A stretch of DNA of 64,000 bases from Capitulum mitella. Taxonomy: Eukaryota; Arthropoda; Thecostraca; Pollicipedomorpha; Pollicipedidae. Shown in pieces: positions 1 through 64,000 of the stretch. Position 1 is the stretch's first letter, and every line of letters begins with the position of its first letter. The position numbers and the translations under genes are program-made. The notes under the pieces are model-generated. The model was not told the DNA's origin. It ran no database searches and saw nothing but the letters and a program-made list of their open reading frames with translations. The stretch lies in the NCBI GenBank assembly GCA_030062745.1, contig CP099848.1:14793568-14857567 (forward strand), written 5' to 3'.

Positions 1-478
1 GAAACCCCAAGGTGTCCGCTCTAGTGATAAAAAACACCCTCTCCGAGGATAAGTCCCTTGTGAAGGAAACGAATGTAGTGCACCATTTTCAATGCACAAC
101 CGGTGACTGCGCGCATCGGCCAAGCAGTATCTACATTGGCTATACTGTCACGATCCTAGGGAGGATGATGACAATGCATCTACAGGACGCGGACCTAAGA
201 AACATCTCAGAGACGTCCACCATGTCACCATCACCAGGGAAACCCTCCTGAACCAGACGACCATGTTACTCGCTGCTCAGAAAACATAAACTGCAAATAC
301 TGAAAGTTGTGTACACCAGAGATTGTGATCCTCGTATCAACAGGCAGGTCAACGCCCAGGATACCCTCTCTCTGTTTGATGGACCCCCGCTTGGAGTTCG
401 GGTCTGAGGCTGTTCAGATATGTAACGTTATGTTTTTCTATGCAGTCAACCGGAAGTGCCCGAAATTTTAGGAAGCAT
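1..478. other. Unassigned sequence
   Basis: No protein, RNA or repeat family was recognised. An open stretch of 79 codons near the start has no recognisable motif and no conserved look, so it is not called as a gene. Confidence 0.5.
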
Positions 479-838
479 ACGTTTTCAAATAGTTTGCCGA
501 AACACTGTTTAGTTAAATTCGTGTCGTGTCATAAGAACCAACGATCGCGATAAGACACGAACCTTACCCAGTAATTCCGCGTATTTATGATATTTTAATG
601 ACGTTAGCCAGATATGTCATATGTATAATGTGTTGAATATATGTATAATGTGTTGAATATATGTATAATGTGTTCTCACACGTTTTCAAATAGTTTGCCG
701 AAACACTGTTAGTTAACTTCTTGTCTTCATAAGAAACCAACGATGGCGATAAGAAACGACCCTTACCCAGTAATTCCGCGTGTTTATGATATTTTAATGA
801 CGGTAGCCAGATATGTCATATGTATAATGTGTTGAATG
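479..838. repeat. Tandem duplication of a ~160-bp segment
   Basis: Two copies of the same ~160-bp segment lie at about 479-638 and 680-838. Both start ACGTTTTCAAATAGTTTGCC and run in parallel to ATGTGTTGAAT, with scattered substitutions and small indels. Between them is a 20-bp repeat (see 621-674). The duplication contains no recognised gene. It is either a short satellite-like array or a local duplication started by the 20-bp repeat. Confidence 0.85.
621..674. repeat. 20-bp tandem repeat, about 2.7 copies
   Basis: The unit ATGTATAATGTGTTGAATAT occurs at 621-640 and 641-660, then a 14-base partial copy follows. It sits exactly at the junction between the two ~160-bp duplicated segments. Confidence 0.95.
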
Positions 839-2995
839 CTTGCCTGGCGATGTTCATGAGAAATGAGAAAAACGAAACGTTGCATGATTCTGGAGGATTG
901 TTTTTTTTTTGCCTGGAGGAAAAAGAGCGGTAGCTTGTGCGAAGAATAGAAAGCTTACGGAAGAAAATAATAAACTTCGCTTTGTTATTATTAGATGTAT
1001 TTTATTTATATATTATTATATATATTTTATTATTATATATTTATTATATATTATATTCGCTTATTTAATCAAACTTGCATATATCTGTACATACATACAT
1101 ATTTATATATAAATGAGTAAATAAATATATATAAACTCTAACCGTTCCGAAAGGACAGTAATTTGTAAATCTGCTTTTGATGTTTCCAACATCATCACCA
1201 AGACATTGTGTTTATCTGTGACTTACCTATGACATATGGATGTTGTGCTTATCAGTGGCGAATAAACCGAATTGCGAACGATGATTGTCACATCAGAGAA
1301 TTAGCTGAGTCATAAAGTTCGGCGCAAGGTAATATTCGTTTACAATACTATATGTCACGTTTTATCAAGGATTGCTCAGTACAGCATTCCCATATAATAA
1401 ACTAATATTTGGTTTAAAATATTCCGTCGAAATCCAGTCATCCCAATCAGAGTTTTTAATTCTACTTCTAATGATCTTTTCTTTGCTGTCTGTATGCAGC
1501 AGAACACGTAAAATCATAATGTGTATATATGTGTGTATGTAGTATAACGTGTGTATGTGCATTACACACATGTAAATCACTGTGTGTATATAATATATAA
1601 GAAAAGTTTGTCCTGATTGAAATAAGGAACACTGGAATGTTCGTTACCGCATCCAGCGGGAGTCAGATATTCTGTGGGCCTGCTCAACGGCGCGTCCCCG
1701 CTGCTTCCTCTGCTCCCTGGACCTTTCGCGAACCGAAAAGAAGCGACTTAGGGGAAGTCTGTCAGGAGCGGAGGGGAGGCCACGACGCCACTTGTTTGCA
1801 GGAGCGCTGGAACCTCTGTGGAGGTGGGGGGGGGGACGCGATTCTTATGTCCTTTCTTTCCATGCAGCGCCATAGAGTTAATGCTAGATGTTGCCCAAAG
1901 TTGGGGGGCAGCTCCCCTGCACCATCCCCCCCCGGTTCCAACGCCGTTGCCTGTTTGTTTCCTCTGCCCCCGGTGACGACCAGGAGCCGAGGGAGCAATT
2001 GTTATGACGCCGCCCATTGGTTGCGCCGAGGCGTACGATGTAGCAGTGCGGCGCATTTATTTCTGTTCATCCAAAACCTGATGCCTACGCAACGGAAATA
2101 CTAATCCAGCAATATAGGGCATTGTAACGTGCCATAGATTCAATTACAGCGAAAAATTTGCATGTGGCGCAAAACTGCGTCAAGTTCGCAGTACAGAAAG
2201 CAGTTTTGTTCAACGGCGTCCATAACTATCCAAAACGTCACGTGGATGAAGCAGGGAGGAGAGGGAGCAGTGTGCTGAACACGGCCGTGGCGCATTCTCG
2301 CACTTAAGTTGTACGCGTTTAACCCGGCTGATAGTGTTGCCGGCAGCTCTCTTGAGCTAAGAAGAAAGTGAGTAGTCTTAAGTTGAGCCATCGGAGGTTG
2401 CATGCGGTGACGGCAACACTATAAACTGGGACCGAACGTGGCTCATTGCGGGCTGCATACTCAGAGACTTCAAGGACACATTAGCAACCATCGCCGGGCC
2501 CTCCTAAACGTCCCCTCAATCTCCCGTATCCGGGGCTTCCTTAGTCACCGACCAACTTTCTGAGTATGGGGTGTGTCTGGAGACATCCAGCATGAAGCCA
2601 TTCCAGAACCACGTCCCATTCTAGGTATGCGTCCCCGCGAGAACATTTAATGGTGTTACTACTGCTAAGGAATGGGAGAATTTTTTGGCTTAACAATGAG
2701 TCAAGCGATTGTCCTTTTGTCGGACCCCAGCCCCTCTCCGTGAGTCGGAATTATTTGCCCCCAGGTCCCCCACTTGATACATTCCTACGCAGATGGTAAT
2801 TCCAACCGCAAAATTATAGTTAAATTCAGAATGCATGCCTGGTACCCGCAGTGAACGGGAAGGAAAATCCACATCACGAATTCTTTTTTCAATGTTTAAC
2901 TGGTCAACAGAGGAGCGCGAGGACGTTTTCTGTCCGCCATCAAATTAAAACTGAAACATTTTTTGTAAGAAATTAGAAATTTATTGCTGTTTAAG
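839..2995. other. Unassigned sequence, AT-rich then locally GC-rich
   Basis: About 1,000-1,140 is very AT-rich (TATTATA/TATATA). About 1,640-2,050 is GC-richer, with open frames on both strands but no recognisable domain. A 12-bp inverted pair (ATAGTGTTGCCG at 2331-2342 and its complement at 2411-2422) lies farther on. No gene is supported. Confidence 0.5.
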
Positions 2996-3024
2996 ACACA
3001 CTCTTGTGCATATTAATTGACTCA
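2996..3024 (+). repeat. Left terminal inverted repeat of the Tc1-like element
   Basis: The repeat contains the block TATTAATTGACTCA at its inner end. It pairs with 4367-4395 with three mismatches, all in the outer half. Confidence 0.9.
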
Positions 3025-3271
3025 GTACAGTTTTTCCATGTTTTTCGAAGATACTGTTTTGTTATACAATCACACAGTGATTTCCACTGTCATAGTCATG
3101 TTTTTTAACAATGTTTGTTCGTAGGCTTTTGTAAGAGCTTTTTCAAAGTGAGTTTGGAGCCAGTATGTATACGCATGCGCGAACTTTGGTTGGCTGATGC
3201 AATACACGTCATTGCGTCAGCGGCATTGATTCACTGAGCATTCATCGCACACACACAACAGCTCTAACACA

Positions 3272-4294
3272 ATGGACATCATGCCTAGGAAGCGGACGAA
3301 GATTTTTACTTTATTCGAACATTCTGAGAAGTCACAGAAAGAGATCGCTAAGATAGATGGTGTCAGTCAGCGCTCAGTCTCACGGATTATAAAACAAGGA
3401 GTTACTACTGGATCTCTGTCACCAAAACGAAAAGGGAATTGTGGAAGAAAACGAAAAACGACGCCGAGAGATGATCTGTATTTGATACGTCAAAGCAAAC
3501 TTGCACCACGAAAGACTAGTGATGATCTGCAAAAAGATCTAGCCGGATCTGGAGTTAGTGTGAGTTCGAGCACTGTTCGAAGGAGGCTTCTAGAGACCGG
3601 TCGGAGGGCTCACAGACCACTAAAAAAAACAACTAATTACAGAGAAAATAAAGGCTAAACGTTTGTTATGGGCAAAAAGTACCGGCACTGGACAAAGGAA
3701 GACTGGCGGAAGGTCATGTTTTCGGACGAAAGCCATTTTTTCGTTCAGGGACAGAGGAGTCAACATCTCCGACGCTCTCCTGGTGAGAAAGTCCGTGAAG
3801 GTCACATCAACCAAACCGTGAAACACCCCGAAAAGAAAATGTTGTGGGGTTGTTTCAGTTTCCGTGGCGTGGGATCACTTCATCCTGTCGAAGGAATGAT
3901 GAAATCTGCCCAATACATCGACGTGATACGGAGAAAGGCGATTCCAGACATGCAGAAGGCGTTTCCAGATGGTTCAGGGGTTTTTCAACAAGACCTGGCT
4001 CCTTGCCATGCGTCGAAGATTGTGACCAATTTTTTTTTCAAAACAAACAAGATAAATGTTTTGGACTGGCCGGAAAACTCGCCGGATTTAAATCCTATAG
4101 AAAATTTATGGTCTATCATAAAGACTCGTCTCCGCAAAACGGATTGTACAACCAAAACCAAGCTGATACAAGCCATAATTCAGGTCTGGTACCACGACGA
4201 ACAGATGAAAGAAAACTGCGAAAACTTGATAGATTCCATGCCCAAGGGGGTTTCACAAGTGATAGACAATAAATGTGGTCATACTACGTATTAA
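3272..4294 (+). pseudogene. Tc1-like transposase, broken by compensating frameshifts
   Basis: The protein would cut and paste the surrounding element. The first part (3272-3658) shows two helix-turn-helix DNA-binding regions, one around SQKEIAKIDGVSQRSVSRI and one around TSDDLQKDL...SSSTVRRRLL, with a basic GRKRK linker between them. The second part (3668-4294) has the DDE catalytic domain: SDESHF (first Asp), QQDLAPCH (second Asp) and NPIENLW (Glu). The last two are 35 residues apart, one more than the usual 34, probably from an added Phe codon in a T8 run. The two parts share a reading frame but are separated by a stop. Between about 3620 and 3677 the conserved Tc1 sequence is read in another frame, consistent with a gain of one A in an A8 run and a loss in a downstream A5 run. 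The combined length of about 340 residues is normal for the family. Confidence 0.93.
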
Positions 4295-4366
4295 AATGTG
4301 AAAAAATAAGAAGAAATTATGTGAATAAACGATTATTTAAAAAAAAAAATTATTGTTTTGAGTGTT

Positions 4367-4395
4367 TGAGTCAATTAATATACACAAAGGTGTGT
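4367..4395 (-). repeat. Right terminal inverted repeat of the Tc1-like element
   Basis: TGAGTCAATTAATA starts the inner side and GTGTGT ends the outer side. It is complementary to 2996-3024 at 26 of 29 positions. Confidence 0.9.
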
Positions 4396-6480
4396 ATGCG
4401 GTTTCTATGCGTCCATTGCAAAGACAGTTGGCACCCGGCAGACGGCAAAATTTGGCAAACAGTTAACAATAGTAACTTCACTTATAAAACTCCAGTGTTG
4501 GATCTGGCCAACAAAGTTTACACGATTGTCCGAAATAATACTTTGGGGTAAGGGTAATTTCCGGTCATTGAAACGTCCGGCCGACCTGCTGCCACCCGAC
4601 GGCCTTTTTTATTCTAGTCAGTTACTAAGCTGGTGTTACTAAGTACATTATATTTTGGCCTCATACGGCCTTTCACGATCTGAGACATTATTATGGGCGG
4701 ACTTCCACCATACGGGGTTAGTTATATCGCCTAAGTTCAAGCTCAAACAAAACGAAAAGGTACGGGAAATCGTGAGGGAAAACTGTTCTTCACATGGAGT
4801 AACATCACCTATGATAGCATTAAGTCACCATCGTCTGGAACATTCCGCCAATCGCGAACGTCCGGGCGGGGGGGGGAATTAAATTGATCTTTCATATCTC
4901 GAGAACTTATAGCAGGATGTAACTCATTTTGACATCCATCGATATACGGTGTTTCTGACTCATCGCTGTACGTAAACGTGACCCCTGCGTTGATCTTTGG
5001 CATCACGGAAGAGGAAGGACGTCAGATGTCCCCCACATGATAGTTCGACAGTTGGCAGATGCGACGGATTCAAATGGTAATCAGCTGCCCTCAATGACAA
5101 AACTCAGAATGTCACATTTTTGGACCTCAAGATCAGGTTGCAGGGCACTCGAACGTCAGGGGTACGTGAATACTTGAATACTTGACTAATATGCCTTTTT
5201 GGTGCAAACTGATAATGACAGGTATCCTAAAGCCGGAATACTGGAACGGTATGCATAGCATACCATTACACGTTTGCCTAAAGAAAATGGTCTCACAGCC
5301 GAAGCTAGGTCGTATGCTACTAAGAGGTCAAATACATGTGAGTTTTGAGTGTCCTTAATATGACTTCCAAACTACATACATAAAATAAATACATAATAAA
5401 CTAATACATAAAAGGCATAAAACTAAACAGAGCACCTGTTCATGCTCGTTTTTCCACCATAAAGGTTTCAAATTGCCATCATTTTTATATTCGTGTCGTA
5501 AATTGGTGCTTTATTTGAAAAATGCTTTTATACAAATATGAACTAAACTGACCTTGCGTGAAGCCGTCAGTAATCTACAATGATATCTCATGGCATTACA
5601 ACACAAACTGAACACTATCGGTTACATTACAGCGCCAGTGTATCTATGAAGATCTAGCAAAGTAAACAGACTTAAGTATAATATGTCGTCGACGTTATGA
5701 CATGATTTCGGCTTGCACTTGAACGTCCTTGAGAATGTGTCGTCACCACATCGACGTGCCGAGGAATACGAAGAATTTGACGACGTTGCGCAATTTGGTT
5801 ACAAAGTTATGTGGCGTAAAAGACGCGAGAGCATCTAGCGCCTCCCCATTCCCCAGAAAGCGTGGGGCTCAGCTCCAACAAGCTTGTTTGTTGAGCCATA
5901 GCTTGGAACTAGACTTCAAAGGAAATGTTACAGCCTTGCGACTTTGTGTGGGGGTGTACAGTTCTAATCCAGCAAAGCAGTTGTAGTTCTGGCTGCTCTC
6001 TGCTACAGAAAAGTCAGTATTGACTCTTCACTATTTCAAATGACGGACACACACGCACTTTGCGCGCCACGATCCTTACGTCTCGCATTGCTTCAAGCCC
6101 GGCGAACAATAATGGCAGTCTTCCTCCGCTGGCCAGTAGCGCCCGGCAGTCCGCGACGCCCTGTCGGCCGTTGTAAAATGCGTATCAGGTCATAGACACC
6201 ACACTTTGTAAAATTACTACGGAGTTAGTGCGATTAGGCGCATAATTAATCGATTAAATTAGAGCCAGAACATTATTATGATATCATACTCTCTTCGAGC
6301 CCATTTGTACGATAACTTTCGGGATTCATAACAGTTTGAGGCTGTAAACTTATGAGACTTGCATTCTTAAACCATATCAAATTATTTGCTTCATGCATTT
6401 ACGCACAAAACAGGGTCAGGAAGCTGTTTCAGTCCCAAGCCTGAACTGTGAAGAAAAAAAACAAAAATTAAACAATATGA
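4396..6480. other. Unassigned sequence
   Basis: No gene or repeat family was recognised. A G-run (4863-4876) is followed by GAATTAA, a shape also seen at the ends of the TTAA-bounded elements, but no partner end was found. Confidence 0.45.
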
Positions 6481-6499
6481 CTAATTTCCCACGTGCAGA

Positions 6500-6705
6500 C
6501 TTGTGTTTGACACTGATCCAGATCTGATCTGAACCAAGAATCGAATATTTTTTTGGATGAATCGCATTTAATCCGGCCCAGTTTCGAAAATGCAGCTGTG
6601 AATCATATTTGATTCGAATCAGAATTCCAAAATCAGCTGTCACTCAAATGCTGATCCCGATGAAAGCACTGTGATCCTGATTTTGCTCCGCATCAGCTAA
6701 ACAGT
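6500..6705. repeat. Degenerate ~41-bp tandem array, copy 1 (GAATC/GATCC-rich)
   Basis: Units of about 41 bp resemble TGAATCgcATTTnATtCGg followed by CAGTTTCGAAAAT-CAGCTG. Two adjacent units can be aligned at about 6558-6640, with more diverged ones either side. The same unit recurs in direct orientation at 7855-8075. Confidence 0.6.
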
Positions 6706-6942
6706 CAGTCTGATCCAATGTGACCAAATCATATATGTAATGCAAGGTGATAAAATAGCATGACAGTATGCCTTTGAAACATACCTCCGGGTAGTAATCC
6801 AACAAACTAAATTACATTAAAGACGATGCAAAGTGAGCCAGGTTACCAGCTCTCTTTCACAACACCACAAGGTTCAAACTTCCACAGCCCGTCTGTTGGA
6901 AACGTGCCTAGTACCAGGCACTAACGAAAATATATACATGTA

Positions 6943-6944
<2 letters not shown>

Positions 6945-6982
<38 letters not shown>
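6945..6982. repeat. (TA)n microsatellite
   Basis: This is an uninterrupted TA run of roughly 38 bases. It sits in AT-rich DNA with no gene nearby. Confidence 0.95.
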
Positions 6983-6986
<4 letters not shown>

Positions 6987-7080
6987 ATATTTAGTATATG
7001 CGTAGAATCTATATAGCGAATATAATATATACACCACTAACGGAAGAGAAGATTAAAGGTCTTTGTGAAAGGTCTTATGA

Positions 7081-7102
7081 GACTTGACTTGACTTGACTT
7101 GT
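7081..7102. repeat. (GACTT)4 microsatellite
   Basis: There are four perfect GACTT units, followed by GT. Nothing else is recognised between this tract and the array at 7855. Confidence 0.95.
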
Positions 7103-7854
7103 GAAAAATGTGGTCCTTTTTCGTATAATCAGCACTGAGATCCTCTTGGTACTTCTATTGATGTCAAACACCCACCACCGTGAACTGCTTAAGCAGGTGG
7201 ATGGCGACTAGTAGGTGCCCATGTTTGGGTAAGTCGATAGAGATAGCTGCCCTTGGGGCACCTGCGCGATTATTTAAAGCATTACGTGAGTTATTTTGTG
7301 TTATTCAATAGTCATATCACTGGTTCCATCTATTTTTGGCCAAACAGGCCATGGTCGCCCGTCCATATCGACTTCTGTGTCTAACACAAAGTGCAGGTGA
7401 TTATTGTCGCTATTGCGTCGCATTTGGGAAAATAGTGGTTAAAAATCAAGGGTCAGTCGGTATTAAAACGAAGTAGCCAGTAACTAAAGCTGCCATGTGC
7501 GGACACCCGGAACTATAAATGCCGTGTTAATGTCCTAATTTTAGGCACATACTAATAATATACTACATTTCTGCTTGTTATCTCAGTGAAGTACGTAGAA
7601 AGTAATTGCATACAGTAGGCTGTGTTGTAAACGGTACATTTATATACATGTATATTACATGTATGTACCAATCGTCCATACGCATATATATTGTAACACA
7701 AATCTGGTCATTTTCCAAGCATTTTATGGACTTAGGTTCCATATCATATGGCAGTCTACAGTAAAGACACATTTGGATGTATGGATGTGTATTATAGATA
7801 CAATATTTTCATGATAAATGCGATTACGCTGATAGATAACTGATATTTTGAATC

Positions 7855-8075
7855 AATGGCTGATCCGGATGGACGAAGAAGTCGTGAATCAATGTTTGGT
7901 CTGGATCGATTTCCCTAAAATTGGTGCGAATCACATTTCGTTCGGATCAGTTTTGAAAAAAACACTTGCGTGAATCAAATCCCATTCGGACCAAATTAAA
8001 AAATAGCCGTGGTTCGAATTCTGATCCGGGTCATGTCACAGCGATTCAGATCCTGATCGGGATCGCCGAAAAGAT
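7855..8075. repeat. Degenerate ~41-bp tandem array, copy 2
   Basis: This is homologous in direct orientation to 6500-6705. Blocks such as GCGAATCACATTT..TTCGGATCAGTTTTGAAAA and GTGAATCAAATC..ATTCGGACCA align with the first array. It ends in a run of GATCC/GATCGGGATC motifs. Confidence 0.6.
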
Positions 8076-8160
8076 GTTAAGCACAAATCTATTCACGTGA
8101 TGGGTAAAGAAATGTTCACATTCTTATCCCGTGTGATTCAGACACAATGAAAAATCGAAA

Positions 8161-8205
8161 AGGTGCTCTTAATCCCCCGGTGGTCGTGGGTTCAAGTCTC
8201 ATGCT
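8161..8205 (+). pseudogene. tRNA-Lys(CTT)-like 3' half (tRNA relic or SINE head)
   Basis: The stretch GCTCTTAATC followed by GGTCGTGGGTTCAAGTCTC matches the layout of the anticodon loop (CTCTTAA), variable region and T-arm of tRNA-Lys(CUU). The T loop TTCAAGT is of the pol III B-box type. The D-arm and acceptor stem upstream are not recognisable, so this is not a working tRNA. It is either a truncated tRNA pseudogene or the surviving part of a tRNA-derived SINE promoter. Confidence 0.6.
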
Positions 8206-9237
8206 CTTTTTCGCGCATTTTCAAGAATTTTTCAACATTAGAGTTTTGTATAGGCTTTTCCTAATCATGGTGACAACGATTCTGAAGCGTGACACCGCAG
8301 ATCGGCAGATTTTGATCGTATACCGTATTTGCTCATAAAATATTGTTTCTGGCAGGTGTTCAACCAAAGTTCTAAGAAAGTTACTATAATGTTAGTTAAG
8401 AGTGAGTTATAAAGTTGTTTGCATTTGACACCATGTCAGCGGACGTGGCACTCTAAAAGGCTTTGACGTTCCTCAGAATGCGGGTTGAATGATTCTGGTA
8501 TCTCATGAAGCCTCATAAATATGCTGCCCGCGTTTCTCTCGCGTCCCCAATGCCACTTTTGCTTCCTTAGTACGCGACCTTTCGGCCCTGAGACCATAAG
8601 CTGAGAGTCGCGACGCATGAGACCGTTCGCAGTTTGCTTCCGCCTTGATGTCATTAACCAGATGCCCAGGCAAACATGCATCAGCAGAGTGTGCAGCTGT
8701 CACTGGCGTCGTCGGCGTTATGTCGGTGATGTGTACACAGAGATCAAAGCAGGCCTGATTCGCAATGCCATTATGGGATTAGCTCGACCGGCAAGGCGGT
8801 GATGGCTTGGTGCGAGGACTCTTTGGAATGCGTGGTGTCTGCAAGAGGACTGCTCATAGTGTCGGACTGAGACATTCTGTTGCCCACGCAGCACCTTTGG
8901 AGTCTATCAAGCCATGTTTTTCAAAGATGAACGGTGCATTATTTGTCCTTTCGAGGTGTTCACCCGGCACTGGCTAGAGTGTTTCGCCTCCTTCCATTGG
9001 CTGCGGGGGCCTTTAACGCCCCCCCCCCCCGTCTGATTCATACGCCAATCGATAGCACCGAATCTTGTGATCCTGTGATATATCCTTTTTGCGTTTGGGC
9101 CACTGGTGACGTTACAGGTCAGGTCAAACACGAAAAAGTAACAATTTTCTCCGGAGTCACCTATTCACGATGAAAAGCAGACTGGGACCGAAGTTTGCGT
9201 GGCAATATGTTCCTAGCAGCTGAATCTCATATATACC
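8206..9237. other. Unassigned sequence
   Basis: Short open frames on both strands overlap around 8430-8800 and 8900-9170. None has a recognisable domain. A C-run is present at about 9020. Confidence 0.45.
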
Positions 9238-9276
9238 GGGGCCATTTCAAGGCCCAAAAGGCCTTGAAATGGCCCC
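9238..9276. repeat. Perfect 17-bp inverted repeat (hairpin)
   Basis: GGGGCCATTTCAAGGCC at 9238-9254 is perfectly complementary to 9260-9276, with a 5-base CAAAA loop. It is too short for a typical miRNA precursor and is not followed by a T-run. Confidence 0.9.
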
Positions 9277-10709
9277 AGTTTTTGGGTACATGCAACAATG
9301 CAACGTTTTGTAGTTTCAAACTCTGGCTACTACGAACTCGCTAGTGACCTCCGCCTGGCATCTCTGGATGACCCTACAGGTCAGTTTGTCTCATGTTGTA
9401 CATTTCCATGGGATGTTGCACAACGTTGCAAAGGCCAGTATCTCCACACCTGCCATCCAGAAGTGAAACAGACGCCGCCAGTTTACTAGCTAAGCAGAAA
9501 TCTGCGTAAAACTAAAAGATTTTGCAGTGTTGCAAGAAACTACGTTGTAAGTTGTAGGTGCAGGTGCTGCTAGAGTTGGATTGCTGCAAGGAAATTAGAT
9601 AATCTGGCTGTGTCCAAAAAATAACAGTTGATTCAGTTCCTTTTCTAAAATGCATTCTCACTGGAGCCGGAAAAAAAGAAAACACAGTTTCGACCTAACA
9701 TGCCTTAGCATGGAGTCAGATCTTGAACGCTGATTTGCAGTGCAAGCCACATCATCGTGCATTGTTAACACACCGTTCATAAGGCGGTTAAGTAAAACTG
9801 AACGTCGAATCGCAAAATATGGTTGTCTTTATGACGCCATCAAGATGTGACGTAAGCTGAAACTGTCTCCAAATTTTTGTTATTATATATGTCATTGGTG
9901 TAAGGAAAGGTACGGAGGTTTCAGGACGTTGCGTTAATTCGTTTGGGAGATATCTAAGACACGCGCCAGGGATACGTCACGATACCTGTTACGGAGACTA
10001 GACGCTTCACATAAATGTTATATACACACACTATGCCCTTGAGAAGCTTCTTACCCTTTTTCCCCAAGTCGCCGTCGTCTGAAATTACATGATTCCGGCG
10101 GGTTCCCATTGGTGTATGATACATTTTTTTCTGTCGAGGAAATATTTAAAGCAACTGAGCATGATTCATCCATTCTTGATCGGGAATACCGAAAAAACAA
10201 AGGAAAAATATTACTGCAGCATATGTTACAGTATATCACATACTGCGGTAAATTGTAACATTTGCATGGGGTATACTCTTGAGAGAGCAACGGATGAGTT
10301 GGCGATGCTCAGAGCTCTAAATTTGACGGTTATTTAGCGTCGGCTTCGGAAGCACATGAGCAAGGATAGAAAGGAATTGGCAGTATGTAGTATGAAATGA
10401 ACTCATTTTGCCACAAAAGAACACTCTTCATTTGTGCGAAGCGACCTATAGTTGACGCATGACACATTGTTACATCAGTCCATGACTTGACCACCTTTGG
10501 CATGTTTCCGCTGTACAGTTTCACGAGAAACTAAAAGTGGCATTTTACGTCATATTCGCAACCATTGCTGTTATGCACAAGTTTCCTACAAAGCGATGTA
10601 TGACGTTCTCTTGTTTATCGATATCGACCGTAACATTTTTTTAAAAGATATTTTCGAAGCCATCTGGTCCGTATCTTAACGCTATTCCTGTGCCAATAGC
10701 GAGGGGTCG
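9277..10709. other. Unassigned sequence
   Basis: No gene or repeat family was recognised on either strand. Confidence 0.45.
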
Positions 10710-11536
10710 CATTACCGTATAGGGGAGGGGCTTATTCGGCCTACCTCCCCCTGAGATCTCAATAACTATCCGTCCGATTTCATCTCAACAAACGTTAATC
10801 GATTACCCATAACGTAAACAACAAACTTACAAACACGAGTCTGGAAAATTCTGAAAGAGATGGATGTCGGAGGGAACAAAAAATTGAAGAGGGAATTTAT
10901 TACTTGTTATAATTCCTTTGGTTATCGACGGGTTCCGGTGCAATTATCGTGAATCGAGAGCTAATCGATGGCACCTTTCCCATTGGCCCATAGTTTGAAA
11001 TTTTGGGAAAATTCATAGGAGTTTACTGGATATGGAAACTGGGGGAATATTTGTAGGGAAACATTTAAGGTCAAGCTTCGTGGCCCGACCTGACATAAAT
11101 CTGATGCTTAAACAAAAGTAAATGACACTCTGCTGAGTCATATAGTTCCGGAATTTTACGCTTTAAGGACAAGCGTCAAAACCATTCGATAAAGCCAGTT
11201 TTTTGACTTTTGACCTTGTCCTAACCTCTCAAAATGATCTCAGATCAACAAAACTATTTTTGTATGTTTGCCATTTTATGTAACTGTACACTTAGTTCTA
11301 GTTTAAGTTTTATATTACGCCATTTTTCTTTTATTTCCAACATTGCCAAAAATGACTTGATGTACTTCCCAGATACCCGCCCTGGCTCCGCTCGTGAACA
11401 AAACAATATCATGACAGTTTGGCATAGCACCTAAGACGAATAGGAACAGAAAGTCAACTAGTTTCGTGAAGCTGCTTTCGAAAGCCTGGAAATGGCCTGC
11501 AAAAAGCCGTAGGGGACTTCTGAAGCCCCTACGGTT
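10710..11536 (-). mobile_element. Family A TTAA-type element, diverged copy (A1), ends lost
   Basis: This can be aligned along its length with the reverse orientation of the 19787-21002 copy. Shared blocks include the 'CCTGAGATCTC..AACTA.CCGTCCGATTTC' stretch, 'AAATTTTGGGAAAATTCATAGG', the TTGACCTTG half-site region, 'CCTGGCTCCGC' and 'TTTCGTGAAGCTGC'. The TTAA tips have not survived. A 9-bp hairpin (CCGTAGGGG...CCCCTACGG, 11508-11536) stands where the intact copies have their G/C-rich subterminal hairpin. There is no coding capacity. Confidence 0.75.
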
Positions 11537-11989
11537 CTGAAAGACGTACGCACACAGATACACGGGCACACACGCACCACACAAGCGCACTCGTTAATGG
11601 GTTTTAATGTTTTATTGTCATCACTTCGAAAGGTTCGGCTAGAGTTGAATTAATAATAATTTATGCTTTGCAGATACCATACGAAACCGGTTTTCTGTTG
11701 TCACTGAACTGGAACCAATACAGACGGGCTGAAATACAAGAGGCTGCAGCCTTTTTCACCATCGTATTTTTCATTTTTCACTTTTCACTATCGTGCAACA
11801 AAGGTGACGTCAATGCAGTAATTTAAGCCCACGATGTGTCTACACAGCCGTGAAGTCGCAGAGTTCCCTGGAGCTTCAGCAGCCGACCAACACAGCAAGA
11901 CCATGTGCATATACATGCGAATCTTGCCAGCTACTTCTCCTTCCAATCCACTGTGGCCAGACAGCGTCCTGAGGGGCTCGCAATGAACA
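11537..11989. other. Unassigned sequence
   Basis: Nothing was recognised. The base composition rises towards the GC-rich block that follows. Confidence 0.45.
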
Positions 11990-12905
11990 CGGGACCCTTC
12001 AAGAATCGCTCAGAGTGGTCTGACGACTCTCAACAGCGTGTTCCCACTCGACTGTTTACCTTCCGCGGCACAGCTGACGCCTGCCGGCGGGACGTAACCG
12101 CTCTGCCGGCGGCGGCATCGGCCGCCAGTGGCCACTTCTGCCGACTAGCCGTGCCCACAGCGGATTCAAGCAGGCGACAGAGCGTCTTGGACCGAGATAC
12201 GCCGGCGGGGAACGGGAGTCAGTCCGAGACGCGCCACCGGAGCAGGAGCGAGAGCGCAGACCAAGATTCACCGGCGGAGGAGGGCGACTCAGACTGAGAT
12301 ACTGCGGCGAAGGAGAGATCAGATTGAGACAGTCCGACGGATGAGGGTGCTCGGACCGGACACTTCGGCGGCTGAGCGGGGCTCAGACCGAGACACTCCG
12401 GCAGAGGAGGGGGCTCAGACCGAGAGACCCCGGCGGCGCGACGGGACGAGGGCGCCGGGCCGGCACAGGACGCGGCCGCGGCGCCGATCGATGCAGGTGC
12501 GGCATGCCGGCGCCGCGGCCGCCGCAGCCGGCGCCGTCGGCGGCGCGTCGCCGCCGCCCGGCCGGCAGCCGCGCCAAACACAACAGCTCCGGGGAGGTCG
12601 CCACTCGGTCGATCTCCGATCGGGCGCCGCACCGGCTCTGAATGGGTGCCGGCAGCGGCTCGGCAGGCCCGGCAAGTGTTGATGTTGACGGCGCGCCAGC
12701 CAGCCGCGCCGCGCCCGTTCGGCTCCAGTGGTTTTGGCGCCACGTCGTGTTGCCTCGGCCCGGCGCGTGGCGTTGCCGTTCGGTTCGTCCCGACCGGCAG
12801 GGGCCCTGGTAAAGGTCGCCACCCGGCAGATATAGCTCGAGCGGCGGCCAGGGACTGGGGCGAGCGCCGCCGCCGGGCATTTGATACGCTTAGCGCCGGC
12901 ACCAT
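11990..12905. promoter_or_regulatory. GC/CpG-rich block 1 (possible CpG island)
   Basis: About 900 bases are strongly GC-rich and dense in CG dinucleotides, in contrast to the AT-rich surroundings. Long open frames occur on both strands (the longest is 228 codons on the minus strand), but they encode Arg/Pro/Ala/Ser-rich low-complexity sequence, as expected by chance from GC-rich DNA. A CpG-island promoter or an unmethylated segment is the best interpretation. No splice-linked coding exon was recognised. Confidence 0.45.
12183..12440. repeat. ~32-bp minisatellite, about 8 degenerate copies
   Basis: The unit resembles CAGACCGAGACACTCCGGCG followed by GAGGAGGGGGCT. Unit lengths of 30, 32, 32, 32 and 33 bases were counted by hand. 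The two copies at the 3' end are closest to each other. It lies inside GC-rich block 1 and creates a repetitive peptide in any frame that crosses it. Confidence 0.85.
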
Positions 12906-14157
12906 TAATTATTTGTTCACAGAACGTGCAGCGATGTAATTCGTTTTTTTGTGAGCAGCACGTCGTATCACGTTTGACGGTCTCAATAAGCTGCTGCGAG
13001 TGTCATTTGGTAATCTGTGCCAAATTATTGTGGCTGACAGAGGAGATGGCAAATTGCTTCCCTGGATGTCTGTGAGAAATGCTCCTTCAGAGACAAGAAC
13101 AGATTCTGCCAATTGGCTACGTTGTTGCAAACGCCAAGATTAATTCCCTTCACCAAATCCACATCAACTATCTGACGCTAGCCTTTTTGGCTTACGAGCG
13201 TACACAAACCTCGGACAGGTCTTTGATCCTGTGGATTCAAGAGCTTATGCCCAAATTGCTCGCCGTTCCTGAGTATCCTTGTATTTGGAGAGCAAATTCA
13301 AAACTTACTAGTTTTGTAAAACTGTTCGACTTGCGTTGCTTTCAGCCTTAAATAGTTGGGGAAATATCGCAGTGAGCGTAAAATAACGAGGTCTGGAAAA
13401 CACGAATTTTAGAGGAAGTGGCATTTAATAGCTAGTCAGAGTGGGTCAGGATTTAATAAAAAAAAACATGGTGATGGAACCAAAACTGGATTTTCGTCGA
13501 AGACAAAATGTTGTCTCATACACCCCTCATCTAAGTATTACGACTGACCCCAGCCACTGGTTCATGGTTTGTTACATCATCATGGTTTGTTACATCTTTA
13601 TCCATTATGACACCTCGCGTACAGTTGTTGATCAGAAGAGGGGCTGTGATACACACTAGTCTACAGAGGCTAAGTTTTAGCAAGGACATGTTTATTGAAA
13701 TACAGTAGGCATTTATGTTAACGAGATATTTGAGCCAGGAAGACATAACTAAGCCCTGGAAATACCTTTAAGACACATTAAGTCTAACCGAAGTTGGTGG
13801 GGGCAAAAATAAAGCTGATGGGCCCATGGCCCCACCGAAAGTGCAGGAAACTCCACCCCTAGTCGGAGGGGTGGAACCCTTCCCTGATGGCCAGAAGTTT
13901 CTAGAAAATTGTCTGTCTTTCTATCTGAATTGTTTTAAAGACAATAGTCTTTTGAAACGTAAAACATAGTTTTGTTTTCAAAATCTTCAAACATGCTGTA
14001 TGAAAGTGTCATTTTCCCCCCTTTCCGATAAAATGGTTACAGCAAGCCCTTTTAATTTAGCTCTGACTCCCCCTAATACGAAAATCCCGACTACGCTACG
14101 GGCGACATCGAGTAAAAATACGGCGGCACGCTTGTTCATTAGCATGAACCAATGAAC
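12906..14157. other. Unassigned sequence
   Basis: There is no recognised gene. A short hairpin CCACCCCT...AGGGGTGG lies at about 13853-13874. Confidence 0.45.
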
Positions 14158-14185
14158 GCCAATGAACGCCGTAGCGTTCATTGGC
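14158..14185. repeat. Perfect 12-bp inverted repeat
   Basis: GCCAATGAACGC and its complement are separated by CGTA. An extra partial copy of the arm (CCAATGAACG) lies directly upstream. Confidence 0.9.
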
Positions 14186-14462
14186 ATTGATATTGACTTG
14201 CCAGCAGTACTTTTGCATGCTAGTTCTGTTGTCTCCTACTACCAGATATGTTTCAGGATCGTGCGCTAGGCTGCGATAACACAACACAACACACACAGTC
14301 TGAAGCTAATACACAAAGAAAACAACTTAATTCGGCATTACTGCGATGAAATTAAACAGCATTGGCGTTCCATGATTACGACCTAGGTCGTGGAGCGAGT
14401 GAAATTTACTTCAAGTAGCCAAGGGAAAACAAATAGATGGAGTGGCTGACTCCGCCTTGCCA

Positions 14463-15123
14463 TTAACACGCGCGGTGGAAGGGGGTTCGCGCTAACGCGC
14501 ACTGGAAGACGGGGCACAGTAGCGCCCCTTCTCCGATCTCAAAAACAGAATGAGCTAGAGACTTGAAATCTTATGGGCAGGGTGGGACCATAACGATTTA
14601 CATTGTGTGCAATTTTCATGATCCTGGGTCAATATCTTGAAGGTCAGATGGGGTCGAAAAGGTCAACTTTGGACACCTTCTCGAGCCGGTACAGGCCATT
14701 CCGTACAACTTTTCGAACGAAACGAGAAAAGAGTGCTTGTTTGAGCGTTGAAACGTCGCGTAGGACAATTTCCATTCATTTGGGGTCTTGACTGAGAATT
14801 TCGGGTCGAGGTTATGTCAGGTTATTGCCCTGTGGCGCCATTTTTTTCATTGTTCGCGAATCAGATTTCGAGCAACATGGGATTGCTTGAGCATAAATAA
14901 GGGCGCTACACGCAACTTTTCGCTATTTTCAGTGAAGATAGCCCACATCGGTACATTTGATCACTTCAAGCGCTTACTTACCTCCGCAAGGTCGAAAGAA
15001 GTGAAGCGAGATCATTGACCTTGGAGGAGGTTTTTTCCCACAATAAGTTTTATATCAACTGTCTGCGCCAAAGTTGTGTTGTTATAATGAATCCAGTTAC
15101 GCGGTTTGAGCGTTGTAAAACAA

Positions 15124-15169
<46 letters not shown>

Positions 15170-15982
15170 TTTATGTACGAACGTATATGTGTATATGTAT
15201 ATACATATGACTATCAATGCGCCAAACGTGTTTTTGGTGTTTTTTTTTAATGCGTATTTCATAGAAATGTACATATTGCAAAGCAAATCTGGACCAGGTC
15301 ACAAAGCAGTTAACATTGACCTTTGATGGTCTTGACGTTCACTAACCCTGGTATATTTCAGGGTATCCATGGGCGCACATATGTTTTTATTAGGGTCTTT
15401 GAATGCATATTTCATGCAAATCGACATGTCGCAAAGCAAATCTGGACCAGCTCACAAGATATTTGACCTTGATCTTTGATACCCTTGGCCTTCGCCGACC
15501 CTGGTAAATGTAAGCGTATCAGTGTGCGCACACGTGTTTTTATTACGGTCTTTGAATGCATATTTCATAGAAACCGACATGGTGCAAAGCAAGTCTGGAC
15601 CAGGCCACAAGCTGGTTGACCTTGACCTTTGATGACCTTGACCCTCATTGATCCTGGCTTTGGTCTTGGTGCATCCATCACTTATGCATGAATGACGTCG
15701 CCTGACTGCGTTCAGACGGTAATTTTAGGCAGAGCGCTATTACTTTCACAAAGTTCCCATTTGTCAGCGACAGTAATCATTTTCGTTACAGTTGTTTGAT
15801 TTCACATGCTTGAAACTTGAAATATTTCCGGCCGATTTGTGATTTTTCTGCGTCAGTCGACGAGTTATTCAATTGGCATCAGTGCCACAAAGTAGTAGTA
15901 AGCAGCTCTGATCGGTTCTCGAGATTTTCAAGAAAAACAAGTGGGAGACACAAAAAGACTCCCCTTTCAGTACGCGTGTGAA
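14463..15982 (+). mobile_element. Family B TTAA-type element, copy B1
   Basis: It starts TTAACACGCGCGGTGGAAG and ends CAGTACGCGTGTGAA, a mutated form of the CGCGTGTTAA tip seen in copy B3. The order is the same as in B2 and B3: tip, a second copy of the tip motif (GCTAACGCGCACTGGAAG) ~30 bp in, a short GGGGCAC..GCGCCCC hairpin, then unique sequence. After that come three ~155-bp internal repeats, each with a TTTGAATGCATATTTCATA block and clustered TGACCTTGACCTTTGATGACC motifs. A (TA)n run at 15128-15164 interrupts the middle. No transposase is present. The TTAA boundary and terminal CCC-like tips suggest piggyBac-type mobilisation. Confidence 0.85.
15128..15164. repeat. (TA)n microsatellite inside B1
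   Basis: This is an uninterrupted AT run inside element B1. The open frames across it are repeat artefacts. Confidence 0.95.
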
Positions 15983-16390
15983 GCTCTTGACAGGCCAGTA
16001 ACTTTGCAGCCTCTGGGTATTATGAATGGTATCGTGTTTGAATCAGCCACATGGTAAACATGAAGTTTCGCCATAGGATGCAACAATTTTTTTGTTTAAT
16101 TTTTTACGCAATGCGTTGTGCAATCGCAACGCAAGTTTTGGTGCACAAATGCTTGTCCACGGAGCGCTCTTGTCGCTTCTAGACATTTTTCTTTTCTTCA
16201 ATCTTTAACTATACAGCATTGACGGCGGTGAATCAACATTGAACGCTTCAGTACAGAAAACTTCATCCAGTATTGCAATTATTATCATAACTGTTCTAAA
16301 GCAAGAACAGGCAGTGGCTGGCTCAGCTGCACTTCGATGTAATTCAGCTGATACGAAATTTTACGCATCACAACGAACAATTGTGTTGAA
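15983..16390. other. Unassigned sequence
   Basis: No gene or repeat family was recognised. Confidence 0.45.
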
Positions 16391-17640
16391 CTATCCAGCA
16401 AGGTTCCAAAAGGCATCGTTCGGGACCGGCTGCCCAAGCACCAAGCCCAGACAACACCGGTCCAGTAACCAAGTGTGCTCCCACCACGACGTCGGAATCT
16501 CTGTCCCATGGTGCTCTGCCCTGGTGATTCCCAGAATCGGGCGCAGGCGGCGCAGAATCAGACCTACCCGGTGGCACTTGACCGTGCCACCGGGTAGGTC
16601 TGACCCTGGCGAGGAGGCGTTCTTTGCATACACACTGCTCACTGCACAGTCCACGTTGTATTCTCTCTCGATGAGTTGCGCTCTGCAGATGCCAGGTAGT
16701 GCTTTGCCCGGCACAGCAGATACAATTTCCGACATTCCCACACACACTATGATTCGGCATACATGGGTGCAGTTGGTGCTGATTAAACCGCACAAACTGT
16801 GCGTATTGACGCGCGGCGCGCAATAGTGGGCCGGAAATCCAATCAGGGTCGCAGCCGGTGTCGGCCGATGACGCATTGAGTCTGGCCGCCGCACCTGCTG
16901 TCGGCGGGGGCGCGATCAGCGGCTGCCACTGCCGGCTCGGTTCACGGCCGCACCGTCCCAATCAGCGCGTTCATCCATCTCGCGCCGCGCGGCGACCGGC
17001 TGCGGCCCGGCTCCGACATCGGCAACACGTCAGGCGCGGTGCGATCGCCGCCCTAATACAATAGCGGCGCGCGCCGATAATGGCGCTCGGCCGGCCGGTC
17101 ATCACAGGCGGCCCGGCGGGACGGCGGCGATGGCACCGCTGGGACCGGCTCGGCAGATACGAGCAACGGCCGGCACGAGGCACGAGGCGGCGGCCCGCGC
17201 GGCTCCGAGCCCGCCGCCGCTCCGACCGCCGGATCGCGCGGAGCTCACGGGTTGGCCGGTCGAGACTGACCCGGTCCGCCGACGGCGAAAGGGAGCGGCC
17301 GGTCAGGCCCGGACCGCGGCTGGCTCGCCAGCCGGCCGGGGCGCGGCGAACCGAGCCCTGACTGCCTCCGACGCCGGCCGAGCGCGGCGCCGCCAGCGCC
17401 GCCGCCACCATCGGACCCAGAGGATGGAGCGGGCCCTGTTGAGTAACGACACGGCCGGTTACCCGGCCGACCGCCCCCTCGGCCGGCAGGTGCCAGACGC
17501 CTCGTTTTTGGTCGCTTGCCGTCTCGTAAACAGGGGCCGGCCGGCGGCGCAGGACGAAACAGCCGTGTTTTGATAGGATCGGGCCGTCCGGCCGATCCAG
17601 CGAAGATCAACACCGGCTGAGTTAGCGTAGTGGCTTAATG
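16391..17640. promoter_or_regulatory. GC/CpG-rich block 2 (possible CpG island)
   Basis: The core 16800-17580 is strongly GC-rich, with many CCGGCCGG and GCCGCCGCC motifs. Overlapping open frames on both strands (up to 197 codons) are low-complexity Arg/Ala/Gly/Pro and show no known domain. As with block 1, a CpG-island type of regulatory region is the most economical reading, but no adjoining gene is visible. Confidence 0.45.
16558..16603. repeat. Perfect 20-bp inverted repeat (hairpin)
   Basis: TCAGACCTACCCGGTGGCAC at 16558-16577 is perfectly complementary to 16584-16603, with a 6-base loop TTGACC. It is the longest perfect stem found by eye in the window. Confidence 0.95.
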
Positions 17641-19786
17641 CCGTCGTCGGTCTACAGGCCGGCCAATATTGCAGCATTTATCGTCACAGCTGAGATAAGG
17701 GAGGCCTGTAATGAATTTGTATCGCATCATGGTCCGGCTTGAAACATGTCCTAGTGCCACCAGCGAAACGGAACAGAATGGGTCAAGAAAAGGTAGGCAC
17801 AAAAACGCTAATCTCCCCGGCGGAACAAAACATAACTGTATTCGGTCGCTTTTCTGACATGTTTTTCTAGCCCTCTGGAAGGCAGAAATACACACGTAAT
17901 CTTGGATGATCTGGCACGGGAACAAGGGCCAAGGGCGTTCCGTTCATTGACGTCTGATGCCATGATGATACTGAGTACAAACCATAGTTATCTTCCAGTT
18001 AGAGGACAGTTATTGACGTAGCAGTCATGAGGTCAAATTAAACATTGAATAACGAAATAAGGCGGCGTTTATGGCGCCATGTCACTTAAGTTAGCTGCAG
18101 TACATTCAGCGAACGTTCAAGACGGCTGCAACCATAGCAGATACACAGGTCGTCCACGACGGTACCGTCACTCAGCCAGGGCACCTGTCCCCTCTTGCCA
18201 GGCCGGCCCGGCCCCAACTCCGGTCAGGGCACCGCCTGCAGCAGCGCTGCGTTATGCTGGTTACAGCAGCAGGGGCGGAACCAGCCACGAAAGACACGGA
18301 CACATAGCCTCAAATAGGTAAATGACCTTGTCCCCTTATCTGTATCAGGACATCCACAATTTATGGAAGAAAAGATAATGGAAGTTTCCAGACTACGGCC
18401 ATGCGTTTGGGAGGTATAACATGCGCGACAAGGTGGCGTTAAAGAACTCCGATCATTGGCGGGTGAACCACTGTCTTGCGGCTACAGGGTAACATGTTCA
18501 AAGCATGTCCATCACACTAACCAGCTCTGGAAGTCAAATTCCTGAATCTTCTTTTCAATCTTCACTTTCCTTCCCCTACTTCTGTTTTCATCTAACCGCA
18601 TAACTTATAGGCGTCGTTTTCTATTTTTTGATGGAGCACGCCATCCCCAGTCTGATTTTGGGAGCCTCATTGTTGAATTAGGCTCCACCATGTTATCTTG
18701 GGCCCTGCTGTTGAAGTTTCAAGCCGATAAAGCGTTTACGGGAACTTGATTAATTGCCAGTAATAGTCAGCAAGCAAATTCAGTTTGAAAATTTAAGACA
18801 GGGGGTTTATTCCTGACTTGCAAAAGCAAACACAAGATGAAAAAGTGGCGCGCATCAAACATTCAAAAATTTCCACTTCCGGGTAAAAAATTCCGGCCTT
18901 AAATGTTTGAGGGACCATCTGGGAATATCAGGAGCCTTGCAAAAACTTGACGGCCGCCCTAACAAATTTAAACGGGACTTTTAGATCAGGGCTCCGTGAG
19001 ACTTGAGAGAATTGTTGTTCCTTTGAGTTGTGAACTCAGAATTGGTGTTCACCCTGGTGCGTCAATTTGACGGATATCAGCGTTTTTCTTTATTTCATTA
19101 CTTTTCATTCTACCCGCCACCTGTAATCGGGTGACAGAAGCGCCCCCCACCCCATTCCACCACGATGCAAATAACCTTTCGTTTACTCCCGACGCAATAC
19201 GCTATAAACAAGAGAAAAATAGCAAGTCGTGGCATTCCCTGCTAAGCAAAAATGAAGTAAAACAAAATAAAAAACTACCCTGCAACGAAATCAACATCAA
19301 TATGCATTGAACAGTAAGAGGGAAAGCAGTCGCAGCAAAGAAGCTAGCGGCTGTCCATACCGATTCCATGAACAATACATTATTCGTAAGTGTGAAGTGG
19401 AAAAATATATTCTTAAAACAGAATAAGTTATCACGTAATCAGTAACACGTAAATCAGTAGATGGGTGCAGCACCTACTGGTATCCGCGGGAACCACGAAC
19501 AGTCGGTAACTGATGGTCTTACAGTCATTGTATTCTATTATGACCCCATTGGGGAAAACGAGTGACAAGGGTGCCAAGACTGCCTTTCGTTGTGACGGCA
19601 TTCGGACTGACTACCACCAACAGCTTGCGGAAGGTGGTTAGTACGTTGACCGAGGAGTGTTAAAAACTTCTGATGTAAACTGTACATGAAAATGGGGAAG
19701 ATGAATACAGACAAGTGGCTTGTGTTATTTTGTACATCCTCAGTTTAAGGGTGACATTATAATCTTTGAAACAAGTAGCATGCGAT
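17641..19786. other. Unassigned sequence
   Basis: No gene or repeat family was recognised on either strand over about 2.1 kb. Short open frames have no motif. Confidence 0.45.
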
Positions 19787-21002
19787 TTACCCCTATTCCC
19801 GGCAGGGGGGGGGGCTGAATTCGCCCCTCCTCGGGTTTTTTGCTTGCCAATTCCAGGCTTTTTGACGCAGCTTCACGAAGCTTGGTCACTTTTCCTAGCT
19901 ATTCTTTCTACGTGCCGTGACAAAATTTCAAAATTCCGTTTTACACAGGGGCGGAGGTAGGCAACGTTTTTGGGAAGCACCTCAGGCCATTTTGCCATGT
20001 TGAGGTGAAAAGGAAAATGTCTGCCAAAAACAGTGTTTTTAAGATAGAATCTTAAGCTTTATATGGATGAATAGCTAAATAGTTGGGCTATGTTATAATT
20101 TTCCTCGTCTGAGGTCACATGACAAGGTCAGGTCAAGGTCAAAAGTCAAAATTTATTTTTTTGCAATAATTTTTGCGCTGTTTTTTCAAATGTCAAACCC
20201 GGAATATGTATGACGCAAAAAGGTTCCCTCTACTTGTGCATCAAGTTTCAGCTTGATATCAAGTCGGGTCACGGAACTATGACCTAAAATGTCAGTGCGC
20301 GTACCCTATATCGCAATAGCCATAAAAGGAAATTTTTGAAATAGCGTGAATTCAAATGATTGAAAAAGTTTACAGATAATATGAAATGCACACGAGATCA
20401 TTCCAAGTGACTCCAAGGTCACTGGAGGTCATTGAAGGTCACAGGTCACAAGTTGATCTGAAGAACGTGTGACCATGACAGTTCCCCATGTTTCATGTCC
20501 CTGGCACCGCCTATGCTAACGTTATACAAACATTGTAATGCGATTTGTACTTCTTTAGCATAACATGACTAGCAGAAGCCCAAAAAATGTTTTTTTCCTT
20601 TTTTGTTCATTCGTTTGTTAACAAACTAATCCTCCTATTTTTGAAACCCTGTGAACGCCTATGAATATTCCCAAAATTTCAGATGTGTGTGCCAATGGTA
20701 AAAGTCCTATCCATAATCTCTCGTTTCATGCCAGTTTCATCGAAATCGGTTCATAAACAACGGAGTTATAAGAAGTCCAAAAATACCCCCATTTTGACAT
20801 TTTTCCCCCTGTATCCGCCCCTTTCAAAATTTTGGAATTTCATTTTTATAAAAATGTAGCTCACGTCATGGCCAATCGATTGCCGTTTGTTGCGATGAAA
20901 TCGGATGTGTAGTTCTCGAGATCTCGGGGGGGGGGGGCTGAATCCGCCCCTCCCCCCGCTGGAAATCGACCATACCGTCTAGCTCTCCGGAAATAGGGTT
21001 AA
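19787..21002 (+). mobile_element. Family A TTAA-type element, full-length copy A2
   Basis: The left tip TTACCCCTATTCCCGGCAGG (TTAA mutated to TTAC) and right tip CCGGAAATAGGGTTAA form inverted ends of the type TTAACCCTATTCCCGG. Just inside each end is a G-run/C-run foldback (GGGGGG..GAATTCGCCCC on the left, GGGGGG..GAATCCGCCCC on the right). The internal sequence has no coding capacity and contains clustered AGGTCA half-sites around 20110-20145 and 20405-20455. The length is 1,216 bp. The TTAA boundary and CCC start are the hallmarks of piggyBac-type elements, so this is probably a non-autonomous derivative. Confidence 0.88.
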
Positions 21003-21034
21003 TGCTAAACACAACGCCCCATGTTTGATGGACA

Positions 21035-21145
21035 TTAACCCTATTCCCTTAGGACTAGACGGTATGGTCGATTCCCGGCAAGGGGGATGGATTCGGCCTC
21101 TCCCTGAGATCTCGAGAACTACACGTCCGATTTGAGCACAAATGA
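21035..21145 (-). mobile_element. Family A fragment A3 (one end only)
   Basis: It starts TTAACCCTATTCC and continues GACTAGACGGTATGGTCGAT..GATCTCGAGAACTAC.CGTCCGATTT, the reverse of the right end of A2. Only 32 bases separate it from A2, so the two right-hand tips face each other. Confidence 0.85.
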
Positions 21146-24100
21146 ACGCTGGAGAGTAAATGATGAAGTAAAACGGATATGGTGTTCGCCAGTCATTGAT
21201 CCACCTCAGGGCATCAATAATTCCATCTCAGGGACCCATTTAAAAACTGAAAAGGAGGGGGGTCAGAAACTGACATCATGCTTTGGCGGGGGGGGGGTCG
21301 CCGCCAAGTTAAGGGGTGCTAAATCGTATGGTTGGGGGACGGCGGCTGAAGCTCTAAAAAAGCCGTGTCTCCAGGATTTGGGGCGTCCCTGGGCCTTCGT
21401 GACCATTAAGTTGAGCTACCTTATTAATTTTCTTCTCATCCTCGGGACATTTTTAGGCCTCATGAGTCGCCATTAAAGGCCACGAGGGCATGAGTTGCGT
21501 CTTCGTCGCCATGTTGGCCACTAAGTGGTATTCCCGACAGGGGTGCCTACGGCGCTCAAAGGAGATGCCATGGCCTGATTACATCCCCATATGTACAGCC
21601 CTGGTCCATCTGTACCCCAGATGGTTATATTTGACCCATGGAGTCCAATCAAAGATGACCCATAGGTCGATCCGTGTTCAGAGGGGTCGTCGACTTAAAT
21701 GCGTTCTTGAAGATGCATAAGTATTTGGTAGGTAACAGTAGATGTGGAAGCCAAACATCGCATCTCAATCTACCAACGCTATTGTGGAATGACATCTAAA
21801 GGTCATCTCAGACATCTAAAGGTCATCTCAGGTCATCCAAGGTAGTGATACAAGGCACCATCTTAAACCAGTGGACTGGAATGACCAAGGATTATCTAAA
21901 AATCGTGACGTAAAAGTATTAAAGCGTTGTTTAGTCGATATCCACCACGAAATCTGATCGTAGGCATGTCGCAGTATCCTAAGCCCTCGCGGCCGTCGCT
22001 GCGGCATATACTGTATATTGCTGTGCACATTCAAGATCTTCAGTCGAACATAAACAAGTGAACGCCTTGGACATCTTAAAGTTACATGAGAATGTGCTGC
22101 ATGGGCGAGAATGAAAGAGTATGTAGCTTGTGTGCTTGTGTGTGTGTGTGTGTTTGATGTCACGATGCCGTGTCCGTCTTGTTCATTGATGTGAATATGC
22201 TAGATTTCTCATAGTGGCGGGAATCTTTAGGTGGGAACTTCATGTGAATCTTTAAACGCTTAGCACATGTAAATTTGAATTTTCTTCTTCTGGTTCTACC
22301 ATTTAACACCTCCATTAGTCTTGGCAGTGGCCTAGGTAGGACGTATCGTCGACCAATATTTTGCTATTTTGTATTTTTCAAACTCTGTCTCTTCCGAGCC
22401 AGGTAACATGAAACATGAACATACCAAGGGAGCATGAGGCCAGTAATATAGTAACTGTAAGAGAGATCGGAAGACTGTCCAAAAAACTTACCAACTGCCG
22501 ATCTGCTGTGACCCATAACGTACAATGCGTATATATATAGATGTAGATATATGTTGTTGAATTTGTGCATTCCAGCGGTCCTACAGTGAGGCAGACATGC
22601 GACAGTTGTCAGCCGGCCCTGTTGGCGCACGAAAACGACTGACATGATTCTCCTCATGACGTCATAGCCAGCGGTCTAAGAGCGCGACGAAAATTGGGGG
22701 GCGGATGGGGACCATTCGTCCGGGGGCGGCAAGCTCGAAGGGGGCGCCGATCTCCAACAGGGGCGCCATCTGTTTAGAATGAAACTGCTGGTGGACTTGT
22801 GTATTTAGGGCTTTAAAGGCACACATATCAGTGCACTTTTATATTAAGATACCTGTACGCGGGCATGCGCAGTGCTAAGGAACCAGGTCACGTGATATGT
22901 TTTCTTGTGCTCCTCTGACAATGTGACGTTCGATTTCAAACTTTTGACGTTATTTTTTCTACTAGTTCGTTTGTTGGTACTGGTTCGGAACAGCTCTCAC
23001 ACATGATTTTTCTCTGGAAAGCGTGCCTCCATGGCAGCACTTAGCTCCTCTCCCCCCCCCCGGATTCTTGTGGATAGGTGGTGTCAAATAAAAAAGCAGA
23101 TGGAACCGACAGTGACCATAATAGCTTTTCAGCCACATCCTCAAGACACTTGTCAGCCCAATGGATCGCGCACCCCCTAGTAAGATGCTTTCGATGAAGA
23201 CCTGTCGAAGCCAGCCTTCCGAAGTTCCGACGACGTTCGCTGACGCGGGCAGTAACAGCGCTTCCTCGGAAAGCGGGCCAAGGAAAGACAGGAATGAAGA
23301 AAAACACAGCCGCTAAATTCTAACTTGTTATTACTGAGGGGAGATGTCCATGGCTCCTCAGGTCAATCATGCTGGGAAACTTCCAGAAATGTTACATTCG
23401 AAATATGTTTTGAATAATGTGTCTGATATCAGCTTTCAAATTGGATAGGCAAAAGTGAACTGAAGCTAGGCTAGCCACCGTGAGGTTGCGCGCCTAGCCT
23501 CTTTTGTGTACGCTAGTCGCGCAAATCGATAGTTTTTTGTCTCCTGCATTAATCCAAGCCGATTGGAAAACTTTAACATGGTACATTCGTAAATGGCGAA
23601 GCTGTAACAAAGCTGCGATTCCAGGGATTCCTTTATTTTACTGCTTCCAAGCGCGGCAGAAAATTTCCGGAAATTATTGGAAAGGGGAGGTGGCGTAGGA
23701 CTTAACACTGTGCATTTTCAATGACTATCTTAGGTCTCGTGTTAAGCCCCCTGGCAGCTGGGGTCTAGATCCACCCGAACTACGCGAAATCTCTTGTAGT
23801 ACTGGCTAGGATGCCCCAGTTTTATGCTCAGATTTCATCTCGCCTCCTTGCCGCTCTCAAAATCAAAAACGTTAAACAGCAAAATTCGTGTTTTTTTAAA
23901 CACCCAGAAACTTAACTACAGCTACATTTTCACTTTCTTTTGCCCATACGAATGGTGACTTGAATTTTAGTGCGGTTCGTCCGCGTGGTGCCACGACGTC
24001 CAGAGGGAAGCCTGTATAACAGGAATGTCGCTCACTATAGTTAATTGCGAATGAAAAAATTATAGGTCGCCATTGCTTCAACCAGCCTAATTCAACGCCC

Positions 24101-24347
24101 CAATCGGCCCCCCCTCCCCTCCCCACCGTCGCTGCAAGATATGCTGCCGCCTCTACTCACCCAGAGTTGCCACGAATCGAATGCACCATTTCCGGAAACG
24201 AATATGACGCTGCAGCCGTCGGCATTCTGATTGGACTGTGAGGGGCTCATGCAGGTGGTGGGAGAGAGGTACCTGACTTGCAAGGGACGCTCGTCGCCTA
24301 AGAAGCGCCTGATCTGCAAGGGGACCGTTTTTAACCGCACAATTAAT
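21146..24347. other. Unassigned sequence
   Basis: No gene was recognised over about 3.2 kb. Small features are a perfect 20-bp direct repeat (21791-21830), a (GT)n run near 22136-22152 and C-runs near 23054 and 24108. Confidence 0.45.
21791..21830. repeat. Perfect 20-bp direct repeat, two copies
   Basis: GACATCTAAAGGTCATCTCA occurs twice in immediate tandem, followed by GGTCATCC. Each unit contains an AGGTCA half-site. Confidence 0.95.
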
Positions 24348-25571
24348 TTAATCGCGCACGACCGTCGGTCCTTTACGATCATGCGCGACTGGGGTGTGCT
24401 GTTGACAGCCCCCCCCCCCCTTCTAACGCGCGAACGGTTGGTCGCACAACAAAATAAGCACATCGTTGGAAAGCTTGTGACGAGTAGAGCTCGAAACTAG
24501 CCTCATTTTTAGTTTTAGATAATATGTAAGCAATTTACGCCCTATATGTTTTCTCATACCCGACTGCATGAGACCGAGAAATGGCCTAAATCTCAAGGGC
24601 TGTGACTAATAACGCATAAATAAAGGCACCAGCGCACAAGTAAAGGTCCGCAAATGCCGATACACATCTTATTTCTCAGATCTGTTCAATACATACGCCG
24701 AAACGTCGAGTTAAAGACACGGCAATTCTCGCGTCGGCTGTCGATGTGCGCCGCAGCCGTATGCAGTAACAAATTGGCGGGAACTAATTTTTGCGTTCCT
24801 TTCTTTTCGCGAAAAAAGACGATCCATGTAAATTTTATTGATCTTACTGGTTCTTTTGGTGGTTTTGCATGCTTAAATTTTGGGAAAATTAATTAGTTAT
24901 CAATCTACACAATTGACGGAGCTTTATTCCAGAGAGCCTGTTTATTTCCAAAATATGCTACTTTTCCAAGCTTTTTTGAGGTTCCTGGTATTACTTCCGT
25001 CTGTGCAATCTAGTTCTGTCGTTTTCTACCCATTCTGAGTAATTCATCGCCGATTTTGACGGTGGTACATTTTGGCTCACTACAATTACTCGTGACCTGA
25101 CCTCAGGTCAATGGCTGGAAGTCATTGATACTTTGCCCAGTGACGGCAACTAGATGTCTGCTTCACTCCACACTAAAAATGTTATAAAATGTTCAGTCAA
25201 TTTCCGGGAAAACGACATGTCTTAAAAATGGGCTTGACCTCAGGTCAGTGACCCGGAAAATGCCGAAAAATCTGAGATAGCAGATTTGTTGCATCTGTCA
25301 GGATCACTAATCTCTGAAAAAATCATTAAGATATCTTGTTTTCCGAAAAAGTTGCAGGGCCCCAAACTTTTTTGGAGATAGGTTCGTTTGACCTGACTTA
25401 GGTCAGGCACCTGATCTAAGCTGAGGTCAAAATTTTGGCACAAGATGTAAAAATGATGAAGCAAAAGACACACAAAGTTTCGTGACTCTATGTCTGTTTG
25501 TTTTCTCGCAATCCCAGAAAAACCTCACGGGTGGGGCTGTCAACAGCCCCCCCCAGTCTGTGGCGGGTTAA
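24348..25571 (-). mobile_element. Family C TTAA-type element, full-length copy C1
   Basis: This is the reverse orientation of the 43082-44308 copy. The left boundary here is TTAATCGCGCACGACCGTCGG and the right boundary is GTGGCGGGTTAA. Just inside both ends is the hairpin type seen in C2 (a CAGTCAACTG or TTGACAGCC core between G- and C-runs). The interior carries TGACCTCAGGTCA-type half-site clusters (25090-25115, 25240-25250, 25385-25430). No coding capacity was seen. The right TTAA (25568-25571) is also the left boundary of element A4. Confidence 0.85.
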
Positions 25572-26774
25572 CCCTATTCCCGGAGGGCTAGCGGTATGGC
25601 CGATTTCCGGCAGGGGGGCGGATTCGGCCCTCCTGAGATCTCGAGAACTACTCTTCCGATTCCATCGCAACAAACTGAAATCGATTTTCCATGACCTAAA
25701 CTGTATTTTTATCAAAAGAGGTTTTCAAAATTTTGAAAGGGGTGGAAATTGGGGGGGGCGAAAAAGTTAGAATTGGGGATATTTTTGGGCTTCTTATAAC
25801 CCCGTTTTTTATCGACCGATTGTGATGAAATCCGCATGAATCGAGAGGTTATGAATGGGACTTTTACCATTGGTCCAAACATTTAAAATTTCGAGAAAAT
25901 TCATAGGCGTTCACAGGATTTCAAACATAGTAGGATTAGTTTTTCAACAACTGAATGAAGAGAAAAGGCAAAAGCACTTTTTGGCTTCTGCTAGTCATGT
26001 TGTGCTAAAGAAGTACAAATCGTATCCCAGTGTTTGTATAATGTTAGCATAAGCGGTGCCAGGGACATGAAAAAGGGGGAGCTGTCCTGGTTACATGTTC
26101 TTCAGATCATCTCTTAACCTTTGACTTCAAATGGCCTCCGACGACGTTGGAGTCACTTGGAATGATCGCGTGTGCATTTAATATTATCTGTGAACGTTTT
26201 CAGTGATCTGAATTCACTATTTCAAAAATTTCATTTTACGGCTATTGTGATACAGGGTACGCGCACTGACATTTCAGGTCATAGCTCGGTGAGTCGACCT
26301 GATATCAATCCGAAATTTGATACAGAAAAAGAGCGCACCATTCTACGTCATATATATTCCGGGTTTGGTATTTAAAAAAATAGCGCCGAAATTATTACTA
26401 TAAAACCAAATTTTGACTTGACCTTGACCTGACCTTGTAAAGTGACCTCAGATAAACAAAGTTGTATTTGCACCTTGCCCAACTATTTAGCTATATATCC
26501 GTATAAAATTTTAAGTTCTGTCTTAAAAACGCTTATTTTGACAGTCATTTTCCTTTTACTCTCAACAGGACCAAAAGTGGCTTGAGGTGCCTCCCAAAAA
26601 CGTTACCTGGCTCCGCCCCTGAGGAAAATAGAATTTATCAATTTTGTCACAGTACGTAGAGAGAATAGCTAGGAAAAGTGACCAAGTTTCGTGAAGCTGC
26701 GTTAAAAAGCCTGGAATTGCCAAGCAAAAATCACAGCGGGGCTGATTCAGCCCCCCTGGCGGGAATAGAGTTAA
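25568..26774 (-). mobile_element. Family A TTAA-type element, full-length copy A4
   Basis: TTAACCCTATTCCCGGAGG starts the element and GGCGGGAATAGAGTTAA ends it, giving 1,207 bp. It aligns over its whole length with A2 in the opposite orientation, including the AGGTCA-rich region (26395-26450) and the CTGGCTCCGCCCCTG block. It directly abuts C1, with one shared TTAA. Confidence 0.88.
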
Positions 26775-26990
26775 AGGGTGCTTCACCTGTACTGGGGACA
26801 GGGTGGAGGCAGCTGGCCTGCCTGAGGCGCCAGGTACATTAGGGGTTTGGAGTATTGACTGAACGCCTGGTCCATGACGCGTCGAGTCGGTGAGGCGCAC
26901 CTGATGGTGGAAATTTAGGGTTTAGGGCGTTCCGACCCCATGATCACAACGGCTTCCAGAGGGGCGCGTGATCTGTAAGGTGAGCGCCTT

Positions 26991-28338
26991 TTAACCCGCC
27001 TAGTGAAAAGGGGTTCTGCGCTAACGCGCACTGGAAAGAGGGGACACAAAAGTGCCCTCCCCCTCCGATCTCGGAAACGGAAAGAGCTAGAGACATGACA
27101 TTTTATGGGAAGGGTGGAGTCATAACGATTTATATTGTGTGCAATTTTAATGACCCAAGGTCAGTATTGTCAAGGTCAAATGGGGTCGAAAAGGTCAACT
27201 TTGGGCATTTTCTTGGTCCGTACAGGCCATTCCGTACGACTTTCCGAACGAAACCGGCAAAAGGTGTTTGTTTGAGTATTAAAACGTGGAATACGACATT
27301 TTCCATTCATTTGGCGTTTTCACTGAGGATTTCCGATCGAGTTCATGTCAGGTCTTTGACTTATGGTGTCTTTTTCCATCTTTGCAAATCAGATTTCGAG
27401 CAATATGGGATAGTTTGAGTGTAAATAAGGGCACTACACGCATCTTTTCGCCTTTTTACAGTGAAGATAGCCAACATCGGTGCATTTGATCACTTAAAGC
27501 GTTTATATTTATGTATGTATAAGTTTATATGTATATACATGAGTACCATTGTGCCGCGTATTTGTAGTGGGGTCTTTGAATGCATATTTCATACAAATCG
27601 ACATATTGCAAAGCAAATCTAGACCAGGTCAAGAAATAGTTACCCTTGACCTTTGATGACCTTTACCTGCACTGAGTCTAGAATATATGAGCGTATCCAT
27701 GTGCGTACACGTGTTTCTATTAGGGTTTTTGCATGCATATTTCATACAAATCGACATGTAAAGCAAATCTCGACCAGGTGACAAGATATTCGATTTTGAC
27801 CTTTGACGACCTTGGCCTTTGTTGACCCTGGCATACGTAAGAGTATCAGTGTGCGTTTTTATTACGTTTTAGTGAGCTTTAGTTTTACGTTTGGCGTTTT
27901 TATTACGCTCTTTGAACGCATATTTCGTACAAACCGACATGTTGCAAAGCAAATGTGGATCAGGTTACAAGCTGGTTGACCTTGACCTTTGATGACCTTG
28001 GCCCTTATTGACCCTGGCTGTGGTCTTGGTAGATCCACCACTTATGCCGGAATAACGTCGCCTATTGTGTTCAAACCGTAATCTTTGGTAGAACGGTAGT
28101 CCTTTCACAAAGCTCCCATTTGTCAGCGCCAACCGTTATTCTCGTTGTGATGGCTTGACTTCAAATGCTTGAAAGTTCAAAAACTTCTGGCCGGTTTTCG
28201 ATTTTTGTGCGTCAATCGACGAGTTATTTAATTGTCATAAGTGTCACAACGTAACAGCTACCAGCTTCGATCCGTCCTCGAGATTTTCAAGAAAAACAGG
28301 TGGGAGACACAAAAAGAACCCCCTTCGAGCGTGTGTGT
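26991..28338 (+). mobile_element. Family B TTAA-type element, copy B2
   Basis: It starts TTAACCCGCCTAGTGAAAAG, has the second tip motif GCTAACGCGCACTGGAAAG about 30 bp in, and ends near CGAGCGTGTGTGTGG, where the terminal TTAA has been lost. The three internal ~155-bp repeats, with TTTGAATGCATATTTC and TGACCTTTGATGACC, are preserved. It has no coding capacity. It begins only 217 bp after A4, so 24348-28338 is nearly continuous TTAA-type mobile DNA. Confidence 0.85.
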
Positions 28339-28682
28339 GGCATGTTTGGCCATATGTCATCATGTTTGTTGACATATGTCAGAGTTATATTGTTGGTGGG
28401 TAAAGGGCGTCGAATCCTTGAAGAACGACGCTCCGCACGGGGTTGGGGACGCCTGACTTGCGTGTGGCGCCGAGTATATGAGGGTATCAGATATCTTCGG
28501 GGGCGCCTACTTCGTAAGAGGTGCGGTATGTTTCGTATTGACAAGGCAAAATGCTATCATTAGAACATAGTGAACATTAACACTGTAAAGTAAAGCCATC
28601 CCTAAATGGAGTCGAAACTACCCAGCATTCTCCATCCGAGCCTTTTCTCATCAACAATGGAATTTCGAATCACGAGATTGTT

Positions 28683-28860
28683 CTCGCCTGGGGTATCGAC
28701 TTCTGTAAATGATTGGGGAGGGGGGCGAGCTAAGGTCCCGACAACCTAACGCCCCTCCAAATGTGGGTTTCTGGACGGATTTAGCCCACTTAATTTTCGC
28801 GAACGGAAATTTGTAAGTTTTTTGTTAGTATTTATCAAATACAAGTTTGAATTTACCCCA

Positions 28861-28917
<57 letters not shown>

Positions 28918-28990
28918 CACATACATACAAACCAACATGGGGGGTGGCCAAACTAACAGTGAGCCAGGGCCCTCAAAAGAATACGAATCG
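28683..28990 (+). repeat. Family D dispersed repeat, copy D1
   Basis: It shares CGACTTCTGTAAATGATTGG, the G-run, CCAAATGTGGGTTTCTG-ACGGATTTAGCCCACTT and a distal GCCAGGGCC block with 48683-49105 (same strand) and 58265-58655 (opposite strand). A (TA)n run at 28864-28910 replaces its middle. The ends are undefined, with no coding capacity. The class is unknown. Confidence 0.75.
28864..28910. repeat. (TA)n microsatellite inside D1
   Basis: This is an uninterrupted TA run of about 47 bases. Confidence 0.95.
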
Positions 28991-29258
28991 ACAAACCCGG
29001 TTCTGGCGCAATAAGCTCAGAGGTAATCATATCACTATCACCTTTCATATCACTAAACATCTCCCTGGCAAGTTTGAGAGATGGCTCTTGAATTAACATC
29101 AGCGCAGCTGCTGCGGTGACGTCCGTTATGACGGATCAGACACGCAGCCACTGCGCGTGGCACTCGGGCCGCGTTCGATACACAAAGGCGGCGGGCTCGC
29201 TGGGTAGGTTACAGGGTAGTCGCAGTCGTCTGCAGCTACCACACGCTGCGCTCGCGGG

Positions 29259-29516
29259 CTATTCCGTGGTGTAAATGTAGCGCTGCTGGCTGGGAAGTTG
29301 CCGGCTGGGCGCGAGGACCTTCAGATGTCGTCTGTTTCGGCGGTCCGCGTCCCCTCTGTAGCAGATGAGATAGCTCCTATCTCCCAACTTCTTTTCCACT
29401 GCTGCTGTCTGCTCTGGCCAATCTTTGTCACTATCATTCCGCATCCTGAACAGGTCTCCAGGCTTCAGAGGTGGGAGTGGTGTTGCGTTCCAGTGCAGAT
29501 TGTATTGTCTCGTCAT
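29259..29516 (-). pseudogene. Gypsy integrase C-terminal region, fragment
   Basis: The peptide contains LKPGDLFRMRNDSDKDWPEQ and, later, LGDRSYLICYRGDADRRNRRHLKVL. This is the pattern of the small SH3-like domain at the end of Gypsy integrases ('GD.V......W..A.V......RSY.V....G...RRNR.HL'). It lies immediately downstream of the integrase core fragment in another frame. Confidence 0.75.
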
Positions 29517-29590
29517 CTTGCCCTTCCTCTTTTTTCCCTTCGCCGAGCGGCATCTTGTTTCTGACGCGCTTGCTCACTCTTGTTCGAATT

Positions 29591-30109
29591 TTAGACGCAT
29601 GGGAGTCGAGTGTGGAGCTCTAGTCCCATGAGGAGAAAGGACAGCGAGAAGCCTGTGGCCTGTATCGGCGTTGCGCGATAGTTGAGAAGCGCTAGGAGTG
29701 GATCTTGCTGTTTCAGTATCCACTCGGCCGTCCGTCCTGCGCGTTCAGCTGCGCCAGATGGCATGTGCAAGCCAGACTGCCTGTGGGGCGAATCCATATG
29801 CTGCTGCGAATTCCCTGAACTCCTGTCCCGTGAACTGTTGACAGTGTTAGAGCTCAGCACATCCGGAGTGCCGTGACGACTGGAAGGAGCTGCTGCTAAC
29901 CAGAGCTCTTGTAGCTCGAGGGAGCCCCTGTATTTCAGGATGGCGGCTAAGGATATCAGCAGTGACCAAACATATGGGAAATATGTCATTTGCGACGTGC
30001 GATCACGGGTTGCCAGGCACCGCTGACAGCAAGAGCGGCTGTCTGTGCCGGGCTGGCATGTTTCTCTGGGGTGTTCAGTGAAGTTGCAATGTTCCACGTA
30101 CTCCTTCAT
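29591..30109 (-). pseudogene. Gypsy integrase core, fragment
   Basis: The peptide includes PDVLSSNTVNS, HRQSGLHMPSGAAERAGRTAE and DPLLALLNYRATPIQATGFS. These correspond to the middle and end of the integrase catalytic core: the 'P....SDNG..F' region, a 'HP.SNG.AER.V' region with the catalytic Glu (AER), and 'L..YR.TP'. The second catalytic Asp appears to be changed (SSNT in place of SDNG), in keeping with a dead copy. Confidence 0.78.
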
Positions 30110-30300
30110 TTTGGTGGATATGTTCGGCTATCAGACGCAGGTAAGCGCGCGCTCGCGTCACTTATTCAGGTCGAAGTGTCCATCTTCATGCAGCTTCCTG
30201 AGGATGCCCTCCTGCAGCTTCGTAGGAATAGCAGGCGCTGAGAGAGGACGAACGGCATCTGGCTTAGATTGGGCTACGTGGATTTCACGTTAAGTCAGTT

Positions 30301-30674
30301 TCATGCCGAGGAAGTGTTTGACTGTTTACGGAACGCACATTTCTTCTTTTTTAGCCGTATCCCATTGGTCCGCCTCCGTACAGCTTCTACTTGAACGTCG
30401 TGCGTTTTCTTGTCCCCAAGGCACACCACATCATCGATGTAGGATATGGCGCCAGATAAGTCGTGTGACAGTCCCCCTCCATCTTGCATTGGAAACATTC
30501 CGGAGCAAGGCTGATTCCAGTTAGTAAATAGAGAAATGCTTTGCAACACACTGCTGTGATGAAAGTCATTGACTTGAAGCGTTCTTCATCCAGTGATAGC
30601 TGTAAGAAGCCAAATGTTGCATCCAATTTGGAAAACAGCTGTACACCGTGCATGTGTGACGTGTGTTGCTCCAT
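30301..30674 (-). pseudogene. Gypsy reverse transcriptase, fragment
   Basis: One frame gives FSKLDATFGFLQLSLDEERFKSMTF, then CKAFLYLLTGISLAPECFQCKME. The next frame gives SGAISYIDDVVCLGDKKTHDV and LKKKKCAFRK. These are the RT motifs with the first catalytic Asp (SKLDA), the 'PFGL..AP..FQ..M' region and the YxDD box (YIDD). The frame changes between the two pieces. Confidence 0.88.
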
Positions 30675-30948
30675 CGTCGGAGCTACCGGAGAATTCTCAT
30701 GACCGGAGGTGTTTTCATCAGGCTAATGTCGTCTTGGTCGTGTCCGTAAAAGTCAACAAGTCCAGCTTGGCACTGGTAGCTCTGGAGAGGTTAGCGTTTG
30801 TTTTTGTCAAGCAGAATTTTGTGTTCGGAAGGACATTCCCTTGGTAGCTCACGTCCATCTTGAACTGTCCGAGCATTTGTAGAACAGAACCTATGCTTGT
30901 CAGCTGGCGGTTGTTGGGGTGAAGAGCAGGCGGATGCGGTAAGTTTTC

Positions 30949-31319
30949 CTACTGGTGCTGGTTGAACACATTCAGATCTGCATCGCTTTCAGCTTTGTAA
31001 TAAATGCCTTTTTCTTGTATTTCCAACTTGACCTTCCAGTCGTCATCTGATTCGGCTTCTCCGAGGTTCGATGGCTTATTTCCATCATCGCAGACCATGG
31101 CCATTGTCTTCGAAAGACATACAGGTATAAAATGGCTTCGCTTATGATATTCCGAACGGACTTCTCCTCTTGCCCGGCACTCTGGAGGTGTGCCAGGGCG
31201 CGTGCGGCCGCAACATCGGCACATGATGCTGCTCTAAAGCGTTGGAGCGCGACGCGCCAAGCTATTGGGCAAGCACACTCGAGGAGTGCCGCCTGCACTC
31301 GCTCGCACAGCCGGGGCAT
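30949..31319 (-). pseudogene. Gypsy gag zinc knuckle and aspartic protease, fragment
   Basis: CRCCGRTRPGTPPECRARG followed by YHKRSHFIPVCLSK has the spacing of the paired CCHC-like knuckles of K02A2.6-type Gypsy gag. About 40 residues later, WKVKLEIQEKG then ESDADLNVF matches the protease start, where the active-site DTGAD has become ESDAD. The active site is therefore destroyed. Confidence 0.75.
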
Positions 31320-31447
31320 GGTTGTGGCGACTTGTTGATAACATCGATAGCACCCGAGTTATTCTGCTCCTCGGTGGTTTGTTCAGTTCCTCCGTTGACA
31401 GTGCCAGCAGTCATCATGGTTACCATTATGTTCAGTTTTAGGGCTCT

Positions 31448-31775
31448 TTAAGCGTTATGAACTGATTTTTCTTTAATAAATATCTGACCCTCATCCCGGC
31501 TACCAAGCAGTCTCCTGCTCTCTTCGCGGTGGGGAAAGTTGCACTTCTCATGTTGAGCAAACAAGAATTGGATATATGTTTCATTTGACTCTAGTTTGGT
31601 TCCGCAGGTCAGAGTTATGTCTCTCCGCATCATAGTCACGTTTTGGAATAAAATAATCATTCATCGCGTTCATCGTCATGCCAGAGTCTTGCGCTTCGTC
31701 AACACCAAGAGCAAATGATTGCCTCACATGCCCCACCTGAGATTCCATGTCGCAGATCAGTGGCGAAATTGGCAC
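31448..31775 (-). pseudogene. Gypsy gag, N-terminal fragment
   Basis: NAMNDYFIPKRDYDAERHNS, then ETYIQFLFAQHEKCNF, resembles the capsid region 'L..YF.P..N...ER..F..R.Q...E....F...L..LA..C.F' of Gypsy gag. Two frames are used. Upstream sequence (to about 31900) was not recognised. Confidence 0.7.
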
Positions 31776-33210
31776 CTGGCCATCTACGTTGTGAAGAGTT
31801 GAGGCGAGACGGTATCTGGCGTCGCCTACCGGTCAGATGTCAGCGCCTGATGCGTATCGAACTTACCAAAATGCAGATCAGACTAGATTATCAGAATAGA
31901 TTATCAGAGTGAAATGGCAGATGTTGTTCACTCAGAGAGGCGAATACAAAGACGACTAATACACGAACATGGCGAAAAACGCTAATCGTGTAAACCCGTA
32001 ACTATAAATATTGAAGACCGGGCGCTCGATAACAAAGTTCTCATATTCAACTTTATTTCGCACTCGAGGCACATGGAGCAACAATACTGTCAAGCGCTCT
32101 AGTTCTGTATGTCCCAACGCCGAATAAAGAGTGCACTGGACCTCAGTCTCTTTGTGTAATAAACTACCCAGTATATCACAGATAGTATACTGGGTACTAG
32201 GTATATGTACGCAGTTCCCCGTATAAGTTTATAAACGCAGCATTATTTTTGTCACCTCTGAATATGGCCTTTGGCTGAAACGTTGAGTCATTGTTAATGT
32301 ATACATATATATTTTGTTTGTAAACCCATTTTCTCTCGGCGTAGAGAAGATTGCTCATTTACATAATCATGCTGAGGCCCGGGAGTCTATCAAGGGGCTT
32401 AATTTTAGGCTTTTTTCATTTTGGGTTTGATCAACCAGCATCGCCTGCGTGCCTGGGGTGAAAAAACAACACCCCCTCTTATTTCTAGATCAGACTGTCG
32501 GATCTGAACCGGTCTACCAAGGATCGATATCCCCGGGCCTTGCGGTTCAGGAAATAATATATTAGCCTTGGCGACGTGATCGATGACGCCACAGGTGACG
32601 TAAAAGGCATAACACGACCTCGGAAAAACTGACACCGGTTCGTACATCATATCATCGGCAATACTGGTCTAAAAGCCTTCGAATGGGTATCAAACAAAAG
32701 GTCACGATCTTCTGTATCAGAAGCATGCCAAAATCCTGGAAATGCCGGGTCAAGATTAACCTAGGTCAGGTGAAATATTGGTCTTACTTTGCATGCCAAA
32801 GGTCGATGGATACTCGCAGCCGGCGGTGGCGGGTTAAGGCTCGAGCGAGTCCTGGAACGTCTGGCATTCCTTGCTGGCAAATATCACGCCTCCCAACAAG
32901 ATGAAAATGATTGGATTTCACCAGTATTTATTCTTTCTGCATCTCCTTAGAAGGGCACACAGTAAGTTTTACTTAATGTCAGTGTTTAATTCATGTTTAC
33001 TGTTACTGTTTGCTGACTTACTTGCTGCTTTTATTGCGTATAAAGAAATACACTTCGAAATCGGAATCGTTAAAACAAAGAATTGTCACTCCGGGGAATG
33101 GGGCAGCCACACTGTCTGGAGGGTGCTCCAGAATATGTGCATGGTCAGAAATGCCGTATGGTTTTGGACACGTAGAAGTCCTAGTTCAGTAAGCGATTGC
33201 TCGTGCCACC
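31776..33210. other. Unassigned sequence
   Basis: No gene was recognised. An 11-bp perfect inverted repeat (TACCCAGTATA, 32165-32175, complement 32186-32196) is present. At about 32255-32300 is a GAATATGGCC..GGCTGAAACGTTGA motif of a kind that recurs in dispersed repeats. No LTR was identified. Confidence 0.45.
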
Positions 33211-35030
33211 TTAACCCTATGCCGTACCCATAACTCTAGGTAGCATTCCCGAATGTGGAGAGGGGAGGGGGCTTTTTCAACCTGAGATTTTGAGAACTAC
33301 CCGTCCAGTTTCACCTAGGAAACAACAGTCGATTTGAGATGACGTGAACTGTTTTTTTTATGGACAGAAGCTCTGAAAATCCAGTTTGCAAGGGTTGGAT
33401 ACAGAATGGCGAAAAGTCAGAAAGGGACACTTTTGGCTTGTTTTTATTTTGAACTGTGTAACTCAGATGTTTATGGACGGATTTGATACAGCTGACAAGA
33501 ATCTAGCATTAACTGATGAGACTTTTGGACCCACATAACTGATGAGACTATTGTCCCATACGCTGGAAACTTTGGGAAAGTCCACAGGACTTTGAAAATG
33601 TGAGAAATATTTTTTGCTGAATTAACATAAAGTTTCAAAATATATCAAACTTATTTATCACCTTTTGCTTAAAAGTTCAAAACGTATTACATTGCTTGCA
33701 TAATGTTGGCGCAGGTGGCGCCAAGGACACGGAAACGATGAATTCTAATGACAGCATGCCCATCAGCTCAGATTACGATTCCCATATCGCCTGAAAACGA
33801 TTCCAGCCATTTGGACTGACTACAGTTCTCAAATCCCCGTTTATTACCATCATGATTGGGTTAACGCGCGGACGTTTGAGGTCATAGTTCCGTCATCCGA
33901 CCTGATCTCAACCTAAACGTTAAACGCAACCGTAGGACACTGTGCTGAGTCACATGTGTTCCGGTTTTTTGCATGTACAAAATCAGCGTCAAAAAATTAA
34001 CATAAAACAAAACTTTGACTCGATCTTGACCTGCCCTTTTTAAGTTTCTTCGGTCGACAGAAATACTTTTACACTGTTGTCTAGTCTTACGCCTATGCGG
34101 TCGTATAATCTCGTGAGTTCTGTCGTAAAAGCTTGTAGCAGAGTTTTCTGCTTGGCGTGGTAGTTTGACTGTTGGCGACCTCGTTTGTGCCAAAATTTTG
34201 TCTTTTTCAGTACTTCTCTTTTCACAACTTCTTGCCAATTCTTCGTTTATTCGTCAGGCACACAGAGCTTCAACTTTCACCATCTATATTCTTGACGTCA
34301 AACACTGACCACTCACAGCACAAGCACTCCACAACGTCACGAGCGTCACGAGGTCCACCACATGTTTAGTCGATAGATACCTAGATCGATACATACTGAG
34401 CGAAAACCGGCACTGTTTATATGCTGCCTACGAAGGAAAATGATGAAAGGGGATGGTGCAATTATGATATCATATTCAACCACTTAGGAGGCGTTTTGCA
34501 GCCCGAATATTCTGGAAAGACTAGGCTTTAGCTAATGAACGAGCGAGAGGACTGGCTGATGTAAGGCGGATGGAAGAGCTCAGAAGTTTCCATGGGTGTA
34601 AGCTATTTTAAGATAAGAAAAAGGAAGTATCGTTTAACATTACGGATATAATTCACGTAGCGCCACTGCGGCACGATTGATGTACTAGAGGCGTTACTGC
34701 GTTCTCAGACGTCTTTGTCTGATTCTCTTCGGTGCCGACTGTGGGAACTGGAGTTAAAGGCATCTGGTAGCCTTAGACAGTGTTCCAAACCAAGGGCTCT
34801 TGAAGGGGACAGCGCCAGAAAATGGACTGAGGTGCATCTCAGAAAGTTGACTTAACAACTCCTCTTGGAAAAGAAAATGATGGAAATTTGACATAACTCA
34901 TAGGAAGGATAAAAAGGAAAGGTAAACAAATGTCGTGAACTCTCTTCAGAAACCCTGGAAATGGTGAGCAAAACACTTTAGGACAAGCCTTCTGAAACTT
35001 CCCCCATACTGGAGCGGGGTCCCGACAAGG
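33211..35030 (-). mobile_element. Family A TTAA-type element, old copy A5 with insertion
   Basis: It starts TTAACCCTATGCCGTACC and can be followed against A4: 'GAGAACTACCCGTCCAGTTTCA', 'GCATAATGTTGGCGCAGGTGGCGCCAAGGACA', 'GGTCATAGTTCCGTC..CCGACCTGAT', then the distal CTGAGGTGCATCTCAGAAAG and AACCCTGGAAATGG blocks at about 34820-34975. The span is longer than the ~1.2-kb full copies because about 34100-34800 does not align. The copy is much more diverged than A2 or A4. The right tip was not found. Confidence 0.65.
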
Positions 35031-36044
35031 TAAGAGTATTACACAGCATTTGCGGAATTATGAACGTGATCAAGGCATTTCGTTTCTTCAGTTATGTACA
35101 AGCATCCATGAGCATTCTTCACAGTGTTGGCAGACTTGATAGTTTGGATCAAGTCGCGGGGAGCTAAAAGATGTATAAGGAACTGTAGCCTGATCCTTGC
35201 CGTTGTGGACCCTAAGCAACTGCGTCCGTCGACAGTGATCGAGATTGGATATGGTTATTTCTACTTCGCTACTATGCTTCAAGTGTGAATTGATGTTACC
35301 CGTTAGTTACCCGCAGTGTGTGCTTTCTACAGCTGGCACATCTTCCTCACATTTTGAAACCATAAGCAGCACAAACTTGGAGTTCAGAAATGCATTACAA
35401 TGGATTTTCATAAAGCGTAGACTGTTTGAACCTGATTTACATCAGCTTCGCCTTTAGTGTTAGATTTTTGAATGCCACGGTGTGGTTTTCAGCATGCTGG
35501 TGTTTTTATTCGCATAGTGACGTGTGCTTTGTATAGAAGGGCCACCAACCGATCGTTCCTGCACCTGATTGCAGGTGAAGTCGTGGTCCAACCGCATGCA
35601 CATACAGTAACCATTTGTTTTGACTGTTTGGCATGCATAGCCATCTTTGTCCCGAAACGTTAAGGAACGCAACATTTGCCATCGACGGATGGACTAAATG
35701 CAAAATCACGCGCCACAGCGCCGAACACCAGTAATGGCTTTTGCGTCTCCATTGCGATGCAGAAACATGTAATTTCAGCGGATCGTTATTTCCTTCCACT
35801 TACGTTTAGTTTCCTCTTTCCTGTTGCATGTTTCGTGTTGTCTGTTTACGGAGATCGGTTCTCGAAAATTTAAATTTGAATTAAATCCTCAGGCATTTCT
35901 TGAATCTTAAACACTATGGCAAACGTCAGTCACTTCAATATGCGATTTCCGATTCTCATTTTGTTTTCCATTATTGTGTTCCCAAAAGCTGTCAGAGGAC
36001 ACCTGCGTGAAGTGTACAAATCAGTAAGTGAAATGTCCTGTAAC
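35031..36044. other. Unassigned sequence
   Basis: Open frames of 60-97 codons occur on both strands, with no recognisable domain. Confidence 0.4.
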
Positions 36045-36156
36045 TAGGGATGCTCCGGATATCCGGTTCGGCCAGGTATCCGTCCGGATACTAGTGACTA
36101 TCCGGTATACGGTACCCGGCTGGATATTGCCGGATATTTAGCTTGCTGGTGTACGA

Positions 36157-36396
36157 TCAAGACGTTGTTCTGTCTGCCAACAAAACTGTTTCAGGAGAAA
36201 TGTGGTTTGTTACATTGGATTGTCGATGAAATTGGCAGTTCCAACGTCTGTGTGCAGCACCATTTTTCCTCTTTAGTTTGGGAGGGTTGAGACATACTTC
36301 GCAAGAATGGGACTCAAGCCCAGAGCTGTGAAACAGTGGCCACCATATGTTCGGCAGCCCATTTTGTGGTTTATGACCTTTCCGTTTTTCAGACAT
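36157..36396 (-). pseudogene. Possible BED-type zinc finger fragment
   Basis: The minus-strand frame reads PNIWWPLFHSSGLESHSCEV, continuing C-L-N-P and then NGAAHRRWNCQFHRQ. A W..F..., C-x2-C and H...H order with these spacings is reminiscent of the BED finger at the start of hAT transposases. No catalytic domain follows before the end of the element at 36045. The frame may also be fortuitous. Confidence 0.35.
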
Positions 36397-36428
36397 TTTT
36401 CTTTCTCAAATCCTCTGGAACACATGCA

Positions 36429-37750
36429 TTAACCCGCGCAGTGGAAGCGAGTTTCGCACTAACGCGCACTGGAAGGGGGCACAAAAGTGTCCCTTCCGGT
36501 CTCCGAAACGGAAAGGGTTGGAGACATGAAATTTCATGCAAAGGTTGGGATGATCGCGATTTACATTGTGTCCAATTTTTATGACCCTAGGTCAACATCT
36601 TCAAGGTCAAATGGGGTCGAGAAGGTCAACTTTGGAAACCTTCTCGGCCTGTACAGGCCATTCCGTACGACTTTTCGAACGAAACGGGAAAAGGGTGTTT
36701 GTTTGGGCGTTAAAACGTGGAAACGGCAATTTCCATTTATTTGACATCTTCACTGAAAATTTCGGGCCGAGGTCATGTCAGGCCATTGACCTGTAGCGCC
36801 ATTTTTTCATCTTTTAGAGATCAGATTTCGAGCAACACAGGATAGCTTGAGTGTAAATCAGGGCCCTACGCGCATCTTTTCGCGTATTTCCAGTGAAGGT
36901 AGCCAACATCGGTGCATTTGGTCACTTCCAGCTGTTATATTTATATATGTATGTAAATGTATATATGTATATACATGTACCAATGTGTCAAACGTGTTTT
37001 TAGTGGGGTCTTTGAATGCATATTTCATACAAATCGACATACTGCACAGCAGATTTGGACCCGGTCACAGAATAGTTGCCCTTGACCTTTGACGACCTTA
37101 ACCTGAAATGACCGTGGGATATATAACCGTATTCATGTGCGAACACGTGTTTTATTTGGGTCTTTGAATGCACATTTCATACAAATCGACACCGCAAAGC
37201 AAAGCAAATCTGGGCCAGCTCACAAGATATTTGACCTTGACCTTTGATGGCCTTGACCTTGACTGGCCCTGATATATGTAAGCGTATCAGTGTGCGCACA
37301 CGTGTTTTTATTGCGGTCCTTGAATTCATGTTTCGTACAAACCGACATGTTGTAAAGCAATTCTGGATCAGGTCGCAAGCTGGTTGGCCTTGACCTTTGA
37401 TGACCTTGAACCGTATTGACCCTGGATTTGGTCTTGGTACATCCGTCACCTATGCCCGAATGACGTCATGTCATTGTGTTCAAACGGTAATCTTAGTTAG
37501 AACGCTGGTCCTTTCACAAAGTTCCCATTTGTCAGCGACAGCCACCGTTTTCGTGATGTTTGTCTGACTTCAAATGCTTGAAACTTCAGAAATTTCCAGC
37601 TGATTTTTAATTTTTCAGCGTCAATCGACGAGTTATTCAATTGCCATAAATGTCACAAAGTAGTAGCAACCAGCTCCGATCGGTTCTCGAGATATTAAAA
37701 AAAAAACAGGGGGGGGGCGCAAAAAGACCCCCGTCCAGTGCGCGTGTTAA
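36429..37750 (+). mobile_element. Family B TTAA-type element, best-preserved copy B3
   Basis: The left tip TTAACCCGCGCAGTGGAAG and right tip CCAGTGCGCGTGTTAA are inverted repeats, each ending in an intact TTAA. The size is 1,322 bp. The second tip motif CTAACGCGCACTGGAAG starts about 30 bp in, followed by a GGGCACAAAAGTGTCCC hairpin. Three ~155-bp direct repeats at about 36980-37440 each carry TGACCTTGACCTTTGATG-type half-site clusters. No transposase is encoded. It is inserted in hAT-like sequence, so it is younger than that element. Confidence 0.9.
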
Positions 37751-38183
37751 GGGACAATCTACTGCAGGAGTTTATCAAATACTTCATCTTAGTATTCGTA
37801 TAGAATGCGAATCAAGCCAGACATTGTAGTTTTACCAAGGCGCCATAATGGCATTCTGCTTATTCTGGAGCCTTTGCCATTGGTGCAATCTCTGCGGTGG
37901 CTGAGGGGGTATGTCCCACGAAATTTTCCAGAAGTGGTGATTTGTCTGCCTAACTTTCAAGGTATCGAATAGGTATTTCCCAATGGCGACACCATTTCTT
38001 GAACTTTGAAATCCAACAAAAAAATTCAGCCGTACGTTTGAAACGTAAGTGATATGTACGTAAGTAAGCTCCCTCCCCCCTATTCTTGGCGGATTGCATC
38101 TAGCTTATCCCCCTCCAATTTCTGAACCGTGGTTACGCTTATGCTTTGAATGCAGTGAGAGATGGTGAGGTTCGCTATGATTG

Positions 38184-38258
38184 TTGTTTATTTATTCATT
38201 TATTTATTTATTTATTTGTTTGTTTGTTTATTTATTTACTTATCCATTTATTTTTATA
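38184..38258. repeat. (TTTA)n/(TTTG)n microsatellite
   Basis: These are imperfect TTTA units with a short TTTG stretch in the middle, inside the hAT-like segment. Confidence 0.9.
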
Positions 38259-38515
38259 AGAAAACATATGAAAACGTCATCATAAGTGTAAGCACTAGGG
38301 TGAATGATTCACACTGTAAACATTTTGTTCAGTATTTTCCATTTTTTCAGAGCGTTCCTTTTTCATTGTAGTCTTTTTTTGTACCATTTTCAGTAAAAAA
38401 AGGAAATTAAAGAATGTGAGCATAATATCCGGTATCCGGCCGGAGATCCGACACCCCGATCCGACATATCGGGTATGCGGCCGGATCACAAAACTCCCGA
38501 CGCGGTGCATCCCCG

Positions 38516-40082
38516 GCTTTAATTCTCGCCGGACATGAGGATTTTTACCTACGCGCCTGACAAGGGGGATAGCTGCTCCCCCTCATTTTGCTCGTGTTTG
38601 AGTGAGAGCGACGAAACAAAAGCTAGCGTGAGGCCTGTTCCTAACTTTTATGACATATTACTTGGTCTAATCAGATCACTTGATCATGCACACGTGATGA
38701 CATGTTGATGAACGTGATGCGCATGTGTTCCCACAGTTATAAAGGCGCGTTCACGCTATGCCATTCGACTCCTGGTTTTGTTGAAAAGAGTGGCATACAA
38801 TTTACAGTTGATTCGATAAGTACATACCATGAGTAATGTGCATCTCGAGGATATTCATATGTGTACCATTAATGACAACCTTTGCAGTTTCCGGAATAAA
38901 GGAATAAAGAAACGGTGACCGTACGCCGCCGCTCGACTGCGCAGGGCTGCGCCAAGCGGTCCGGTATGATATTGCGCTTTTACTTTCGGATTAATTATGT
39001 TAGAGAGGAGGATATAGTTTGAAAGTTGGCGCATTCTAAATGCACCACATAAGATTAAAATAACTGATCTATCTTTGGGTGAGAATTTCACGATTTTGTG
39101 CCCAGTGGCCGCGGAATTACTATTCTCAAGAAATCGTTATGGCTAGGTCGAGCGGGGCTGCTCAAAATGTTGTCTGCTAGTCAGTGGCGGCGGATTTAAA
39201 TTCCACTTGGGGGGGGGCAAGATTTTCAAGTCGGGTATAGTCAAATAGTTATAGATTGGTAGGTGCCTGCTCACTGCATAGAAAATAAAGGTAGTTTTAT
39301 AATGTCAAAATATTTGCACACAGGATGTGTATGAAAATGGAGCAGCTTAATAATACGCAAAAAAAACTTAAAGTGAGTTGTGCGTGAGAATATCTCAAGC
39401 CCCGTCACGTGAGGAACTACGGCTGTTCCGCTACCTACTGCCTAGTGGGTCAGACGACCGCGCTGTATTTCAGTGAATTACCTCGCACCACGTGCATAAA
39501 AACTGTGGAGATGTATATGTGGCGATCACGTTTTCTTTCACTTCTAGGGCCAAACTTATCCCAAAGCACGGGTGGAGTTTTGGTGCAGAAATGCACATCT
39601 TCCCGCGTTAGCCTTGCAACAACACAAAAGATGGATGAATTCTTCAACCAGTTTGTTAGTTAAATTCAGTCCCTTCTTGAATTATTGAGTTGCCTCTCTA
39701 ACTATGAGATGAGCGCAAGGAGACTGCAAATGAGGTCAGTTTTTGACCGCCATCCTCCAGTATTTCGGAACAGCCCGGTAACAGACATTCGATATGTGCA
39801 AATTCTGCTACTTAATGTGCATGTCCGCATTTGTTGGCGCAGAAGTACACATTCATGCGCACTGTGCGCACAGCGTATCGTGGTAGTCCATACTCACGGT
39901 AAACGTACCAGTAACCTATCCGTATCGAGATTATATAAGCCCGCCTGTACGCTTCCAAAAGGTGTCATGCACTATATACACACTATGCATACCATTCTGA
40001 AATGACCAGAGTACTATGCAAACACAAACCAGCTTGTGGAAGCAGTTAATCCCCCCTCCACACACAAATAAAAGCTTACTTT
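38516..40082. other. Unassigned sequence
   Basis: No gene was recognised. A G-run near 39210 follows AAATTCCACTT. An 84-codon open frame at 39409-39663 has no known motif. Confidence 0.4.
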
Positions 40083-42290
40083 TTAAGCAACACAAAACCT
40101 CGACAGTAGAACGGTAGCACCAGAGGTACAGCAGCTCCAGTCAAATAAAACTCTTCCCAACACCGTCAACCTTTTCATTAGATGACTTTCCACAAACTCA
40201 CGCAGGATGACCTTGGGATCCAGCCTTCTTGCGCGATCGATGTGCATGACGAGGACGACCAGGTTTGATAGCCTCCCCTGACTCATCGTGGATCGCAGCG
40301 GCGTCTTGATCCGGTACGAGGCGCTGAACGAACCTTTCGCCGATGCACCGCTCATGGGAACGGCAATGATCAGAGGTGCTGCCAGGCGCAGCACCTCCGA
40401 TGGGATCTCTTGGCACAAGCGGCCCTGGCTCATGATGAAGTTCACAACCTGGTTGATCGAGTTAGCTTTGTTTGCGGCACCTTGGCACATCGGCGCATGG
40501 AGGCCAGCTGCATGGTCATAGCGTCAGGGTCAATGTTTCCTGAGCTATCCTGGTTGACGTTGGTTTGCGATGACGCAAGAACTTTCGTGACATTGTCAGG
40601 GCTGACATCCGCTTGTCTGTCTAGCGGTAAGTCCTGTAACTGTTCCAGACGTTCCAGATCAGGCTGCTTGAGCCGCCGCCTCACTTTATTTGTTACCAGG
40701 TCCATCGCTTTGAAGAAGCAGCGTCTCAGCAGGTCTTTGGCGGTGAAGACCGTTGGCACTGCTGCATTTTCATGATGCTCCAGTCGCTTAGGCAGGCGGA
40801 CTGGACGTGGGTCCTTTGGTGGGTCGATGGGGCTGCCAAGCGTCGATATCTTGTCGTGGCATTCTTCCCACAGCTTTTCAAAACCGCGAACTCGCGCAGA
40901 TTTTCCAGCCTGCTGAGCAGCATCGTAGCCCCCCTTACGGACATCTCAGCAGTTGATCCCAGGGCGCTGCAGTGCCTTCGCAAAAAGCTCACATGGGCCA
41001 AACATCCACTCGCACATCATCAGAGATAGCACGGTCTCAAAGCTCTGGAGATAAGAGAGATAACCTCGCACTCTGTGACGGACATCCGGTGACGATATCC
41101 GTCACTGTCTCCTTCCACATCGTTCAGTGTCAGAATTGTGTCATATTCCTCAAGAAATCGTGTGGTCGCCAGGCATCTCACTGTCCACCTGGTGGGACAG
41201 AGGGATATGAGCTTGTGCGGCGTGGCACGGTGCAGTCCCGCGTCGTCTTCGTCGTGTTGCGGGCGCAGTTCGAGAACATGTTCCTCAAACAGCTGCTTCC
41301 TTTTCGTGGTCTTGAGTCTGGAGTACTCTCACCACATCCCTAACGATGTTCAGAGCATCAGCAACCTGGGACACCTCTTTGGCGTCTTCCACGAGGGCCA
41401 GGTCCAATGAATGATTTGTGCTCGGTTGCAGTGCACGAATATTGAGCGGGGCTGCTCTTCGATCAGTCTGGCCTGCACTCCGGACACATTTCCCGACATG
41501 TTCCATGGTCCATCAAAGCAATGGCCTCTTAGCTTGTCCATTCCGCACATGGTGCGCCGCAGGGCGACCTTTAAGGCTTCGTACAGAACTGCAGCCGTCG
41601 AGCCAGGCACCTCACACAGGCCAAGGCAGGCTTCTTCTACGATCAACTTTTCTGTCACATATCTGACACATACGCTGAACTGGTCTTTGGTTGCCAGATC
41701 TGTCGTCCCATCTGCGATCACCCCATGGAACATACTGCGTCGAGCTTCGTCCGAAATTTCGCGAAGAACCATCGAGGTCATGATTCTGATCAGCTCGTCT
41801 TGGCATTCATGAGACAAGAAATTGCTCCTTTTCTGTAGCCATCTGCGGTATTTCATCTGCGGTCTTGTCATGCTTCTTTCGTCTAGCATGGTCATGAAAT
41901 TCACACCATCTTGGCCACGTAGGGCTGATCCAGATCGCGCCAAGCCTCGGAGGACGCTGACGATTTCCGAGAACACTTCTCTTTTCTTGCGCTGTTCCAT
42001 TTCCGTGGCCAGGGCGAGAACCTTGTCAACGGGCGGCGCTGATGACAGATGACATTTCTCTGTGTCTTCCTGGGGATACGCAGACTTGGAGTGTGGCTTG
42101 AATTTTTCGGAAACTTCTTTCAGTTGCCAAAGCCTCGGATGAACGCGGTCTCTTTGAAGTCCGAAAGCTTTACCAGCTTCTGCTTCAGCGCTCGGCAGCA
42201 TGTGTGGCATGTCACATGATCATCTTCAACGTCGTAACTCAAGAATGGGTATTCTTTGTACCATTGACAGCAAAACCTTCGGCCGCTGGT
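40083..42290 (-). pseudogene. hAT-family transposase with TTF-type zinc finger, decayed
   Basis: On the minus strand the order is that of ZMYM1/ZNF862-like hAT transposases. A TTF-type finger (WYKEYPFLSYDVEDDHVTCH then TCC, about 42195-42271) and AFIRGFGNWK come first. After a frameshift near 42125 there is a 286-codon frame (41350-42210) with a DUF4371-like region: HGVIADGTTDLATKDQFSVC (catalytic-type Asp in DGTTD), CLGLCEVPGSTAAVLYEAL and GHCFDGPWNMSGNVSGVQAR. A further frame change near 41400 leads to LDLALVEDAKEVSQVADALN. The C-terminal dimerisation region (about 40180-40440) contains GASAKGSFSASYRIKTPLRS and MSQGRLSNL. Several frame changes make this a pseudogene. No matching terminal repeats were found around it. 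Confidence 0.88.
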
Positions 42291-43081
42291 TCCTGGAAAC
42301 GGCGCATTCGTTGGCTGACGAGGCCCTGGAAAGGATCAAAAGCAAGGGTCAAGATAAATCGAAAACGACGAAAGACAAGCATAAGGACAGTATCCCTTGC
42401 TCTCATTCACGGAGTTTTGCGCGCAGTTCATTTTGTAACGCTAGCTTCCGAGCAGGCTCGTTCTGGACCGACTTCTCGGGCTCGATGATCATCGTCGATT
42501 CATTATCGAGGTTTAGAGCGCATCGTCTGCTATGGACATTTTGTGTCAGTGGTAATCATGACAAATTCCAGTAAAACTGTCAATATTCTAAACTTATCAT
42601 GTCAATATTCTTTGAACGTATGCCCGAGCACTGCGGTACGCAATGTTCTCGGGGTCCGCAAGAAGTGTGCATTAGGTCCAGAAGTAGAGAAGCTAATTTA
42701 CTGAACAGATAATCTACCGCTTGTAAATTGGGAGGCACATTTCACGCATGCTGCCTCTGTTTATGCACTTTAAAAACGGAAAACTTGCTCGAGAAAGTAA
42801 CGTCTGCTTTTGTGAGTAATCATACCAAATCATACGAAAAATGATGAGTGATATGATGAAGTGTTTACCTCAATGCTTAACGCTTAGTGCAGACCTATGA
42901 ATTATGAACATGGCATGTGCTAGATGGCTTTTTTCGCCACGGGCCAATGCTAGCAACGTGATCCGTGGTTTTTCAAACACCCGTGGTTTTCCATCTCGTT
43001 TCGCTACTTTTGCTGTAAATCCCCATCGACCGTACGGAAAACACAATTTGTCGCTCGCATTTTTTGCCACCTACAGACATT
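42291..43081. other. Unassigned sequence upstream of the hAT pseudogene
   Basis: The part next to the pseudogene may contain the 5' end of the former transposon, but no TIR was found. Nothing else was recognised. Confidence 0.4.
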
Positions 43082-44308
43082 TTAACCCGTCCCCGACTGG
43101 GGAGGGGGCAGTTGACTGCCCCCCTGAGGTTTTTCTGGGATTGCGAGAGAACCAACAAACACAGAGTCACGAAACTTTGTGCACCTTTTGCTCCATCAAT
43201 TTTACGTCTCGTGTCAAAATTTTAACCTCAGGTCAGGTCAGGTGCCTGACCTAGACCAGGTCAAACAGACCTAAGTCCAAAAAAGTTTAGCGTCCTCTAA
43301 CTTTTTCGCAAAACAAGATATCTCAATAATACTTTCAGGGATTAGTGATCGTGATAGATGCAACAAATCTGCTATCTCGGATTTTTCGGAATTTTCCGGG
43401 TCATTGACCTAAGGTCAAGCCCATTTTTAAGACATATCGCCGTTTTTTCTGAAATTGACGGAATATTTCATCAAATTTTTAGTGTGGAGTGAAGCAGACA
43501 GCTAGTTGCCGTCATTGGGCAAAGTATCAGTGACTTCCAGCCATTGACCTGAGGTCAGGTCACGAATAACTGAAGTGGGCCAAAATGTACCACCGTCAAA
43601 ATCGACGATGAATTACTCAGAATGGGTAGAAAATGGCACAACTAGCTAGCACAGACGTAAGTAATACCAGGAACCTCAAAAAGTTTGAAAAAGTAGCATA
43701 TTTTGGAAATAAACAGGCCCTCGCGAATAAAGCTCCGCCAACTTTGTAGATTGGCAACTAATCAATTTTTCCAAAATTTAAGCATGAGAAACCACCACAA
43801 GAACCACAAAGATCAATAAAATTGGCATAGATCGTCTTTTTTCCCGAAAATAAAGGAACGCTAAAATTAGTTCCCGTCAATTTTATACCGCATACGGCAG
43901 CGGCGCACAGTGACGCCTGACGGGAGAATTACGGTGTCTTTAACTCAACGTTTCGGCGTATATATTGAACAAATCTGAGGAAATTAGACGTGTATCGGCA
44001 TCCGCGGACATTTACTTGTGCGCTGGTGCCTTTACCTATGCGTTATTAGTTACAGCCCTTGAGATTCAGGCCATTTCTCGGTCTCATGCAGTCGGCTATG
44101 AGAAAACATATATAGGGCGTAAATTGGCTTACATATTATCTAAAACTAAAAATGAGACCAGTTTCGAGCTCTACTCGTGACGGGCTTTCCAACGGTATGC
44201 TTATTTTTATCGTGCGACTAACCGTTCGTGAGTTAGAGGGGGGGCAGTCAACTGCCCCCCCCCCAGTCGCCGGTGTTCGGGACGGACCGACGGTCGTGCG
44301 CGGGTTAA
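43082..44308 (+). mobile_element. Family C TTAA-type element, full-length copy C2
   Basis: TTAACCCGTCCCCGACTGGGG starts the element and CGGTCGTGCGCGGGTTAA ends it, giving 1,227 bp. Immediately inside both ends is the same foldback: a G-run, a CAGT(TG/CA)ACTG core and a C-run (about 43103-43125 and 44239-44269). The interior has the tight cluster AGGTCAGGTCAGGTGCCTGA then CCTAGACCAGGTC at 43230-43265, and TGACCTGAGGTCAGGTCA at 43545-43565. No coding frame was recognised. Confidence 0.9.
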
Positions 44309-46340
44309 AGTTTGTCAACGAAATAGGGTGCTTCGTCCACGTGGTGGATATCCTAGCAGTCTCATGACCATGTCCCGAAGGAGGTATTGACGTCGGATTC
44401 GCCGGTTTGAAATCATCTACCAACTCTGAGTCCCTGAGATGCTGGCAGCGTGGGCACAGACCACCAGAACACCGACAATCGACGCTTTGTTGGTAATATG
44501 CCCAGGTAATCCTCTTGCCAACGGCTATACGAACTGCAATATGTATGCGGAGATACAGAATACTTATGCATAAATAAACTGAGAAAAAAAGATTTGGCTA
44601 ACTTCAAACAGAACAGAGTAGCGAAGAAAAGTGGAAGCGTGGCAGGCGTACAATTTATGATACGCCTGGCATAACCGAAATCATCACCAGCTCACTGCTA
44701 TGCAGTGAAAATTCCTTTGAAAAAAATGAAAAGCGAAATCGGCAGGGCTAGTCCAGCTATTCATCTTTACTACAGCGATATGAAATACCACTACGATTTA
44801 CACATTTACAGCATTTCAATAGCAGTTTAGCTCTGTTTTAAACGGTATATCTTCTACACACAGGTTCTCGATTGAACTATAGTAGTGTCGTTTTTTTGGA
44901 CTAGTGAACAGGTGTCAGATTTAATTTAGAGAGGCGATTTAATTTAAAAATGTTATCCCTTTGCACCGATCTGACCACGATTACATGTAATGATCTATGA
45001 TTTTTGAAAATACATATGTTTTGTTATGTTAATGTTATGTCAACATGGACTAGACCCAGACATCGACAAGTCTGTGCAAGACCCTGCTCCTGACACCGAC
45101 AAGAGCCGACCGACGTTCAAGGTCACCCAGTCCGGCCATCGCACGGAAGCCGGCCCCCGAGCCACGGCATACATAGACCATACACAGTGCACCTGTAACA
45201 TTCACACAAAGTTACTGCATCCTCATAAAGTGCGATTGTAGCGAATCGTACATGAGCCTTCTGGCAGTCTTTTGAAGAAACTGACAGCACTAAAGGTGGT
45301 GCGCGACGGTTGAGTATCGATTGTCTTCGCGGTAATGGCCAAAAGCCCATTTAAACCTTTTGTTTTTCTCAGTATCATGTGCTGGAATTGAGCCGATGGC
45401 ACGGGTTGTGTCATCCACAATCCACATTGGAACTGCGGTTTCTTGCAAGTACAGCATGTTGGTAGCGACAAAAATCTGGTTTACCGTCCAATGTACATCT
45501 CTGAGTGGGCGGCACAGGAACGGTGATCCTGGACAGCGGTACCGGAGATGACGCGTGCAACGCCTGTGCGAGAGAGAATGCAGGTGGTAGTGGTACTGGA
45601 GACGCGGCTGGTTGCAGGAACAGGGCATTTCGGCGACGGTGGCAAGCGGCATTATGTCGCCGAGGACTGTGCTGGTGACGTTGCTGGTTGCCACGATGAA
45701 CAGCCCGCTATGCTTGGGATAGATTGAGATGGATTCCTAGCATGGCAAATAAATGGTAATGCTGAATGCACACACATGCAATGTGGACTCAGTGCTTAAG
45801 ATGGGAGTGCATGACCAGTTTCAAGCTCGTGAGCCGCCCTTGTGAAGCCAAGGCCATGAAGCTCCATGGTGAAGTAGATCGCCAACCATGTTTCACGTAT
45901 AAGAGACAGAAAGCATCGTTCTCTTCTTAGCGGCTATGTCGTATAAGCAGGCATCCTGCTGAATGTGAATTATGAACTTGCGAAGAGCGCAGCTTTACAT
46001 GACATAATCAAATAAATGTTAGCATGGACAAAAAAAAACGAAAAGGTTGGGCAAACGTGTTATGACAGTCATCCATATGGGCATAACTTGCAACCTACTA
46101 ATCTGAGGCAATTCAATGAATGACCAACATCTGGACTGATCTTGCTAGCACTTAACTTGAACTAAGTAAACCCTAGTGGCTTGGCCAAAGTAGTATGTAA
46201 TATATATATATATGCATGTATAATCATACGTACATATATACATACATACGCAGTGATATACTTGAGATATAACTGCAATATACATACATATATATGTATA
46301 TATACGTATATAATATTGTTTTTTATTTATTAAATCCAAG
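44309..46340. other. Unassigned sequence
   Basis: A 134-codon minus-strand frame (45290-45694) and others have no recognisable domain. AT-rich TACATA-type low-complexity DNA fills about 46196-46320. Confidence 0.4.
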
Positions 46341-46362
46341 TATTTTAGCCATGGCTAAAATA
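46341..46362. repeat. Perfect 22-bp palindrome plus degenerate copies
   Basis: TATTTTAGCCA is followed directly by its own complement TGGCTAAAATA, with no spacer. Three diverged copies (AGCCATGACTAAAATA, AGCCATGTCTAAAATA, AGCAATGAC) follow within 90 bases. Confidence 0.95.
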
Positions 46363-46444
46363 TATAATGAAATATTTTGTTATATAGCCATGACTAAAAT
46401 AAAATATTTCAGCCATGTCTAAAATATTTATTTTAGCAATGACT

Positions 46445-48449
46445 CTTCTCAGGGGCATACAGGCTTTATTTCAGGGTGGAGCGCAATGCCACTATGTCAT
46501 AAAACAGGTTGAAGTCTAGCCAAACTAAATGAAAACACATGAAATGCGTCTAAGAGAACATACATAGGGAATGTGCATCCCATGACTCCCTTCCCCTTAA
46601 ATTTGCCACTAGCCTCTTTTCTGCCAGTATAGGTGGGTACTAGCTACTTGTGTGTGCTGTGGAATCAAACATCTGTAATACCACCCAGATTATCTACTCT
46701 GTGCACCCAGATGCCAATGTAACGCAATGCTTGCTTCTCCCCCCCCCCACATACCCTCTTCCTATTGCAAGATGATGTTTGTCGTCATGGTGCATTTTCC
46801 TAAGGGTGGATGGAGAGGCTGCAACCTATCCTGATCCAACATCATATTAATCCTATTAGCCCAGCAGCCAGCCTCCCCTCTACCCCTGTTGCCGAGGAAT
46901 GTAAGAAAAATGACTACGAAATATTGCTGTGTCAGGGCACTGTCATGCCAAAAACGAAGAAATCTTGAATATTCTCCATGGATCATCAAAAGTCTAACAA
47001 TGAACTTCCGCAAAAGATGGGGTGAATGCCCAACCCTTTTCCTACAACTGAGTCGTCATTAAATAAAAAAATCGGCGAACATATCCACCAAAAAAACTGC
47101 TTCCTTGGTCTCTAGGCAGCTTGCCAATGACTCCTGACTCAGCTTCTTCTCCCATCTTCCTTCTCAGCATATTTTGCAAAGCCTTGCCGATTGGCAATTT
47201 TGCATCCATTGCATGTTCATTCTCTAAATGAGGAGAACACACAGTTCTGACACACTGCAATAGAGATCAGTTGATCAGGCATGTCTGTGTCGTTCCATCG
47301 TACCTGTGGGCGCCATATGATACAGCCGTCGGGGCGCCTCGAGCCCCGCTTTGCTGGTTTCACGCCCGGTTGTTTGACATCAAGCGTTAACATCACTTTC
47401 ACGCACCGCTTTTGTTGAACGAATTATTCCAGATCAATTTGGCGTCTTTTCTTCATAGTTTAGTTCATAGCCCCGCCTTTCAGACTTTCGCACAACCTCT
47501 ACGCATCCCAGGTCAACCATGAACTCTGGCTGTCTGCTAAACGCACAGGGTTGTAGGTTGTGGACAGGTTGCTGTCGTTTTCCAATTTCATGCTTTTGGA
47601 AATATATTTGCAGCTTTTGGGATCGCTCTGTGCTAAAAAGTATGCAAGCTCGTAATTTTAGAATTTGCGCCAGTTTCGACTCATCCTCACCTAACCGCAG
47701 TTTGTTGAGCTACCATATTTTACTTCCATATTAAGAATGCGGGAAAAAGTACTTCATTATCAGCACTTATGCAGCTGCCTATGCAGTGCGTGCCATACAG
47801 TTTTTTTCGAGTTAAGAAGTCGTCAAGATGGGGGCAAAAAGATAGTTTTGCTCTCAACCTTTTCCCAGGGGACGGCTTCTCCCGCTGCCGCCTAATCCGC
47901 CACCCCTGCTGCTGGTTGAAATTAAACTGACTTGGGCTTTGGCCTCGCTCGTAAGAACTTCGTCAGGCGGCGGCTGAGACATGTTTAGGATGGATATATA
48001 GGAAAATCCGAGGCAAAATTTCTAGGTGTTAGAATTCTATTCTGAAAAAAACATTTCTAGAATTCCATTGGGAAAAGAAACCATTTCTCTTTTCAACGAT
48101 CAGAGATAAGGAAATGAAGCATTTCTTCCTCAGTAAACAGTTACGCAATTTTTACATTACATTCATGGAAGTACGTTCCCTTTCGGCTATTGCAGTTTCA
48201 TAGATCCCAGACGGAGGAAGATTTTACCTCTGCCTCGATTACGAGTAACTATCAGATGCCTACTGCGCATGTTAATATTTGCTGCTGTTTCGAAGGCAGG
48301 TAAGTGATTTGGTCAGTGTTGCTCCATATTCAGTTTCGGAAATGGAATGCGTATATTTATTGCTGTTGTTAACTGTCATTCTCGTCTCCACAACACACAT
48401 GTAACCTTGCGGTATCTCGGTGTGTTTCTCTGAACGCTGTTTCTCACAG
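46445..48449. other. Region upstream of the visible galectin exons; 5' exon not found
   Basis: The start codon exon of the galectin gene should lie here or farther upstream. No candidate with the right splice phase was found. An ATG-led segment ending at a good donor (about 48256-48295, then GTAAGT) would be out of frame with the next exon. Confidence 0.4.
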
Positions 48450-48526
48450 GTGAAGATACCGGACGGACCGTTCGTGCCGTGCCGCATGGTGCGCGTCCAG
48501 GGCTGGATTCCACCAAAGGCATTCAG
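48450..48526 (+). other. Galectin exon a (first visible)
   Basis: The acceptor TTTCTCACAG lies just before it and the donor CAG|GTAAGT just after. It encodes VKIPDGPFVPCRMVRVQGWI and PPKAF, leaving two bases of the next codon (phase 2). The frame is closed by stops upstream of the acceptor, so an earlier exon must supply the start. Confidence 0.88.
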
Positions 48527-51500
48527 GTAAGTCTCCGCTAGCCGTGGACAAAGTACAGCCCCCTCCCCACCCCAGTCACCGTCGGCAGGCACACATCACG
48601 ACTGTCGCGACCAGCACGTGGAACTGCATGCTTGGAGAGGTGGTAATAGGCGTAACAATGGGAGTAGCAAGCAGCAGTAGCCGCGGGTGTCGATTTCTGT
48701 CAATGATTTGGGGAAGGGGGGGGGGATGGCGAGCCAAGGGCCCGACAGCCTAACCTCCTCCAAATGTGGGTTTCTGAACGGATTTAGCCCACTTTATTTT
48801 GACCAGCGGAAATTTATAGGTTTTTGTTAATAGCCATCAAGTACGAAAAATGCATTATCTCCATGTATACGGGTATATATATGGGTAGACGATGAAGATA
48901 CATAAATACATCGCTTTAGACTTTATTCTTTACTTTCTGCCTATCTGTTATCTACTGCGGCCGTGCTTGTCGTTATAATTACTCATTTCGCTTTAAAACC
49001 GGAAAAAATATTGTGTGGCCCTAACCAATATGAGGGGGAGGGGGGAAGTGTGTGTAAATCAACATTGGGTGGGCCAGGGCCTTCTCAGAAATTGCAAATC
49101 AACATCCCTGGCAGGGGCAGTAGCAGTAGCAGTAGTAATGGCAGTAATAGCAGCAGCAGCAGCAGCAGCAATAAAGTCTCAGCATTAGCTGCATTTAGAG
49201 AGGTAGCAGTGTAGCAGAAGCGATAGGAGTAGCAGTAGGAAAAGCAAAGCTGTAGGAGTATGAGTAGTGGTAGCAGTGACACAAAGAGTACGACTAAGAG
49301 TAAAAATAGCAGGACAGGCAGCGCAAGGGGCAGGAACAGAAGTAAAAACATAATTCGCATTAGAAGAACGAGCAGTAGCACCAGCAATAGCAAAAAGAAA
49401 AACCGCAGTGCTGCCTGACTGTTCCTTGTATCGCCATATCCCTGACCTTTCTCAGTTGTGAATTGTCAATTTATCGCCAATTCCCCTGGCATCGTCAGGG
49501 ACGTAAATTTGCATGCCTTTTGTATAGAGCCTTCCATACTAGAGGAAATCATTGGTGTGAAATTTGATACCAGTATCTGGACCCGTTCATATGTTTTCGT
49601 GCTTTACAAAATGAACTACTGTAAATACGTTATCATTGTGCATTTTTTGGTTCGATGAATTCATTTTCCCATACCAGAATCTGGCCCAATTTTACACCAG
49701 TGCAGCCAGTTCTTAAATATAATATAACAATATGACACCATGTCAAACGGACCAAAGTAATGATCTGATTCTTCTCAGCATGTGACATGTGTCACATGCC
49801 ATAGCACCGTCATTGTCATTATAGTGGCATCCCGCTCGTTGAGTTCGTAGGCCAGGCTGGGTCTCCCTGTCACTTGCAGTAGGGAACTTGCTGCAATATC
49901 AAGTCTGTTTCCCGTTACCTGTTTTGTTCATGTCGCCAGGTTCCAAATCGATCTGCTGTATGGACATGGCCACCACTCGGGACACGCCATAGCCCTGCAC
50001 ATCAACCCGCGCTTTAAGGAAAATCACGTGGTCTTGAACTCGCGGCGCGCTGACAAAACGTGGGATCGCGAGGAATTAGGCAACGACATGCCTTTTCGGC
50101 GTGGCACCGACTTCGAGATCGTCGTTATCTGCAAACCCACCATGTATACGGTACGTAGTTTAGTTTTTCCGGGGCACTGCTTTCCGATCGGCCACGGGGA
50201 ATCTAGTTGGTGCTAGCAACTTCATGGGCGAGTGGTTCTAATAACAAGAACTTCAAAATGTTCATACCACATCATCCATAAAGTGTCCATGGCTTGTTGC
50301 AACAAGGGCTGAGAATCCGCCTTTCTGTCTTTCTTTATTTTTTGTTTCGCCCACCGTTCTTAAACGATTTGCTCCGGCGCGTGGATGCTGGATGACTTGA
50401 TATATTTTATTTTTGTCCACATCATGCCATAATTTCACAACTTTTGTTTTAGCCAAAGGCTAGGAAAAGTTGCTGGATGTATACCGGTTATACGACAGTC
50501 ATATGGGTCTTTGCTGGTATTCACGATAATGCAGGGCTTTTTCTCTAACGCCTATTTCGTATCTTCCTTTGTTGGACATTTAACCCGCCACCGACTGGGG
50601 GGGGGGGCTATTGACAGCCTCCCAGTCAGCCCCCCCCCCAGTTTAGCGCCCTGTAAACAAGATTATTAGTCATAGCCCTTGAGATTCAGGCCATTTCTCG
50701 GTCTCGTGCAGTCGGCTATGAGAAAACATATATAGGACGTAAATTGCGTACATATTATCTAAAACTAAAAATGAGACCAGTTTCGAGCTCTATTCGTCAC
50801 AAGCTTTCCAACGGTGTGCTTATTTTTGTTGTGCGACCAACCGTTCGCGCGTTAGAGGGGGGCGGCCAACAGCCCCCCGCCAGTCGCGCATGATCGTAAC
50901 GGACCGGCGGTCCTGCGCGGGTTAATCGTTTAGCAATAGGGAGGAAACAGACTGTCCTAAATCATACCCACAATCGACTGAAAGAACAATTGGTCTGTCA
51001 TTGTTTTTGAAACCGAAAGTACAGTAGGGGATACAGCTGGCCATCGATTTACCCGATATGCAAATCGTTTTTTTTTTGGCTCATGTCGTGCGATAGAAAC
51101 CATTTTCGCGGGTAGTGTTTTGTTTGTACGACCGGTCAGCGTTGGTAAGTGCGAACAAATGAAATGCTGGCTGGCTGGCATCCCCACGACGCGGTTGCGG
51201 ATTTATTATGTGCAAGGAGCTCTGATGGAATTGGCTAATCAGTTGATGAGATCAGCTTGCAGCGCATCCTTTTCCTTTGCTCGCCGCCGGCTGGACGTGG
51301 TCGGGCTAGCGAGCTAGCCCTGTGCATCTCTGGAGGGGTTCTAACGACCTTCTCCTCCCTAGATTGACGTGGACGGAAAACACTTGCACGAATTCCGCCA
51401 CCGGTTGAAGCCGGAAGCTACCCACATCGTCTTCAGACGCCATGTTATTATCAAGCAGATAACGTTCCACGATGCCTCACACCTGGTTCCCGACCCGGAC

Positions 51501-51638
51501 CTCTGCCGTAAGATGAAACAGAGGTTTACCCCTAAAGCTGTAAAGGCTCCTTCACATCGGGAGCGTTTAACACATCACGCAGCCATGCAGACAAAACCCG
51601 AGTCTGTCTGTCGAGTGCCAAAATCACACGTGAACTGA
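48450..51638 (+). CDS. Galectin (beta-galactoside-binding lectin), three exons visible, 5' incomplete
   Basis: Galectins bind beta-galactosides on glycoproteins and act in the cytosol and outside the cell without a signal peptide. Exons 48450-48526, 49940-50150 and 51363-51638 join with GT-AG borders in phases 2 and 0, giving 187 codons to a TGA. The fold starts at VKIPDGPFVPCRMVRVQGWI. The sugar-binding signature follows: ALHINPRF (His46, Asn48, Arg50 of the partial protein), VVLNS (Asn59) and KTWDREEL (Trp67, Glu70). The usual Arg two residues after that Glu is Leu72. The strand IVVICKPTMYTIDVDGKHL and the ITFHD end of the fold follow, then a C-terminal tail of about 40 basic residues of unknown role. 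Only one carbohydrate-recognition domain is seen. A tandem-repeat galectin cannot be excluded because the 5' exon(s) are missing. Confidence 0.93.
48683..49105 (+). repeat. Family D dispersed repeat, copy D2, in galectin intron 1
   Basis: It shares CGATTTCTGTCAATGATTTG, a long G-run, CCAAATGTGGGTTTCTG-ACGGATTTAGCCCACTT, a TTTATTCTTTACTTTCTGCCTATC block and a distal GGGCCAGGGCC block with D1 and D3. This is the most complete copy. There is no coding capacity, and the terminal structure is undefined. Confidence 0.8.
49115..49400. repeat. Imperfect AGC/AGT triplet tract in galectin intron 1
   Basis: Nearly 290 bases are made of AGCAGT, AGCAGCAGC, AGTAGC and related triplets, with a pure (AGC) core around 49149-49170. 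The leucine-rich open frame on the minus strand is only the complement of this tract. Confidence 0.95.
49940..50150 (+). other. Galectin exon b (sugar-binding core)
   Basis: Acceptor TGTCGCCAG and donor ACG|GTACGTAG. It encodes FQIDLLYGHGHHSGHAIALH through ICKPTMYT, holding the HxNPR, VxN and W..E residues in one exon, as is typical for galectin genes. Confidence 0.92.
50580..50925 (+). mobile_element. Family C internal-deletion derivative C3, in galectin intron 2
   Basis: TTAACCCGCCACCGACTGGGG and TCCTGCGCGGGTTAA are the same two ends as C2, but only 346 bp lie between them. The deletion joins the left part (to GTTTAGCGCCCTGTAA) to the right part (from TTATTAGTCATAGCCC). Both subterminal hairpins remain. 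This is a classic MITE-like product. Confidence 0.9.
51363..51638 (+). other. Galectin exon c (last coding exon)
   Basis: Acceptor CTCCTCCCTAG. It encodes IDVDGKHLHEFRHRLKPEAT, the rest of the fold, and the basic C-terminal tail, ending PKSHVN-stop. Confidence 0.92.
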
Positions 51639-51813
51639 TCTTTAACTAAGCAGCTGGGACTTCCGGTGATCAGCTTTTACGGCATCGGGTTGAAAGGTGA
51701 ACACTGCACAACTTTCGATGTTAACGACCAGTTGTGCTGTGAGCTATCTGAATATTAGCCTCAAACACACTAGCCATAAAATTCACGACATTAAGCTCAA
51801 TGCGACGTTTCCA

Positions 51814-51819
51814 AATAAA
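51814..51819 (+). terminator. Polyadenylation signal AATAAA of the galectin gene
   Basis: AATAAA occurs 176 bases after the stop codon and is the first match downstream. A T/GT-rich stretch follows about 70 bases later. Confidence 0.6.
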
Positions 51820-52592
51820 AACTATATTCATTCTTTCAGATAGACAGCATCAGTTTTCACCCCTGACCTTTTCATCACGTTACTGGAACAGTTATGTTGT
51901 TAAACCCTCGCGGGGGAATTTGGGCAAAAGGTCCCCATGATTCCTGTACCGTAACAGCTGACCACGTGAAATTTTCTGTCTGGGTAGAGAGTTTAGCGGA
52001 ATGTTATGAGTCAGTTAAAGTTTGTTGAGGTCAGTTTGTCTTTGGGCAAATAATGTGAAACATGCTCGAAATACTTTTGCCCTTAATGTTGGCGATTCTG
52101 TTTATTTGACTTTAAATGTAATGTAGTTGGAACATGAAGACCTATAAAGACCCATGAAGAAAATGCTTGAACCGTATTCGAGTTTTCAAGACACTCAAAG
52201 ACACCAAACCGACAAAAAAGTGGCGGTCGCCAAAGCTATAACATAGGCCATTACATGCCCTTATTTGACCAGATTTAATCGAAAATGTAACATGCAAAGT
52301 AGCCAAACAGCTAGTGAGGGATGTTTAGTGAGGGCGGGTTTAAAATGGCCAAGAAAGAGGTTGTTTAGTGATGCCACTTTTAGTCCTCAGTACTATTATT
52401 TTAGATTTTAGGAGGAGGTCAAATTGACTATCCACGTGACGTGACGTGTGTGGACATGAACGTGACGACATTTGAGCCGGATTAAAACATTTCTTCTCTC
52501 GGTGCACCTTGTTTTTAGTGCGCAGAACCCATTTACCTGTCACGCGCACCGGTGGGAGAAGGGGCGAAAATTGTCCATCCCTCTTCCTCCCT
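51820..52592. other. Unassigned sequence
   Basis: Nothing was recognised after the galectin polyadenylation signal. Confidence 0.45.
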
Positions 52593-52635
52593 CTGGCGTT
52601 ATTGTTGCGCGTGACGTGCGCAATAATAACGCCAG
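52593..52635. repeat. 18-bp inverted repeat (one mismatch)
   Basis: CTGGCGTTATTGTTGCGC at 52593-52610 pairs with 52618-52635, with one mismatch and a 7-base loop GTGACGT. Confidence 0.9.
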
Positions 52636-53629
52636 AACACTGGCCTTCTGCTTGTCTTCTGCGTGTGGCGGGCCACTGTGACGGCCACTATGTTGTGCAT
52701 CGAGCAATTGCGGGACTGCCAGCTCCAGAATTTTGTGAGGAGTTAGCCCGGCAAAAAGTACACTGTAGATTACGTTTTCCTTGTCGTCGCTTTTATCATT
52801 TACGAATTTCCAGTAACAGGTAGAATTAAAGCAGTTTGGGCCAGGTCAGTCGAGTTTAACCAAAATAAAGAGGTGCACATAAACTTTTGCTTTCCAAACT
52901 GATTCGTTCGTCTGGTCTCAATAAATCAGTTAACCTGGGGGTTAACCTGTGAGATCACTGTACTACCCCAAAGCCCAAATAATGTAGATCAGGCTAATTG
53001 AGGTCTACCGCAGTCAGGCATTTCAAAGATGCAGCGTTTTCTCACGATGTTTACAAGGATTTGGTGGCGACGTTGACAGCATGATGAATACACGTGCCCA
53101 AAAGCATAGGCAAGCTAGGTCAGGTCATTCAATGTCATTTATCGTCGGTGAAAGAAGACGTAACATTCTTTGGTTTTTGCAGATCTACCAAAATGATCTA
53201 AAGTAAATTCTGTGGGGATTTGGCTGTTTTTTTTTTACTTCAGTTGACCGCAGATGACCTGAAATGACGAACGTACGCCACTCTGTTGCACATATATACG
53301 GGGAATATTTTACGAGGCATACAAGGGGCGTATTTTGCGAATAGAACAGGAACAAGGATGTAGGGCGGAGCCAGGTACAGGCGTCTGAGAGACAGTTCGG
53401 TACATGCGTGCCAATAATGATTCACATTATCGATGTCAACATCATGTTGCCGTTTACCAAAGTGCACACGCTGCAGATGTTTGCCACCTGCTAAGAACCA
53501 ACCAGACTGCGTTATTTCCATTTCGACAAACGCAGTGTTTTCGAAAATGACCCGTGTTAGTCTCAGCTGACCTATTAAACCATAGACTAGAGATCCTCGG
53601 TGAACCCTGCTTCGTGGTGGATCTGTATC
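52636..53629. other. Unassigned sequence
   Basis: No gene was recognised. A 157-codon minus-strand frame (53240-53713) overlaps the minisatellite at its start and has no known domain. Confidence 0.4.
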
Positions 53630-53772
53630 GTTACCCTTAATGCTCATAATCCCTAATGGTCCACAACCCATAATGTTCAAAAACCCCAATGGTTCATTGG
53701 TCCTAATGCTCACAATCTCTAATGTTTACAATCCCTTATGTTCATAACTCCTAATGTTCATGACCCCTTATT
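53630..53772. repeat. ~17-18-bp minisatellite (CCTAATGTTCATAATC-like)
   Basis: About eight degenerate units follow the pattern CCTAATG-TCATAA-CC, for example CCTAATGCTCACAATCT, CTAATGTTTACAATCC and CCTAATGTTCATGACC. Confidence 0.85.
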
Positions 53773-54764
53773 TCAGCTGACACCGCGCGGAACGTGACAT
53801 GGGATTTCGGGCAATAGGAAACCAGCGCCGTTGAATAGCAGGCCATTCTACCGGAGTCTACCGCGAGTACCTGGAGAAAACGTTATTTGATGGTCTGAGG
53901 CTGTCGCTAGATGGCAGGTTTGCATCATTCTACGCGCGATGTTTGGATCTCCCGCCCAGCTGCGGGCGTTTTCAACTAACCTTGACAGCGCGTGGGGTCC
54001 GATGCCACCATGGGTGGAGAATGAGGTGGTGCGGGTGTAGCATCATCCACACCAACTTTTAACAGTGTCTTCAAAACTGGGTTTGACATGAAACCATGTA
54101 CACCCCAAATTCCTCTTTTTCGCAAAATTATGAAGCGCAAAGTTAAAAATAAATCACAGCAGAAACATACAGGTAATGGAACGTAATCAAAGAGCACGTA
54201 CTCCAGTCCAGTGGGTGTGCATTGTGTACCGTTTAGTTCGTTGCACTCTTCATTGCTGGTTTACGTAGTTTTGCGTAACTGTAGAAGAACGAAACTTTTT
54301 CTGAGTTATGTCCATCAGAATGGAACATGAAGTGGTTGGAATCCGGTGGGAAAATAATGGAGAAGGGTGGGGGACCGAGTATTTGGAACTGACTGGATTG
54401 ACCTTTACCACACCAGCTTTCAACACAGTTCCCTACCCATAGATGTGAGAGTAAATAAACCCAGAGAACTGTGCAGAGCAGTTGCGTCGCCGCAGTGTCG
54501 TAGTGCCTGGTTCCCGGTTTTGCCAACCATCCGTGGTTCACGAAAGGGGACAGCGTTGTCACCCGGACATAGTTAGGCGGGCATGGCGTAGCTGTAGCCA
54601 TTGCCTGGTAGTTCCTTCTGATGCCTTAAAAGCGCAGTCAGTACAGCGGAGCCACAACAGCGGGGGCACCAGTTGCCGGGACAAACACATGTATATATGT
54701 ACATGCACACACACGCACACCCACACGTACGCACGCACGCACGCACTACTTCGGAAACAGATTG
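53773..54764. other. Unassigned sequence
   Basis: No gene was recognised. A CA/CG-rich microsatellite (ACACAC..ACGCACGCACGCACG) lies at about 54703-54745. Confidence 0.45.
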
Positions 54765-55610
54765 TTTAACATACTTTGTTGGTTAAATGCTATCATGGTG
54801 TTGTTTTTAATTTGTTTTCTCGATATACTTTCAATGCTTCTTATACGAAGCTTGTTGTCGATTGTAAGTGACGACAGGATGGAGCCAAACTCAGCATAAG
54901 TTAGATGGTATAAGTTATCAAAACATTGCGCATATTACATCTCAACATTTCGTGAATGCGTATGATATCAAGGAACAGAGTAATAGTGCATACAGCGCAC
55001 ACTGGGAATACATAAATGCTAAGAGTAACAGGGTGGCACTTCAAGTTATGCCAAACACGGTTATAACGAAAAACTGCACTGGACATCAAAGTTCGGTCGG
55101 ATCGACAACACTTGCCAGGGCTAGAATGTCTAACGAACAGAACAACAGAAGTTTTGCTGAAGGACGAAAAATATCACATGCGAGATGTCAGGGTGATTAT
55201 TATTAGTAGGGATAATACATTGACATATATTGAACAGTGGGGTTGCAAGTTACCTCGGACCTAGGGGAAATCCATCGAAAAGATGTAGTGTCCCCTCGCG
55301 TTCACGTGAGTATTGATGGTTGGGACTCGATCCTGGATGAGCATGGCCTCGAGAATTAGATTAAAATAATGTATAACCAGTGTGCGCTGTATACACCATT
55401 ACTCAGTTCCCTGAAGATGACATACGCACTGGCGAAACGTTGAGATGCAATATGCGCAATGTTTTGATAATTCATAACGTCATACTTATGCCGAGTTTTG
55501 GCTCCATCGTGTCATCACATACAACCGACAACGAGCCCTTATTAGAAGCATTGAATGTATATCAAGAGAACTAATTAATAGCAAAGCCGCAATAGAATTA
55601 GCCAACATTG

Positions 55611-55612
<2 letters not shown>
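54765..55612. mobile_element. Foldback element with ~240-bp inverted arms
   Basis: The left arm (about 54765-55025) and right arm (about 55376-55612) are inverted copies of each other, roughly 80-85% alike by eye over the inner 150 bp and lower outside. Shared blocks include CCAGTGTGCGCTGTAT, AATATGCGCAATGTTTTGAT and GTTTTGGCTCCATC. About 350 bp separates the arms. The two arms give matching open frames (each reading LRCNMRNVLI), which is a consequence of the repeat. It could be a long-TIR non-autonomous transposon or a segment capable of giving a long hairpin RNA. Confidence 0.82.
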
Positions 55613-55670
<58 letters not shown>

Positions 55671-55684
55671 TGTGTGTGTGTGTG
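55613..55684. repeat. (TA)n(TG)n compound microsatellite
   Basis: A TA run of about 55 bases passes into a TG run. It begins exactly at the outer edge of the right foldback arm. Confidence 0.95.
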
Positions 55685-55831
55685 TACATATGTATGTGTT
55701 TATATATTTGGAAGTAGGTTTAATATCCCAGTAACAATGTAACAAGAACCCAAGTGGCATTATGCCCTTGTGTCAGCTTTTTTTCAATTGAAAAAATTTC
55801 TAAACTTTTCCCAGCAGTCTTATGGCGTCGC

Positions 55832-56714
55832 TTAACTCGTCCACGACGGGGGAGACAGTTGAAACTTTGTGTACCTTTTGCTTCATCAATTTCACATGTG
55901 TCAAAATTTTGACCTCAGGTCAGGTCAGTTGCCCGACCTAGGTCAGGTCAAACAGATCTATGCCCAAAAAATTAGCGCCCTGTGACTTTTTCGAAAAACA
56001 AGATATCTCAATAATGCTTTCAGGGATTAGTGATCGTAACAGATGCAACAAATCTGCTGTCTCAGATTTTTCGGAATTTTCCGGGTCGTTGACCTAAGGT
56101 CAAGCCCATTTTTAAGACATGTCGTTTTTTCGGAAATTGGCGGAATATTTCATAGCATTTTTAGTGTGGAGTGAAGCAGACATCTATTTACCGTCACTGA
56201 GCAAAGTATCAATGACTTGCAGCCTTTGACCTGAGGTGAGGTCGCGAATAGCTGTAGTGAGCCAAAATATACTACCGTCAAAATCGGCGATGAATTACTC
56301 AGAATGGGTGGAAAAGGGCAGAGCTAGCTTGCACAGACGTAAGTAACACCAGGGATCTCAAAAAGTTTGAAAAATAACATATTTTGGAAATAAACAGGCT
56401 CTCGCGAATAAATCGCCGCCAATTGTATAGATTGGTAACTACTGATTTTTTCCCAAATTTAAGCATGGAAAACCATCACAAGAACCACAAAGATCAATAA
56501 AATTTACATAGATCGTCTTTTTTCGCGAAAATAAAGGAACGCTAGAATTAGTTTCCGTCAATTTGTTACTGCATACGGCTGCGGCGCACGCCTACAGCTG
56601 CCGCCAGAATTGCCGTGTCTTTAACTCAACGTTTCGGCGTCTGTATTGAACAAATCTGGGAAATTAGACGTGTATCGACATCCGCGGAACTTTACTTGTG
56701 CGCTGGTGCCTTAA
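55832..56714 (+). mobile_element. Family C element, 3'-truncated copy C4
   Basis: It starts TTAACTCGTCCACGACGGGG and follows C2 closely through the AGGTCAGGTCA cluster (55916-55950) to CTGGTGCC. There it stops at TTAA (56711-56714), which is also the start of A6. The right end is missing. Confidence 0.83.
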
Positions 56715-56925
56715 CTCTATTTCCGGCAGGGGGGGGCTGAATTCGCCCCCCTCGGGGTTTTTGCTTGCCAATTCCAGGCTTTTTGACGCAGCTTCACCAA
56801 ACTAGGTCACTTTTCCTACCTATTCTTTCTTCGTGCTGTGACAAAGTTTCGAAATTCTATTTTGCCCAGGGGCGGAGCCAGGCAACGTTTTTGGTAGGCA
56901 CCTCAGGCCATTTTGGCCATTTTAA
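56711..56925 (+). mobile_element. Family A fragment A6 (left end only)
   Basis: TTAACTCTATTTCCGGCAGG and then about 200 bp of the left end as in A2. It stops where A7 begins at TTAA 56922-56925. Confidence 0.83.
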
Positions 56926-57493
56926 CCCTATTCCCGGGCAGGGAGGGGGCTGAATCCCCCCTCGGGTTTTTTACTTGCCAATTCCAGGATTTTTAACGCA
57001 GCTTCACGAAACTTCATCACTTTTCCTAAGTATTCTTTCTACGTGCCGTGACAAAATTTCAGAATTCTATTTTTCTCGGGGGCGGAGCCAAGTAACGTTT
57101 TTGGGAGGCACCTCGTGCCATTTTTGGTCATGTTGAGGGTAAAAGGAAAATGGCTGCCAAAAACAGAATTTTAAAGATAGAACTTAAACCTTTACATGGA
57201 TGTATAGCTTAATAGTTGTGCAATGTGCAGATGTACTTTTGTTTATCTGAGGTCATTTTACAAGGTCAGGTGAAGGTCAAAAGTCAAAATTTGTTTTTTT
57301 TTGCAATAATTTCGGCGCCGTTTCAAAATTTTGAAAATTTATTTTTATAAAAATGTAGTTCAAGTCATGGCAAAGCGATTTCCGTTTGTTGCGATGAAAT
57401 CGGATGTGTAGTTCTCGAAATCTCAGGGGGGCCGAATCCGCCCCCCCGGCCGGGAATCGACCATACCGTCTAGCCCTCCGGGAATAGGGTTAA
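56922..57493 (+). mobile_element. Family A internal-deletion derivative A7
   Basis: TTAACCCTATTCCCGGGCAG and CCGGGAATAGGGTTAA are perfect-looking family A ends enclosing 572 bp. The middle found in A2 is missing after TTTGCAATAATTTCGGCGCC. The remaining half-site cluster ACAAGGTCAGGTGAAGGTCA is present. Confidence 0.88.
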
Positions 57494-58264
57494 AGGTCGC
57501 GTCGGCTAACCTTGGGCCGGAATGACGTCACAGTCAGTTTTTCCCATGGGGAAGGAATCCCTACGTCGAAATGCCGCGCCGGGCGAGACAAAGTCCCACG
57601 GAAAAGGCGAGCATCCGGCGAGGTGTGATGCGTAGCCAAGTTGGTTGTAGCCACTCTAGAGGGGGTTACAGGGATGACAGCCTCAGCAATTGTTCGGACT
57701 TCCGAAGTGTCGCATATACATCAGGGACAACCTGAGAGAAAGATGATTCAGTCTTGCCAGACAATTTTTTATAAATAGACTAAAATGGCATTACTGAGCG
57801 TTGCGCAGGAGGTTGGATGGGTATGATTTCATGTCTGATGGCTCAGGAATGTACAATTTGGATCGATTTGCATGGGCTACGTGTGTGTGGGCCTTTTGTG
57901 ACAAACCACACACGGTGAGCCGTCCGGTGTCTGTCCTAAGCAATGACACGTCAACATGGTGCATGTCCACGCTCAGTCAAGGACGGCATCTGTATTCCTC
58001 CGTGCTTGCTGGGAATTCACTCTGGTTCGCACCGGTACTTACCGGTCCGCACCGTCCCGGAATTACGGAGAAAGATGACGCCGGCTGCCTCTATTTTTGA
58101 AAGCATATTTGTTAATATTTACTGGCGAAATTTTCTCCCAAATTAGCGTACCGGTTTCAAATTATGGGATCACCAGTCTTTGGTAAGCAAAATAAGTGTA
58201 ACAACAAATGTGGACAGCAGTCGCTGCCTTGACAACTTCACTTTTCATGGGCGTCGAGTTGTAT
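57494..58264. other. Unassigned sequence
   Basis: A 99-codon frame (57801-58100) has no recognisable domain. Nothing else was seen. Confidence 0.4.
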
Positions 58265-58655
58265 TCTTTTGAAAGGGCTCTGGCCCACCCAGTGTTGATT
58301 TGCTACCCTCCTCCCAATGTTGGTTTGGGCCCCCCAATATTTTCTGCCGGTTTAAAAGGAAAATGAGCAGTAATAATGGAAAGAAAGGCCACAATGGATA
58401 AGAGATAGGCAGAAAGTAAAGAATAAAGTGTAAAGCGCTGTATCTATCTATTCTTCATCTTCTGTCTCGATAAGTATACGCGTATACGTAGGTATAACTT
58501 TATAACTAATAACAAAAAAAACTATAAATTTCCTGTGGTCAAAATAGTGGGCTGAATCCGTTGAGAAACCCACATTTGGCGGGCGCATAGGTTGTCGGGT
58601 CCTCGGCTCGGCCCCCACCCCCATTCATTTACTTTACAGAAATCGGTGTACCTGC
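58265..58655 (-). repeat. Family D dispersed repeat, copy D3
   Basis: This is the reverse orientation of D2: GGCCCACCCAGTGTTGATTT at one side, GATAGGCAGAAAGTAAAGAATAAAG, AGTGGGCTGAATCCGTTGAG and ACAGAAATCGGTG at the other. It has the same order and spacing and no coding capacity. Confidence 0.8.
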
Positions 58656-58782
58656 CTTTTTGCGGGGGGTGGGGGCGGAGCCGGATTTCCCGGGCCAGGC
58701 TGGAGCGACACGGAGCGGTGCGGACCGGACCGGTAACCAGCAGCCGGACCAAAGTTAGTTTGTTGTTGTTCACATGGGGAAA

Positions 58783-59050
58783 GGTTCGTAATCAAAGGTT
58801 TGTAAACAGAAGGTTCGCAGCGTAAAAGGTTCGTATCGGAAAAGGTTCGTATCAGAAAACGTCCGTATTGAAATATTTTCGTAGCGGAAAAGATCATACT
58901 GCAGAAGGTTAGTATCAAAAAAGGTTCGCACGAAAAAGGTTCGTAAGGGAATAGGTTCGTAACGAAAAAGGTAGGTAACGAAAGGTTTGTCAACATAAGG
59001 TTCGTATTGGAAAAGGTTGTTATTGGAAAGGTTCGTAACAGAAAGGGCTG
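58783..59050. repeat. ~17-18-bp minisatellite (AAAAGGTTCGTATCGG-like), about 15 copies
   Basis: Units such as AAAAGGTTCGTATCGGAA, AAAAGGTTCGTATCAGAA, AAAAGGTTCGTAAGGGAA and AAAGGTTCGTAACAGAA repeat over 268 bp. The minus-strand frame through it (58634-59197) reads a hexamer-like peptide repeat (TFSDTN, NLFPYEPFS), which is an artefact of the unit length. Confidence 0.93.
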
Positions 59051-60537
59051 GTAAGGACGCGGCCGCAGTCTTTTCCCACCGTCGGACGCCACCATTCTAT
59101 ATCTTCCCTGTGGGTCGGACAATCGTAGGTGGTGTTTTCTTGCTGGGTGGTACGAAGCGGTGGCCAGAATGCTTAGGCCAGGTTGTGGGCGGGTCATCTT
59201 GTTTTGAAGAAGGCGAGGTTAGCATAAAACCACTCGGGGACGTCTCAGTAATGACGTGGACGAATTCATGATGAGTGTGTCCATTTTCGAAAAAGCACGA
59301 AAATGGTCCAGTGCGGTGTCAGCAGCATGGAAAATAGGGCATTGTCGCCGAAAATCGCTCCAACCCATATGATGCAGGGCCTATTTTAACATGTTAACTG
59401 GGGGGCAAATGCCCCCCCAGTCGGGCACTTTGCCCCCCCAGTCAAGATCCTTTGCCCATGCAAGGAAAAAAAAGCCAGGTGTACTAGCGTACCCAGGAAG
59501 GTATTCCATAAAGCGCTGCGCTCGCAAAGCAGCATCTTATCAACGAAGGATGTGATGAATCACTGAGTAATGTGGGAACACACTTAGAAGCATCACTTCA
59601 TAATACGTATTGCAGGCACACCTAGTGACCGCTGGTGAGCGTGTTTCGTAATTAGTACGCCGGCACCCGATGCCGCGATTGTCTGGTAGGCGGCCAAGGC
59701 GTTTCATTGCATCGTAAGCACGTTAAAAATGATGATAACCATCTTTGACGTGTTCAAGCGCAAGAAAACTGAACGGCGAGCTTGTGCGCAGGGCGGTTTC
59801 GCTATGGTGAGATAAGGTTTATATGAATGCGGTAACAGTCCAGCAGTGCTGTAGTCATCACCAATGATCCTGATCCGAAAACCCTGCTAAAATCCCAGTA
59901 CCTGATTGGTAGAACTTCATTGAACTAGGCGGTTAAACCCGAGTTTTACGCGAGGAAAACAGAAAATTAATCAGTCATATATTAAAACCGTCAATCTTGC
60001 TGCTCCTAGTGCATGGGTTTGAGCATCCCATGAGAATGCTTCATCTGCTTAACGAACATGGCATGGCCCAGACTGCAGATAATGACAAATATTGATGATA
60101 TCTCACTGAGGCGGGCCTAAGGCGAATATTTCAATCTGAGGTGACTTTTTTATTTTGGGGCCGATAACCTGGAAATGGAGAAGTTTGTTCTGCCGGTGTT
60201 AGGACAGCTTTTACACTTCTGCGCAGTGTTGAAAAACATATGGCCAAAATTCGGTGAGAAAATGTATTTTGGGGATAGATTAGATTAACAGAAACTATCC
60301 CGGACAGGCAACCTACTGTCTCATTTAGGGAAGAATCGAAGCTGCCGCAACATCTTGCCAATATTCTGCCCATCGTTTGCAGACTGTGACATATATTTGA
60401 AGCACCACGCCTTGCCATGCCACGGCAACCCATGGTGCCGGTCTGGCAATTTCCCGCGCGTTTTTAGACGTCAAGATATTTAAGGACCACCTGCGTCAAT
60501 GCAGAAAGTACCTTTTATAACGGAAGTCTGTGCCACT
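59051..60537. other. Unassigned sequence with a G/C-run foldback
   Basis: TTAACTGGGGGGCAAATGCC continues as a C-run and then AGTC at 59395-59420, with a second G..TTTGCCCCCCCAGTC copy to 59454. This recalls the subterminal hairpins of the TTAA-bounded families, but no partner end was found. No gene was recognised. Confidence 0.4.
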
Positions 60538-62756
60538 ATGGCTGCACCACGAGAAAAAAGCCGAATTTTGGTTGACCGGTGCTCAGAACTGCCTTCGCGG
60601 GGAGAAGTGCTGCAGCAATATTTTCAGTCCCACCGTGTGGATAAGCTTACCCAGAGGTAGGTCAAAACACAGATCGTCCGCGAAATGATGAAGGTGTGGA
60701 ACAAAGCCCGTATTCTCACTGCACCGGAGCGGAATGTGATAAAGAAGCTCAACAGGAAGCTTGACCAGTACCAAAGGCAAATTCTGGAGGTTCAGCCCGG
60801 AAATTGACAAGAAGAATGGATTTAGGGACAACCTTAACAATGTTTTTGACCTTGCCCTTGTCGGCACCATTAAGATCATCAAAACCAAGAGGATAAAGAC
60901 ATTCTCTAGGCCCAAAGGGATCCAGGTCGCCGAGGCGTCATGGTGGTATTCGATAAGTTCCCTTCTGAGAAGGAGGAGCGAGCTCTTCAACGACAACAGT
61001 AGGCCGAAGCTTTAAAGGGCCCGCTGTTGGATTAAACAGCAGACCGAGCATGAGGCAACTGCCCAGCTGGAATACTCGCCTACCGATAACACATAATTGA
61101 CAGATCAGGATAACCCGCAGCCCTTGGCCATGTCTTCGAAGCGGCCCTGCAGGAGAGCCAAGGACATCGCCACTCCTGGTCAGGGAGCAGCCCTCGATCG
61201 GACCAAGCTCAATGATCGCTCTGCAATTCATTTCCTATCGGCGACGGCTTCGGTCCTCGGCCACGACTCCTCTGAACTGGCGATCACAGAAGCTCGGGCA
61301 GGCGCGCACGTAGATCGCAGAGGAAAGCCATTGCGGACGAAATCTAGCATTCTTTCTCCGCGTCACCCAACCTGGTGGTCCACTGGGACGGCAAACTGTT
61401 ACTGACGATGGAAAGGAAAAGGTGGATCGACTCTGTCATTGTAACCGGTCCAAGAAGTGCCGCCAAGCTCTTCGGTGTTTGGAAGTTGCAAGTAGAGCCG
61501 GAGCAACGCCAGCCGACGTTGTCGCGCTTTGTCTGGAAGACTGGGAGGTTTCGGACAACGTCGTCGGCATGAGCTTCGACACCACCTCCAGCAATACTGG
61601 ACAAGTTGTGGGAGCAAACACGCTTCTTCAGCAGAAGCTTGAGTGACGGCCTTTTCACTTTGCTTGTCGTCACCATATCGTCGAACTGGAGGCAGAGGCG
61701 GCTTTCTCCACGCGCTTCGGTCCGTCCTCGGGACCGCGATCTCCTTGTTCAAGAGCTTCAAGAAGAGATGGGGACTCATTGATTGGAACAAGTTTGAACC
61801 TATGGTGTATGAAGACCTGGAGCCAGCATTGGCCGAGACTATGTTGTATGAGTTTTTCTCTTCCAATGATCGTTTCGTCGCCTTCTGCCGTGAGAAGCTC
61901 GCCGAAATCCAGCCTAGCGATGATCATCGTTGGTTCTTTGAGGTCTCGATTATGCCCTTTGGTCAAGAGCCTCCACGGCGAATCAAGTTCCCCAGCCGGG
62001 TGCTCTCCAACGTGCCAGATAGATGGTTCCATCGCGCCAGATGGATAGGGCGCATAATCTGCGGGATCAAGATCTTCTGGCTTTGCCATCAGTTCTCCGT
62101 GACTCTCAGTGAACTGGGAGCACTCAAGCGCTTCGTCTCTTTCATGGTTGTTTTGTACGTCAGTGCATGGTTCTGTTCTTCATCGGCGGTCAGCGCTTCC
62201 GTGCGCGACCTGGCCGTTCTGCCAAGCCTGATGTGAATGCTGCAATTTCGAAGGGGATCTCCAAGGAGTTTGCCGATCACCTATTATCTATTATGACATT
62301 ATAGTCGACATATGATTTATTATAACAATCACCTACTATGGTGCCCCAGCGAAGAACTGGCTGGTGTGTCGTTCTTCGACGAGGGCGTGCCGTGTGAGAT
62401 GAAGACGAGGATGATCGCGGCACTCCAGGAACAGGGATCGGAGAGTCCTCCCATCGAGCGCAGGTGGATCTCGCAGAAAAGGAGGTTCTCGTCCCAGGAA
62501 GATCATCGTCGACTTCATTACCGCTAAGTCGATGGGCAACCTGAAAGCCTACGGCATCAACATGGACTTCCTTGCCGCAGATCCCGCTGATTGGGAGACA
62601 GCACCTGGCTTCACGAACGCTAAGGAAGTCCTGTGCGGGATCGCGGTAGTTAGCGACTTCGCCGAACGAGCTGTGGCTCTTATCCAAGTATACAACAAGG
62701 TAATGACGAAGGATGAAAGGCAAAAGCAGTACCTGCTGCAAGTCGTCGAATAGCAT
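60538..62756 (+). pseudogene. Decayed transposase-like protein of unassigned family (HWDGK / SFDTTSSNTG / ACRHH)
   Basis: ATG at 60538 opens MAAPREKSRILVDRCSELPS. Conserved blocks then appear in order, in changing frames: MMKVWNKARILTAPERNVIK, NLNNVFDLAL, EDKDIL-stop-AQRDPGRRGVM, ATPGQGAALDRTKLNDRSAI, NLVVHWDGKLL, ALCLEDWEVSDNVVGMSFDT-TSSNTG, then (after an in-frame stop) HFACRHHIVEL. Farther on come ISLFKSFKKRWGLIDWNKFE, RWFHRARWIGRIICGIKIFW, SEELAGVSFFDE, and finally VVSDFAERAVALIQVYNKV and DERQKQYLLQVVE. I recognise this order from uncharacterised, often multi-copy proteins of invertebrate genomes (recall, not a search). A DDE-like nuclease role, with Asp in HWDGK and in SFDTT, is my inference. 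At least six frame changes and several stops make this copy dead. Confidence 0.7.
62276..62339. repeat. 52-bp insertion flanked by 12-bp near-direct repeats
   Basis: ATCACCTATTAT (62276-62287) recurs as ATCACCTACTAT (62328-62339), 52 bases on. In between is AT-rich filler. It interrupts the coding frame of the pseudogene between FADH and LLW and changes the frame. Confidence 0.7.
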
Positions 62757-64000
62757 CGTCGCCAGAACCCCGAGACCACTAAGAGGACTGAAGTATCATT
62801 CCCACCTAAGCCACACTACTGCCGACAGGGCCAGTAACCAATGACCTGAGACAGAATGCGAAGTGTCTTTCGATCCAGTGTGTCAAAAGGAGTACTATGA
62901 TGTGCATTTTATGCATATCGTGCGCTTCTTTTAAAAAACTCAAGCACAAAACACGTTTGGGGGCATTTCAGACATCCCTGAGCGAATCTCCCAGGGATCA
63001 CAAGTCCAGGGAGAATAAATTCTTGCTGGGGATAAATGAAATCGTGTCCTTTGAATTTAATGGGCTCGGAATGCACAAAAGCCAGCGCGAATTTCATCGA
63101 AATAAAATAAAATCCAGCACAAACGACATACAGCCTTCGTGTGAAAGTGCTTAAGAGTGCTGGACCAAGCCATATTTTGCACACATGGTTTCCCCCAAAA
63201 GACATATCAGTTAATGACAGAGCGCTGTGGAAATGTTCATCGTAATTCGCCTTAGGAAAGCATCTATATATATATATATATATATATGTGTGTCCTTACC
63301 TTAGGAATATATATATATGAAGTGGACAAAATTCAATAAGGAGAACGCAAATGCGGGGGGTGGTCTCAACCAATGCGTCTCGTTCGCAGAATTGCCCCCG
63401 CAGTCATTTTTCCTTAAAATAGGCCCTGATATGATGTGCACAGCCTCCATAATACATATCGCCCAGTGGGCTCGCCCCTGACCGAGCGTCCCATTTAGGT
63501 TGGGTACCAATGCGGCAGCGATATAAGCCGGATCTACCATGCAAAAGAAAACTAGCCCAAACCTCATTTCAGATGTATGAGAGATACGTCTCAATCCTTC
63601 CTTCCGGCCGGAGCCGCAGAGGCTAAATTCGTGTCAATGTAATCTGCAACTGAGGCTTGTTTGCCTCTGCACGACTGAGGTCCGGTGGCGATCAATGGTA
63701 GATCCGAATGCTGTCTTACGTTAAAGTGTGCATCCGTCCCTTTACCCCACCTGCTGCATCTTTTTACGCCGCTACGCTACTTTTTAATGTTCAATGTTTG
63801 GTTATGTTAGAACCATGGCAGGAGGTCTTGGGGGGAGGGGGGCCCGCGCTACCCACCTCACCCATTTGACTGGGCTCGGGCAGACCGGCATGGGCACGAC
63901 CCGCGAGGGCCACCGAGGGATGAGGACCTTGACCGCGGGCCTAAGCAGGCCACAGCAACGTATTAGATGTATTCGCAAGGCCACAAATGCCTCCCAAACG
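62757..64000. other. Unassigned sequence
   Basis: A (TA)n run lies at 63265-63287, and a second short one at 63307-63318. About 63800-63980 is GC-richer with open frames on both strands, but no domain was recognised. The window ends here. Confidence 0.45.

Follow-up and report, generated by a model that had tools for sequence, protein, structure and literature searches.

The window, the whole stretch of 64,000 nucleotides of Capitulum mitella DNA that was analysed, contains copies of three families of non-coding elements bounded by TTAA, named A, B, and C. Pattern counts, self-matches, and exact ends searched genome-wide agree with the earlier note that these families are real and abundant in the 477-Mb genome. 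The copies and end features are as follows.

19787..21002, plus strand: A2, full copy of A, 90.7% to the A consensus; TTAACCC preserved at the right end, changed by mutation to TTACCCC at the left
25568..26774, minus strand: full copy of A; 86.6% to the A consensus; first TTAA (25568-25571) common to C1
56922..57493, plus strand: internally deleted copy of A, both ends present
56711..56923, plus strand: left-end fragment of A, in tandem with the next A copy (56922..57493)
21035..21141, minus strand: right-end fragment of A
10676..11515, minus strand: A1, old diverged A-like copy, 67-72% over the aligned parts; copy end placed by alignment only
33211..34976, minus strand: older element resembling A; one end, TTAACCC, is at 33211, with ATGCCG at 9 and ATTCCCG at 35; far end undefined
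14463..15982, plus strand: B1, full-length, right end decayed; 153-bp tandem repeat inside (15245-15657)
26991..28338, plus strand: B2, full-length, with decay at the right end; holds a tandem repeat at 27570-27856
36429..37750, plus strand: B3, full copy, TTAA at both ends; tandem repeat 36992-37424
36475..36494, plus strand: palindrome of the RE-type (long-spacer) end of B3, GGGGG-CACAAAAGTG-TCCC, mapped by eye
24348..25571, minus strand: C1, full-length copy, adjoining the A copy at the common TTAA
43082..44308, plus strand: C2, full copy, both ends present
43104..43123, plus strand: palindrome of the LE-type (short-spacer) end of C2, GGGGG-CAGTTGACTG-CCCCC, which is the C LE consensus palindrome, mapped by eye
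44240..44259, minus strand: RE-type (long-spacer) end of C2, with the same palindrome as LE 27 bp deeper, mapped by eye
50580..50925, plus strand: internally deleted copy of C, both ends present
55832..56720, plus strand: copy of C, broken at the TTAA at 56711 where the A left-end fragment starts

The A-end pattern, with at most 3 mismatches, occurs nine times in the window (shuffle mean 0.34), and the C-end pattern four times (shuffle mean 0.02). By itself, TTAACCCGCGCA is weak evidence, with 10 window matches at up to 2 mismatches for 4.55 expected by chance, and at least 10 in 1 of 100 shuffles. Each family also has a full-length self-match in the window: 19786-21002 with 25568-26775 for A, 26991-28338 with 36429-37747 for B, and 24353-25571 with 43082-44302 for C. 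The space that they occupy is smaller than the about 14 kb first claimed, 12,585 bp in the whole window and 10,304 bp within 19787-57493, figures that also count the older A-like fragments and 77 bp matching B (55607-55683) within an AT repeat. Two sequences read as C starts turned out to be two different ends of one family. A1, placed at 10710, starts with TTAACGC at 10676, where the tip TTAACGCTATTCC is found; position 10710 is a displaced internal repeat (ATTACCG, at copy position 36). The older A-like element at 33211..34976, found in addition, has A-like pieces at 33281-33506, 33791-34045, and 34814-34976. TTAA bounds are not clean in all copies, the departures being the left end of A2 and the decayed far ends of B1 and B2. 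A4, A6, C3, and C4 are incomplete, each being a fragment or having lost internal sequence, and C2 has, among the genome matches scored, 40 further full-length ones at 92-97% identity.

As the earlier note stated, no piggyBac transposase is encoded in the window: nine transposase pieces gave no tblastn match to it at E 0.01, and none of the 118 listed genome matches to PF13843 lies inside (116 of 267 candidates scored). The families carry no transposase gene: the longest open frame of the A consensus has 76 aa, and when A, B2, B3, C1, and C2 were compared with the transposase pieces, there were just two matches, both to C1 (E of 0.46 and 0.88).

Exact ends in the whole genome number 6640 + 6585 for A, 206 + 199 for the long end of B, and 1530 + 1564 for the long end of C, the reversed-pattern control giving 0/0 each time. 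Candidate loci at first look are 8048 for A, 5925 for C, and 3904 for B (via the element L074, described below), 17,877 when summed, with only 40 of each family scored. The three families may represent a notable share of the host genome.

Five of the six end consensuses start with TTAACCC, the short end of B being TTAACAC. A CC[C/T] tip beside TTAA is a mark of the piggyBac superfamily, and A, B, and C have it, with CAC at the short end of B. Among 20 A loci selected for an exact match at both ends, all are TTAA-bounded with varied outer flanks; for B and C, the evidence of TTAA bounds is limited to the ends of copies. One A copy sits inside a B copy (L007, L008, and L011 are one place), and its joined flanks align to the three B copies of the window with only the 4-bp site between, which is a clean TTAA insertion. 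A junction-spanning match at L068 is to itself and was left out of the count.

The strongest evidence for a piggyBac-type system is an asymmetry of the ends that the earlier note did not report. A G-rich palindromic repeat lies near the tip at one end (LE) and 27-28 bp deeper at the other (RE), where the tip motif is repeated ahead of it. The offset of this repeat between ends is 28 in A, 28 in B, and 27 in C, and the best 18-bp LE/RE matches are 17/18 at 28 (A consensus), 17/18 at 28 (B3), and 18/18 at 27 (C2). In B3, GCGCACTGG is at position 8 in one end and at position 36 in the other. Genome BLAST independently recovers the offset, A 6-42 giving an inverted match to 1145-1181 (28) and C 13-43 to 1158-1188 (27). 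The consensus palindromes are centred at 30.0 (LE) and 58.0 (RE) in A, 31.5 and 59.5 in C, and 56.5 at the RE of B; less the TTAA, the LE centre is 26 in A, 27.5 in C, and, by eye only, about 25 in B, in line with the distance of about 25 bp that characterises T. ni (IFP2)-type ends. At the short end of B the best palindrome of the script is another one, the G-run/C-run at about 29 being read by eye.

Taken copy by copy (15-bp windows), the best offset is 28 in 24 of 27 A copies (27 in two, 31 in one) and 27 in three of four C copies (26 in the other). Two of eight B copies, B3 and L074, have 28; the other six have -23, -27, -29, -31, -32, and +42 (with L046 tying at -27, -28, and -29), which is ascribed to decay. 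The end matches of one of the four C copies tested, L077 (10/15), and of an A copy, L076 (11/15), are within the range of shuffles, and those of A2 and A5 in the window (12/15) equal the largest shuffle. Read by eye, the offset is 27 in the old A-like copy that starts at 10676 and 26 in the one at 33211. The same layout has been published for the piggyBac of the moth Trichoplusia ni (T. ni), which has ends with 13-bp termini and 19-bp internal repeats, separated by a spacer of 3 bp at one end versus 31 bp at the other. In the sections of the literature concerned, its RE bp 34-63 are said to resemble LE bp 7-35, a dimer of the CRD binds the palindromic repeat at LE bp 17-33, the native transposase in cells needs the asymmetric end pair, and the unequal ends are termed puzzling and enigmatic.

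B is the family with a coding relic, of the DDE_Tnp_1_7 transposase type that marks the piggyBac superfamily. L074 (1044-4936) is a 3.9-kb element with both B ends, B-like DNA on either side, and PF13843 pieces between (9.4e-22, and 2.9e-4, which is under the family cut-off). Its whole PF13843 match in the genome (5.4e-41) includes two stops; the transposase is decayed, and its main piece matches T. ni piggyBac at 2.3e-16 and piggyBat at 0.35. The gene runs from LE to RE, as in T. ni, and the best 18-bp end match is 12/18 at 28, tied with 12/18 at 32. L074 is likely the coding parent of B; being a single decayed copy, it leaves no second coding B copy to confirm the link. Alternatively, the relic could be a foreign insertion in a B copy, uninformative on B, given that it is single-copy, that its interior matches no other DNA in the genome, and that the other scored B copies gave no match there. 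Against this, the insert holds only two TTAA (element positions 1851 and 2856), neither at its border, the next TTAA sites outward are in B-like DNA, and the genome yielded no separate copy of the insert. The direction of the gene and the displacement of 28 bp between the ends are those of a complete T. ni-type element. A foreign insertion is improbable.

The CCC tips, the asymmetric ends, and the B-ended relic bear out what the earlier note proposed on non-autonomous, TTAA-targeting, piggyBac-type movement, and its further proposal of one transposase for all three fares less well (discussed below). Sola3 is another TTAA-targeting superfamily. The duplication of a TTAA site is also found in Kolobok, so that elements such as A, B, and C could in principle have been moved by Kolobok or Sola3, but Kolobok termini are RR/AG in the part of the literature concerned (PMC6004289). 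Such termini are absent from A, B, and C, where the tips are CCC or CAC, which argues against Kolobok membership, and the B-ended relic is PF13843; movement by another TTAA-targeting superfamily is extremely improbable. A, B, and C are very probably non-autonomous cut-and-paste families of the piggyBac superfamily, their ends being asymmetric in the manner of T. ni (IFP2). Elements of this kind are already known, and the families themselves are perhaps undescribed: among the papers listed on piggyBac and TTAACCC, titles and abstract starts contain no account of them, which does not prove them undescribed.

Two other piggyBac families in the genome, PB1 and PB2, have piggyBat-like transposases, which match piggyBat better than T. 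ni piggyBac and retain open frames in several copies. Their ends start with TTAACCC and then differ from those of A, B, and C, excluding them as direct parents. Because PB1 and PB2 share TTAACCC despite different inner ends, this start is not diagnostic of one transposase. Several copies of both families associate an open frame with intact TTAACCC ends, and TTAA insertions of PB1 lie within a C copy and within a B copy, and one of PB2 lies within an A copy, as might be expected if one of their transposases moved A, B, and C in trans via the common TTAACCC. However, landing in A, B, or C is uninformative on mobilising them, and the displaced repeat was found above shuffles in none of 15 PB1/PB2 copies (best off-diagonal match not above the largest of 60 shuffles). 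Together with the different inner ends and the closeness to piggyBat, this makes mobilisation in trans by PB1 or PB2 very doubtful.

Among 44 distinct piggyBac loci, chosen from the 118 listed matches and mostly read with limited flanks, none proved to be a coding parent of A or C. Among the solved transposases, T. ni piggyBac is the closest to those of L075 and L079, as it is to that of L074, and neither locus showed A, B, or C ends. In L075, TTAACCCGCGCCCGA motifs at 5039 and 5587 look C-like, but they are within an 80-bp duplication that reaches outside the TTAA, beyond the repeated unit, and elsewhere in the genome the copies of L075 reach no further than 4113, short of these motifs; L075 was rejected as parent of C. 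L067, with a transposase between two A copies, was not taken for a composite, because both flanking A copies are complete. In L073 a C copy adjoins a PB1 piece, and this C copy is taken for a truncated one rather than a coding one.

To what extent the three families share a transposase can be approached through their ends, compared over the 20 bp that follow TTAA, counting the CCC (12 between-family pairs, 500 shuffles each). Three pairs are rarely matched by shuffles: A_LE/C_LE with 14/20 identical positions (1/500), B_LE/C_LE with 12/20 (3/500), and B_LE/C_RE with 11/20 (4/500). A_LE/B_LE is borderline (24/500), and 8 of the 12 pairs are reached by at least 50/500 shuffles. The three close pairs, together with the common TTAACCC, the same asymmetric plan, the G-run palindromes, and the C and A copies adjoining at a common TTAA in the window, are what one would expect if a single transposase had moved A, B, and C. 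This proposal is nevertheless unlikely, as inner motifs and palindrome cores differ among the families, most end pairs are shuffle-like, and B comes with its own coding relic. The evidence is explained at least equally well by several related transposases of the T. ni type, possibly one for each family.

LE consists of TTAA, a short tip motif, and the G-rich palindromic internal repeat, and RE of TTAA, the tip motif, a spacer, the tip motif again, and the palindrome of LE 27-28 bp deeper. By analogy with the T. ni structure, a mechanism can be proposed. The tip motif would be the binding site of the transposase core, and the palindrome that of a dimer of C-terminal cysteine-rich domains; the extra RE site would recruit a second dimer, so that the LE-RE pair would be cut and then inserted at a new TTAA by joining. 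B would be a deleted form of the coding element that the decayed L074 represents. A and C would depend, or have depended, on related T. ni-type transposases other than those found here, and any present activity is putative.

Three amplified families with different motifs and a near-equal offset suggest that spacing rather than sequence is conserved. It is about as likely as not that the 27-28 bp offset acts as a fixed ruler throughout the T. ni-type clade. At least three families would then have kept it as their motifs diverged, the piggyBat-like clade of this genome would lack it, and the architecture of the ends would evolve together with the transposase clade as a unit. A, B, and C make a natural set for asking if the asymmetry is fixed in T. 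ni-type piggyBacs, and with thousands of candidate copies per family the tolerated spacing and motifs could be read from the genome.

Among known systems, piggyBat of Myotis shares the superfamily and TTAA with A, B, and C, and is described, in the part of the literature concerned, as lacking the subterminal pattern of piggyBac. Human MER75, MER85, and Looper (PMC12324416) are piggyBac-like with subterminal or inner inverted repeats, as A, B, and C, a likeness taken at the level of description; the part of that source concerned does not state a 27-28 bp register. The Xenopus T2-MITE and Xstir elements (PMC6004289) are TTAA MITEs, in one of which a segment of internal repeats has been amplified, which can be compared with the tandem repeat of B, but according to the relevant sections they have Kolobok-type RR ends, unlike A, B, and C. 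The CMITE elements of Acropora (PMC2872659) also form several TTAA/CCC non-coding piggyBac-linked families, one with a coding relative. As described there, they are about 100 bp long with a common interior and differing ends, whereas A, B, and C have 1.2-1.5 kb, a common end plan, and differing interiors; asymmetric ends are not mentioned in the sections concerned. T. ni piggyBac (IFP2) shares with A, B, and C the TTAA target, the CCC tip, and a palindromic repeat displaced by about 28 bp, and with L074 the LE to RE polarity and a related transposase. It differs in the sequences of motif and palindrome (T. ni DNA was not aligned here), and A, B, and C are set apart from it by lacking a gene, by their G-run palindromes, and, in B, by the 153-bp tandem repeat.

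Three families of non-coding, TTAA-bounded elements (A, B and C), proposed in an earlier note, are borne out by full-length pairs when the window is compared with itself and by the abundance of their exact ends in the genome (477,042,490 bp in 16 contigs, the window being C10:14793568-14857567). Genome-wide, the exact A end is found 6640+6585 times, the exact B long end 206+199 times, and the exact C long end 1530+1564 times, with 0 matches for each reversed-pattern control. In the window, the A and C end patterns are commoner than in shuffled sequence. Candidate loci at first look number 8048 for A, 5925 for C, and 3904 for the L074/B query (40 scored in each case). Whole-length identity is 96-97% between the 40 scored A copies and the A copy L022 of contig C1, and 92-97% between the 40 scored C copies and C2 of the window. 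The A consensus, built from 20 contig-C1 copies picked for an exact match at both ends and 2 window copies, has 1216 bp; identity to it ranges over 85.1-96.4% among these 22 copies, and no open frame in it exceeds 76 aa. A, B, and C combine high copy number with no coding capacity. Together they make up 12,585 bp of the window, 10,304 bp of it within the span 19787-57493, so the figure of about 14 kb previously given was too high. The window also contains other elements:

3659-4294, plus strand: transposase relic (Pfam DDE_3, 1.3e-13), which we take to be probably of Tc1/mariner type
41350-42219, minus strand: open frame with DUF4371 (1.8e-9), presumably a hAT-type relic
29591-30127, minus strand: frame resembling, by eye, a retroelement integrase tail; no Pfam match at 1e-3

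Insertion at TTAA is established for A. One A copy lies inside a B copy, and its flanks, joined through one TTAA, align gap-free across the site with three window B copies, which read CTAA, CTAA, and CAAA there. Junction-spanning matches came from 8 of 61 joined-flank queries, one of them a self-match of locus L068 that is disregarded. The other seven include insertions of PB1 and PB2, two other, piggyBat-like piggyBac families of this genome:

L007, L008, L011: overlapping loci covering the single A-in-B site (three of the eight)
L027: A in a minisatellite, ~72%
PB1 in C, PB1 in B, PB2 in A: one each

Copies also abut at a single TTAA: C1 with A3 in the window, A with A at C14:3890562-3890565, and C with C at C11:12689593-12689596. 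PB2 adjoins A at ~1804 of locus L062, where the common site is now CTAA. At window 56711-57134, two A left ends stand in tandem, ~210 bp apart, next to a C copy whose break is at TTAA 56711.

The ends of A, B, and C are asymmetric, the two ends of each not being mirror images. Block ATTCCCGGCAGGGGG of A starts at position 9 at one end and 37 at the other (offset 28); GCGCACTGG is at 8 and 36 in B3 (offset 28), and CGACTGGGG at 13 and 40 in C2 (offset 27). Each long end has the tip motif twice. Copy by copy, an offset of 28 scores best for 24 of 27 A copies, with two at 27 and one at 31; three of four C copies give 27 and the other 26. Some of these are weak: L076 (A) and L077 (C) lie within shuffles, and window copies A2 and A5 just equal the largest of 60 shuffles. 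Only two of eight B copies have a best offset of 28, B3 and the coding L074 (tied with 32 in an 18-bp comparison); the other six are taken to have lost it through decay. The genome search independently gives inverted matches between 6-42 and 1145-1181 of A and between 13-43 and 1158-1188 of C. The displaced block leads into a palindrome. With TTAA counted, its centre is at 30.0 and 58.0 for the two ends of A, at 31.5 and 59.5 for those of the C consensus, and at 56.5 on the B long end; on the B short end the script chose a different palindrome, and a G-run/C-run near 29 was read by eye. The C offset is 28 by consensus versus 27 in single copies; G-runs vary in length. Read by eye, the offset is 27 in the old A-like copy at 10676 and 26 in the one at 33211.

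A genome search with PF13843 gives at least 118 matches (116 of 267 candidates scored); 44 distinct piggyBac loci, L079 among them, were read from these matches. Most belong to PB1, with ends TTAACCCATTAACGCCCA, or PB2, with ends TTAACCC[A/T]TTAGTGCCCA; tests of 7 PB1 and 8 PB2 copies found no displaced repeat beyond shuffles. Among solved structures, piggyBat is the best match for PB1 (L030), PB2 (L039), PB3 (L047), and L077, and Trichoplusia ni piggyBac for L074, L075, and L079. Listed copies with open transposase frames and TTAACCC on both sides are L029, L030, L032, and L035 (PB1) and L039, L040, L042, and L045 (PB2). At 1056-2561 of L075 lies an unrelated repeat that has many matches in the genome, inverted ends of roughly 150 bp, and a 143-bp minisatellite array. 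It interrupts a small T. ni-like family of transposase copies, the repeated unit of which stops at ~4113 with no TTAA.

In L074, a T. ni-like transposase relic lies between B ends. The element spans 3893 bp and runs from a TTAA with the B short end to a TTAA with the B long end; its positions 1-504 and 3131-3893 are B-like DNA, and between these parts are PF13843 pieces, one strong and one under the family cut-off. The gene runs from short to long end, the same LE-to-RE direction as in T. ni piggyBac. The insert has no TTAA at its borders and matches no further DNA of the genome, and no rows of the other scored B copies (40 of 3904 candidates scored) fall in it. That a transposase from elsewhere nested into a B copy is unlikely; the simplest reading of the sequence takes L074 for a coding member, now decayed, from which B derives by deletion. 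L074 also has a 153-bp tandem array similar to those of B (unit ~150-155 bp), and the array may therefore be older than the loss of the gene. The window arrays are:

15245-15657: tandem repeat in a B copy
27570-27856: tandem repeat in a B copy
36992-37424: tandem repeat in a B copy

A single transposase could have moved all three families, as proposed, but a likeness rarely reached by shuffles is seen in only three of 12 between-family comparisons of the 20 bp after TTAA (one is borderline, eight are not rare), so that it is no less likely that the families had separate, related transposases. By analogy with the T. ni structure, the transposase core would bind the tip motif and a cysteine-rich-domain dimer would bind the palindrome; the long end would take up a second transposase dimer, and LE-RE synapsis would pair the two ends.

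So far as these tools show, A, B, and C may be new as families, of a known kind of element. The point worth following is the near-constant offset in three families of differing motif sequence, absent from PB1 and PB2. In T. ni piggyBac, the published ends measure 13 bp and the internal repeats 19 bp, the spacer being 3 bp at 5′ versus 31 bp at 3′ (PMC2532691), a difference of 28 that compares with 28 (A), 28 (B3), and 27 (C2). Its RE bp 34-63 are nearly the same as LE bp 7-35, and in the RE one segment is duplicated and 17 bp are inserted; the palindromic-like internal repeat (LE bp 17-33) is bound by a cysteine-rich-domain dimer, and the native transposase in cells requires an asymmetric end pair (PMC7351741). 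According to PMC11707139, piggyBat is without the piggyBac end pattern. A preprint states that piggyBac-like elements may carry subterminal or inner inverted repeats, varying by element (PMC12324416), so the general layout is known beyond T. ni. The closest elements found in print, the coral CMITEs, have common interiors (PMC2872659), whereas A, B, and C have instead a common end plan.
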